NCBI GenBank assembly: GCA_020055645.1 | Contig: CM034546.1 | Location: 25,792,001 to 25,856,000, forward strand | DNA from: Tomocerus qinae | Taxonomy: Eukaryota; Arthropoda; Collembola; Entomobryomorpha; Tomoceridae | Direction of reading: 5' to 3' | DNA length: 64,000 nucleotides | Shown: positions 1-64,000 of the stretch, piece after piece | How positions within the stretch are numbered: the stretch's first letter is position 1 | Layout: the number at the start of each line of letters is the position of its first letter | The notes under the pieces: model-generated | Told to the model about the DNA's origin: nothing | What the model saw: only the letters and a program-made list of their open reading frames with translations | Databases searched by the model: none | Made by a program: the position numbers and the translations under genes

Positions 1-1375
1 GTAAAAAATCGCCAGCTCGTACTCCAACTCCAACACCAATTGAACCGTTCTCAATATACAAGGTGATACTTTCCAAGTAATGACGCTTTACATGATTAAC
101 ATCCTGCATTTTAATCATTTCCATCGCTATTTTTTCATTGTACAAATGTTTAAACTTCCCAATCTGAATTAAATAATGCTTTGTGAATTACATGAATTAA
201 ATGGTATTAAAAAATTCCAAATTGATATTTTTAAATTACGTTTGTTTCACATTTAGCCGCCAGCCAAAATGTAGCAAAAAAATGGGCGATGTAAATTGCA
301 TTAATAAAACGTCTTTCCAGTGTATAGTTGGTATTCACTATGTCGTATATGGTTTGGGCTCCGCTGAAGAAAGTGACTGTAAATTCCACTAAGAAGAGTT
401 TTCCAAAAGTATTGTTTACAGTTGTCACCAGGGATTTTACATGATTGAAATTGTTTATAAAAGGTTGATGTTCACTTAAAGGCGAAGTATATTCACATGG
501 ATTACATGTATTGACCATTTCATATATAGTTAATATTCCGACCACCACTGCAAACATATGCGATACGGAATTTATAAAATATAGAAGCAAATACCATATA
601 TTTACAGCTACGACCACTAATTTCATTTTAAAACCCATATCTCCATTATCGGCTAGTTCATTATTGCTTTGAAACAGCAGATGATGAATGAATTTTAGAT
701 TCTCTTTTCTGTAGTATATTCCAGAATTCATTGTGCTTTGGTGAATGAGGAAATACATCATGACTTCGAATCCAATCCAGAGATAAGTGTAAGCGGAAAA
801 CTGTAATTAGTAATTATAGTGACACTATTTCGGTATAATCTGACAGTATTTTAAATTTAATTTCAATCGGTTATATTTTAACTCTTGTGAAGTATTCTGA
901 CTTTTCTCCCGCCAAAATTTGATTCAAAATCTTCAAGATACTTTCATTGTGCAGCCAAGATAAATGGAAAAATATTGTAGAGTGCAGAAAATACGAAAAT
1001 TCACTTAGTATTTCGTAAAATTGAGACGGATCTAGCTGCAAATCTTCAGTAAGCAATCTTACAACATATAACAGACTTGCCAAAGTAGTCATCGATTGTA
1101 AGAGTACACAGCATATCTAAAATTATTCAATTGGTCAATTAATCCATCAGATTTATCTAACATTAAACAAACATTACCTGTTGAAAGCGATTCTTTTTAA
1201 TGTAATATTTGCCCTCTGAATGACCGAGTTCTAACCGAAATGGAATACAAGCCGAGTAATATGAAAATTTGGTTAGCTGAATAAACACTGCAGGATAAAA
1301 TGGTTTTTGCAGTTTTGAAAGGAAATATTTTCCACCGTTAGAGTTTTTTCTTTTGAAAATGTTATTCACAAACAT
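1..1375 (-). CDS. Gustatory receptor-like gene A, C-terminus cut by window edge
   Basis: Predicted multi-pass membrane chemoreceptor of the gustatory receptor (GR) type. Exons (minus strand): 1178-1375 (66 codons, starts MFVNNIFKRK and contains IPFRLE), 883-1116 (78 codons), 240-800 (187 codons) and <1-163. Every junction is phase 0 with GT-AG borders (donors gtaatg, gttaaa, gtaatt; acceptors tttag, ttacag, ttcag). Exon 3 holds a run of membrane segments ending FWLAAKCETN; exon 4 ends in VRAGDFL at the window edge, so the rest of the FFTVTFGFLGV stretch and the TYxxxxxQF exon lie outside. The start codon is the only Met before the conserved exon-1 core. It is the last of six tandem paralogues at this end. 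Family assignment rests on similarity to neighbours whose last exons carry the GR signature. No break is seen in what is present. Confidence 0.82.
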
Positions 1376-3141
1376 TTTAATCTAAATCTTAAAGAATTGC
1401 CAGGTATAGGGATGCCGATACGAATACATATGTGAACTACAATTTCATTGAAATTTGGTTGACACGTGTCAAAATTCACTAGCTATGGCATTTTGTTTGA
1501 CTTTGATTTGTTTTCTGAAAAATTTCTTTTTGCCATTTTTCATGAATTTGAATATGATAAAATTTTCTCCACCGACGGTGACTGGATTCTAAAGTCACTT
1601 TGAATAGCAAAAAGATTTTCTTGACAAAAGAAAAACTTTAAAATATAAATACATGAATTAACAGGCAAATTTATTATCGTTTTGTTACTCTAGTGATGTA
1701 GACTACTACAAATTAATTTTAAATTTGGTAAGGATTGAATGCATTTAAATTATATAGCTACCTATGTAAAGACAAGGATAAAGTACAAAACATATGGGGA
1801 ATGGGGGCTAACTATAAATTTAGTTCATAAATGACTATGAGTATAAATGCGGTGCTATATAACCAGTTTTTCGGTGATACATGCATTGGACAATTTTTTT
1901 ATAAAATCAGGCATTAAATTGACAGTAAGAGCCTTGCCATTTTGCATTTTTTATCCTGACATTGACATAGTGATTATGGATTGAATTTCAAGCCATCCAC
2001 GTCATAAATCATTGACAGCATTAGTTAGTAGTGAAAAATTATATTAGTAGTGAATCGAAGGTGTGGTCGGTCCCTTTTTTGATTCTGACTGTCTGTTTGT
2101 CTGGTAACTATGAAAACCCATTCCAGAAAATGAGACATTTTAAAACATCCTAACACTGGTAATTGATAACCGAAATAATAGTAGGCTTTTTGCTAAATAA
2201 AATATGCATAATAAATCTTCCTTCATTTTGCAATAACTGTCAAATAAAGTCAGTCAAAGGAATATTTATTGCTATTCTTTCTCGTTAAATTTAATAAGTG
2301 TCTTTGGTTTGGTACACAACTAAACGTTTTGTGATAAGTACTACCTGATTGACATTTGGTTATTGGTATAACAGAGTTTTCACATGCATGCCATTGTCAT
2401 TGATAATATTATTATAATGTGTATATTCTACGTAGTAATAAGGTCAGTGACCTTTAAAATTACAAAATGCTACATGCCTATTACTGCACGTTTTCAATTT
2501 GTGGCCATGAATTTTCAAGAGGCAATGTGACTTATCATAAATTATATGAATATTAAAAATCTCTGTCGGTTCTGTTAGCACGATAACCCAAAGAACGGTT
2601 TGAGATAATCCGTTCAATCATTTTATAATCTAGGAATAAAACGTGAGGTCACCTTTGAATATAAGTAAAAACTAGTTTAGTTTCTAAACCCCTGCCTGTG
2701 GGCGTGGTTCAGAAACAAAAAATTATTTGCGCAACTTTAGTTACGACGTGAGACATTACATGACAGCTTGTTTGAAAGGATATTTATTAGTTCAGGTCAA
2801 ATCCTACTGGTCAAATGGTGAAAAGTCATTAAAAATGCCCTATAAAGTCATTTATTGTCGTAAACCTGGTTATTTCTGCTAAATTTATTTATAATCATAA
2901 AACCTGGTACCTCTAAGAAGTACTTGTAGGACGTTGTCTTTAGAGGAATGTAAATTAATAACATGTACCCTATTTACCCGTTCTCATAGAGCTATATACA
3001 AATATTAATTACTTTTACGTCGGTTTTTATGGTGACTAAATTACATTGAAATGTCTTCCTAGCTTGGTTATTATTTTTTCCTACCGTAAGTCTTTATGAA
3101 AACTTGGCAAAACTGGATTTATTGCTTAAGCTTTTATTTTT
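1376..3141. other. Intergenic, AT-rich, no gene seen
   Basis: Spacer between the start of GR gene A and the stop of GR gene B. No open frame with coding character, no receptor-exon similarity and no clear terminal inverted repeat was found on either strand. The promoter of gene A must lie in its left part, but no convincing core element could be chosen. Confidence 0.5.
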
Positions 3142-5063
3142 TTATTCAATGCTTACACTGTTGTTAAATGAGCTGTTTTGGTGAAAAATGCATTTGCTGC
3201 AGGTGCGATTGCTGTTCCTTTGGTGTAGTGATGCATTAAATTGCAACAGTACGAGAAAGTATGTCAGAAAAACACTCATAGCCTAGAGTCAAACAAATAA
3301 TACCAATTATAAATTTTGTGGTAATCGTAAAGTTGATCATTGTTGTAACTTATACTTATTCACATGCAAGTACCACTCCAAGAAATCCAAAAGTTATTGT
3401 GAAAAAATCGCCAGCTTTGACGCCCAACTCAGCATAGCTTTTTTGTAAGTAAGACAGGATATTCTGTAAATATTGACGCCTTCCATATGTCAAGTTTTCT
3501 CCACTAATCATTTCCGTAGAAATTTTGTTTACGTATGAATTCCTAATTTCACGTATCTATAAAAGTACAAATCATGAGCTTGTAATTTATTTTATCAAAT
3601 TGTACAGTAGCATATTATACTAGAAAGAAATAATTTGACTTCTTACGCCCATAAAATTTATGATATAAACAGTAGCGGAAGAATTTTTCAACATATGGAA
3701 AATAAAGTTAGGTATTTGTATAAATACTTTAAAATTACCTTAAAAGTAATTAAATTAAATTTTACCTTATTTAAAATTAGTTATATATTTAATTAAAAGT
3801 TTTCTGGCTACCTTATATAAGCCATAATTATATTCCATATTATAATATGCCAATTATTCTTACCTTTCCATCACATTTAGCTGCCAACAATAAAACTGTG
3901 AATAAATCAGCAATAAAAAGTGCCACAAGAAATCGCCTCTCAAACGTGTACTTGACATTTAATACGTCGTATATAATTCGGGTTACGTAAAAGAATGTGA
4001 GCATGAACTCCGCTAAGAAAAGTGTTCCAAATGTGTTATTTACAGTTGACACTAAGTACTTAGCACGAATAAGGGTGTCCATAAAAGGCTTTAGTGTGCC
4101 ACTGTTTAAATTGAATCTGCATGACTTGCAAATATTGATATTTTCATATATAGCCATTATTCCACAGACAGTAAACATGTGAGGAATGAAATATAAAAGA
4201 TATTCCACGAAATATGTAAAGTTGACTACTATAATAATAGCCCAATGTATAGACTGAGCCGTTTTGATGCACGTATATTCCGATTTGTTTCCATAGAGCA
4301 ATTCTACAATCATTTTTGTATTGATTTCTTTGTCATTGTAAAATCCAGTGTGTTTTCTGCTTTGCCAGAGGAATATACAGAGCATCACTTCAAATCCGAT
4401 CCATATAAATGTACATGTTGAGCACTGGTAAGTAAATATTTGCAAATTATTATATAAATAATGTATGTTTATCAGGAATGATTAAATTTGCAATACCTTA
4501 ATGACGTTTTCGATTAGTCTATTGTCAGGCACATTTACAATGATCAATATCCTTTCAGTTTTTAGCCAAGTAAAACAACAAAATGACATTAGTTGCACAA
4601 AAAATGCAAATTGGGATAATAATCTGTAAAAAGACGCAGGAGTTTTGACCAGATTTTCTTCAAACAAGCGTACGTCATCCCAAATGTTAGCCAATACAAC
4701 TAATATCTGCAGCAGAGCACATAGCAACTGTAATAAAATTAAAATTTATCTAATTAAAAGAAGTATTTGATTAACTCGATTCCTGTGTAATACAAATTCA
4801 GCCAATTTCCGGAATTAAATCACTATCTGTAAATTAGTATAATTAGTAATTAGTAGGTAGAAAATGCTTACCTGTTGAATGCGGTTCTTTTTTATGCAAA
4901 ATTTGTTTTTTATTTTACAAAATTCTAATCGAAACGGAATACATAGTAAGTAATAGGATATATGTATCAAATGAGCTAGAACTGTGGGATAAAATAGCTG
5001 CTGTGATCTTGAAAACAATATTTGATTAATGACACCGCTATCGAAAATATCTTTGTGTGACAT
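3142..5063 (-). CDS. Gustatory receptor-like gene B, complete
   Basis: Complete five-exon GR-like receptor, about 435 residues. Exons: 4872-5063, 4497-4727, 3864-4424, 3374-3556 and 3142-3282; codon counts 64, 77, 187, 61 and 47 including stop, all phase 0 and divisible by three. Exon 1 begins MSHKDIFDSG and has the CIPFRLEF motif. Exon 4 ends KAGDFFTITFGFLGV. Exon 5 reads AMSVFLTYFLVLLQFNAS, giving the T-Y-x5-Q-F signature of gustatory receptors in the last membrane segment. The tail after it is short and polar with Asn and Cys. An AATAAA motif overlaps the stop codon (about 3136-3145 on the minus strand), a possible polyadenylation signal. The donor of intron 4 is gtactt, weaker than in sister genes. 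Expected location is the dendrite membrane of chemosensory neurons (family knowledge); the ligand cannot be inferred. Confidence 0.88.
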
Positions 5064-5819
5064 TATGTTAAAAATAAAAATTAGTTATATTCCAATTAAA
5101 AATTAAATAGATGCTATTAAATTTACTAATTAAGTAAATTATACAGTAATATACAATATAATACGTTAATTAGATTCTTAACAACAAATAAAACTAAAAT
5201 ATTTAACACAATTTTAAACAATTTGTCGTTATTTACCTAGTGACTTATTTTTATTCTTAACTAGCCATTCAAGCTCAATGTCGCTGCAAGAGTAAATGTA
5301 GCAAAGTGAATGTATTATAATAGGTTTGTTATTTCAAAAATATTCTATACTCTTAACAACTATTTCTTGTGGCAAACATTGTTAAACTTAATAGTAATGA
5401 TTGTCGCTCATAAAATATTTCTATTATTATTGCGGTTATTTCTGAAGCTTACAAAAAAATCATTTGTTCGTACATACTTCAAACCTGTAATTTTTTGTCA
5501 AACATAACAATAGTTATCATTAGTTGATTTACCATTTGTTATTTCAATTGTTTAGCAACAAATTATTAAACTTTCCAATTACAAAATCGATTTATCGGTT
5601 ATGTCAAAAAACGTCATTATTATTATATTATAGAGTGATACTGTGTCATTTTAACTACCTTTGGAGCTTTAAAATAAATATCGCACTATACTACTACGTA
5701 CTACTTTCTGTACGTAATACAACACAAAAAAGTATTATTAAAATAATTATTTTGCCAATTGGAGAAAACATAATAAAGTATTGATGGTAGAAAAATTACA
5801 AATTTGTATTAAATCTGCT
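5064..5819. other. Intergenic, very AT-rich
   Basis: Spacer between GR genes B and C. Two plus-strand open frames here (5310-5507, 5524-5784) have low-complexity Leu/Phe/Tyr/Lys/Ile composition expected of random AT-rich DNA, and no family is recognisable. Confidence 0.5.
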
Positions 5820-7497
5820 TCAAAGTATTGATGCACTTGATGGACAGCTACAGGATATAGACAAATTCGCATCAAATTGCAGCAATACGAGTACGTAGGT
5901 CAACCAAACACTGCCAGCCTATTAATAATACAGATTACCGAATTTTTGATCATGACAATATTTTTTAGTATTTAGTTACCATACCACTCCTAGAAATCCA
6001 AAAGTCACAGTAAAGAAATCGCCAACTTGAACTCCTACGTTGAATGCCCTTTTCCGTATATACCAGGAGACATAGTACAAATGCTGTCGTCTTTGAAGCG
6101 TTATACCTTCTGCGCGAACCATTTCCTCTGACATTTTTTCCAATATTATTTTCTTAATTTTCTTGTTCTGAAAAACAATAAAAGTAAGATTCATATTGTA
6201 TATATCAAAATTACATAGTATTGTATTTAATAAATTTTTAACTTTATAAATGTGAAATACATACGTTTGAGTCACATTTTGCAGCCAACCAAAAGGTTAA
6301 AATTAATTCAGTGTTGACAATAGCACAAATGATACGCTTTCCTGTATTTATTTTGAAATTAAATGTATCAAAGGCAAGTTGGGCCGTATAGAAGAAGGCA
6401 ACTAGGAATTCCGACAAAAATATTTTACCGAAAATGTTGTTGACAGTTGATACCAATGATCTGATCAAAATTAAATCATCAGGTTTTGTTTGATATATAT
6501 TGTCGACCAAATTGAATGACTTAAAGGCATTAACAGCTTCATTAATAAGTAATACTGCACAAAGAGAAAACATATGCCCTACAAAAAATAGTACAAATGT
6601 CAAGGATATCATGATATTCATAATTATGATTGGTGGTTGCATATAAGGTTTAGATAACTCTTCATAATGAGGTAAAATATTCTTTATCAAACTGAATAAG
6701 TATTTTGAATTGGATACTTCGTTATAATAAATCCCAATACTTTGTCTACTTTGACAGAGTAGAGCACAAAGCATTAATTCATATGCGATCCACATAGAAG
6801 TGAAAACAGACACCTTGGACCACGAATGCTGAAAGCAAAAACGTTATAATATGTAATTGGAATATAAATTTAAAATTTTTAAAGCTTGAAATAGAACTAA
6901 TACCATATTTGGTCTCCTGAATTTTGTAGATTTTTCACTTTGTAAGGCATTAATAAGCGTCAATATATTTTTGCATTCCATACAAGAAAAATGTGCCAAC
7001 GATGTCAATTGTACTAAAAATGACGCCTCTGTTAACATATCGTAGAAAAGAGATGGCCTTTCCAGCACATTCTGTTCAAGCATTTTCCCAAAAAACCAAA
7101 TATTTACCAATGCATTATTTGCTTGTACCAGGACCCAGAATATCTACGTATTAAGAAAACTGAATATTATTGCAAATTCATACTTAAGTAAAAACATAAT
7201 ATCTGTACACATGGTTTTAGATAATATTTTATTTTTGGGCAAATTACAAGGATTGAAATCGTAAAGTAAAATGTGTTGATCTGTGAAATTTAAAATTGCC
7301 AATTGACTAACCTGTTGTAAAATATTATTTTTCAAAATATATTTGTTTTCTTCCTCGCAATACACAAGTCGAAAAGGAAAACAGGCTAAATAGTATGAAC
7401 AATTTATCACCTTTACCAATAATGTGGCAGAATAGCCCTGAAGTGGTATTGAAAATGATAAATGACCATTCCTTTTGAAAACAGTTTTAAAAAACAT
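5820..7497 (-). CDS. Gustatory receptor-like gene C, complete
   Basis: Complete five-exon GR-like receptor, about 423 residues. Exons: 7312-7497 (62 codons), 6904-7143 (80), 6265-6828 (188), 5985-6167 (61) and 5820-5918 (33 with stop). All introns are phase 0 GT-AG, 66-168 bp. Exon 1 starts MFFKTVFKRNGH and contains the PFRLVY motif. Exon 3 has FWLAAKCDSN at its end. Exon 4 ends QVGDFFTVTFGFLGV. Exon 5 has LTYVLVLLQFDAN, matching the GR TYxxxxxQF signature. It is closest by eye to gene E (shared CQSR, PYMQPPII and YTAQL stretches), so C and E are probably a more recent pair. No damage seen. Ligand and expression are unknown. Confidence 0.88.
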
Positions 7498-9408
7498 TTT
7501 TTATGAACCGTGTGAAAAACAAATATCGAAATAGTGCCAAAAGAGTTCGCAGTTTTCTATTTAGATGTTATTCGGAGTAAAATTTAACTAAAGCTTGTCC
7601 ACCCAAAAAAAGGTTAACCGTTTGGTTATGGTCAAGTATTAATGCAATGCTAACTGTTAGTCAGGTAACTGTCACATATACCTGATATTGATTCCTCATA
7701 TAAATGTGCACAGGTAGTAGGTAGATATGTTATTTTGGTATAATTTAAAATGTTAACATTTTGTTTGTTTTTTATTATTCACCGCCGAAATAATTCTATG
7801 CTACGAACTATTACAACATTACGTGTCCTGGCAAATTTAATAAAACAGTATAGATTTCTTTGACACTCGCTAACTAAAAGTTTTGAACAATAGTCACTAC
7901 AAACATCAGTAAAAAATCAGGGTTGATTGAGTAGCATTTACGTAAATAAACACTGTTAATAATAATTTCTACAATTTATGTTGTCGATAAAAGGAATTGA
8001 TTTTCGCGAGATAAATATCATAGATTAAACATATTTGATTTTAATAGCTACTACTTGATGTAAATTATTCGATAAAAATTCAGGAAAATATTTATAAACA
8101 AATAACTCTTCTGTCTTGCTTGCATGCAAAGCGACGTGCAACGCTCTATAAACCATTTAATTAGCATAGGATGGGGAAAGATACCTTCTTGATCTTCTAT
8201 GGATAGAATTTTTGAGGATCAAACATAAACACTGGTTTTTGTTCTCATTATAGATGCCGTGTACAATTTTTACAATACACAGAAATTGAAATAATTATGT
8301 AGATATAATTGCGTATTGGTTAATTTCATTAGAAAATTCAGTAATCACAACACAGTACTAATTAGAGTAAGGACTTCAGAAAAGAACCGACATTTTGAGT
8401 TTTTGAAACCGCAATTTATTTATTTTGCACAGCGTAACCTGCAGTTATTGAATTAAAATTTAATTGCGGTTAAAGTTTACCCAATAGAATAAATTATTTG
8501 GCTTATTAAAGCTTTCGGCCAAAATGAGGCCCATTGTTTGGATATAATTGTGTCTCGAGTGTTGTACAATTGTTGAAATATTATTTGCTTGGTGTTTGGC
8601 ATGTTAAATCACTTCAAAGGCAGCAATACAAAAGTTTTTGGTGGAATTACAATTATTTTGATAATTACACCTCATTATTTGGGCTCACTATATAACATCG
8701 ATCTAATTCGAAATATAGAATTATCCTGAACTGAAGGACTACCGGACAACTATAACTTAGGTCAATAATGACGGCAAACTTTTTTATATGATGTAATAAT
8801 TCCTTGTTGTGGCATACGTAATAACGTAATTGACCAGACGTTATCGTTTATGCAAATAAATGAAAGTGTGGAACTTTATGTTTTACAGTAAATTTGCTTT
8901 TTATTTCACATGATAATATTAATTTTTATACACTATGGTCGAGGTTGTAACTTTCAACGTTTATAAGATTTTCTGTGGTGATTATTATCCATATAATTTA
9001 ATTTTTGCTGCACCGGGAAGAATTATTACGTAAAACTACCCTGATGGTCATGAACTTGATCTTGAACTATACTGTTACTCTACTTAATTCCCATTTACTT
9101 TCATTTCCTAAATGGCTTTAGCTAATTGTTATGTAGCTATTATTTTATTATGTATTTTAATCAGATTTAATGTATTTTTATTTCAGATTTTAATCCTATC
9201 CAGCTTCCCATTACCCTAACTATAGTACATACATTATTTATTATTACTGACATTTAATTCCTTCACTAATTTCTTAATTTAAGCTCCACCTCTTTCTACC
9301 TTGCTCTTTCTTTTTACACCAAAACGTTACACGTGGGCTTTACAAATTGGGTTGGGTGATTTGGTAAGCTTTCTTTACTTGAAAATTTTACTCTTGAAAT
9401 TGTGTCAG
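7498..9408. other. Intergenic, AT-rich, nothing recognised
   Basis: About 1.9 kb between GR genes C and D. It has no long open frame, and no receptor exon or obvious inverted or tandem repeat was noticed. Confidence 0.45.
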
Positions 9409-12400
9409 TCATTGATTGGTGGCATTATATATACAAGGGCAATAAGAAGAGTTGTGCATTTTTAATGCCAGATCCGTTGATGTCGATGCATTAAATTGCA
9501 GCATTACCAGTAAATGGGTCAGCAAAACACTAACTGCCTGTTAAATTGCAGGTAAAACATTGTAATATAGCAAGGCGAAGGGCCACATAAAAAATTTAAA
9601 AACTTACCACTCCTAGAAACCCGAAAGTGAGGATGAAGAAGTCGCCAGCTATGACTCCTAAGTCAAACCCAATTGTATCCACATACCAAGCGACACAATG
9701 CAAATATTCACTTCGTTCGCGTGTACAGCCAACTGCTTTAAAATCAATTATTTCAACCGCCATCTTCTCGATGTGAAAATCTTTAAATTGTCTCATCTGC
9801 ATTATAATATAAAATCAATACAATTAATAATAAATGATGTCAGTTCATAACAGACTATATAGCAGCTGTTAGGACAATTATTTTACTCCGAGGCTCATCA
9901 CAATAAACGAACAACACTGAATACCACTGTCTTACTTCCTTTAGTGAAATTATAGGTATGTTACCACTGGGACCAAAAAGTTACATGCCAAATAAAAAAT
10001 TAAAATTCTAAGGTTTTAGAAAAATGTAGAAATATCGAAATTTGAATTAAAAAAGGAAATACAATGATGCTCATTGTTTTGTTCTTGTGTTTTAAACATT
10101 CAACAAAATATATATCTTAAATGGACATTTAACTAGTAATAACCAAAAGTTAAAATTGAATTTTCGTAGATTTAGAAACGTTTTGAAAAATGCAACAAGC
10201 ATAAGCATACGTACATAAAAAACGATTCTAAAAATTCTAAAAATAAATTCTAAAAATGAAAATATTGTTAATGTACTTTTAGTCATCAATCAAATTTTTC
10301 ATTGACCCCATACTTTATAAGGTTCATTTACACTGAAACCTTATTTGACTATCTTTGCTATTAGCAGCTGTGCTGCTAATAGCAAAGTTATTGTTATATG
10401 ATAGAAATATAGTTAAGTACCTACTTATTGATTTGCTTTGTTTCCTAATTCTAAGTTAGTTAAATTTTGGTTCCATAAGAACCATGTCTAAGACTTTTTG
10501 TTGTTATCTAGTAAAATAACATAAATTAAAAAGTACCGTTAAGTACCTTTCTATTAAAAAACAATGCATTTCGGAAACTATAAAAGGAATCCGAAATGCA
10601 TTGTTCGTGACACTTGCCTTCCCTCAGCTTACTGATCAAGTAGCATTTCCTTATTAGCTGATCAAGCTAAATTCCCTTCAACTGTTCAAGTTGCCCCTGC
10701 TCGTCTTAGCGACATCACACTGAGTCAAGTGTGACATCAATCTCTGGACAAGAGGTCAACGGTCACTGTCCAAGTGTCATCGTCGCTGTCCGGTCATCCC
10801 CTCCGATTGTCACGACCCAAGTCTACGTCAACTGACCAAGTTGTAAGTCCCTGTACTCTGTTTCCCTTAGTTTGTATTTAGTTGTATTCTAGTGTTAGTT
10901 AGTATTAAGGAGTTTGTCTGTGGACCGTTCCTTTTAGGTCGGCACACAGAGAAACTCCAATTCTCAATTCATACATTGAATTGATATCAATTTATGTAAA
11001 GTCACTTTGACTTGACTGTTTTTGAGAATTGATAATATATACCTATAGCTAATACCTATATCGACTTGGCTTGTCTTATCTTATTTCTCGTGAGCTCGAG
11101 TTCACTCGACTCACTTTGCATAGACTGATTTACATGCACCAACTCACCTTAACCTTAGACCATTTTCTTAGTATATATATATAGCATACTGTAATACCTA
11201 TAACTAATCTTATCTCTTCTCGACTCGCGACTTCGATCGTCCGAGTCTTATCTAGACTTTGCATAATCCTAATCTGCCTATGCGCACTCACTCTAACCTA
11301 TCATTAATTACTTAGCCATTTTTCTCATAGCTTTTAGTCGTATCCTTCGTAATATTGGCCTAACAGGATATCTTATATACCTAACTAAGCTATATTACAA
11401 CTTGCTTATATCGATTTACATTGAAACTTGATTTAGTGATACATTTAATTTGACCAAGAATTAAAAGTTAGCGTTTTGTATTAAAAATGTGATAAATGAT
11501 TACATTTCTTTCGCATGCAGCTGCCATCCAGAACGTTACAACAATGATCGAAGCGTTAACGGCGTAAATGAGCCGCCTTTCAAATGAAAAGTTGATATTT
11601 AAGATGTCGAATATAATTTCTACCAAATATAAGTAGTTGGGAATGAAATTAATCACAATTAGGTTCCCAAATAAGGCATTGACGGAAGATGCCATGAATT
11701 TAGCTCGATTGAAGTTATCCACCGTGTTTTCTGTTGCCACCCTTGGGTTACATTTGTCAATAATTTCATAGATTGCTACTATTCCACACACATTGATTAT
11801 GTGTGGAATTTTATAAAACATATATATTACCATATACATAAAATTTATTAGTGCGGCTTCGAAAACATTGAAAGGAGTCGGCTCGTTTTTTACTTCCTCT
11901 TCGTGTTTGCTTTGATAGAACGGACCATGAGTGAATTTGGTACTCATATTTTCACTATAATAGATCCCTCCATAAATATCACTTTGATACACCAAAAACG
12001 ACAACAGGAACTCCAATCCTATGCATATAGAAATTGCAACTGATAACTGCAAAATGTAAAAAAATTAATTGTACATCACCATAAATGTTGACATCATCAA
12101 CAAAAGCGAACTTCAAAGAACTAACTTTTGAGTGACGTTTTGATTGGTGTTTTTCTGTTAGATTGACGATGTTCAGCAAATGCCTTTCTTTCAACCAACA
12201 GAAGTAACAAAACGTCATTAGCTGTGCCAAATTAGAAAATTCGGAAAATATTTGATAGAATTTGGAAGGGTTTATAAGAAGATTTTCTTCGAACAATGAT
12301 TTGTTGTAACTCACATCACCAAATAACACCAATGTGTGGATTAGCGCACAAAATATCTAATTAAAATATAAATTTTAATGTTACATGGGGTTAAATAACA

Positions 12401-12772
12401 CACAGTTTGAAGTGTATATTGATTTGTCATATACGTAGCTATAGATACACTTTTAATTGTAATGTCTTTGGATTTAAGCCAATTATCTAGTAAAATATGT
12501 TTAATTTAAAATTTTTGCATGGCCACTTTTTATTAAAATTATTTTTAAATTTGCAAAATACGTACCTGTTGTAAACGGTTCTTTTTGATGCAGTATTTAA
12601 CTTCCTTTGAACAAAATTCAAATCGAAACGGAATGCAGCACATGTAGTATAGAACACTTATGACGCGAACAATTACGGTTGGGTAATAATAACAATGAAT
12701 GTGTTCTTTAGGCGATCTTTGTATAAATAATTTGACGTTGGTTTTTCGACCGCAAAAAGTTTTGGAAAACAT
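9409..12772 (-). CDS. Gustatory receptor-like gene D with enlarged intron 3
   Basis: Five-exon GR-like receptor, about 432 residues. Exons: 12566-12772 (69 codons), 12126-12356 (77), 11504-12046 (181), 9608-9796 (63) and 9409-9537 (43 with stop). All phases are 0; the intron 4 donor is a strong gtaagt. I start at the Met of MFSKTFCGRK, not the in-frame Met ten codons upstream, because the related gene H begins MFFKTVFRRK at the same place. Exon 1 has IPFRFEF. Exon 4 ends AGDFFILTFGFLGV. Exon 5 reads LLTHLLVMLQFNAS, a TYxxxxxQF signature with His for Tyr, also seen in gene H. Intron 3 is 1,707 bp against about 70-300 bp in most sisters and carries palindromic, less AT-rich DNA (separate entries). 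The exons are intact, so the gene may still be spliced. Confidence 0.86.
10353..10387. repeat. Perfect 16-bp inverted repeat, 3-nt loop
   Basis: Arms 10353-10368 (ctttgctattagcagc) and 10372-10387 are exact reverse complements with a three-base loop. It lies in intron 3 of GR gene D, about 170 bp before a second palindrome. Confidence 0.85.
10560..10605. repeat. Perfect 16-bp inverted repeat around a TATAAAA-like spacer
   Basis: Arms 10560-10575 (aacaatgcatttcgga) and 10590-10605 match exactly as reverse complements, separated by a 14-base spacer containing tataaaa. It marks the left side of the foreign-looking segment in intron 3 of GR gene D. Confidence 0.85.
10606..11460. mobile_element. 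Probable inserted element in GR gene D intron 3 (unclassified)
   Basis: This stretch is less AT-rich than its surroundings and begins just after a perfect palindrome with cgtgacacttgcc. It contains repeated tgatcaag, tcaactg and gactcg words and short direct repeats such as tacctata. No open frame is present. The composition and position in an intron that is small in sister genes suggest an inserted element, for example a solo LTR or a non-autonomous element, but I could not find its ends or a target duplication. Confidence 0.35.
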
Positions 12773-14550
12773 TTTTATGAAGTAACAATAGTAGTCGTGC
12801 ATAGAAATACAATGTGCTTTTATTTTAACAATAACTTAATTGCAGTGCGTGACCACCTGCTTAGAAGTCGTTTCAGACAATTTCAGAGGCATTGTCATCA
12901 ATATTATTTATAAATGTTTATAAATTTCTTATTATATAAAATCATTATTTTTGGTAACTACTTACTGTCTGTCATAATTCCATTCTTGAACCTAGTTAGA
13001 GTTCGCGTTTATTGTAGTAGGAATGACAATAAAATACTTGTACAATTATGTTAACAGAATTTTAACGATGATGTTATTGAATTTGTATCGTTGTACCAGG
13101 TAAATTAGATATTTGATGGCCACATTTATAAAGAACTCTTGTAATTTTATACTATTGTATTACTCACCGTTTCGAAATCATAAGCGAAAATAAATCATGT
13201 ATTCTGAACAGTGGTTGACTAGCCACCGGCTAGTGGATAAAATGGTAGTGGATAAAATGGTTTTATCCAGGCTAAAATGACTTTTGGCCAGTGAATAAAA
13301 TGAAAACACAAGTAAATTTGACTATGGCCATTTTAGCCACTATCCATTTTATCCGGATAAAATGGCCTCCTGGCTGGCTAAAATGTAAAAAAACCGGTTA
13401 AAATAAAACACTGATTCTGAATGAAAATTTGCCCAAAAATAGTGTGACCAAGCAGAATTTAGCAATTCTTATACATATTGACAAAATAAGAGTTTTCCAG
13501 TCCTATTATTAGCATATAACAGTGGGAATATGCTCAGGCTCACAAGATAGTTTCCTAACCAGAAAAATATACATAAAATCTTGCATTATGTTGTATGATG
13601 TAATATAACAGGCGGGCTTAGACAGGCATTAGGAATGTAAACGCTAAACACGACCCCTCCCAATTGAAACTGCATATTGGACCCGATCGCATAGGACTAT
13701 TAATTGTTAACATATAGTCAGCCGTCGGTTAGCCACTTTCAAGTAAATAAGATTAGGTAATTGGTAGTGCATTAATAGGTCGGCGATTTCTAAGTTTTCC
13801 CTAACTCAGTCAATGTGTTTGAGAGTTATCGTGCTAATAAGCTGATAAAGAGACTGTAATCTCGCTTTCTTGGACTAGCCGAATGTCTTAATAGGACAGT
13901 TAGGGCAGAAGGAAACAATTTTGAAACTTTATACATATACATTTTCAAGAATGGTCTCAATGCCGAGGCTTGGACACTTTTACGAAATCAGAATTTATTT
14001 ATTTGACATACGATTGTATAGTAATTTTTTGAAATTTTTATATAGCAATAAATTATCCGTAAATCGTGTCAAAAAACAAGTAGACTAAGAATATTATTTC
14101 GAATGAGTACTTTAAATTTCAGTTTGAAAGTTTTTAAACTCTGATTTGGTTTTTTGCATAAAATATTTACTAATTTCCGGTTATGATTGTAATGGTGACA
14201 CTTTGGCTCCCAGGGTTCCAAATTCCTCGTCCATCAAATAAATAGTTAAGAAGGTCTAAGAATGTTGCAAAAGATGATGACACCTAATTGGCGAAAAAAA
14301 TATAGATTTCAGTTTTGTTTGGATTTAACAGCCAACTTTATTTATCTGCATCAGAGGCAATTAATATTTTGAACTGGACAAATTTTCAATTATCAAAATT
14401 ATTGCAAATATCTAAATGTTGTTATTTAATTGCTCTTCAAATTAGAATACTGGTGACTGTGGTGACCTTTCCACAATTACTAATGTGGATGAAATCGAAG
14501 TGCATATGGTCGAGCAGTTTTTCCATTACTAGGGTATGTAACTTCATAGA
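12773..14550. other. Intergenic between GR genes D and E, with one MITE
   Basis: No gene is seen. The part just upstream of gene D (about 12800-12900) resembles the part upstream of gene H (about 62450-62500; shared cttaattgcagt), consistent with D and H being paralogues with related 5' regions. A hAT-like MITE sits at 13209-13413. Confidence 0.45.
13209..13413. mobile_element. hAT-like MITE, 205 bp, 8-bp target duplication
   Basis: The element starts cagtggtt and ends aaacactg (inverted: cagtgttt) and is flanked by the exact 8-bp direct repeat attctgaa (13201-13208 and 13414-13421). The body is built from inverted arrays of a taaaatgg-type word. An 8-bp target duplication and CAGTG-type ends are typical of the hAT superfamily. 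It has no coding capacity. Confidence 0.8.
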
Positions 14551-17003
14551 TCACTGAGAAGGATATTTATTTTCAAGTTTTGAAGAATTTTGGTTCAATG
14601 ATGAACAGTCACAATTTTGGTTCCCTATTGCTGATGAATATGCGTCAAATTGCAGCAATACCAGTACGTATGTCAATAACACACTGCTGGCCTAGATGTA
14701 TTTTATTCAAGACAATTTTGTTATGTGAGTGCTTTAAAATTATATATAAAGGTTTTAATATTTTTAACGATTATTATTACCACTCCTATAAAGCCAAAAG
14801 TCACCGTAAAGAAATCGCCAACTCTAACTCCGAAATCAAATGATTTTGTCTGCATATACCATGAGATACTGTACAAATACTGACGTCTTTCAGGTGTTAT
14901 CATTCTTTCCACACGGACCATTTCCTCCGAGATTTTTTCAATAAACAACTTCTTGAATCTTCTCATCTGAAAATTATTATTCGTTATAATATATCATTAT
15001 TAAATTTTCAGAATTAGTTATAAAATAATAAAAATGGATGAAAAACTATTTTTAAAGCTTATAAATTAGAAATACATACGTTTGAATCGCATTTAGCAGC
15101 CCACCAAAACATGAAAATTAATTCTGCACACACGATTGCACACACAAGGCGCCTTCCTATTGAGTACTTGATGTTGAATGCATCAAATAAAAGTTGTGCA
15201 GTGTAAAAAAAGGCAATTAAGAATTCTGCCAAAAACATATTACCGAAAGTATCATTGACGGTTGCTACTAAAGATCTTGCCCGAATGAAAATATCGGGTG
15301 ATGTTTGAAATGTTGATTCATGTTGTTTGCATGAATTAATAATTTCGTAAATGATCAACACACCAGATATTGAAAACATATGCGCTACAAAAAATACAAC
15401 AAATGTCGACGAGAACATGATATTCATAGCTATGATCGGTGGTTGCATGTAAGGTTTATACATCTCGTCATACTGAGTAAAAAATTTCTTTATGAAATTG
15501 AAGATATATCTGGTATTAGCTGTTGTGTCGTAGAAAAATCCATTACTCAGTCTAGATTGACAAAGTAGAGCAAAGAGAATTAATTCATATCCGATCCACA
15601 CGTAAGTACATAATATTGCTGCCTTAGACGTTTTCAAAGGCTGTAATTAATAAATATATTAGATATAGACCAATATTATATTAAGAATAAAATAGAATTG
15701 GGTGCAGTGCCTTAGAATTGGTTCTCCTGTATTTTCCAGTATTTTCAACTTCCAATAGGTTAATTATCATCAATATATTTGTCTTTTCCATCCAAGAAAA
15801 GTGAGCGAATAATGCGATTTGTATATTGAATGATGACAAAGTTAGCATATCATAGAAGAGGGATGGCTGTTCCAATACATTTTCTTCAAATAACCGTGCA
15901 ACATACCAGATGTTTACAAACACATTATTTCCTTGGATCAGGATCCATACGATCTAAGGCAAAATGATATGAACGTTTACGCTAGATACAATTCTGAAAT
16001 AATAATATTTAACCATAGTATATTACTCGTCGAGTTTTGCAATTCCTATATAATTCAGTATAAAATATAATTTTCAATTTGGTAAATATTTTCTTAAGAT
16101 ATTTTATATAGAAGTTTGCGTAATTTTTTTATTTTAAAAATGTTTACTAAAAGTATACATTTTTTGAAGCTATAAATTTAAAATATTTTTTCAAAAATGT
16201 TAGATTTTTTAAAACCACAAATTTAAAAAGTTTTACAAAACATTTATATTTTTGAAATTCTTAAATACCGAGATACAAAATCGACTCTTGGTTGAGTTTG
16301 AAAAAAGTTTATGTAAATAAATTTCCGACGTCAGCTTATTATCAACTTATACATTTCTGCAATACTTACTCAATAAATGTTGACTAATTAGTTTTATTAG
16401 TAAAGATTGGTTCCTTTATACGTATATACGACTCATTTGATTAAACAAAATGGTTTACAGAAACTACCATTTAATTTAAAGTATTATATTTCTACAGTGT
16501 ACCAATTTAATTTAAAGACTGATTCATTTAAACTACCGGTTATTTAAAAATAATTCATTTTTAAATTCACATTTTGGTGGAACGATTTAAATCACTATTA
16601 AATTTCATATAATATTCTTGTAAAATGTCATTTTCAACCAAAAAACCATTTTGCAATGGAAATACTAAGATTATTGAAATACAAAATTGTCCAAAATCTT
16701 GTCCATTACATTGCAATTCGACTATTAATATTGAATGACTTACAGCAATTCTTAATCCGTGAGGCAAATATCATCAATTATTATAATTGTGAATATAAAT
16801 CAACCTACCTGTTGAAAAATATTTGTTTTAATACAATGTTGGCCGCTATCTTTACAATTTTCCACTCGGAATGGAAAACAAGCTAAATAGTACGAAACAT
16901 TGATCAACTTGATCAATAGTGTATAAGAATATCCTTGTAGTTGTTGGGCTATGGATAATTGGTCAGCAGAACCATTTCTTTTGAAAACGTTTTTAAATAA
17001 CAT
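14551..17003 (-). CDS. Gustatory receptor-like gene E, complete
   Basis: Five-exon GR-like receptor, about 441 residues. Exons: 16809-17003 (65 codons), 15711-15953 (81), 15080-15640 (187), 14781-14966 (62) and 14551-14691 (47 with stop), phase 0 throughout. Exon 1 starts MLFKNVFKRNG and has CFPFRVEN. Exon 4 ends RVGDFFTVTFGFIGV. Exon 5 reads LLTYVLVLLQFDAY, matching TYxxxxxQF. Two oddities: intron 1 is 855 bp and holds a fragment resembling the element at 43958-45311; and the only donor for intron 2 that fits the family's phase-0 boundary is GC (AAG|gcactg), so this would be a GC-AG intron. If that donor is not used, exon 2 would be misread. Closest relative in the window is gene C. Confidence 0.85.
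16073..16334. mobile_element. Fragment related to the 43958-45311 element, in GR intron
   Basis: The right end aaatttccgacgtcag (16319-16334) resembles the end aaaattccgacgtctg of the element at 43958-45311. The preceding ~250 bp shares its pattern, including gtaaatattttcttaagat and ttatatttttgaaat. No matching left end or target duplication was found, so this looks truncated. Confidence 0.5.
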
Positions 17004-18445
17004 TTTAATTACAAGTACTCTGAAAAATGGAAAATATATGTGACCTTAAATATAAAAAAAATATATGGTTCCCTTCTTAAACGGCACAAAGGTTAGAACA
17101 CTTGTTCGTAAAATCTCATGTATACATAACTCAAGTCACCAAAACAATTTTAATGCATGCCTTTTTTAAAAACATTTAGCTCCAATTCTACTTTTTAATG
17201 ATTAAATAATAATTGTAATCTTTTTTGATGGATAATTAAAACCTCAAGAAAACTTTAAAAGGACAAAATTGATGTTGGAAAATTGATAATACAGAGTTTA
17301 CCTTATACAGTAAATGACTGTCTTGAGCAATGGAAATACTAATTATTGCAACTGAAGGCTGTAATTAATTCAACAGTTCTCGGCTTTGACGAAGTTTATC
17401 GTCTCCAAAAAACGACTAGAGATATAATGATGTAATTATTCAGAATTTTAAATGAAGGATGTACCGCTAAACGGTTTCATTCCAGAGTATCCATTGAAAT
17501 TCATAATAGATTACGGAAAGTGTACAGGCATTTAAGCTAAACTCCCAATAAAATGCTAAACTTGCAGTATATACATATACTTAAAATTATAATGAGTGTA
17601 GTTACAACGCAATTTAATAATATTTAAGACCAATACTTTGGGAACTACTAGAAATGTGCAACAGTAGGTTAGTTGCTTATCCAGGTCGGCAATAATAATA
17701 GTCCACTTCTACAAATACCTTTTTTCATGCAATTACATTCACAAAAAGTTTTAAATGTTTGCCTTAACCATAATTGCAGTTTTGGAAAAATATAACGATG
17801 GCTCATTAGTCGAAATGCTGAAATGCAAGGTAACGTATGAGCAGTTAAATATACAAATTTGGTTACATTATGCAATCCCAAGAATTCATTATATACACCA
17901 CAATTGAAATTAATTGCGGATTTCGTAGAAACTCGCAAAATATTGAAACTTGGGACAAATATGCATGGTGAATACTTCATCAAATGGCAATATGCTGTGC
18001 ATTTTATTATTTGTTACAATTTAGTTATCCCTGTCTATCATTATATGCAATCCTATAATATTCATAATAGCAAAACCGGTTTGTCCTCTTATAGTTATGC
18101 ATGATAAAATATTGTGTTCCTCCTTTACTATTTATGATCATTTGATGATTCTGGAGTAGAATAACAATTATAAACCATTAACACAAGTGTCCAAAGTTGT
18201 ATGAGTGACTGAACTACATGTTTGCTTCCAAAAATCACATTACAAGTATAAGTAAAGTACCTATTTAAGGGAAATAGAGTTTCCAATTTACGGCTTGCTT
18301 TGCTGTGGGTTTTATGTTATAAAGTAACAGCTTGTGGATAGATTTTACAAAACTTTATATTTTGTATTTTAAGATTAAACCATACCAATTACATATTTAA
18401 TTCGGTTTTAACAAAGAGAAAAGTATATTTAACGAAATTTGAATG
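17004..18445. other. Intergenic between GR genes E and F
   Basis: No gene recognised. The open frames at 17669-17983 (minus) and 17859-18104 (plus) overlap each other and resemble no family. Positions about 18112-18290 are a diverged copy of about 22041-22210 (shared atttgatgattctgga, aatcacattacaag and aagggaaa), an older duplication trace. Confidence 0.45.
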
Positions 18446-20559
18446 TTAATAATTATTGTTGTGCAATGCATGAAATTGTAATAGCACCAGAATGTAGGTC
18501 AATAGTACGCTTCCCGCCTGCAAATCGAGAATAGGGAATTCACAGTATACAGTTATGCAATTGTGTAATAAAATATATTTGAGTTCTACATTAAAATATG
18601 TAAATTTAGTTCTAAAAAATATTCTATAATAAAATATTCTATATTTTGTTGATATTCTATAATTCAATAAATAAATATGTCAATCAAATTCTATAAAAAA
18701 ATATGTAAATCAAATTCCATAACAAAATATGTAATTCAAATTCTATAAATAAATATGTAAAACAAAACCTTTAAAAATGTTTAAACTGTACCTGCCCAAG
18801 AAGCCCAAAATTCACAGTGAAAAAGTCGCCAGCTGTTACACCGATGTCAAAATAAATTGTGTGTAGATACCAAGATACATAGTGCAAATGTTGACACCTT
18901 TCATGAACAGCATCAATGTATTCACGTTTATTGTTAGCAATGATTTCCATATTTATTTCCTCAACGTAGTAATTTCTGAACTTCCTAATCTATAAGCCAA
19001 TTCAAAATAAGTATTATCCATTTTTGCATAGTTACCTCATTAATTACAATATATTTAATATGAATAACATGTGTAAAAATGAAGAGAATTATACATTTGA
19101 TTCACATTTCGCTGCCAACCAAAATGTTCCTATTAAAGTTGCAATATAAGATGCGTAAATCATCCGTCTTTCGATTGTGTAGTTGACATCCATTACACGA
19201 AATATAATTTGGGCACCATAAAAGAAAGAAGCTAAGAAATCCGTTAAAAATAAAGTCTTAAAAGTTCCATTAACTGTAGTGACTATTGATTTAGCCCGAA
19301 AGAAATTAACCACCAGGTTGTCAACATTAAAAAAAGAATTAGGTTTACAGGTTTTAATAATTTCATAAATGGCTAATATTCCGCAAAATGGAAACATACT
19401 CCCTATAAAAGTAAATAAATAATCCAAAAACAAAATTGTGTTGACTATTATTATGGGGAAAGTCATTGATGCATTTTTATTTTCTTGCTCCTCAAGTTTA
19501 CTTCGCGATAGTATGGTATCAACAAAATCGTTATTAGCATCTTCATTGTAATATAGTTGAATCCCAGCACACAAAGTGTGCTAGAAAATGTTGAAATCAG
19601 TAAATTTCTAGCGACTGCGCATTGGCCCGAATTTCATAGACCCTTGATTGGACTCAGTACTGATAGTCTAGTCCTTGCTCATTAATTACAAAATATTACC
19701 CTTACTCATTAATTACAAAATATTACGGACATAGATACAAACATTTATTCAAGAATAATGAAAGAATCCCATACGCATGCCCCACTTTATCTTTATGTAG
19801 AGTAAAGATAGTCCCACACATAAGTCACTTTGACATAGCAGAATACACAGAGCTGCTTCTAATACCATCCACGTGTAAGCACAAGCAGAACGCTGGAAAT
19901 AAAATAATAATTTAAAAAATATCTATAAAATTTGGAAAACGAAATGAGTCGACACAAAAACGGAATTTCCTTACTAAAATGGTCTTGGAAATGAAAACTT
20001 AATAATTTCACGACATGCACTAAAAATTTATATTAAATAAATAGGGTTAACTTATTTACCTTCACAAAAGTCCCTGAATCACATTTTTCAAATATGTTGA
20101 GAATAATCATTATGCTATTCTTTCCCCTCCAACTAAAGCAGATGAAGTATAATATTTTCACAAATGCACAAACTTCAGTGAGTATATCGTAAAATTTTGA
20201 TGGATTTATAAGTAAATTGTCTCGGCAGGCTCTTCTTATATACAGAATGCATGATAACAAGGTCATTGTTTGTATCATTACACATAGTATCTGCAAAAGA
20301 CTAACACCTTTTATATTGTCAAATTAAAAATATATTAAAAATAATATTGATAAATATAAAAATAGCTTACTTTCTGTAAAACATTCTTTTTGATGACATA
20401 CTTATTTTCTGTATTGCAATATTCAACTCGAAAGGGGAAACAGCCTAAGTAGTAGGAAACATTGATTAACTTGATCAATAATATCGTAGAATACTCTTTT
20501 GGTTTCCTTGAAACGGCCAGTTTATCGTTATTTCTTTCGACAATGTATTTAATTAGCAT
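18446..20559 (-). CDS. Gustatory receptor-like gene F, exon 3 split by 237-bp insertion
   Basis: GR-like receptor, about 416 residues if the insertion is spliced. Exons: 20371-20559 (63 codons), 20060-20290 (77), 19818-19892 (25), 19095-19580 (162), 18792-18989 (66) and 18446-18517 (24 with stop). Exon 1 starts MLIKYIVERNN and has CFPFRVEY; exon 5 reads AGSVLLTYILVLLQFHAL, the TYxxxxxQF signature. In all paralogues exon 3 is one piece. Here it is interrupted after QSDLC by 19581-19817, which has in-frame stops if read through. A good acceptor (acattttctag) and a weak donor (gtggga) would remove it in phase 0. Flanking tgtgtggg and tgtgctggg look like an imperfect target duplication. Either this is a pseudogene or the insertion acts as an intron. 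Exon 4 ends NFGLLGQ with donor gtacag, unlike the usual FGFLGV. Confidence 0.75.
18660..18780. repeat. Imperfect ~26-bp tandem repeat in GR gene F intron
   Basis: Four near copies of a unit containing aaatatgtaaatcaaattct, with atatgt recurring at about 18675, 18701, 18727 and 18753. It lies in the last intron of GR gene F. Confidence 0.6.
19581..19817 (-). mobile_element. 237-bp insertion in GR exon, possible new intron
   Basis: Present only in gene F. On the coding strand its end reads tttactgatttcaacattt then ctag, a credible branch/pyrimidine/AG site. Its start is gtggga. It has an internal direct repeat (ctcattaattacaaaatatt, twice, about 19678-19730). No terminal inverted repeats were found. 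The duplicated TGTG(C)TGGG flank argues for insertion rather than an ancestral intron. Confidence 0.6.
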
Positions 20560-22353
20560 TTTTAAATTTTAAAAGATTCATTCAAAATATAACATAATAT
20601 TTTCTAATTAACTTCTAACATTGTACGTAATAATAAATACAAAGTAAGGATCCTAAGGGTTGATGGACGATTCAAAATGAACAAAATTTCATAATTTTGC
20701 AATTAAATGTTACAAGACCACTATTTAAATTATAAAAACGAACTTTATGGGTTGCATTTCGTTGCAATATTGAATGAGCATGCATGGTTGTATATATATT
20801 AGAAGACTTTTAGAAAATAATGTTCATTTGCCGTAGCCTTCAGATATTATTGACCCAGTTTAAAACTCATATTAGAAGGCCATTCAATGGACTACTCGTT
20901 ATGCTATTTATAAGATACTAGTGAACCCAGCTAAGGGGGCAAATCTAGCACTCAAGAGAAATTCAGCAGGCCACGCATCACAGCAATAAAAACAATTTCG
21001 AAATCATCCCATTAGGTTATTATGTTAACTTTGTAACTACAAAGTATATTTAAATCAATATACTTTTATTTTCTACAGTGGTAGGCAAAATTAGCTGCAG
21101 CCCCAAATTCCTGATAAAAAGGAATTTCCTACACGAAAACAATAACTGTAGATCAAACAGAAACAGTAGCATCAAACAGAGAACAATGAAAGACTCTATT
21201 TTCGAAAAAGCTCGCACAAAGTTACCAAAAAGCTCCCTTTGAAAATCAAAAAAATTCGATTCCCCGTGGAATTTTGGAAAAACATACAAAATCCATGAGT
21301 ACAACTGTACAACTTACGAATAAAATATTTTTAAAGAATAAATAGTGGTACCCAGTACGGTTATTTACTTTAATTCTACAAAAAGATGTCGATGTCGCAA
21401 CTGGCAGGAAGGAATCAAGAGGGTAGTAAAAAGTAAACCCGGCTCTACTAAATAATGTTGAATAAGTTTGTCGATGTAGCAGAACCAATTTGGATTAGAA
21501 GTTTTGAAATGCTATTTAATACGCACATTACTGTCATTACGAAATGACCTCTTTAGCTAATCATTTAATTTCCATTCGATCACCCCTCACATTCAACCTA
21601 TGTTTTCTATTATTATTTTGATGTTATAATAGTAATATGAAACAACTCATTTCGTTGGTTTAGAGGAATCGGGCTTGCGCATTTGGCTTTTTTGCTTTTA
21701 GGGAACATGCATATATTACGTTTGGAGTTGATGGGAGGAGGAGGTACTCAAAAGTGTTGCAGTCAGCACTAAGACGTTACACATGTGGGAGGGGGTTTTG
21801 CTTTACGTAATATATGCAGGTTCCCTAGGTTCTCCCTACCACACGTACATATATATATATATAGACAGGTAAATTTATCAAGTCTACGATTATATATAGA
21901 GATTGAAATTTTAAACAAGTGTGCATACTTCATACTTTTTTGATATCCAGCTATCTCTATATGAATTTACAGTTGAATTCCTTATTTTTAACAATAGTTT
22001 TGTGTTCCTAATTATGGTTGATTATATATTTTATAATGCTCTTTAACTCGTTTTACTATTTGATGATTCTGGAATGGAATAACAATCTATCAATAACAGA
22101 AGTATCCAAATTTGTGTGAGTGGCTTTACTTACTTTGCTTACAAACAATCACATTACAAGGAATAAATTACATATTTTTAAGGGAAAGAGTATTACAATT
22201 TATTTTACCAAGTCTTTTTTTGACAATCAACAATATATATTTACTGATCAACTATTATCAGGTGCTCTTTATCTATTTATATTAATTAACCCATATTATT
22301 AATTACTGTTACATAATTACCTCAAGTATATTATTTTGATACAATTTAACGTG

Positions 22354-22481
22354 GGCCCATATTTTTAATAAACATTCCCATTCTAATCTCCACTCTCGGA
22401 AATGTATGAAATGTATCGAGGTACCTTTCACTCTCGGAAAAGTGCGCAAAAGTGAGAGTCGAATCATTAAAAATATGGGCC
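22354..22481. mobile_element. Small MITE-like inverted-repeat element
   Basis: Perfect 16-bp terminal inverted repeats ggcccatatttttaat (22354-22369) and its complement (22466-22481) flank about 96 bp that contains a second pair of actctcgga / gtgagag words. No target duplication was fixed. Confidence 0.55.
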
Positions 22482-23007
22482 TTAATTTTAATTTATATAA
22501 GTTTTAATCAAGCATAATGTTGGGCTGATTAAAGCTGTGATTTCTGGTATTTACCAATTTTTGCGAAATTTGGAGGCTAGTTGACAACTCGTCTGTATTG
22601 GTAGTCCAAAATAACGATTATTTCAATTGGAGTTTATTTATTTAATCACACTATTCTGACATCTACTTCATGCTAAACATATGTAGTCATTATCTACACT
22701 TCCATTTCATTTATTTTCGCTAATATTTTTGTGGTTAAAAACTTTTCAATAAAAAAGTTTGTTTTCTGAATATGTGACAACTTTAAATTTATCTTGCTGG
22801 TAATTGCTTTTAATGGTATTTATTATGATAACATCGAAAATAGCAAGCACCCTAAATTCTAGCTTACTTTATTAGAATTAGTGAACGGATATCAAGCAAA
22901 TAATATAGGATATGGAATTTAATTAAATGAAATAAAGGCAAGGTAAACGTTTATATAATATTCATTAAATTATAACTATCATTTATTATTTAGAAGGATG
23001 ACGAATT

Positions 23008-24670
23008 CTAAACATTTATTGACATGAGTAATGTAATTGTGTTGTATACGACGAAAGCAAAAATATTTATTAATGTACTTCGTTTAATGAAAAAGTAGTT
23101 ATGTACTCCTACCTTTAAATGGAGCAAGGCTTTTAGTTCTCGTGCTTGTAATGGATTACAGATAGGACGCCAGGATTGTAAGAATGTCGTTGAATTTTCA
23201 AACACGAGAGATGCGACGTGGGTGACAGCACCAGTAGCAATTGTAATGATAACAGACATAGTTGGCATGAAAAGATAAAGGGTGCTGTCAATCAAGCCAT
23301 AAAGCTTAATGCTACAATAATTGACAATAAGAAGAGCTCCAATTACGACAGCCAAAATTAGAGATATTGATACTCCGAAGGTGTGGTTAGCCAGTTTGTT
23401 AATATACAATTGTTGTTTGTAGATCATCTTTGCCTTTTCGAATTCTCTCCTGATTCGTCTCTTTTCCATGTATGTCGATTTCCAAAAGTTTTCAATATGT
23501 TGTCTGCAAGGTGTGATAATTTGGAGCCATTCGAGAGTAGAAAACAGATAAAACATAACACAGTGTACATACAATAAAATAGCTAGCCCGATATGAATTC
23601 CGAATGGAAAAATTGTAGCAAACAAAACAAAACGTACTGCAAACATTCTTTTGTATGTTGGTATAATATATGAAATAATTAATGATAAAGGATCTAGTTC
23701 TATATATATTAACAAACCGATGGCTAATACCATCATTGAAACCATTATTGGAAGTGTCGTTGGTGCAGCAAGTGATGATAACTGAATCATTGTTGAGCGA
23801 GTTTTAATTGCATTTGTTCCTATAAAGAAATAATAGAAATCATTTAGTATATTCCATAGAAGTATATTATTAAGTTAAACGAAGGAATGTGCCGGTTCGA
23901 TTAGAAAGTATATGAATGTACAGCCTGTAAATTATGTAGCCAAAAATCTACATTTTTAGCAGATTGAAGGACATTTAACAATTTGCGGTAAGCTTGATTC
24001 AGATAATTGTGCCCACAATAATAATAGTGCTTTAAGAGAATTGGCCCTGGCACACTCGTCTTTACCTAACAGGTCATAACAATCATGCACCATAGATATC
24101 CTACGGAATATATATAAGTATTATAGTGTATATACCCTTTTTTATTCTCCAATAAAAATAAAAATGAAATTATGTCTGGTATGGTAATTAAGAGTACGAG
24201 CTCCCATTTACAGATAATACAAACAGTAATGTAAAATTAGTCGAAATAATATTAGCACTGATGAGATTAATATACAGGTACATTATGTAAAATTAGTTAA
24301 ATTTATTACGTGTGAGGATCGAGTTGCTTTGACATAGGCAATTAAAGGTTTGTATTGCATGTTGTCGATAACAAATAAAAGGAAGAGAAAAAGCGTCACC
24401 AGCAGCAATACCAATGATAAAGTAAATTACAAACATAATTTGAGACGCTGTAAGGTATGGCTCTTTGTAAATTTGTTCCAGAAGCAATCCCACGAAAAAC
24501 AGACCGAATAAATTTAATACAAGTCCAGCGTACAAGCTAAAACGATCACCTTTGTTTTTTCCTGCTGACACTTTCCAATTTTTTGGGTCAAAAGTAATAG
24601 GACTAAAATTAAAAAATTTGCAAACGTTGAAAAAGCGTTTTAATTCTTGTCGAATATCCTTTGTACTCAT
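23008..24670 (-). CDS. GR-like chemoreceptor of a second subfamily, two exons
   Basis: Predicted 390-residue multi-pass chemoreceptor. Exons 24310-24670 (361 nt, from MSTKDIRQEL) and 23008-23819 (812 nt), joined by a 490-bp phase-1 intron (donor gtaata, acceptor tttatag). Start: an in-frame Met nine codons upstream (24697) also exists, and I prefer MSTKD without strong proof. Several hydrophobic segments are visible (LVLNLFGLFFVGLLL, LILAVVIGALLIVNY, FAFVVYNTITLLMSI). The C-terminal layout HLKVGVHNYFFIKRSTL followed by VYNTITLLM matches the GR tail but lacks a true TYxxxxxQF, and there is no separate last exon. AATAAA follows the TAG stop within about 30 bp. A copy of exon 2 lies at 48012-48823 with 13 amino-acid differences over the 260 residues from MIQLSS. 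The GR-superfamily call is inference from architecture. Confidence 0.75.
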
Positions 24671-24950
24671 TGTGCTGCAGTAAATGATGGTAATCAATTT
24701 TTTATTTGATTTTTGTGCAACAAAACCTAGTTTATTCCTTTGAATCTTGTAGCCGAATAGAGTTGGGGATGGAAGTTAAAGAAAGAATGTGTATTGGATA
24801 TGGAATGGAAATATAAGACTGTTTAGTCAAATCACAGCACTGCTACCACTATAGCTACGATATTGAACTAGAAACAGTATTCGTTCTACGGACGGGGTCG
24901 TAAGTAGTTACTTAAATTTGAACACTGTGTGTTAACTTAACACAATAAAC

Positions 24951-24987
24951 TTAACGTGTATGTGTTAAATTAACACATACACGTTAA
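24951..24987. repeat. Perfect 18-bp palindrome with 1-nt centre
   Basis: ttaacgtgtatgtgttaa at 24951-24968, then a single a, then its exact reverse complement at 24970-24987. It lies about 280 bp upstream of the two-exon receptor, in a part absent from the duplicate copy. Confidence 0.85.
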
Positions 24988-25302
24988 TTTTAAAACGATG
25001 AATAAATTAAAGCTTGCTAAATACCATAATCTAAAATTCCTTGTCGTAAAACCGCTGTATCCTTCCATTTGCATTTGTGCGGTTTTTGGTCCGACTTATG
25101 CCTCAGCTGTGAATCAGTTAATTTTGGCTATTGGTAATTATTAATTATGTATGTATCTCATTAATACAAACCAAGCGCACATTGACTTGCTGGTCAGACG
25201 AAACTCCAATTTTATTTGGAAACCAAAAATAAGAAAATTTCGTAACAAACTTTTTGTCGAAATCTTAGCAGTTATAAACGTACCAGACACTAGGTTAATA
25301 GT

Positions 25303-25704
25303 CAGTGTTGTGCAGTGGTTAAAACCACTAGTGGTCATAATGGTCATAATGGTCAAAATGGCCCGGTCAAAAAAATTAAAAAGTGGTCAAAATGGACAAA
25401 ATGCCTGTTTGGGGTTAATTGAGACTCCAAGGTAGCTTTTACTGCAACAGTAAACAACAAATACAACTTTCTAAAGATTGCAGTTAAAAATGATTAGATA
25501 GTGTCATTTTGTAGTCTGATGTTAGTAGAATAGTGTTTCATTGGTTTTAGGCCATATTTCATTCTCTAAATATTTTAAATTTCATTTGCTAGCCTAAGTA
25601 ACTGTATACTGATATTTTGTCCATTTTAGCCATTTTGACCATTTTGACCATTTTGACCAGTGGCCCGGTCAAAATGCAAAAAAGTGGTCAACAGTACAAC
25701 ACTG
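25303..25704. mobile_element. hAT-like MITE, 402 bp, 8-bp target duplication
   Basis: Ends cagtgttgtgc and (inverted) cagtgttgtac; exact 8-bp flanking repeat ttaatagt at 25295-25302 and 25705-25712. Both sub-terminal regions are arrays of a ggtcaaaatgg / ccattttgacc word in opposite orientation. Non-coding. Confidence 0.85.
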
Positions 25705-26388
25705 TTAATAGTTGCTAATTGATTTAGTGAATAAAATTAATAATATACCTGGTCGTATTCGATCAGTTCAGCCAATAGCTAATGTAAGATCTTTTTAGTA
25801 TATTTACGCAAAATGAAGTGTTTCTCAAGTTGTACTATAACAGACGCACACACAGCTTAACGCAATTTTTATTGACTGAATACCATAGTTAATGCCTATT
25901 TAATTTATGATTTTGTATTAGTTTTGTATATGATAACTACTCTATACAGCCATATAAATGTAGAATACCAATGCTTGCTAAAGTACTATCAGCCCATTCG
26001 TGATAGTTTTAGGAATTGATAAAATTGATAAATAGTAAATAACATACGAAGACACGTAAGCAACTTCTCATTGGATTAAAGAAAAGAGGAAAGCGATGTT
26101 GATGTTTGATATTTTCCATTTGTATGTGGAACTGTTGTAAACAATAAATAATAAATTACCTATTTCGTTAAGCATTTCAAAACATATTCCCTTATTATTA
26201 CATTTACCGAGAATTGAAGACCATATTTATACTAGTTTCTGGAAACAATTCACCATAAGGAAATAGTTCCTGTCAGGAGTAAAGTATACCTGTCTGTTCT
26301 CATCATTTAAAAGGAATTGGGAAGTCGAATTTATTATATGGTTGTGGCTGTGATTTTTATTACATATAATAATCTACATTGCACGTAT

Positions 26389-26602
26389 CTGGGCATGAAA
26401 AACCCATGGGTTTTTGCTTTTCGTTAGGAAAACCCCAACCCAAAAACCCGGGTTTATGGGAAAACCCATGGGTTTTTGCTTTTGGTTAGGAAAAACCCAA
26501 CCCAAAAACCCGGGTTTTTGGTTTTTAGGTTTTTGAGCAAAAACCCTGGGTTTTTGCTGTTTGCTACCCAAAAACCCGAGTTTTTGAGTTTTTCATGCCC
26601 TG
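26389..26602. mobile_element. hAT-like MITE, 214 bp, AAACCC-type arms
   Basis: Terminal inverted repeats ctgggcatgaaaaac and (inverted right end) cagggcatgaaaaac; exact 8-bp target duplication gcacgtat at 26381-26388 and 26603-26610. The interior is an inverted set of gggtttttg / caaaaaccc words. The open frames predicted here on both strands are artefacts of this repeat. Confidence 0.88.
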
Positions 26603-27575
26603 GCACGTATACAGAATTAAATTTCGGGGGGACGTTAATATTTTATTATATATTACATATACTATTTATTCGCGCACAGGCGTAAATGTATACAAAAATG
26701 CGTTGAAAATTCTTTTAACAAAAATTAGTCAAGAATGTCCTAAAATGGCAAATAATCGCCCTGGCCGAAAAATATTTGCTTATTTGAGAAATCATTTCTG
26801 TTTCCTTCCTTTAATTTTGAATGGTGTCTTCAACCCGTAAAGCGCCCCTTCTCAATATGTCCTTGTAAGTTATGAGTATTGGGTATGATACAACTGCTTT
26901 GGATAATTTTTTACATATCATTGATTATATTTCTTCTGGTTATGACAGACAATTATGCAAAACCTATACTAATAATAGGAACAATTTCCATTCCCAATAC
27001 ATCTCTTGACATAATTATATGGTATTCAAACATAATAACATAATTATAATATTATAATCAAGTAAATGTACACTTTGTATATTTACTTTATTGTGTTTCC
27101 AAGAAAACATTCTACATACATAAGTATATAAAAGTTTATTTGGCAATTGATTACACAACAACTAGGCACAGATATTTACCTATTTAAGCTTTAAGTATTT
27201 TATAAATCTGAAGGTTACACTTATAAATAGAAAAAATAAAATAAATTTAACAGTAACTTGCTTTATTATTTTGGAAAAAATTATAATAATTTTTATATTA
27301 TAAACATGTAACGGCCTGTGCATAAGTTTTACAAAATTTTGAGATGGTGTGCACATTTTTTATCCATTCCTGTTGAACAATTTAGGTTGTAGCAATCACA
27401 TTCAACTGCTTAACAATTTTAATTTAATCAACTTATTAGGGCATTTAAGAATTGTGTTATTCGTACTCCATATTTGCTTAATTTTTGATCAATATTGAGT
27501 AATATGTCACTGTTTCAAATTTAGGGTAAAAAATCCTTATATATTGTACATTTATGGCTAAACCGTTACAAATAT

Positions 27576-28980
27576 ATTGGTTGATACTGAATAAGGAGAT
27601 ATTATAAGGCCCGGAAAGCCCATAAAAAGCTGCACAAAAAACATGCATACGACACTATTCCCAAAATGCGACCCAAGGCCGATAGAATTTTTTGAAAAAA
27701 TGAAATACATTGATGGAGTAGGCAAACATGACAATTTCAAAAATCATTTTGACAAACTTGGCAGGGGTTTTTGGTACTTTTGATTACATATTCGGAAAGA
27801 GGGTGATGTTTTCAAAAAAAACCTTGGTTTTATGTTGTTTTATGAGTTGTTATTGTTTTATTGCCCTTTAAAGGTACTAAAAACAACGAACATCGATATA
27901 GGGGGATGAATTGTTTCGAAACTTCGAGAATTATTACAGTCAAGTCCAGGTGCATAGAGAAGTAAATGATTTTCGGAAGTAAATAAATACCAACTACCTG
28001 ACCTGACCAGGAAAGGCACTATTTTATTACGGTGATTTAGATGGATTAAAGCTAAATATTAAAATTGAAACATTAAAATACAAACTGCTATTCCACGGAA
28101 TTTATACTTACTTTATAGGCAAATACAGCGATATTTATGTCATTCATTTATCTACATAATGTGTGTTAAGACATTTACATATTGTGGGTTACACTGCAGA
28201 CATTTGCTATGGTTTGTTTCTTATACACCGTACCCATTTGTATGTACTCTCATTTTTTTATTCTGGAAAAATCACCCACTGTAATAAATAATATACCATG
28301 CTTGTAGTGCGAGTATACTATAATTTAGAGCATTTGTGTCACAACTGAAACCGTGTCATCGCAGTTTATTTTTATTGAGTTATATAATAAAACTTTGTGT
28401 TAGAGGTTTCAGTGTTGGATGGACAGATTAATTTTTTACGAATTCTCATAAATCCAATGATGACAAAATTGGTATACATTCATGAACAAATTATACCTGT
28501 TTAAATTAAGGAAACAATGCGTTATTGAATGCTGAAAACTTGAAGAAAGTGATGTACTTATATGGGATTACACACTAATATTATAGTCACCACTTGTAAT
28601 GTAATGAAAAATTATTTTAACGAAAAGCAATTATATTTCCTTTTCTACCTAATAAACCAATAATTTTATGTTTTTATTTAGATTTTCAATTTAAAACTAA
28701 GCACAATATACAAGTTATCTAGTTTTTCTGATTATTTATCAATTTAAGATTATAGCATTAACCTTCCGCTTAACTCAGCAAAGTAAATTTAAACTACGGG
28801 CAACACGCATATCTACTAAATGAATCATGAAGTAACCATATTATATTATGGTATAGCTTACCATTTTCCTTATAAACTACGTGTTCATCTAATTAATAAT
28901 TAATTAATAATTATATAATTAATATAATCCAATCTAAACTCTTTTTATAACAATGGTAATAATATCAATCATTTTGTCTA
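27576..28980. other. AT-rich spacer, no gene seen
   Basis: It starts where the similarity to unit 2 stops (after atggctaaaccgtt) and ends at the transposase pseudogene. The minus frame at 27558-27740 is not recognised as any protein. No repeat ends were found. Confidence 0.4.
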
Positions 28981-28983
28981 AAT

Positions 28984-30740
28984 GAATTGCTACGAACTTA
29001 AAGGGATTCATCACTGTTGTTTTCAACCTCAACTTCCTCTTCATTGTTTTCAATATTTTTATCCTCTGGCAGTTCCTGCCTCCCTACTTCCAGATTATTT
29101 TCTTCGAGATACGCATCATGCTCGTCAAAGTCTTCGCGTAACAATTCTTGTCTTTGTAGAATCATCTCCTCATAGTATCTTGAAAACCCAAGATACCAAA
29201 TGACCGAGGCTACGTGAGCACAGCATTCGAAGATTCAGGCTCCAGCTTTACCTTTTTTTAACAAAAAATATAAAACAATGATTGACTGTATTATTTACTA
29301 GTTAAAGAAAGAAAATTGCCTTACATTTGCAGTACCAGCCAAGAATAACTAATAAATTAACCCAGAGAGAATGATTTTTGTTAGAAAGTCTGGATTTCAT
29401 GTTTATGCGGAGAAGGGTCTCATGCACCCTGTGATACCCAGAAGATGAAATAAGACCCAGAAGCTCAATGTCTTTCGGTGTAATGTTTGACTTGCTTAAT
29501 TTGGTAAATGCCAAAAGTAATGGACAATACTTCTTCTTCCGTTAAAGTACGAAAGTCTACAACATTTTCTGCAAAAATATTTCGCCAACTCGTTGTTCTA
29601 AAACTTATAAGACCCTGATCAATCAGTCTTTCTTGTATGAGATTAGGCATATATTTCCTATTGAGCATAGCATTGGCGATTTCCATATCTTCAGGAGCGT
29701 TTGTAACAGCTGGGGATCCAAATGCATTTAGTATGGCACAAGCTACTTTCAGATATTTTTGCATGTTCGGCAAATATTTTAAATCGACGACAATGTTGAA
29801 AAACTGAAACTTCGATTTTAATCTTCCATTAATAGCCTCCACAACTTATTTTTGTAACCAGGCGCGATTCGTTAGCTTCAACATAGTTGTGTTGCTTTTG
29901 TCCTCTTCCTAAGAAATGAGGCATTTTGGGTAGAAAACCTAAATTCCTTGCTAAACCATTCACATACCGAAATACTCGGTCCGACACCAAAATATCGCCC
30001 TCTTGGAAAAAGTTAAGAAATCCGTATGGATTTTAGGTCATATTTGCATCATTATTCTTTCGATCGCCATAAAAGCAGGAATCAACATCTAGTATTTTAC
30101 CCGTGGGCAAAATAACCATCTTGGCTTTCACCAAGTTTCGGAATTTATGTTCACTATAAGTAGATTTTTGTTCAGAATGTCGACTTGGCGTCTGTATGTA
30201 AATATATGTGCCGTTATAGGTTGGTCTGGGCCAGTTTCGCAAAGAATATTTGCCATATCCGTTTGCCAATTTGCAATATAGTCTTCCTGTGAAATGTGGC
30301 TGTAACCTAGATGTTGACGTACTAAGTGATAGTAGAGTAAATTCAAAACAGCACTCATCCTGTTTTGGCCTTCAAGACCATATAAAACTGAAAGGGCCGA
30401 TTGAGACACTCATATTTGCATTTCATCTTATTGTAACTTATCGATTTCATCAATTTCATCCTAAATGCAGCCACAGCATTATCTATATATTCTTTTAGAG
30501 TTTCTCATATAAGGCGAGATAGAGTCGGTGATAGTAACAAAATCGGTTTTGTTAATGCCCATTAGCGAATGAAAATCTTTATCAGTTAGCAGAGCGTCTT
30601 CAACAAATTCTATCAGCGGTCGCCTGTAGTTCCTGAACTTCCTGAAGTGTTTGGATTATCCGAATTTTCCACACCATCGACAGGTGCGGCGGTTCCTGTT
30701 CCTCCTCGAGGTCAATCTGGTGTTCATCGTTTTCCCCATC
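28984..30740 (-). pseudogene. DDE transposase pseudogene with SWIM-like zinc finger
   Basis: Reading the minus strand across several frames gives, in order: an acidic/Gly-Ser-rich leader (about 30730-30600); FVEDALLTDKDFHSLMG; YSEHKFRNLVKAKMVILPTG; ILVSDRVFRYVNGLARNLGF (the Asp of a DDE site); MEAINGRLKSKF (Glu after a W/V-E-A-x-N-G-R-x-K block); a WYCKCK then CCAHVASVIWYLGF pattern, i.e. CxC...CxH as in SWIM zinc fingers; and an acidic tail (LREDFDEHDAYLEENN) ending at 28984. This order fits DDE_Tnp_4-like (Harbinger/ISL2EU-type) transposases that carry a SWIM domain (family recalled, not searched). At least three frame changes and internal stops show it is dead. Terminal repeats were not identified. 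Confidence 0.78.
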
Positions 30741-30959
30741 CTCGTGAATCTCACTGATAAGCCTAGTTATTTATAAATAAATTGGTAGTTACTACAAGAA
30801 AAATGCAATCTTATTGATTCAATTAATGTCGTATTATTTCCTAAGTAGATTACAAAGGGGATGACACCAGTCTTATGGAGTTCATGGACCGACAGATCGG
30901 AATGGGATTAATATATGTTGTAGCCCTTTTCCTCTGAGCAATAGTCATTATTGTCGAAA

Positions 30960-32200
30960 TTCAATATGGGCTACCGTTCTCGAGATATCTGTGGTCAAAA
31001 ACTGCCATGTTTAACGTTAGGGGAGCAATCCGGCAACATCATACCAAAGTCCAAATCAGACCACACCGAACGCCCACGAAATTAGACGGTGTTGGTGGAC
31101 GTATTTATTCCACATCATACCTAAATTTAACTTTCGCCATAAAAGACGAAACTTTCACCCATATTTTCTCCGTGCATGAGACTCTAAAGCACCAATTACT
31201 AAAATAAGACAATACAATTTGAAAACGAACCTCATGAAATCCAGTACATCCCAATCCCTATCGTTTTTAACTCTCCAGACCCAACAACCAGAACCCATTA
31301 CAACGAATTCGACTATATCGAAAATACCCTCCAAGACCAAGACGATACTTCACACACATAACGACTACGAAACAGAATCAGAATCTGTATTTCCCCTTTA
31401 CTCAAATCAGCATTCAAGATTCAGAGAGGTCAAAAAAAGTAACCTTTCTCCCTGAGCCCATATCCATACCAATCGATTCCATTAATCTCCCCGAGGAACC
31501 AATAATCAACGACTCACTCGAAGACCCTATTTGCGTTCCTCTCCTATAATTACATTTTCGCTCAAATATTCCGTTACCCCTCGGCCTTCCCCTTCATGGC
31601 TCGTCACTTAGTTTACATGTGCAGCAATCGCCCATGGGGGGCAATCTTTTTTCCAACCACGACTCAGTCCAATCTGGCCAATCTATTTGCCCCTCCCCAC
31701 CTCCAGGCACCTCCTCGTCTTGTACACTTCGTACTGTAATCGCAGTAGTGCCACCCGTCCCTGACGCAACTCCAGCCACACAACCCCCAGAAGTAACCCA
31801 GAATGATTCATCTGGTGATACTGTAGCAGCTCCACAAACCAGGGATTTACCGGTATCGTCTCCCGCTCCCGCCATCAGCTTCGCCTGAACACCGTCCTAC
31901 CAGCTACTCACTACACCTCCACGGACACTATCGCCGCCGTCGCCACCAGCTCCGCTTCCATCGCGCAAAAGGAAGTCTAAGAAACGACATTCCAGAGACC
32001 GCCGAACCCGTCGCTCCCCCTCACCGTCATTCTCCGAGGCGTCTACCATCATCGTGACGCCAGAAATGTGGAGGCATCCATCGTCTTGGCTTCCACCGAA
32101 AACGCCCCTGCAACGACGCAGGCCACTTCAAACAGGAGCTGTAGCAAGCCTCATCGAGCCTCAGTATTTTTATCGTCGTGTTCAACAGATATTTTAATTT
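30960..32200 (+). pseudogene. Possible LTR-retroelement ORF remnant, unclassified
   Basis: One plus-strand frame keeps coding-like sequence over about 1.2 kb with a few stops and a short shifted section. Part one (31007-31205) includes TKLDGVGGRIYSTSYLNLTF and TFTHIFSVHE, which loosely resembles the retropepsin region of Ty3/gypsy-type polyproteins. Part two (31439-31547) reads PISIPIDSINLPEEP. Part three (31613-32197) is Pro/Ser/Thr-rich, with one in-frame TGA at 31886-31888, then an Arg/Lys/Ser-rich block (SRKRKSKKRHSRDRRTRRS) and ends YFYRRVQQIF. Base composition is clearly more GC-rich than the surroundings. The AT-rich DNA at 32200-32900 could hold an LTR but no paired LTR was seen. The retroelement call is tentative; it could be another mobile or foreign gene. 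Confidence 0.35.
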
Positions 32201-33009
32201 CTTTATTTCCAAACTTTCTTATAAATTAATTACTTATAAAAAAACGTCTTATAAATAGATATAAATACGAATAAGAATAAGATATAAATACCGATCTTTA
32301 TTCTGAAAAGGCTAGTCATTTTCATTTTTCACTTAACTTCTATTCAACTCCGCTCAATGTAAACCCTACTCTTTCCTTCCTACTCTACTTTAATTAGAAC
32401 TCATTTATCATCAATATTGTAATTCGCAATTTATCTAATAATAAATAAATACCTAAAAATCGACTACACCACCTTAACTCAGCTTAACTCATTCCGGCAA
32501 CCGGCATACTATACCAGTGCTACCCGTTCTTGTCACTCTGCACCATAGATAGGCACATACAATATCTGCTGTGATTTGTCAGCTTAGCCCAACCCTCACT
32601 CGGTCATTGGTTGCTTTTGCTGTATTCTTTCTACCTAGCTGTTCCATGTAAAGTTTCCAGCACTTTATACATGAGAAAGCATGCGTACCCTTTTCGTCCC
32701 TTCGGTATATGCATATAAGCCTTATATCTATATGAACCCTTCTTCATACAAACTCTGCGTGGCATTGGTCCGCAGCACAATGCCGTCGATTTTGAATGAA
32801 GAATTAAAGTGATATAGACTATAGTCTTATTTAAACGGAAATAAAGTCATTCGTTTCTAGAACGTTCTTCCCCCTCTTTATTGTTCTCCAATTCTTTTGT
32901 TCTCATAGCTGCGTCCCTTCTTAAACGATCACTAAGGGTTCCCCTTTTAAATACTTCATTCGCCGAAATAAATGCAATGGTAGACATTCTCTTATCAATA
33001 TGTAATAAT

Positions 33010-33275
33010 ATTGTAGAATTCTTATTATTATGGTACCGATGCATAGTCCAAATGTAGAATGCTTATAATATTGACACAGATCCATATGTTAAAGTAGAAT
33101 CTTATAATAATATTACAAATCTTAGTGTAATATAGTAGAAATGCTTATAATAGTATTCTAAATCTTAGTATAATATAGCAGAAATGCTTATAATCATGTT
33201 ACAAATCTTGTAGAAAAGTAGTATAATTCTTATAATCATGTTACACATCTTCAATAAAATTAGTAAAATCTTACA
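33010..33275. repeat. Degenerate ~43-bp tandem repeat
   Basis: Recurring units with atgcttataat...ttacaaatctt...agtag; for example gaaatgcttataat at 33138 and again at 33181. Copies drift by a few bases. AT-rich and non-coding, just left of the 3.3 kb element. Confidence 0.6.
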
Positions 33276-33500
33276 TAAAAGTAGAGAAATCACCGTAAAA
33301 CATACTAACATCACCTGAATCTCCGTAAAACACGTAAATCAACCCTCTGCGTGCATTTAGAAAAGGTCTACCGGGTATTAGGGTACCTAGCTATACGTCT
33401 ACATACCTAACTGTGTATCTACACGTAAATATGTTGTATATGTAATCATATATATGAAGGGGAAAACTCACAGTCACAATCTGAACGTAGGAGAGTAAAC

Positions 33501-36240
33501 ATGTTGTCTCTAAGCAGAGTCACCGTGGGTGTGTTAAAAGTAAGTATTGTCTACTCGTTGTAAATCCTAATGTCTAGGTAGTTAGTAATTATATTTATTG
33601 AATACTGTAGTATGAATGTCCTGCACCTGGTTGCTATCATCGCTCTTCTTATTTGGAGCATATGAAGGATCATACAAAACAGACGCACGGAACTTCAATA
33701 ATGTCGACCTACTATCTTAAACCGAAGGAAGTATCGAATGCTTTAACATCGCAGATATTTACTTGCTAGATTTCTGAGCTAAACAATAGTTTACAGATTC
33801 ACAGACTTGGAAAAGTATAAGACTTTGGCTGGAACTGCAGTTTTTCATTCAACCCAGAGCTGTCCAGTTACTTAATGAAAATATTAAGAATGATGGCGTT
33901 GAGATTTGCTTTCAAATTTTGTACAAAGAAAATGTAATAGCCTCCTCGCCATTTATTGTGTTATACAACGACGATTTATCAGGGCAGTAGGCAGATATGA
34001 TGTACTTAACATTAAAACTGATAATAAGTTTAGCTTACTGTACAGCGTCTATGCTCATCTTTTTCCCATTGAAGTTCCATTGAGCATCTCGTTTTGAGAT
34101 GGATTAGACAGCAATAAAGTATCCTCTACTATTCAAGATTTTGGTAAATTCGAAGACGCTAATCATGTTTTTTTAAATGTTTATGCTTAAACTTAATCTA
34201 CTTAATCTGAAAGAAATATCGTCTGCTTAATATTACAACGTGACAAGCCATTTTATCATGATTGCTACAAAGTAACAAACCATTTTATCATGGCTGAGAT
34301 AAAGTAACAAACCATTTTATCATGGCTGCGACAATGTAACAAATCTAACTCCTGATACGTACATTTAAATTGCCCCGTCCCTTATCTTACTCTACCTAAT
34401 GCCTATATTTATATTGCCTATACTCTACTATTATCAATAATTCTTAGCTTCTATTTTTTACTTCTAACATTTAAAAAATATTAAATGTCTCATTCTACAA
34501 ACATCCGCTCATCTATAAAATGAATTCTTTCATTAGGTAAAAATATTTTATAAATAATTATTAATAAATTTTAATTAGATTTTATTTCAGTCTGCCGGTA
34601 TACAAAATGTATTTAACACCGACAGTCGATTTACGGCAAGGTTATGATGTTCTTCTATTGCCAAACTTCTAACGAAGACTGTAATGGAGAGTAGCTATCA
34701 ACAATTGAAAAAAGCTTGTTCTTCTTGTTAGCTCACATGGGCATCCTGCATCACAGGAAACTGTCGAGGAATTGTACGATAGAACGCAATTATTATTGTA
34801 GAAGTATTATGTATGTAAGTATTAATTGCTCATTGTTTTAAAATCTACTATTCATGTTTCAGGGAGGACGGTACGAAAATTGCCTTCACGAAGGAAGATT
34901 TTGACAACTGTCCCTACCCACTCGCAATCGTCTATTTTACAAAACAGACATGGACACCGACTACGGAGGAGAAAGGATTGTTCAGCTGAATTGGCTGGAC
35001 AATACTTTCAAACATTTCGATAAAAATGCTGTCACAAAGACACCAGGAGTGACAGCCGTGTGTCTCATTATAATGGCATTCACAAATACAGTGATCCACA
35101 CCGAAGATAATGAGTCGGCCAGCATTAATATTCTTTTATTCGGTATTGGTATTGGTATTGGTAAGTATTGGTAAGTTTTTATAAAAATTATCTTGTAAAC
35201 ATATCACTAATTTATTTTATACTTTGGATTATTATTCACTCTTCAGACTTACTCCACCATACTCTCTAGTTTAGAAGAAAGTGGAATTCGCTATCGAGTT
35301 GTAAGCATTTAAATACAGTTATATGCATAATTATTATTTTAATGAATATTTAATTTTTCAGATAGATCAAAAAGCTGGTGATGTTTTCTCGTAGGTGATT
35401 CATAGGTGGTTAACACTTTTTTGTCTGGTGTTAAATGCTGGTAGAAATGTTGCATCGGCGATAAACTTCATTCCGGCTACTAAAATAGAGCATTTCCTGG
35501 ACTACAAAGTTTGACTACATGTTATTAGAGGAAATTCGGATGGATAATATAAAATGTAAGTCTAAAATGCAGTATTTTATTTTGATATTTTCAATGAAGT
35601 TATTTTATTAGTGGGCATGGAGTGGACCTGAGGACTAGAATGTCGACTCTTTACAGTGTAGCTTTTCAGTACACTGTCAACTAGAAAGTCTCTATGGTGA
35701 GTTATGATAATGTCATTAAACTAAATATAATTTAATTGATATTTTTTATTTTCACAGATGCAGCAGAAAGCAGTTACTTCCACTGCGGCCATTCCCATGA
35801 AGATATCGACTCCACTCTTGGCTGCTACTTCTCCTGAACCCTCGACGTCGCGAAAAAGATCGAGAACAAATCATGTTTGTTTTGAAATGAGGAGAGGTAA
35901 ATTACTAAGACAATAATATTTTTAAAAGGTATACTGTTATGTTTTATTTCTTTCAGATTTATCATAAATGCGGCCTTTGTCCTGTGTTTGAAGGGGTACA
36001 GCCATAGTTATAAAAAAGCGGTCGTAAAGGTGCACCAAATGGTATAACCATTCACCGTCAAAATGTACACGGTCTGTACGGAGGACCACAAAGTTAACTT
36101 GCGAATTCTGCAACAAAACGATGATGAGCCTTCCCTATCATAAAAAATTCAAAATGTTTTTACATTTTGTAAATCATATTTTAAAAAGTTATTTTAATTT
36201 CCTTTTTTTACAGCAAAATCTCAACCAAAGGTCTCTCCAC
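33501..36240 (+). pseudogene. Decayed multi-exon gene inside the 3.3-kb element
   Basis: Plus-strand exon-like pieces separated by short AT-rich introns with plausible gt...ag borders. They include two Cys/His clusters (around 33620-33665 and 35960-36130) that look like zinc fingers, a piece reading IQPRAVQLLNENIKNDG, one reading GTKIAFTKEDFDNCPYPLA (about 34865-34925), and one starting MQQKAVTSTAAIPMK ending at a gtaaat donor (35758-35895). Frame shifts and stops between pieces prevent a single product. It sits wholly between the terminal repeats, so it is probably the element's own gene. Function not recognised. Confidence 0.4.
34236..34345. repeat. 32-bp tandem repeat, three copies
   Basis: The word ccattttatcatg begins at 34248, 34280 and 34312, a constant 32-bp step, within units like gtaacaaaccattttatcat. 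It lies inside the 3.3 kb element. Confidence 0.75.
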
Positions 36241-36689
36241 TTTAGCCTGGTGACAATGCATAGAACTTGTGTACGTTTGTAATTGTTTTTTTATAGTGGG
36301 ACATTTTAAGTTTTTCAAATTAAGATGTTTTTTTTATATTCGCAGATAACTCGCTCGGTGTGTCTTTAATCGACTTGCGTTTCCTTTTATACAAAAATCT
36401 TGTATTTAATTAAATGAACATTTGTTGTTGTCAGTTTATTTTCTAGGTATTAAGCCTTTTTTCTAGGTACCTTAAGAAGCATTCGGAACTGCATATGTAA
36501 TTACATATGTAACATATTTACTTATGTAGATACATAGCTGGCTAAATATGTTATATATGTAATTACATAGTTTATACCTAACTATGTAGACACATAGTTA
36601 GGTACACACTGATTTCCTTAATGTACGCAGGGGGTTGATTTATATATTTTTCACATTTTTATGTGGTTTTAGTATGTTTTACGTCCTAA

Positions 36690-37760
36690 TTACCTTTTCT
36701 GCTAAAAGTATTGATTCGTTTTCTGCAGCAACCTTTGCCTCTATTTCTTTTTGGATTTGGGCCTCGATATCAGCCAATATCTTTGCTTCTTTCCTTGCTT
36801 GGTTTCTGCCCTTAACCTGGCATTCCTTGCTGCCTTTGCCTTTTTTCTTTTTGCAGCCCTAAGCTCTTCTAATTTTTGTTCCTTGATAAGTGCCTTTCCC
36901 TTTTCTTCATTTTTGTTCCTTTGTGCTATCTGTGTGCTCAGATTCCTCAGAGACTATTACAATTTTATTTCAGGATCTGGCTGATTATAAAACAAATTGT
37001 GAAACCCCCCAAACGAAAACCTTCTTTAATGTTATCTCTTTCTTGATAAGCAGATTCGGCCGTAGGAACTGCTATCCCCTCAGCTATTGCCCCTCCTATT
37101 AGGCCACGCTAAATGTAAAATAAGTGTTAGTAAAATAAATGTATTGTATTGTATTATCAAATTTACATACCCTGGAACAGGACTGCTTAAAGTATTTTTA
37201 AAATACAAAAAAATTAGGATGCCAAGTTTTAAAATGTCCATTATGCGTAACATTACCGGTTTTAGAAGTGAAGAAGTACCGTTTGTGACCACAATTTTAA
37301 AAGTATATGTAATTTCAACTGAACGAATCGAGTGAGAATTAATCTTTAAAAGATGAGAATTTATATAACCCACTTATTCCAGAATTTTCTGGAATACTTA
37401 TACTGTTATAGTAGAAAAAATAGTACTATTTCTAGTCATTATTAAATAATGAAAAGTAAAAACTCTTCCAAGATTTACGATCATACAGTCATCCTAAAAT
37501 GAATGTATAAATAGAAATGTAAGACACCCGAAAGATTGTTTTTCCTAGATCTTAGCATTAATCTCTCCCTGGAATTGTTAATATAAACGTTTTTACAACC
37601 AACAGTTTATAGGTAATCATAAAATTAGATAGTATAGGTACATGCTGTACTGTACAATTGTCTTAATCATGCATCTTTATATACATAATGCTACATTTTA
37701 AGTCGATAATAATTGCACTTCAAATGTGTATTTATGTATAGTTTATTATATCTATTATTC

Positions 37761-37791
<31 letters not shown>

Positions 37792-37995
37792 TTATTATTA
37801 TTCTAGGATAACTTACGCGTATAAAAATAAATACTCACCTTTAATCTATTAGGCGGACTCCTCAGCCACAGTCTGGTATTGACAACAAAGTGTACGCAAC
37901 TCCAATTGTTGCTATGTTCATAATTCCAAGAATTCCAAGCATGTTATTTCGAATGTTTACCAGGATGAAAACCCATCCCTTCAAAATCATGCTAT
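36690..37995 (-). pseudogene. Possible decayed minus-strand gene with Lys/Glu/Ala-rich coiled coil
   Basis: On the minus strand three coding-like stretches occur in order. First, at about 37995-37854, a hydrophobic segment MILKGWVFILVNIRNNMLGI continuing ATIGVAYTLLSIPDCG then a stop, with a gtgagt donor just after. Second, about 37106-37000, reads GLIGGAIAEGIAVPTAESAY after an acceptor-like tacatttag. Third, about 36930-36690, is highly charged (LEELRAAKRKKAKAARNARL, then after a frame change AKILADIEAQIQKEIEAKVA) and looks like a coiled coil, ending at a gtaatt donor. The plus-strand open frames at 36635-37102 are antisense shadows of this. No family recognised; stops and frame changes suggest a relic, though the splice-like signals leave room for a small real gene. 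Confidence 0.3.
37761..37803. repeat. (ATT)n microsatellite
   Basis: Nearly uninterrupted att trinucleotide run of about 43 bp. Confidence 0.9.
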
Positions 37996-37999
37996 TAAG

Positions 38000-39870
38000 G
38001 CTAATACTAAATAAGGATAATTGATAAATTATTATTCAAAAAAATGCACGAGTGGAGACGAGTGGAGACAAATATTATTCTTCTTCTTATTCCCAATATA
38101 TGCGGCTGAAAAAAATAAAATAGAAATAACTAGCAGATGAACAAGAAACAGTATTATACGGAGTAGCAAATTATTGCATAGAAAGGGTTGAGAAAAAGTT
38201 GTTTATGTTATTGATTGTCCTCCTTTTATAATTTTTTTTAAAATCACGTCTCGTAGGACTAATTAAACACCTTCCCCGCAGTTGATTTTACTGATTTTGT
38301 TGCCGTTTTTACAAAGTTTTACCTTTTGATTTCGAAGTTGATTTGTCAATGAAACCCGTACATACTTTTGCTGAGTCATTATCATTGTATTCTTCCGATC
38401 TAGGGCTCTTGTAAAGCCTCGGTGGTTTATGCCAGACTTGATGGAAATCAAAGTAGGTTCGAGTACTTAGTATGGCTGTAAAAATCTAGACGAGGAATTT
38501 TTATTTAGAATAGAGAACCAATCATAGCCAAATCATAATTAATTAAAATCTACAAGAACTTACAAACTAGAAGGAAAGATAGGATAGGGTTAGCCAGCAC
38601 TACAGCAGGCTGCTCTCCACTACAACAGTGTAATTTGCACTACAGCAAGAGATGAATTTACGACACTTCAGTCGGATCGGATCTAAAGGCAATAGAGCAG
38701 TGAAGTTTATAGCAGGACAGTGGAGCAAATTCAGGAATGTGGCATTGTAAGCGTATTGCTTCGCAATTGGCTATTCAAATTGGCCAGGCGGAGGTTGCAT
38801 TCAAAATTTCTTTTCTTGACTCAGAGCAAGCATTTAGACCCTATAGGGCCCCCCTCTGAACTCTTCCGCATGGAAGTTCTTATCTTCCGCTGAACGCGAT
38901 TACTTTAAAGTAATTATCCTTTTACTCATATCGAATAATTAATTTCAATTAAATGAACATTTTTTCTAATTGAAGGAAAGTTGTCTGTACCAGGCAAATA
39001 AATGTCGTTTAAATGTTTTTTTTTCACTACCGTCAGTGAACTTTCAAATATAAATTTTAATTTGAAATATTTTAGAGCAAATAGAGCATGGCAACTTTTT
39101 TAATAAGTCTTCTGTGTATCTCTGCTAATTATTCACCATAATTTACCATTTTTATCATTAAGTAAATTGTTATGGTAAAAAAGGTAAAAAAAGTGGTAAA
39201 TTTTGTACACTGCTCATGGCTATTAATTAATGGACATTAAATTTTAGTTTATATGTGACCTTCTAGGGGATTTTATACCACCAGCGAAACATTATAAAAA
39301 TGAGTTGTAGCCACATTCTTCCGCACATCCTTCTGTGGTAACTTTAACAGCCAATTCCATATCGCTACTTGACGAAGACTTCAAAATTATTTTGTATTGA
39401 AAATTGAGTGGGAGTTTCAAAAATTTTCAAGCTCACGTCAAGTACCAAGGTAGGTTTAGGAGTGATTGACCCCCGAATTGTCAACACTAAATTGTCAATA
39501 CTATAACCTTTTCTAACCTAACCATGTATAATTCTGTTGACAATTTGGACTGGAAAACCAAACTGCATATTCTCCTCCCTCAACTTAAACATTAGCACTG
39601 ACTGGAGTCAGTCCTTCATCGTAGCCGATTGAGCATTGAATATACCGTAACTCCATTCAGTGCATGGTAATGTTTAAGTTTAGTTTTACTTTACGGGCGA
39701 CTGATCTGACTTCGAGTTTTCAGTTACTGTGGAAGGGATTACCGACGTAGTCACTCCGTTAACAAATTCAACAATTTTAAAACTTACCATAGCGGGTATA
39801 GATCGCAGTCTCTCTTGTACGTAGAAGTTATCGTAAGACATGTTGGTCAAACTTTTATGCATTTGCAATA
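38000..39870. other. Spacer in the transposon-rich region, no sure gene
   Basis: The segment about 38580-38900 is less AT-rich (cactacagcag repeats, gccaggcggaggt) and may be part of an unidentified element. The minus frame 39686-39868 contains MSYDNFYVQERLRSIPAM directly before a gtaagt donor and could be a short first exon, but nothing supports a partner exon. No other signal. Confidence 0.3.
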
Positions 39871-39884
39871 GTTTTTAATGGGTG

Positions 39885-40440
39885 CCAATTAATTTGTATG
39901 GCACACATATGACTTTTGAAAGGAGGTTTTTTTGACATTTAGTGTGACTTTGTATGGTGTGTTATAACTTACCTAATGAATTTGTATGGAAATAATTACT
40001 ATGTATGGTGATAGTTTTAAATAAACATGCATAGTTTACCGATACAAGATATATGTCACGATAGGTTGGTAAATATATTCAAGTCTAAGAATATATTGTA
40101 GAATGTTAAGACCCAAGTAGAAACCGCACAGCCATGCAACGATTCTGGAAGTGCAAACAAATGAACTTCATGTACAGAATATTGTGATTGTGTGATCAAT
40201 GATTAATGATCATCTACATACCAATACATACCAATATATGTTACCTATATATGTGAAATTAATTTACCATGCATGCATATTCAATATTGCCATACAAAGT
40301 CATAAACCGCCATACAAAGTCATAAACCGCCATACAAAGTCATAAACCGCCATACAAAGTCATAAACCACCATACAAAGTCACACTATCTATTTTTAGCT
40401 CTTCCATTCAAAAGTCATGTGTGTGCCATACAAATATAAT
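39885..40440. mobile_element. MITE with terminal inverted repeats and internal 20-bp tandem repeat
   Basis: Left arm tttgtatggcacacatatga (39893 on) and the inverted right arm tttgtatggcacacacatga (back from about 40435) match closely, as do the inner tagtgtgactttgtatggtg regions. Comparison with unit 2 (about 51825) shows shared sequence resuming at ttacaaaaattgtaaa (about 40441), placing the right end near 40440. The left end is less exact. Confidence 0.7.
40289..40383. repeat. 20-bp tandem repeat, about 4.8 copies
   Basis: Unit gccatacaaagtcataaacc repeated with almost no change; the same word, inverted, forms the inner part of the MITE's left arm. Confidence 0.9.
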
Positions 40441-41458
40441 TTACAAAAATTGTAAAATCGATAAAACGTCAAGGGACTGTTAACAGGAAAGTTTTATCAT
40501 TGTGAATACTAGTCAACAAGCAAGGTTAATACATAAGAATATGTATATTGGATTAGGACTTGTAACTTGTATTTTTCAGTTAAGCATGTCTTCCCAGCTT
40601 GCGAAAACTTTCATTATAATAATGTATAACTTCAAATGAATTAGTAAAAGACCATACATTTTTAAGCATTCCAGTTAGCTTTATTATTGTAGGTAGATTC
40701 TGGCTAATGCTACCTAAAGAAGTACGAGAAACTTGCGTGTTTCTTTGTTTATTTAACACTATGAAAGCTACGAATAAGTGCTGTAAAATTTGTTCACATT
40801 CTAACGAAGAGTAACATTACACAAAGGTAATTTTTACATTTTAAGCTAAGCTGCTACTACCCCGTATAATAAATATTACAGTCATTATTCATCGTCACTA
40901 CTGAAAGGTAGTATTCATTTCTTTTTAAAATATTTTATGCAGGATTCAATTTCACTTACGTAGTGTTAGGTGAATCCTAGGTGTCATATTTTAATTGAAT
41001 TAAATGAACCATTTAACGCCAAGATTGTTGTGAACTCACAAATCGATTTATGTATACCAAAATATGCCTAATTGTGATTAACGGTAATAAGCAAATAAGA
41101 ACAAAGAAATTGCGATATATTTATTTTTCATGCCTTGAAAAGTCATATTATGACGTATTATAATGTACATTCTACTCTCTACCAAAACCATTGTGGTGTT
41201 ATATTATCGTTTTCATAATATAATGTATATCATAAAATCTGAAGGTGCAAAGTAGCAATTGTAGCACCACCATGCACCAATTGACATTAATACACAAATA
41301 ATAGGGGTGAGATTTTCAAGAAGGGAGTACATTATAATAACATGACTTCTTAAATCAATTGCCAGCTTTTGGTACTCTTCTTCGAAAGATTTCGGATTGG
41401 AACCCTTTACCTGTAGAAAACGAAGCCGTTGTCAGCCTATGCCCTCCATAATACTAAT

Positions 41459-41548
41459 TCAGTTTTCTTCAAGATGGACAATATCCTTTAGTCTCCATCC
41501 AAGACACAATTCTATTAGTATAAGTAACCACAGCCAAATAAGCGACAT
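41459..41548 (-). pseudogene. Ionotropic receptor remnant, first ~30 codons
   Basis: The minus strand encodes the same signal-peptide region as the receptor at 53331-55725 (MSLIWLWLLILIELCLGW, then RLKDIVHLEEN). The match stops at cagttttcttc (about 41459), where the sequence jumps to DNA that in unit 2 lies beyond the receptor's 3' end. It is a deletion relic. Confidence 0.88.
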
Positions 41549-42563
41549 GTTTATGGACCCTTAGCTATGTTGTGGAACTAGTGTGAAAAATCTATCCAGA
41601 TATGAATAATATATAATGAAAGGAAGAATACCATTATTAATTGTTAATTATTTTGTCTTTCATAAAAAATGGTTTGAACGTAAATAAATTTTTCGTTTTA
41701 ATTTTTACAAATATTTTAGGGAATGTAAGGTTTCAACGATAAAACTTGTAAGTCTAGTTTGACTGAATGGTTTACACTTAATGTGAATCTTATGTGTTAA
41801 TTCAGGCACGTATCCAGAAATTTGATGAACACATTTGATGAACACACCAAACTATATAAATAAAATTGTCTCATTTATTTACACAGTTTTAACGCTTTTG
41901 ACAAAACAAATCTATTTTTCTGGGAATTCGGGGGAAGTATGTAACCTGGCGCCCCTTTATAAACTTGCCTTCCTGAGTATAATATATTAAACTACTTCTC
42001 ACGAATAACTTTTAGTGATTAATAAGCCTTTATGTTTTAAGTAGATTGCCAAGTCATGTTTATTTTATTAAGTTACGTATTTTTACCAAATAAGTAATTG
42101 CGAATCAAATACATTAAGTTAATTGCGAAGCCTGGAAGCCAAGTTGTAAAAGATACAGTTAGCTGTATTTTACGTGACCAAATTTATTTTAGGAATAAAA
42201 CTTAAATATGTAGGATATATAATTTCATAAATTCCCAAATGAGTCGCTTTATTTTCATTCAATTTGTCAAGTTTATTAGTATATTACTATCGTATCACTC
42301 TAATTACTTCAACCTTATTTTACAATAGGCTATCTATCACCCTTTTCACTAAATCATAATACTTAAAACGGTGATCCCGATAAAGGTAAAAGGGATCTCG
42401 ATAATCGGTAAAGGATGATCAGTCACTTACAACGGAAAAATCTACAAATCGAAGCTAGCTTCTTTTATAATTAATTCTTGCAGTCTTCACTTGGTTTGAT
42501 TCATTGTTATTTTTATGAAATTTATAAATACAATTTAACCATACCAGTATTAATTTAAAAGAC

Positions 42564-42955
42564 TTACCCGCCTGAGTAAAAAAAACAATGACTGGTGCCA
42601 GTTTTTATAGTAAGATTGGAATGTCCCCGAGGGTACAGAATATTTACAAGCAAGATTAAAGTGGTAACACTACTGTAACCGTCGCAGTTATTTAAGTATA
42701 AGTAGTAGTCGCAGTTTTTCGAAAAATGGCATGCCGTTCGTTGATAAATACTTAAATTCGTTAAGCTTGGAAAGCGACTGAATTTAGGCAGCGGTATCTC
42801 CTTGCCGTTGTTGCCGGTCCCTATTGTAGTCAATTCATCTTTTGCCACCAGTAACACCGGCATATATAAATACTAGTTGAAACCTAGCACATAAGTTGCG
42901 TTGGAAAAATGTTAAAACATGTAATATTCTAGAGACTGCATTTATTAGCCAAGAA
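42564..42955 (-). pseudogene. Degenerate copy of the small ORF at 56670-57089
   Basis: Shares ACHFSKNC-YYLYLNNCDGY and NLTIK with the copy in unit 2. The equivalent start region (ATGCAGTCTCTAG, about 42955) has a 4-base deletion that leads to a stop after nine codons, so the long frame here can only start further in (42863). A donor-like gtaagt follows the same glycine codon as in unit 2. Confidence 0.45.
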
Positions 42956-43957
42956 ATTGAATGATAGGACGAAGATTTCAACCGCATAAAATTTCATTAA
43001 TTCTTGGCGCCGGCTTACTAAGAAGAATTTCAACCATCCCTCTGTTTATTGCGCAATTCCACCTCAGCTTTATACTATTGGTATGATATAGATAGATAGG
43101 TAATTGATGAACAACTTTTGATAAACAACCCATCCAACCCATCATGACATCCAGATGAGAAGGTATTGGTTCTCATCCAGCAAACCGAACATACTTGATA
43201 TCAAAGCTTAGCAGCTTAAAACATGCTGAAATTTTTATAGGGTGATAAATTGAGTTCTAGAGTTACCACTATAAGGCCCACTGTACAGCTCTATTAACTT
43301 GCTTTTTCGGGTAAGCTATATCTAAAAATAGAGCAGTTATGTGCAGCTAGAAATTATTTTCAAAAAATATGAAAATTTTCGAAGCAGGAGTAAATGGTAG
43401 GAACAAAAGTTTTACGAACTAATTATACAATATCCGTAAGAGTACAAAATAATCAGAAGATAATAATAATATGTGGAAATATATAATTCGGTCGCAAAAC
43501 TTTTTGTGCTCAAAACATATTTACACTATGTGTACAATACCTATGTTTTTATAAATCATTTATAAATCATTTCATGTTTTTCCTCTAAAACCTTACCGAT
43601 ATAAATAACCCTTAGAACATAGGTGACCATTGGAATATGATGCAATGATAAGTTAATTAGCCTGTGCTGAAAAGTTTACTCTTTAAATTGTCAGTCATTG
43701 ATTGGTGGCATTATATATACAATGACAATAATGAGAGTTGTCCATTTTGAGTGTCAGATCCGTTGATGTTGATGCATTAAATTGCAGCATAACGGAGGTG
43801 AGTCAGCAAAACACTAACTGCCTGTTGAATTACAAGTAAAAACATTTAATTGAAGGTGGAATTAATGGGCCACAGGAATCAACATTTTTTGAAAATACTC
43901 ACCACTCCAAGAAATCCAAAAGTGACCGTAAAGAAATCGCCAGCTCTGACTCCTAAG

Positions 43958-45311
43958 CATACGTCGGAATTTTATTTATTTAAAATCGCAAAAAATTTAC
44001 ACGAAAATTTACCAAAAAATGGTAAAAATTTTTCATAAAATTTTACCAAAAAATGGTAAAAATTTTTCATAAAATTTTACCAAAAAATGGTAAAAATTTT
44101 TCATAAAATTTTACCAAAAAATGGTAAAAATTTTTCATAAAATTTTACCAAAAAATGGTAAAAATTTTTCATAAAATTTTACCAAAAAATGGTAAAAATT
44201 TTTCATAAAATTTTAACAGTTTTTTTTGATTCCGGCAAAAATATTATCTATAATATTAAAAAATCAAAAGCCAGAAACTGTACCTAAATAATCAGGTGAT
44301 AAATATAGAACTGCATGTATTATACCATTTCATTATTGTACATTTAATCTTCAATTTTAAAATCCAAACTTACCATCTTAAAATCATACACATTTCAACA
44401 ATATAAAAACTTAATCGAAACTTAACATCTTAAAACATATATATTGCAATATTAAAATGTAGTCCAAGCTTGCCATCTTAAAATCATATAAATTTTAATA
44501 TTAAAATTTAATCTAAACTTAATATCGAATCTTAACTTCTAAAATTCCAGACCAATTTAAAATCGGATATTATATAATACGTTAAAATTCAATCCAAATG
44601 TAATATCGTCCTTATTATCTTAAATCTTAAATTAAATATTTAAAGTTGAAATTAAATAAAGTCAACAAAACGGGCAAAATTACACCAATGGCAAAATCAT
44701 ATGGTTAAATAATAAGGCAAAACCATTGGGATTTCAACATTTTCCATACTCATGTTTTGTCGCCGTGGACTCAAAAATGCCTTGTGCATACTAAAACATT
44801 ATAACAATAATTGGTATAATAGAATATATTTAATCGACAAGAAATAACGACGGAAATTGTCAGTTTTACTTTCTGCATATATATTGCAATTTTTCTTGTA
44901 ATTCAACTCTAACTACAACGACACTAAAATGTAATGTTTGAAAGCCCCGCTTAACCTTGGATAATCTTGTCACTGTAGGCTTATTGAAAAGATAATTTAT
45001 GCAAATGCATTTATTTTATTGCAACAGTTTCATTTTGAGAATTTTGAAAATAAATTTTGAACATACAATATGCTGGAAATTGCCAAAATATTTTCTTAAG
45101 ATTTTTTTATGACAAAAATTTTATGTAAACTTTTTTTATATAAAAAAATTTTACTAAAACTTTAAATTTTTTTATAACTCAAAAGTGTAAAAAAGTTTAC
45201 TAACACTTTTATATTTTTGAAATCCTCAGTGCATGATTCGTGTAGATACGAAGTCTCAGAACTCTATGAGAAGGCTGTAAAAATTTTACTTAAATAAAAT
45301 TCCGACGTCTG
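43958..45311. mobile_element. 1,354-bp hAT-like element inserted in GR exon
   Basis: Exact 8-bp target duplication ctcctaag (43950-43957 and 45312-45319). The empty site is visible in GR gene H, where ctcctaag occurs once followed by the same exon sequence. Terminal inverted repeats: cat + acgtcggaattttattta on the left and cag + acgtcggaattttattta on the inverted right end. The interior is AT-rich with a six-copy 34-bp tandem array and no transposase, so it is non-autonomous. Confidence 0.92.
44005..44215. repeat. 34-bp tandem repeat, six copies
   Basis: accaaaaaatggt begins at 44011, 44045, 44079, 44113, 44147 and 44181, exactly 34 bp apart. Each unit contains a palindrome (ttttacc...ggtaaaa). 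It lies inside the hAT-like element. Confidence 0.95.
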
Positions 45312-46171
45312 CTCCTAAGTTAAACCCACTTGTATCCACATACCACGCGACACAGTTCAAATATGCACATGCAATAAGCATGTTCATGTCTAAAGATATT
45401 GATAGAATAGGTATTTTGAATAGGTAGCGCAAAGTTACGCTTTCAAAAAATTATAATCTGTGTGACTGTAATAGGATTTACTGTACAATATGATGTCAAT
45501 AAGTGTTATGTTATGTTAATTGCTCTACTATTTAAGTGTCATGATATTTAGCATGCATGTCCTTAATTCTATAATCCGTTCTAGAAACCTCTTCCTAATC
45601 CAAAGATGAAAGGAAAGAATATGAAAAGAGGCTACATGAATTGTATACTTAAAATTATCTAACGAAAATTTGGCAAATTGTATCTGAAATGTAACAACAT
45701 GATTCTTATTGCTTTCTAGCTTCCTACAAAATATTGTGAGAGTTTGGGCCATATTCGGAGGAAAGGTAGGTCATCTGCTACTGCTGTATTTAAGGATAAT
45801 TTTTTGACACCTTGTCACATAAAGTTAAATATTTAATATGCTTATTTGATATTTGATATGCTTCTTGCTGGTAATCTCTTTAATTTAAACCGAACAGACT
45901 TTCATTTTGATAAAAACCCGAAAAGGTTCATTTTGTTAAACTTTACTGTGTCATTTGAAATCGAAAAGCTGAGACGTTAGCTCTTTCAAAAAACGTCTGG
46001 AGATATACTTATGGCGGGTGTTTATACCAACTTTTTATAAAATCGGTCAGTGGGATTAAAAAAAATTGCTTTCCTATTTAAGAGGTGCTTTTCATATAAC
46101 TACTGACAGTAGAGTCATAATCATAAGTAAGGATAGTGGAAATTTACATTCACTCTGTGTTATAATTTTTG

Positions 46172-46259
46172 TGGTAGAAATCCCCGCGAAAGGCTGTAGA
46201 TATACCTATAGATTGTAGAGTTTATATATATAATATAATGTTCGCGGGGATTTCTGCCA
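46172..46259. repeat. 19-bp inverted repeat at the junction of the duplicated units
   Basis: tggtagaaatccccgcgaa (46172-46190) and its complement with one mismatch (46241-46259) enclose about 50 bp. The sequence about 45790-46440 is shared by neither unit and marks the boundary between them. Confidence 0.75.
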
Positions 46260-47540
46260 GTAAAAGTAAACAAACGAAACTTCCAGTCTACTTCTATCTA
46301 ACGCCTTTTCTACTGACAGGGTCGAAAATGATTTTCCCCTGAAAGTTGTTTGTTCCTATTCCCATTCCGCACAAATAGAGAGAGACAATGGCATTTTGGA
46401 AGCCATCGGATAAATCATTTACCTATATCAAATAAACCGCATTTTACAAAGATTTGACTGTAATTTCTGGTATTTACCAATTTTTTTGAAATTTGGAGGA
46501 TAGTTGACAACTCGTCTGTATTGGTATAGTATAAAAAAACGATTATTTTAATTTGATTTTATTTATTTTATCACACTATTCTGTCATCTACTTCATGCTA
46601 AACAGACCCATTATCTACACTTCCATTTTATTTATTTTCGCTAAAATTTTTTGTGGTTAAAAACTGTTCAATAAAAAAGATCTGATGTTTTCTAAATATG
46701 TGATAACTTTAAATGAGCTGTGTTGGTTAACATTTCACTTTTAAGCACTCCTATTTCAATTTATCTTGCTGGTAATTCCTTTTAATGGTATTTATCATAA
46801 TATAGTGAACCCAGCTAAGGGGCAAATCTAGTACTCAAGAGAAATTCAGAAGGCCACCCTTCACAGTAAAAAAAACAATTTCGAAAACATCTCAATAGGT
46901 TATTATGTTACCTTTGTAAATTTAAATATTTAAACACTTAAATATTTAAGTTTTTAATATACTTTTATTATCTTGTGTTTGTTGAAATTAGCTGCAGCCC
47001 CAACTTCCTGATAAACAGGAATTTCCTGCACCAAAATAATAACTGTAGATCGTAGCATCAAATTCAGGGAACAATTTCAGACTCCATTTTTGAAAAAAAT
47101 CCCACAAAGTCACCAAACAGAAACAGCTCCCTTTTTAAATCAAAAAATAAGATTCTCCCTGGGATTTTGGAAATACGTACAAATTCAAAGAGTACAACTT
47201 ACGAATAAATATTTTTAAAGAATAAATAGTTAGTTACCCAGTACTGTTATTTAACTCTATAAAAAGGTGTGCCAACTGCCAAAGGAATCAATATAGTGTA
47301 GTAAAAAAGTAAACCCAGTTCTGAAAGTTTGTCGATATAACAGAACCAATTTGGATTAGAAATTTTGAAATGCTATTTAATAAGTCACGTTACGATCATT
47401 ACGAAATGTCCCCTTTCGCCAATCATTTCCATTCAATCACGAATCACCACCATTCAACCTTCTTGTGTAAATTTTGAAGTTTTGATGTTACAACGTTACA
47501 ATAATATGAAACGACTCTTTTCGGTTGTTTAAAGGAATTT

Positions 47541-47634
47541 ATGTTTTCAATAATGTACCCCAACGCCAACGCATACCTCCATGTGCTAAATTTAGCACAT
47601 GAAGGTATGCGTTGGGGTACATTATTAAAAACAT
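47541..47634. repeat. Long near-perfect hairpin, present in one duplicate only
   Basis: Left arm 47541-47590 and right arm 47591-47634 pair over about 44 bp with two mismatches and a 6-nt extra ccaacg in the left arm; there is essentially no loop. The unit 1 counterpart (about 21661-21675) goes directly from ggtttagaggaat to cgggcttgcgca, so the hairpin is an insertion here or was lost there. The open frame at 47541-47819 is an artefact. Confidence 0.85.
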
Positions 47635-48011
47635 TAGTTGGGGTTGCGCATTTTGCGTTTAAAGAACATGCATATATTACGTGTGCAGTTGATGGGAGGA
47701 GGATTTACTCAAAAGTGCTGCAGCCAGCACTGGCGTTACACATGGGGGAGAGGGTTTTGCATTACATAATATATGTAGATTTCCTAAGTTCTCCTACCAA
47801 GACAACCATACATTGGTAATTTTTTTCAAGTCTAGGATTATATTATAGATACCGCGGAAATTTTAGCTTACTTTATTATAATTAGTGAGCGGATATCAAG
47901 CAAATAATATAGGATATGGAATTTAATTGAATGAAATAAAGGCAAGTTAAATGTTTATATAATATTCATTAAATTATAACTATCATTTATTATTTAGAAG
48001 GATGACGAATT

Positions 48012-48823
48012 CTAAACATTTATTGACATGAGTAGTGTAATTGTGTTGTATACGACGAAAGCGAAAACATCTATTAATGTACTTTGTTTAATGAAAAAGT
48101 AGTTATGTACTCCTACCTTTAAATGGAGCAAGGCTTTTAGTTCTCGGGCTTGTAATGGATTGCAGATAGGACGCCAGGATTGTAAGAATACTGTTGAATT
48201 TTCAAATACGAGAGATGCGATGTGGGTGACAGCACCAGCAGCAATTGTGATGATAACAGACATTGTTGGCATGAAAAGGTATAGGGTGCTGTCAATTAAG
48301 CCATAAAGCTTAATACTACAATAATTGACAATAAGAAGAGCTCCAATCACGACAGCCGAAATTAGAGATATTGATACTCCGAAAGTGTGGTTGGCCAGTT
48401 TGTTGATATACAGTTGCTGTTTGTAAATCATCTTTGCCTTTTGGAATTCTCTCCTGATTCGTCTCTTTTCCACGTATGTCGATTTCCAGAAGTTTTCAAT
48501 ATGTTGTCTGCAAGGTGTGATAATTTGGAGCCATTCGAGAGTAGAAAAGAGATAAAACATAACACAGTGTACATACAATAAAATAGCTAGCCCGATATGA
48601 ATTCCGAATGGAAAAATTATAGCAAACAAAACAAAACGTACTGCAAACATTCCTTTGTATGTTGGTATAACATATGAAACAATTAATGATAAAGGATCTA
48701 GTTCTATATATATTAACAAACCGATGGCTAATACCATCATTGAAACCATTATTGGAAGTGTCGTTGGTGCAGCAAGTGATGACAACTGAATCATTGTTGA
48801 GCGAGTTTTAATTGCATTTGTTT
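48012..48823 (-). pseudogene. Truncated copy of the two-exon GR-like receptor (exon 2 only)
   Basis: The 812-bp exon matches 23008-23819 with the same length, stop and acceptor (tatatag). Over the 260 residues from MIQLSS I count 13 amino-acid differences and no stop. The 361-bp first exon is not found upstream: similarity to unit 1 continues only to about 48932 and then changes to unrelated DNA. Without a first exon it lacks the N-terminal ~120 residues, so it is probably non-functional unless it uses an unseen exon. The intact frame suggests the loss is recent or the exon is still used. Confidence 0.78.
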
Positions 48824-49522
48824 CTATATAAAAATATTAGAAATCATTTAGTGTATTCTATGGAAATACTCTTATTTACAGATAATACAAACAGTAATGT
48901 AAAATGAGTCGAAATAATATTAGCACTGCACATTGGTAGAATAAAGAATAAAAAAGTCCAGTGCTTTATTTTGTTCAATTTGATAATAAAACGACTTGTT
49001 AGAGTCTAAAAGGACATTATAAAACGTTTTTATTTACTGGTTATTCCTTAAAACCCGAATTCGGGTATTAAAATTAAAAGGTGAATAACTCGGTCAAAGG
49101 TCAACGTAGGGTGCTGAAATTTGCACGGCTTATAGAGCTTATTAATACCTTTCGAATGATATATATATTGCCTGGGTTTATTGCAGATTGCTCTCAGAGA
49201 TAATTAAAAATTGAAAAATATTTTCAAAATTTGACCTTCAATATCTCCGAAGGTCGCAAAAAGTCGCAAGAGTTATTTGGCCCAAAATTACTCCAAATGT
49301 ATGCCTACACGTCCCCACTAACAGCTAAGCTCAGCACTGAACAGCACGGGAGAAATCAATGTTTAAAAATTTGTAGAAAAACGAACATTTCCTTGCCAGT
49401 AGTAAGCAGAGACGTAAGTCAAGCCCAATACTTCCACTTTAACTGTACCACTACCAATGCAATACTTAAATTGTTATTGCAGATAACTGTTTTACTGTTA
49501 AAAAGCTCTAGAAAAACATACA

Positions 49523-49599
49523 TTTTAGAAAAGCCCTAATGCCTCGTAGATTCATTTACAGCTCCGGAAAGCTAAAATACCATTAGGGCTTTTCTAAAA
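49523..49599. repeat. Perfect 19-bp inverted repeat
   Basis: ttttagaaaagccctaatg (49523-49541) and its exact complement (49581-49599), 39-bp loop. It stands at the right edge of the sequence (about 48933-49608) that unit 1 does not share, so it may mark an insertion end. Confidence 0.8.
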
Positions 49600-51093
49600 A
49601 CGTTCGTTTACGCAAAATGAAGTGTTTCTCAAGTTTTACTAACAGATGCACAAACTTAGCTCATCGCAAATTTTATTGACTCAATACCATAGTTAATGCC
49701 TATTTAACTTTGTACTAGTTTCATATATGGTAACTACTTACTCTATACAGTCATATAAATGTAAAATACCAATGCTTGCTAAAGTAATATCAGCCCATTC
49801 GTGATAGTTTCAGGAATTGATAATATTCATAAATAGTAAATAACATAAGAAGACACGCAAGCAACTTCTCATTGGATTAAATAAAATTGGAAAGCGATGT
49901 TTGTTGATGTTTGATTGTATACCAGTTGTATGTGGAACTGTTGTAAACAGTAAATAATAAATTACCTATTTTCTTTAGCCTTTCAAAACATATTCCTTTA
50001 TTATTATATTTACCGAGAATTGAAGACCATATTTAGATAAGTTTCTGGAAGCAATTCACTGAAAGGAAATAGTTTATGTCAGGAGTAAAGTATACCCGTC
50101 CGTTCTCATCATTTAAAAGTACTTGCGAAGTCGCAATTATTCATTGTATCAAATATTGGCTGTGATTTTTAATATAATATATAATATAATGTACATTCGC
50201 GCACGGGCGTAAATGTATACAAAAATTCGTGGGAAATTTATTGACAAAAATTTGCCAAATGGCAAATAATCGCCATGAGCGCAAAATATTTGCTAAGCTT
50301 GTAATATACGTCCTTGCGTAAGCTATGAGTATTGAGTATAAGATACAACTGCTTTAGATAACTTTTCACATAATATCATGCACTGATTACATATCTTTTG
50401 GTTATGACAGAAAATTACGCCAAACCTATGCTAATAATGGAAATAATTCCCAATACATCCCTAGAGAGACATAATTATATGATATTCAAATTCCTATTTT
50501 ATAATTAATCGTCAATTTTTACATTTCATAATGTAAAAATGTAAAGTAATTAAATGATAATATAGGTAATAATAAAGTAAATGTACAGTTTGTATATTTA
50601 CTTTATTGTGTTTCCCAGAAAAAATTCTACATGTATACGTAAGTACATACAAGTTTATTTGGTAATTGATTACACAACAACTGGGCACAAATGATTACGT
50701 ATTCAAGTTTTATGTGCATTATAAATCTGAAGGCTACACTTCTAAAATTGCATTTATTTTAGGAAAAATAAATTTAACTCACGTTAATAACTTGCTTTAT
50801 TATTTTGGAAAAATTTATAATAATTTTTATATTATAAACATGTAACGGTCTGTGCATAAGTTTTACAAAATTTTGAGATAGTGTGCACATTTTTTATCCA
50901 TTCCAGTTGAACAATTTAGGTTGCAGCAATCATATTCTACTGCTTAACAATTTTAATCAACTTATTAGGGCATTTAAGAATTGTGCTAAGCGTACTCCAC
51001 AGTGGCTTAATTTTTGATCAACATTGAGTAATTTGTCAAAATTTGAGTAAAAAATGCTTATATATTGCACATTTATGGCTAAACCGTTGAAAA

Positions 51094-51824
51094 TAAACTA
51101 TAAGTATACTTATTACAGATAAATTTATCTAACGGCATGGCTCAGAATGTTTAATTTTTAGAATTGTATTTTAACAACTTGGAGTTTATTTTTCGACAAC
51201 ATAACTGCATCCATAACCTAGCTTTTTATAAAGATTTACTCAACACAATAGGATAAATTACTCAAATGACATTTACTCAATTAGTGAGCAAGATTTACTC
51301 CACCCATGGTTAGCTCAACTTTTAGACAACAAATTTCTCAATAAGAGAGTAAAATTGGCTCAAGTGTTTTACTCACGTCTATTAAGCAAATTTTGTTGAA
51401 CGGTTGAGTCAGCGCATTTTGTATTTAAATGTTGAGCACCAAATCTTCAAACTTCATTAAAATATGCTGAAATTTTTATGGTGAGATACACTATATTCCA
51501 GTGGTCGTGAGTTTTTTGTAAGTTTTCTTATATGCTTTTATTTGCTTTAAAAACCAATCACTGTGCTAATGTGCAAGCATTTTGAAAAGATTATTTTCAT
51601 AATTTTGTAAAAACTCCCTACTAAAGCAGTTACAAAATACAGCAAAAGTAAAAGGTCCGCATAAAATTAACACCCAAGTAATCTATTTAATCAATTAAGT
51701 TAGGTCCTCTCTTTTTAATGCTGCATGGTTCTGTTGACAAATGTATAAATAATAATCGTAATAAGAGAATTTAAAAAAGTATCCAATGGAACTTTGATTT
51801 TCAAGAAATGGTTTATCATTTACA
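51094..51824. other. Unit 2 spacer between blocks A and C, no gene
   Basis: AT-rich, no coding signal. It occupies the position that holds about 12.9 kb in unit 1. Confidence 0.4.
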
Positions 51825-53330
51825 AAAATTGTAAATTACTCGAAAAAACTTCATTGGAGTATGAACATAAACGTTTTATATCATTGTGAATACTAGTCAA
51901 CAAGCAAGGTTAAGACATAAGAATATTATGTATATTGGATTTGGATTTGTAACTTGTATTTTTCAGTTAAGAATGTCTTCCAGCTTACGAAAACTTTCAT
52001 TATAATAAAGTATTAATAACTTCAAGTGAATTAGTAATAAAATACCATAAATTTTTAAGCATTCCAGTTAGCTTTATTATTGTAGGTATATGCTGGCTAA
52101 TGCTGCCTAAAGAAGTCCGAGAAACTTGCGTGTTTCTTTATTTATTAAACTGTGAAAGTTATACGAATGTGTGCTGTAAAATTTGCCCATCGTCTAACGA
52201 AGAGTAACATTACACAAAGGTTATTTTTACATTTCAATCTAAGCTGCTACTACCCCATATAATAAATATTACAGTCATTATTGATCGTCACTACTGAAGG
52301 GTAATATGATCATTTCTTTTTAACATTTTTCAACAACATTTTTATGTAGGATTAAAATTGACTTACGCAGTTTTAGGTGAATCCTAGGTGTTACATTTTA
52401 ATTGAATTAAATAAATCATTTAACGCCAAGATTGTTGCGAATTCACAAATTGATTTATGAATAAAAAAATATGCCTAAATTGTGCCTAATGTGTTACATA
52501 ATATGTAATAATTATAATATAAGAACAACGAAATTGTGATATATTTATTTTTCATGCCTTGAAAAGTCATATTATGACTTATGACGCATTATAATGTACA
52601 TTCTACTATCCAACTACAAACCATTATGGGGTTAATACCGTTTTCATAATATAATGTATGTAATAAAATCTGAACTTGCAAAGTAGCAATTGTAACACCA
52701 CCAATTGACATTATTACAGAACTAATAGTGTAGAGAATTTCAAGAAAGGAATACATTACAATAATATGACTCCTTAAATCTTTTCGAAATATTTCGGATT
52801 GGAACCCTTTACTTGTAGAAAACGAAGCCGTTGTTAGCCTATGCCCTCCCTAATACTATTTTTTTTAAATTTCAGTTTCGTTTTAACTTTGCCTTTTGAG
52901 AAAATATTCCCTAGATGGAAATGTACTTATATAAAGAGTATTGAAAATAATGAGGAAACGTTTAACAGAAAATTCAACATGGTATTGTAGTAGACATCAC
53001 CATTCATTTGAGTCGATCCTGTTGTCTATTTATATTAATAGGTTTTACTCTTCCACATATATTTCGATCAGGGTACCTAATTGCAATTGTTGTTATTAAT
53101 TTACGCTTTTTAAATAGAAGTGTATTCATATTGATAAAAAAGTAAAATTGCATGCATTCTTTGTTTCAAAGTTTTATACTATTGTCATATATTGTTCATA
53201 AAAATGTATTCACATTTGTAATTTTCTTTTCTGAAACTATCTAATTCAAAGCAATTTGACAGGAATCACTGCAAAAACGTGGGTTGCAATTTATCTTTAG
53301 TAGAACGAAAATAGTTGATGAAGGAATTCT

Positions 53331-55725
53331 CTAGTGAAATAGGTCAACTACCATTGAAAGTAGTAATTTTGCTACTTTCTTGGCTGCTTTCAGTAGAACA
53401 AAACATAAATGGACACCTATTTCTTTCAATGACTTTCTAGATTCCCACAGAAATGCAATGGCGAATACAAGTACAAGGGTCAAAAATATAAAAAATATGG
53501 TACCGATATTCGAGTTACGAAATGTCAAAGCTCGCACTAAAGGTCTCGACCAGCATGTTTTGCACTCTGTGAAATTCCATCTATTATAGTATTCTAACCA
53601 CAAGTTAAAAATTCCAGAGTGCATTATAATGTGCAGATTTTGTCGAAGAAAAAAGGAAAGCATGGGGTATGGGGTTAGAATAAGAAATGAATCCGGAATA
53701 AACAGGTATGGATAGAACAGAGTTTTCTTCCCTTCCGCGATATAATTGATGAATCGGTTCAACTCCACCATTCTTAGGATTCCAGTGAGAATCGTTGAAA
53801 ATCCGATGCAAATTTAAGGATGAGAGAATCAGGGCTGAATTATTGCATTGAGCTATCCACTGTTGGAAACTGTTTTTGTAAGGAAATCCAGGATACACCT
53901 GAACCTTTTCCTTCAGCTTTAATAACATTTCTTTATTAGGTAAAGGAGTGGAATCGGAAAGCCCGGAATATTTTAACATTACAAAGATCGCATATCGAAA
54001 TTTTAAAACGGAATCTGATGACAAAGCAATAGCTTCCCGAATCACTTCTTCAACTATTGCCCGACCTATCATATCTAATTCGAAATCTCCCCGTTCTAAT
54101 TTTGCTTTGCAATATGATAAATTGTGCTGACTTGTACCATTGAACCTCAAACAGTTTTCGTAGTAACAATGAAGATGGGTTTTTTGCATTTCCAGATCGA
54201 AATGGAAAGGATCTAAGTCATTTCCAGTAGATAATTCTCCAATGACCGTAACATCTGTTAGATTTGCTAACTGTTCAATGGATTCTATTTGCTTTACCGG
54301 ACGTGGCTGTACTAAATCTGTAATAACTATTCCCTTGTAACCGTTAGTCAATACAATGAGCATTAACAGCAACGGACCGATGACTAACTTGATCCATAGA
54401 GTTTTATCGGCTTTTGGTGACAGGGAATAACTAATTTCCAACATGTATGCATAGCAAATCATAAGAAATGGAATACTTTCATCCCTTTTGCAATATGTCA
54501 CTCCGTGAACGAAAGCAATTACAATGGACAGTGTGGCAATGATTCCGAGCCAAGCGTAGGTTTGAAAAGGTCGAATGTAGCCATAGAAAGAGAGACTTCC
54601 ATCTTCTAAAATAACACAGGAAATGAAATTGAAGGACTCCTCCATGATTGGAAGTATGTCAACGAATGGACCAAAATGTTGAGTAAAAATATTCCCAGTT
54701 TGTTCGAACAAAGTAAACTTTCCATAAAATAGAACTGATTTGTAATGCATAAAATCATCATTGAAGATTTGGCCCATTGATATAGTGGAATTTGGAGATT
54801 TTTCTAATATAATAGAAACAATGGGGAGAGATATTTTATGAAATTCTTCGAAGTGATAAGTTGTTACATATATGTTGGGCAGAGGAGGACCATAATAAGA
54901 CGACTTGTATGGATATGATCCTCCATAGTCATAATTTACAATGAAAAATTTCTGCACAAAGTTGCTTTTCTCTATGACATCTTTCAAAACCATTTCACGC
55001 AGTGGTCGATTTATCAGACAACGTTTATTGGAAAATAAGGACCACATAGAGAACGAATGTTGATCGTAACCAATAATCTGTGGCCAAATCAAATATACAC
55101 TTTGGCTAATTACATCTGATAAGGACACAACAAACCAGGCTTTCGTCCGAAAGTAAACGTAGACATCAACATTGGAATATGACTTTGCGATCTCAAAAAC
55201 ATTTTTGTCAACGAGCATGTACACAGAAGAATATTCCGCCCAATTGTACATTATATCCATATCCGTTTCTTGATTTTGTGTTACGGAATTGAAAATACTA
55301 GACTCACTGCTGATATAATTTATTAATACAGTATCTGTATAATAGGCTGGATCCAAATTAAATGCAATGGTCGTGACACAATTTAATCGAGAAGTTAGAC
55401 GTGGAGAGGAAAGCCTGACTCTATTATTTCTGCTAAATTTTCTTTTACATTTGGAGTAATGGCGAGATCTAAGACCGTGTGAATAATATAATTGTTTTAA
55501 ATTGCAATCCTTTTCATTCTCGTCAAATTTTAGTTTTGTGAACGCGTAAGGAATGTCGATTTCTTGTAATTCGTTACTTGAAAGTTCTTCTGATGGCGAA
55601 TTAAAAGATTTTGGTTGCAATATCAAATTAATGTAGCAGTTTTCTTCAAGATGGACAATATCCTTTAGTCTCCATCCAAGACACAATTCTATTAGTATAA
55701 GTAACCACAGCCATATAAGCGACAT
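53331..55725 (-). CDS. Ionotropic receptor (IR) with one frameshift near the C-terminus
   Basis: Single-exon variant ionotropic glutamate receptor-like chemoreceptor. From 55725 the first frame encodes a signal peptide (LIWLWLLILIELCLG), an extracellular N-terminal part and S1 lobe, TM1 (WLGIIATLSIVIAFVHG), a pore region, TM2 (LVIGPLLLMLIVLTNGY) and most of S2. At about 53757-53771 (after HWNPKN) the protein continues in another frame (VELNRFINYIAEGKK) through IIMHSGIFNLWLEYYNRW and TM3 (IGTIFFIFLTLVLVFAIAFL), ending at 53331. One extra base in ggtgg would explain the shift. Both frames stay open, so this is either a young pseudogene or a sequence error. IRs usually act with IR co-receptors in chemosensory neurons (family knowledge); ligand unknown. 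A remnant of a second copy is at 41459-41548. Confidence 0.85.
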
Positions 55726-56669
55726 GTTTATGGACCCTTTGCACGTTTATGAAAGGAAGAAAACCATTATTAATTGTTAATGATTTTGTCTTTCATAAAA
55801 AATGGTTTTAACGTAAATAAATTTTTGGTTTTATTTTTACAAATATTTTAGGGAATGTAAGGTTTCAATGATAAAACTTGTAAGTCGAGTTTGACTGAAT
55901 GGTTTACACTTAATGTGAATCTTATGTGTTAATTCAGGCACGTATCCAGAAATTTGATGATGAACACATTGGATGAACACACCAAACTAAAATAAAATCG
56001 TCACATTTATTTACACAATTTTTTTTACAGTTTTAACGCTTTTGAAAGAACAGATCTATTTTTCTGGGAATTCGGGGGGAGTTTGTAACCTGGCACCCCT
56101 TTATAAACTTGCCTTCCTGGGTATAATACATTAAACCACTTCTCACGAATAACTTTTAGTGATTAATAAGCATTTATGTTTTAAGTAGATTGCCAAGTCA
56201 TGTTTATTTTATTAAGTTACGTATTTTTACCACGTAAGTAATTGCGAGTCAAATACATTAAGCTAATAGCGAAGCCCGGAAGCCAAGTTGTAAAAGATAC
56301 ATTTAGCTGTATTTTAAGTGACCAAATTTATTTTAGGAATGAAATTTAATTATATAGGATATATAATTTTCTAAATTCCCAGTGTCGCTTTATTTTCATT
56401 TAATTTTCACTCTAATTACTTCACCTTATTTTACAATTGGCTATCTATCACCCTTTTCACTGAATCATGCATAATACTTGAAACGGTGATCCCGATGAAG
56501 GTAAAAGGGATCTCGATAATCGGTAAAGGATGATCAGCCACTTACAACGGAAAAATCTACAAATCGAAGCTTGCTTCCTTTATAATTCATTCTTGCAGTC
56601 TTCACTTGTTTTGATTCATTGTTATTTTTGTGAAATTTTATCTATAAATACAATTTAATAATTCCAGTA

Positions 56670-57089
56670 TTAAGGTAAAAGACTTACCCGCCTAAGTAAA
56701 AAAACAATAACTGGACCAGTTAAACTGGTGCCAGCTTTTATAGTGAGATTGCCATGTCCCTGAGGGTCAACTGAGTACAAAATATTTACAAGCAAAATAA
56801 AAGTGGTAACACTGTAACCGTCGCAGTTATTTAAGTATAAGTAATATTCGCAGTTTTTCGAAAAATGACATGCCTTAGATAAATACATAAATTCGTTAAG
56901 CTTGGAAAACGCGGCCGAATTTAGGCAGCGGTATGCGGTATCTCCTTGCCGTTGTTGCCGGTCCATATTGTAGTCAATTGATCTTTTGCCACCAGTAACA
57001 CCGGCATATAGAAATACTAGTTGAAACCTAGCACATAAGTTGCGTTGGAAAAATGTTAAAATATGTAATATTCTATATAGCGACTGCAT
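56670..57089 (-). CDS. Small ORF or first exon, unrecognised, 134-139 aa
   Basis: An open frame from MQSLYRILHILTFFQR, with a mildly hydrophobic beginning, a short Cys-containing middle (KACHFSKNCEYYLYLNNCDG) and a hydrophobic FILLVNILY segment. A strong donor (gtaagt, exon end 56688, phase 0) precedes the stop, so it may be the first exon of a longer gene. No homologue recognised. The duplicate in unit 1 keeps the middle and the donor but has lost the start by a 4-base deletion. Could also be chance. Confidence 0.3.
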   Translation of the reverse strand: MQSLYRILHILTFFQRNLCARFQLVFLYAGVTGGKRSIDYNMDRQQRQGDTAYRCLNSAAFSKLNEFMYLSKACHFSKNCEYYLYLNNCDGYSVTTFILLVNILYSVDPQGHGNLTIKAGTSLTGPVIVFLLRRVSLLP

Positions 57090-57818
57090 TTATTAGCCCG
57101 AAATTTAATGACAGGCCGAAGATTTCAACCGCATAAAATTTCATTAATTCTTGGCGCCGGCTTACTAAGAAGAATTTCAACCATCCCTCTGTTTATTGTG
57201 CAATTCCACCTCAGTTTTATACTAATGGTATGATATAGATAAATAGGTAATTGATGAACAACTTTTGATAAACATCCCATCCAACCCATCATGGCATCCA
57301 AATGAGAAGGTATTGGTTCTCATCCAGCACACCGAACATACTAGATATCAAAGCTTAGCAGCTTAAAATATGCTGAAATTTTTATAGAGTGATACAATGA
57401 GTTCCAGAGTTACCACTATAAGGCCCACTGTGCAGCTTTATTAATTGCTTTTTCGGGTAAGCTATATCTAAAAACAGCAGTTATGTGCAGCTAGAAATTA
57501 TTTTCAAAAAATTTGAAAATTTCCGAAGCTGGAGTAAATGGTAGGAACAAAAGTTTTACGAACTAATTATACAATATCCGTAAGAGTACAAAATAATCAG
57601 AAGATAATAATAATATGTGAAAATATATACTTCGGTCGCAAAACTTTTTGTGCTCAAAACATATTTACACTATGTCTACAATACCTCTGTTTAAAAATCA
57701 TTTCATGTTTTTCCTCTAAAACCTAACTGATCAACCCTTAGAACATTGGACTATTGGAATATGGTGCAATGATTAGTTAAGTAGCTTGTGCTGAAAAGTT
57801 TACTCTTTAAATTGTCAG

Positions 57819-60800
57819 TCATTGATTGGTGGCATTATATATACAATGACAATAATGAGAGTTGTCCATTTTGAGTGTCAGATCCGTTGATGTTGATGCA
57901 TTAAATTGCAGCATAACGAGTAGGTGAGTCAGCAAAACACTTACTGCCTGTTAAATTACAAGTGAAAACATTTAATTGAAGGTGGAATTAATGGGTCACA
58001 GGAATCAACATTTTTTGAAAATACTCACCACTCCAAGAAATCCAAAAGTGACCGTAAAGAAGTCGCCAGCTCTGACTCCTAAGTTAAAGCCACTTGTATC
58101 CACATACCAAGCGACACAGTTCAAATATGCACTCCGTTCGCGGGTACAGCCAACTGCTTTAAAATCAATTATTTCCACCGCCATTTTCTCGATATAAAAA
58201 TCTTTAAAGTTTCTCATCTGCAATATATTATAATATAAACTCATTAAAATTGTAATTATTAAAATTTATAAAAAACTATGGATTATCTACTTTTGCATTT
58301 AAAAATTCGGAAATTGATAGCATCTGCTTACAGTTTACAGAAAAGATCAAAAGTTAAGCGTTACGTTAAAAATTATGCTAAATTATTACATTTCTCTCGC
58401 ATGCTGCCGCCCACCAAAAGGTTAAAACGATGTTCGAAACGTAAACAGCGTAAATGAGCCGCCTTTCAACTGAAAAATTGCTATTTAAAACGTCAAATAT
58501 TATTTCCACCAAATAAAAGTAATTGGGAATGAAATTCAACACGAATAAGTTTCCAAATATGTAATTCACTGTAGATGCCATGAATTTAGCGTGATGGAAA
58601 TTATCAACTGAATTTTCCGCTGCCACTTTGGGGTTGCATGTGCCAATAATTTCATAGATTGCTAATATTCCACAGACATCGAATATGTGTGCAATTTCAT
58701 AAAATAGATATATTAACATAAACATAAAATTTATCACAGCAGTTTTGAAAACATTGAGAGCAGTAAGTTCACTTTTAACTTCCTCTTCATGTTTGCTTTG
58801 ATAAAGCGGACCATGAGTGAATTCAGTACTCATATTTTCATTGTAATAAATTCCTCCATAAATATCACTTTGATACAATAGAAACGATAACAGAAGCTCA
58901 AATCCAACCCATGTAGAAATTCCAACTGACAACTGCAAAATGAAAAAAGTGCTAACTACAATAGATTACTGACAGGCATTAGTTTTTACTATATTATTAT
59001 ACTTTATATATTTATATATACATATTTTTACTATAGTTAGTACTATATTATTATTATTCATTATCCCTATCACTTCAGCATAGCAATGCTTCTGTTGGTG
59101 GATGGTGAATAATGAACCTCTATAGTATACTCAGATAACTAACCATAACCCGCCGTTTTTGTTGAATCGAGTTCATTCTCATTTTACCCCGAAGGCTAGT
59201 TTCATTTGTTTTTAATCGGCCAAGCCAAGGATTTGCCCGCTCGTTTATGGGCTCCTTGACACAAACGCAACTCAAGCTAGCAGATTCTTTTATATGCGCT
59301 TCGGTAATGCCATGCGTTATAATGACTAGATTGCTTGTGTGCATGGCCTATTTCCCTCTACTTCAGCTTAGAGGGATTGCAGTTATTGTGTAGTGCATAA
59401 TATGTTCACTCTGCCTCTGTTTACTGCTTACGCTACGAATACAGATATCGACTATTGTCATAGATGATAGATGGTAAATGTCAATCACGATTTTATGCAA
59501 AATTCGAATTTTAGGAAATTCCCTAAGTATCAGAGACCATACATTAACTGTAAAAAAGATTCATTCCAATACGAATATGTCCCATTTTTTACATAAATTC
59601 TGAACACGTGACTGTATAGAATAGGGTTTTCGATGAATCTTTTTTGCATTTAGTGTATAGATTTAGGATCAATGGTTTCAGATCTTTAAGGATTCTCCTA
59701 AAAAAAGTCAATGAGTAAATACATAAGAGACCACTCAGGCTGGGAACAAAATGTCGCAGCCAAAGTTGTTACTTTCAGATTCTAATCTCATTAGTGATAT
59801 GAAAAAACCAATTTCAGGATTTTTTTGAAAACCCGCCGCTTAAAAGTTATGGCGGGTTTTTCGCCTTCTGTCGTTCATCTATGATCAAGGCATGAAAAAG
59901 GTTGCCTTTTTGCTAGCAAAAGGCAAAAAGCCACCTTTTTGTGCTTTTTGCCTTTTTGGAGTAGTCACCGCCACCTGTGAAACTTCATTGAAGCTAACTT
60001 TTGTAGACTGTCCAGTCCCACACATTCAAATATTCAGATAAATTGGAAATGTTAGTTTTTTGTATTATTAAACTATTTATTACTAATGCTACACAATTCA
60101 AATTAACTATAATGTATTTGTGACAAACCGTATAATGAAAAATGAGCCAGACCATATATCTGCGTATTGTGTACAATATTATATGTGATATACCAACAGC
60201 CAAATCCACTATTTGACTGTTACCAGTTAGCACAGCCCAAGGTTCTGGTTTTTTTCTCATGTTTTTTAAATTGCTTACAATTTTAGTTTGTTGTTTTCGA
60301 TTGTTTTATTGTCTAACGAATGACCGAATTATTGAAGATAATTAAGAATTACTGTTATTCAAAATCGTAGTATTTCTTTTTCCCATCTTTGAATTTCAAC
60401 ATGTCAATAGCTAATTACCCCATTTAATAGCAAAAAGGCAAAAAGGTAGCTTTTTGCTGATTTTGCTAGGCAAAAAGGCAAGCAAAAAGGCAAAAAGGTA
60501 GCTTTTTGCCTTTTTCATGCCCTGTCTATGATTTATTTCTAAACCACTTGACTGATTTTCATGAAACCGGCGCCATTCTTTACGCAAACGCCTTCCTCCC
60601 ATGGGCCCTTTTTTAGTTCTTCAAAATATTTTTAAAATTATGAAAAAAATTTCGAAAAAGTTGGAAAAAACTTTATGAACCTTTTTAATAGAACTATTAA
60701 TAAATGCTACCAAAAACTCAATAATGAGGGTGTGTATATCAAAAATGAAACCATTTAAATGAATGAACAAAAACCACTATTGAGTTTTTGGTTGCAATAA

Positions 60801-62389
60801 CCATTTTTATCGCATTTAATAATAGTTCAAATAAAAATGTTCAAAAAGGTTTTTTTCGAGCTTTTTCAAAATTTTCATAATTTTGAAAAACTAAAAAACG
60901 GCCACGTAAGGATAAAATTTGCAAGAAAAATGGTGCCGGTTTCATGAAAATCGGTCCAGTAGATTAGACATGAATCATAGATGAACTATAAAAGGTGGAA
61001 AACCGCCATAGCTAAAAGACGGCGAGTTTTCAATAAAAATCCTGAAATTTGTTTTTTCATATCTACATTAGATATCTACATTAGTATCAGAAAGTAACAA
61101 TTTTGGCTGTGGCATTTTGTTCCCAGCCAGCGTGATCTCTTATGTATTAACCCCCTCCTTAAAGTATTCTTACATTGTCAATGGATAGCCCCTAATTTCC
61201 TCTAAATTTATCGTTTTTTCAAAATCCATTTACCGATTATGGCACAGAGTGCCAAGACCAAAAACCAATAGATTTCATTCCTCAAATAGTGTTCTTTGAT
61301 ATACAGTTGGAATTTTTCTTGGCACTCTGTGCGTTTAGAAGTTACGAAATTTCAAAAAATTTCGATTTTTTTTGAAAAAAATGGAATATCTTTTAGGTAT
61401 TTTACATTTTCGGGTTTTTGAAAGTCACAAATGGTAAAAGAATACCTAACATAAAGTCATTTGTGAGTTATTCCCGTTTTTTATCACTAGATAAGTGTTT
61501 TTCAAAAAACTTTCGAAATTTTAGGATGAAATCGAAATTCAAATTTCTCAGTCAATTTTTAATCTAGGACGCCCAGATTTTTTGCAAATGGGCTAAAATT
61601 TTTCCCTTCTTCATTTAGTTACAGTTATTCCGGGAATGGCGAGACATCAAAAATCAACTATTTGAATTTAGCTACTAATGGCTGGAATGCCCCCGAATTT
61701 AAATTTAAATTTCGAATTTGAATTCGGACATTTAAACACATCTTACCTTTGGGTTCAGTTTTGATTGGTGGTTCCCTGTTAGATTGACGATCTTTAGCAA
61801 ATGCCCTTGTTTCCGCCAACAGAAGTAACAAAACGCCGTTAGTTGCACCAAATTCGAAAATTCGGAAAATATTTGATAGAATTTGGAGGGGTTGATTAGA
61901 AGATTTTCTTCGAACAATGATTTATTGTAACTCATATCGCCAAATACCGCCAACGTTTGTATTAAAATACAAAATATCTAAATCAAATGTAAATCGTAAC
62001 GTGGTTAAATAAATTTTAACGTTTTAGGTCTATTAAAATTTGCTAATTTGTCATATATACGCAACTATGCTGACACTTTTAATGGTAATGTTTTTATATG
62101 TGAGGAAAGATACATTAGTGATTAACATTTTTACATAGTTACTGCTTTATTAATATTATTTTAATTTACAAAAAATACGTACCTGTTGGAAACTGTTCTT
62201 TTTAATATAGTATTTGCCGTCCTTTGGACAAAATTTAAATCGAAATGGAATACAACCCATGTAGTATAGAACACTTATGACACGAACAATTACAATTGGG
62301 TAATAATAATAATAAAGGTGTGGTTGTGGCGATCTTTGGACAAATAATTTATTATCAGCTTTTCGACGAAAAACAGTTTTAAAAAACAT
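57819..62389 (-). CDS. Gustatory receptor-like gene H, complete, very long intron 2
   Basis: Five-exon GR-like receptor, about 432 residues. Exons: 62183-62389 (69 codons), 61747-61977 (77), 58390-58932 (181), 58029-58217 (63) and 57819-57947 (43 with stop), all phase 0 with GT-AG borders. Exon lengths equal those of gene D exactly, and the two are closest relatives. Exon 1 starts MFFKTVFRRKAD and contains IPFRFKF. Exon 4 ends RAGDFFTVTFGFLGV. Exon 5 reads LLTHLLVMLQFNAS, the GR signature with His for Tyr. Intron 2 is 2,814 bp against 70-170 bp in the other genes, because it holds a fold-back element with a nested MITE. No coding damage is seen. Its 3' part is duplicated as the broken copy at 43695-45367. 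Confidence 0.87.
59715..61155. mobile_element. Fold-back element in GR gene H intron 2
   Basis: Left arm 59715-59885 plus 60525-60729 pairs with right arm 60774-61155: shared ggctgggaacaaaatg, aatttcaggattttt, gttcatctatgat, gattttcatgaaaccggc and ccaaaaactcaataa words appear inverted on the right. Together the arms are about 370 bp with moderate divergence and a short centre. The left arm is interrupted by the hAT-like MITE at 59886-60524. Confidence 0.8.
59886..60524. mobile_element. hAT-like MITE, 639 bp, AAAAAGGC-type arms, nested
   Basis: Ends caaggcatgaaaaagg and (inverted right) cagggcatgaaaaagg; exact 8-bp target duplication tctatgat (59878-59885 and 60525-60532). Arms are arrays of aaaaaggc / gcctttttg words. 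The ends are the same family as the MITE at 26389-26602 although the arm repeat differs. The frame at 60411-60602 is an artefact of the repeat. Confidence 0.88.
61242..61332. repeat. Perfect 16-bp inverted repeat
   Basis: gcacagagtgccaaga (61242-61257) and its complement (61317-61332), 59-bp loop, just outside the fold-back element in the same intron. Confidence 0.85.
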
Positions 62390-64000
62390 TTTTATTATTT
62401 GCCCACGCCAAATTAAGTTGTATTTAGGAGTACAGTACAGTGTCCTTTTTTTATGGTAACAGTAGCTTAATTGCAGTTCGTAACATAGTTACAGTCCGAT
62501 TTAACCCACACACCAAGCATTATCCCCTTTATTTTTTTAACAATAGATATTACTGAACTATCAAGTTAAGGTTAACTCAGACAATCACAGATATTGTCAT
62601 CAATAATATTTATATAAATGTTATTCTGCAATATAAATATAATTATTTTTCTGTCGTTACCATTTGTCCTAAGCTATTATTGAACTTAGTTGTAAGTTGC
62701 ATTCAGTAAAATAGGAATAGTTAATGAATACATATTGTTACAATACTTTTTTAGTTATCCTAACACAATTTTAACGAGTGTTCAAACAACTTATTTTAAT
62801 AAACAATCCGATTTGTAAATTGGCGTGAATGAAATAATTTTGCTTGTTAAAATGCTTCTCTAATTTATTAATAACAAAGTCGAGTTATTCAATTTGTACC
62901 AATTATAGTTCCATACAAATCAAGTATTTGATGGCTGCATTTACATATATACGTACGGCTTATACCAGTTTATGTCAGTTTGGAATCATTAGCGGCGCTA
63001 AATACATGCATATGCAGTCAGAATTGTGTTTTAAAATACAAGGTTATCAAAAGCATTCTATGAATGTCTTCATATATAGTTTTGAAGAGGTAACGCAGAG
63101 TTACGCTTTAAAAAACTTATAATCTGCGTGTCCGTGTTAGGATTTACTGTACAATATGATGCCAATAAATGTTATGTTAACTGATCTACTATTTAAATGT
63201 CATGATATTTAGAATACAAGTCCTTAATTATATAATCCGTTCTAGCAACCTCTTCCCTATCGGCAATTCTAAAATGAAAGGAAAGAACATGAAAAGATTA
63301 AATTGAGGCTACGTGATTTACATGAATCATATTATTATAACTTAAAATTATCTAACGAAAATTTGGTAAATTGCATCTGAAATTTAATAACATCATTCTA
63401 ATTGGTTTTTAGCTTCCTACAAAATATTATGAGAGTCTGGGTCATATTCGGAGCAAAGGTAAATCATCTCTGATTCCGGTTCGAGTCTGAGGCCCCTGGC
63501 CGTGGCCGCGACCGTAGTTTTCTTTTCAAACTTCAAACACTTTTAGTTCTTAAAAAGGTCCAAGATGCAATATTTTATAATATGTCAGAATTATATTTGT
63601 GCACTTATTCATTCCCATTCACTAAATACCCATAAACTGGTTTTAAAAAAGCCACTCTGTAATCTACGAAGTTACTTCAACCTTTATTTCTATATTGTTG
63701 ATTTTTATGTATTGACTTAACAATTCGTTCAACTGGACATCAGGGATAGGATAATTTATACAATAATATAATAATGCTCATTATCAAATCATATTTAGTA
63801 TGGGGAGGGGGGCCGCATCGCAACTCTGAGAAAAAGAGATTTTTTTCTCAAAAAAGGCCTAAAATTACAAAAAAATTCTATTTATGGTATTATTTTTGCT
63901 TCCGCCCCCCTTGAACAAATTTCTAGATACGTGCCTGCTTCAGAATACGGATGAATTGAATGCTTGGAATGAACTAATGAACAGTTGCAGTAGTACAAGC
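62390..64000. other. Upstream of GR gene H to window end
   Basis: No gene recognised. The frame 62844-63122 (plus) is not supported. Positions 63085-63470 duplicate 45400-45775. After 63470 the sequence is unique, with a short GC-rich spot (ctggccgtggccgcgacc, near 63497). Confidence 0.45.

Follow-up and report, generated by a model that had tools for sequence, protein, structure and literature searches.

In Caenorhabditis elegans, tandem segmental duplication and a chemoreceptor are reportedly named together in connection with a polymorphic segmental duplication. In the dipluran Campodea augens, an intronless IR expansion has been described in which most members of a very large IR family have a single exon, 901 pseudogenes occur, mostly with one mutation each, and similar sets of distantly related genes recur on scaffolds, which was interpreted as segmental duplication (PMC6938034). 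In the chemosensory families of Drosophila, a further study attributes gains mostly to tandem duplication and losses to deletion and pseudogenisation, with some gene conversion between paralogues that had a negligible effect on the study's estimates (PMC4122928). The locus analyzed here lies in a 64,000-nucleotide stretch of Tomocerus qinae DNA (the window) and resembles the Campodea augens situation (PMC6938034) in its single-exon IR-like genes, in decay through single mutations and in segmental duplication, but differs in that the duplicated cassette, itself embedded in a GR-like array, combines three receptor-like families. It is also like the Drosophila families in tandem gain, in loss via deletion or pseudogenisation and, possibly, in some conversion; the Drosophila study (PMC4122928) deals with whole genes across species, whereas the present analysis follows single lesions and block divergences at one locus in one genome. 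The data presented below most probably reflect a tandem duplication of the cassette followed by independent decay of both copies, i.e., birth-and-death turnover.

Self-comparison of the window and its flanks showed two adjacent units on one strand, with multiple blocks in matching, largely colinear order. When two long stretches were searched against the 334-Mb genome, the best partner was the other unit only. With 40 candidates scored in each case, blocks C, D and F (49607-52861) had partners in unit 1, block F also having a single partial match (75%) at C1:22.355 Mb, and unit 1 was the sole full-length partner of 55747-57740. Older repeats overlap 50.9-51.5 kb and one ~350-bp repeat lies inside 55747-57740; the repeats in D and 55747-57740 aside, these shared blocks are not dispersed repeats. 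The tandem ~20-kb duplication proposed in a preliminary description therefore stands in its core of same-strand colinear blocks with partners in the other unit, but not in its borders. The left block, block A (20901-21900, aligned with 46785-47849), formerly placed at the start of unit 1, consists of two separate copies of a dispersed transposon; its order with respect to block B also differs, and it was removed. The unit-2 copy (46803..47850) is a high-copy transposon whose insertion separates block B from exon 2 of the receptor described below, with 3,406 first-look candidates in the genome and 39/39 other scored copies being 86-97% identical, and the copy at 20901..21900 is older (K2P ~0.19 to the unit-2 copy), with further copies in the left flank. 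The left edge of the duplication would instead lie at block B (22535..22830, plus strand; partner 46458-46802), whose copies show 88% and 93% identity and a K2P of 0.089. On the right, where the duplication had been thought to end at 63.5 kb, the tail block of unit 1 (45414..45807, plus strand), present at three places in the genome, is closest to 68856-69260, beyond the window. Its K2P to that segment is 0.068 vs 0.129 to 63080-63469, and the latter was dropped as its partner, a clock being assumed; the grouping of the tail with 68.9 kb holds only under equal rates among the three sequences. Together, the transposon nature of the left block and the position of the tail nearer 68.9-69.3 kb would place the true units at about 22.5-45.8 and 46.5-69.3 kb. 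Unit 1 was thus revised to 22535..45807, bounded on either side by the outermost block that has a partner in unit 2 or in the continuation of unit 2 past the window, and unit 2 begins at 46458, fills the window to 64000 and, on the clock-based reading, would continue to ~69260. No N characters were found in the window or in 120 kb of flanks, and hence there is no scaffold gap between the units.

Unit 1 contains an intact two-exon 7TM receptor gene on the minus strand, with exon 1 at 24310..24670, a 490-bp intron at 23820..24309 and an open exon 2 with its acceptor at 23008..23819; the spliced open frame encodes a protein of 390 aa, over whose full length 7 hydropathy peaks occur. In unit 2, exon 2 (48012..48823, minus strand, located by alignment to unit 1) is likewise open with an acceptor and stands without exon 1, as zero of the 123 match rows in the exon 1 genome search fell in unit 2 and none lay near its exon 2. 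The exon 2 search gave at least 135 match rows, and the next-best relative reached 67%. Compared between units, exon 2 showed a dS of 0.130 and a dN of 0.023, and the overall dN/dS of 0.175 is a signal confined to the last two thirds. A 334-bp segment of the unit-1 intron (23872-24205) is missing from unit 2 and had no other match in the genome search; it was rejected as a known repeat for want of a further copy, and either unit 1 may have gained it or unit 2 may have lost it. At the place where unit 2 lost exon 1 sits one arm plus the centre of a palindromic transposon (48929..49599), with the outer end of other copies mapping to 48929; its closest copies, on C1, C2 and C4, are 94-97% identical and several of them have two opposed arms. 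Exon 1 of unit 2 would have been lost via a deletion that also removed half of this young transposon, and the closeness of the unit-2 transposons to their other copies (86-97%; closest 94-97%) is consistent with losses that postdate the duplication.

Both copies of the IR-like gene are broken. Unit 1 retains its first 29 codons (41459..41548, minus strand), which run to a stop at a deletion junction, and misses ~2.77 kb present in unit 2 (52862-55636) with CAGTTT near both ends; the body of the gene would have been removed by this deletion of roughly 2.8 kb. In unit 2, a 7-bp tandem duplication near 53660 shifts the frame of the single-exon gene (53331..55746, minus strand), and the frame breaks ahead of the last hydrophobic segment. 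The 7-bp duplication is lacking in 6/6 relatives compared (the closest 6 of 29), and therefore neither copy is intact. Decay of such genes is common in the genome, where 11/65 IR-like match rows have in-frame stops.

As to the GR-like genes, alignment with unit 2 located a last-exon remnant in unit 1 on either side of a transposon-like insert of 1,350 bp bearing inverted ends (43958..45307), namely at 43668..43957 to its left and 45308..45368 to its right (both minus strand); at the insert site, the partner sequence in unit 2 is uninterrupted. The unit-1 gene would have been lost via this insertion and a larger deletion. Splice sites and an open frame define an intact four-exon gene of 397 aa in unit 2 (58005..62389, minus strand; exons 62389-62183, 61977-61747, 58932-58390 and 58217-58005), whose 2.8-kb intron carries inverted repeats. 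A third close gene is also intact and lies outside the duplication (9596..12772, minus strand), with 75% aa identity, a dS of 0.53 and a dN of 0.12 to the unit-2 gene. Unit 2 has a further GR-like gene at 65.4-67.2 kb, past the window end, of which unit 1 would have no counterpart if its tail pairs with the 68.9-kb segment. Genome-wide, 49/54 GR-like match rows fell at 25.60-26.66 Mb, without exception on the minus strand. A 12.9-kb segment found only in unit 1 (27575..40434) is at least partly repeat-bearing: DDE_Tnp_4 matched weakly at 29465-29845 (E 3e-4; 20.8 bits, under the curated cut-off of 24.8), and 40000-40442 is mostly multi-copy. Taken gene by gene, the preliminary description was right about the complete receptor of unit 1, the unit-2 exon 2 lacking its exon 1, the IR start of ~30 codons in unit 1, and the broken and intact GR in units 1 and 2, respectively, but mistaken in letting the IR survive in unit 2.

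Gustatory receptors are about 400 aa long and span the membrane with seven helices. The GR-like protein of 397 aa showed 4 hydropathy peaks at the threshold that gave the receptor (390 aa) 7. Of 7 exon proteins from the receptor or GR-like genes, none matched PF08395 (7tm_7) at E 1, the exons being scanned apart and hence with lower sensitivity, and none of the 46 PF08395 matches in the genome lies within the window. The predicted structure of receptor exon 2 was of low confidence (pLDDT 46.7), and a fold search with this model returned no PDB match at E 0.001. Ionotropic receptors have two membrane helices with a pore loop, a ligand half and a third helix. The IR-like model, also of low confidence (mean pLDDT 38.5), places helices at 391-412, 418-435 and 441-462; at E 1, 0/22 members matched a ligand-channel Pfam family, 12 other families were each hit by 1 or 2 of the 22, and a profile of the 22 members found no PDB sequence at E 10. 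With the expected Pfam models unmatched, the names GR and IR are used here for resemblance only, and by that resemblance the surviving genes probably act as chemoreceptors.

The shared blocks differ in divergence, with K2P ranging from 0.02 to 0.21 and mostly 0.04-0.13. C-D-F diverged by about 0.12 (0.122) and 41.4-45.4 kb by 0.053 (F vs G, Fisher p = 7e-10), which is not the uniform neutral divergence expected of a single event without exchange. A multi-copy repeat within 41.4-45.4 kb is equally low (17/359 sites vs 110/2,027), and therefore constraint is an unlikely cause of the low divergence in this stretch. The unevenness suggests later exchange or several events; it would be unexplained without later exchange under a single clock-like event. 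Two or more duplications of different age, an older one of C-D-F (about 0.12) and a younger one of the IR-upstream block and the GR-like remnant (about 0.05), would agree with the significant divergence step near the IR deletion junction. However, the IR-like gene adjoins F in both units, with order and orientation unchanged, and several nested events would be required for values to alternate along a single colinear chain; we regard such a history as unlikely. The one-event origin is partly called into question by divergence (0.12 vs 0.05), but block order and partners still favour one duplication with later exchange, which would probably have kept some stretches at about 5% difference with others at up to 12%.

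On the preferred reading of one tandem duplication and independent decay, the cassette would have comprised a two-exon 7TM receptor, a single-exon IR-like gene and one or more four-exon GR-like genes, inside a roughly 1-Mb tandem GR-like array. Block order, strand and partners show that it was duplicated in tandem. The lesions are read at base level, and from them we infer their order and mechanism. Tandem gain is found together with independent pseudogenisation and deletion, and what remains intact is one receptor, one GR-like gene of the pair and zero IR-like genes. The preliminary description had each gene surviving about once, through random decay of both copies or dosage retention; duplication followed by decay of both copies holds up. 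Complementary loss under a dosage or subfunction constraint, where one working copy is needed and each gene is kept exactly once, would accord with the receptor kept in unit 1, the GR-like gene kept in unit 2 and the exon 2 dN/dS, carried though it is by the last two thirds alone. Against this, no intact copy of the IR-like gene was kept, the GR-like gene has the further intact relative at 9.6-12.8 kb in an array with 54 match rows, and three genes are too few to separate complementarity from chance. Complementary survival and dosage retention, for the latter of which no supporting evidence was found, are therefore unsupported and highly improbable, and the locus is ordinary turnover for such families, not a balanced split of genes between copies. 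That the assembly set diverged haplotypes in tandem is just as implausible: each unit is single-copy, adjacent and on the same strand, as this would predict, but there is no N between them, shared blocks differ by the K2P values given above, and each has its own inserts and deletions. The locus shows birth-and-death in a mixed receptor cassette base by base, with lesions that can be read in both copies, and it cautions that dispersed repeats can pass for duplication borders and a near-complete frame can conceal a frameshift.

The low-divergence stretch running leftwards from 45.4 kb stops at most 71 bp from the IR deletion junction, and C-D-F beyond it differs by 12%. A tentative and rather doubtful possibility is that half-dead copies may still exchange sequence, with large lesions bounding the exchange. 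If true, the lesions that pseudogenise their members could split tandem receptor arrays into segments that convert and segments that do not. The divergence step beside the deletion is a small testable hint on the limits of gene conversion. A search of the literature on exchange limited by heterology found nothing evidently on point. The left side, at the exon-1 lesion, fits lesion-bounded exchange only in part: a 333-bp stretch at 0.018 near that lesion ends at the exon-2 border, and exon 2 beyond its first third has a synonymous divergence near 0.2. Within exon 2, the first third has 1 synonymous change in 64 sites and the rest 21 in 120, a pattern that is no more than suggestive of gene conversion in the first third, as the adjoining intron stretch is not low in divergence.

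Judged by their sequences, the genes of the window (31.8% GC and 0 N, with 0 N also in the 120 kb of fetched flanks) look like arthropod chemoreceptors. Self-comparison showed that 22.5-45.8 kb (unit 1 of the receptor-gene cassette) matches 46.5-63.5 kb (in unit 2) on the same strand, as the preliminary description had proposed in naming two units with shared blocks, and we conclude that the tandem duplication is real, with its borders corrected and its decay ordinary. The matching stretches, all on the same strand, are block B (22535-22830 and 46458-46802; K2P 0.089), the receptor exon 2 block (22854-23871 and 47858-48876; K2P 0.057, dS 0.130 and dN 0.023 for exon 2, K2P 0.040 for its 3′ flank), a 55-bp piece of the receptor intron (24206-24260 and 48874-48928; K2P 0.018), block C (25803-26380 and 49607-50197; K2P 0.134), block D (26641-27574 and 50167-51095; K2P 0.207 and 0.125), block F (40435-41459 and 51814-52861; K2P 0.126), block G (41460-43957 and 55637-58083; K2P 0.058 and 0.036) and a piece of the GR-like last exon (45308-45368 and 58071-58132; K2P 0.051). 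The genome (334 Mb in 115 contigs, with the window as G000:C1:25792001-25856000) was searched with 49000-52861 and 55747-57740, the best 40 candidates being scored for each. Among these, the partners of C, D and F were in unit 1, with one additional partial match of block F (75%, C1:22.355 Mb) and older repeats overlapping ~50.9-51.5 kb, and the full-length partner of 55747-57740 was unit 1, its other matches being only copies of a ~350-bp repeat that lies at 57.0-57.4 kb and is common to both units. Of the blocks that could be judged in genome searches of this kind (A, C, D, F and 55747-57740), only block A appeared as a scattered repeat.

The ~20-kb extent first given to the duplication was revised at both borders, although the tandem blocks stand. 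On the left, block A (46803-47850 in unit 2, between block B and receptor exon 2; 20901-21900 near unit 1) was rejected as part of the duplication because it is a dispersed transposon: the unit-2 copy is 86-97% identical to 39/39 other scored copies, from 3,406 first-look candidates. The 20.9-kb copy (K2P ~0.19 to the unit-2 copy) is a separate, older insertion left of the unit border. On the right, 45414-45776 of unit 1 matches 63080-63469 of unit 2 (K2P 0.129), whereas 45414-45807 matches 68856-69260, outside the window, more closely (K2P 0.068); K2P between 63080-63469 and 68856-69260 is 0.122, and the query 62500-63700 matched three places in the genome. Sites differing singly among the three tail copies numbered 50 in unit 2, 14 in unit 1 and 10 in the outside copy, counts that imply a grouping only under equal rates. 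If that grouping is accepted, unit 2 would reach ~69.26 kb and would include a further GR-like gene at 65.4-67.2 kb (outside the window, open frames in the four exon stretches inspected), which on this reading was lost from unit 1 along with most of unit 1's own GR-like gene.

Divergence between the units is uneven. Segmentation of 6,189 aligned sites gave mismatch rates of 0.065, 0.018, 0.122 and 0.053; its final break, at 41389, lies 71 bp from the junction of the IR deletion. Blocks F and G differ at p = 7e-10, and this step in divergence next to the IR deletion is the sole unusual element of the locus. Constraint is unlikely to underlie the low divergence of block G, since the repeat inside it is as little diverged (17/359 sites) as its surroundings (110/2,027). 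Block divergences are in part too uneven for one event alone, but the tandem duplication still stands; a single duplication must be supplemented by later exchange between copies or by events of different age. A conversion tract is possible in the first third of exon 2, where 1 synonymous change was counted over 64 sites, compared with 21 over 120 in the remainder; divergence in the intron next to it, however, is not reduced.

All three genes lie on the minus strand. The unit-1 receptor (exon 1 at 24670-24310, exon 2 at 23819-23008, GT/AG borders) splices to 390 aa with seven hydropathy peaks, confirming it as complete, and unit 2 indeed has exon 2, open and with its acceptor kept, without exon 1 (0 of 123 genome match rows for exon 1 fall there). 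Where exon 1 would stand, unit 2 carries part of a palindromic transposon (48929-49599), consisting of one arm plus the centre; the closest other copies are 94-97% identical, several of them with two opposed arms. The outer end of the unit-2 element is the first base at which unit 2 departs from unit 1, and exon 1 is absent together with the second arm and the sequence upstream. The transposon probably inserted into the unit-2 receptor intron, a deletion then starting at the palindrome centre. Separately, an exon 2 relative lies on the plus strand of the left flank (window -2926 to -2151, G000:C1:25789074-25789849), with seven stops in one of its two match rows and an exon-1 match nearby.

The IR-like gene of unit 1 is reduced to 29 codons followed by a stop, close to the ~30 codons described; unit 1 has no counterpart of unit-2 52862-55636, near both ends of which CAGTTT occurs. 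The near-complete copy of unit 2 keeps a long frame, but this is broken near 53660, before the last hydrophobic segment, by a 7-bp tandem duplication missing from 6/6 close relatives compared; barring an assembly error at this site, this copy is broken as well. The broken GR-like gene of unit 1 (last exon interrupted by an insert of 1,350 bp that has inverted ends, the rest of the gene not found) and the intact one of unit 2 (four exons, GT/AG borders, 397 aa) are as first described. The 2.8-kb intron of the latter contains inverted repeats at 59715-61151, its splice sites being kept. A third GR-like gene, at 9.6-12.8 kb, is intact (75% identity, dS 0.53, dN 0.12). With this gene, and an IR-like gene apparently broken in both units, the claim that each gene survives about once is not supported; our verdict is decay without complementary rescue.

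The labels GR and IR, in part based on general features of these families, express resemblance only, since profile, structure and fold searches found no receptor family. Of ten window proteins scanned at E 1, nine (seven receptor or GR-like exon proteins and two IR-like pieces) hit no receptor family, and the tenth had a weak transposase match. None of 22 IR-like members scanned matched a ligand-channel family, a profile built from them hit no solved structure at E 10, and none was found for the receptor; PF08395 had 46 genome matches, 0 in the window. Predicted structures were of low confidence, and a receptor-exon fold search gave no match at E 0.001.

A dipluran is reported to carry 2,424 IRs, most of which lack introns; 901 are pseudogenes, in most cases with a single mutation, and comparable suites of distantly related genes recur on its scaffolds, a pattern ascribed to segmental duplication (PMC6938034). 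Fly chemosensory families are described as shaped by tandem duplication and by gene loss, with some instances of gene conversion, the effect of conversion being negligible in the estimates given there (PMC4122928). The locus studied here adds a further case of such turnover.

Given the match-row distributions of the three families, a GR-like array carries the receptor and the IR-like gene as passengers: 49 of 54 GR-like rows fall at 25.60-26.66 Mb, 49/49 on the minus strand; receptor exon 2 has at least 135 rows, densest at 20-22 Mb, its closest relatives outside the window (62-67%) among the matches listed being at 27-30 Mb; and of the 65 rows for the IR-like gene, 11 contain in-frame stops. 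Open IR-like frames reach 899 aa among those 65 rows. GR-like middle exons, none of which occur in the 60 kb left of the window, number 15 in the 184-kb stretch (7 in the window, 8 to the right), and the minus-strand tandem array occupies window 1-20500 and continues beyond the window to 116.7 kb. Within the 12.9 kb specific to unit 1, open frames that overlap and are in part proline-rich were also seen at 31180-32197.
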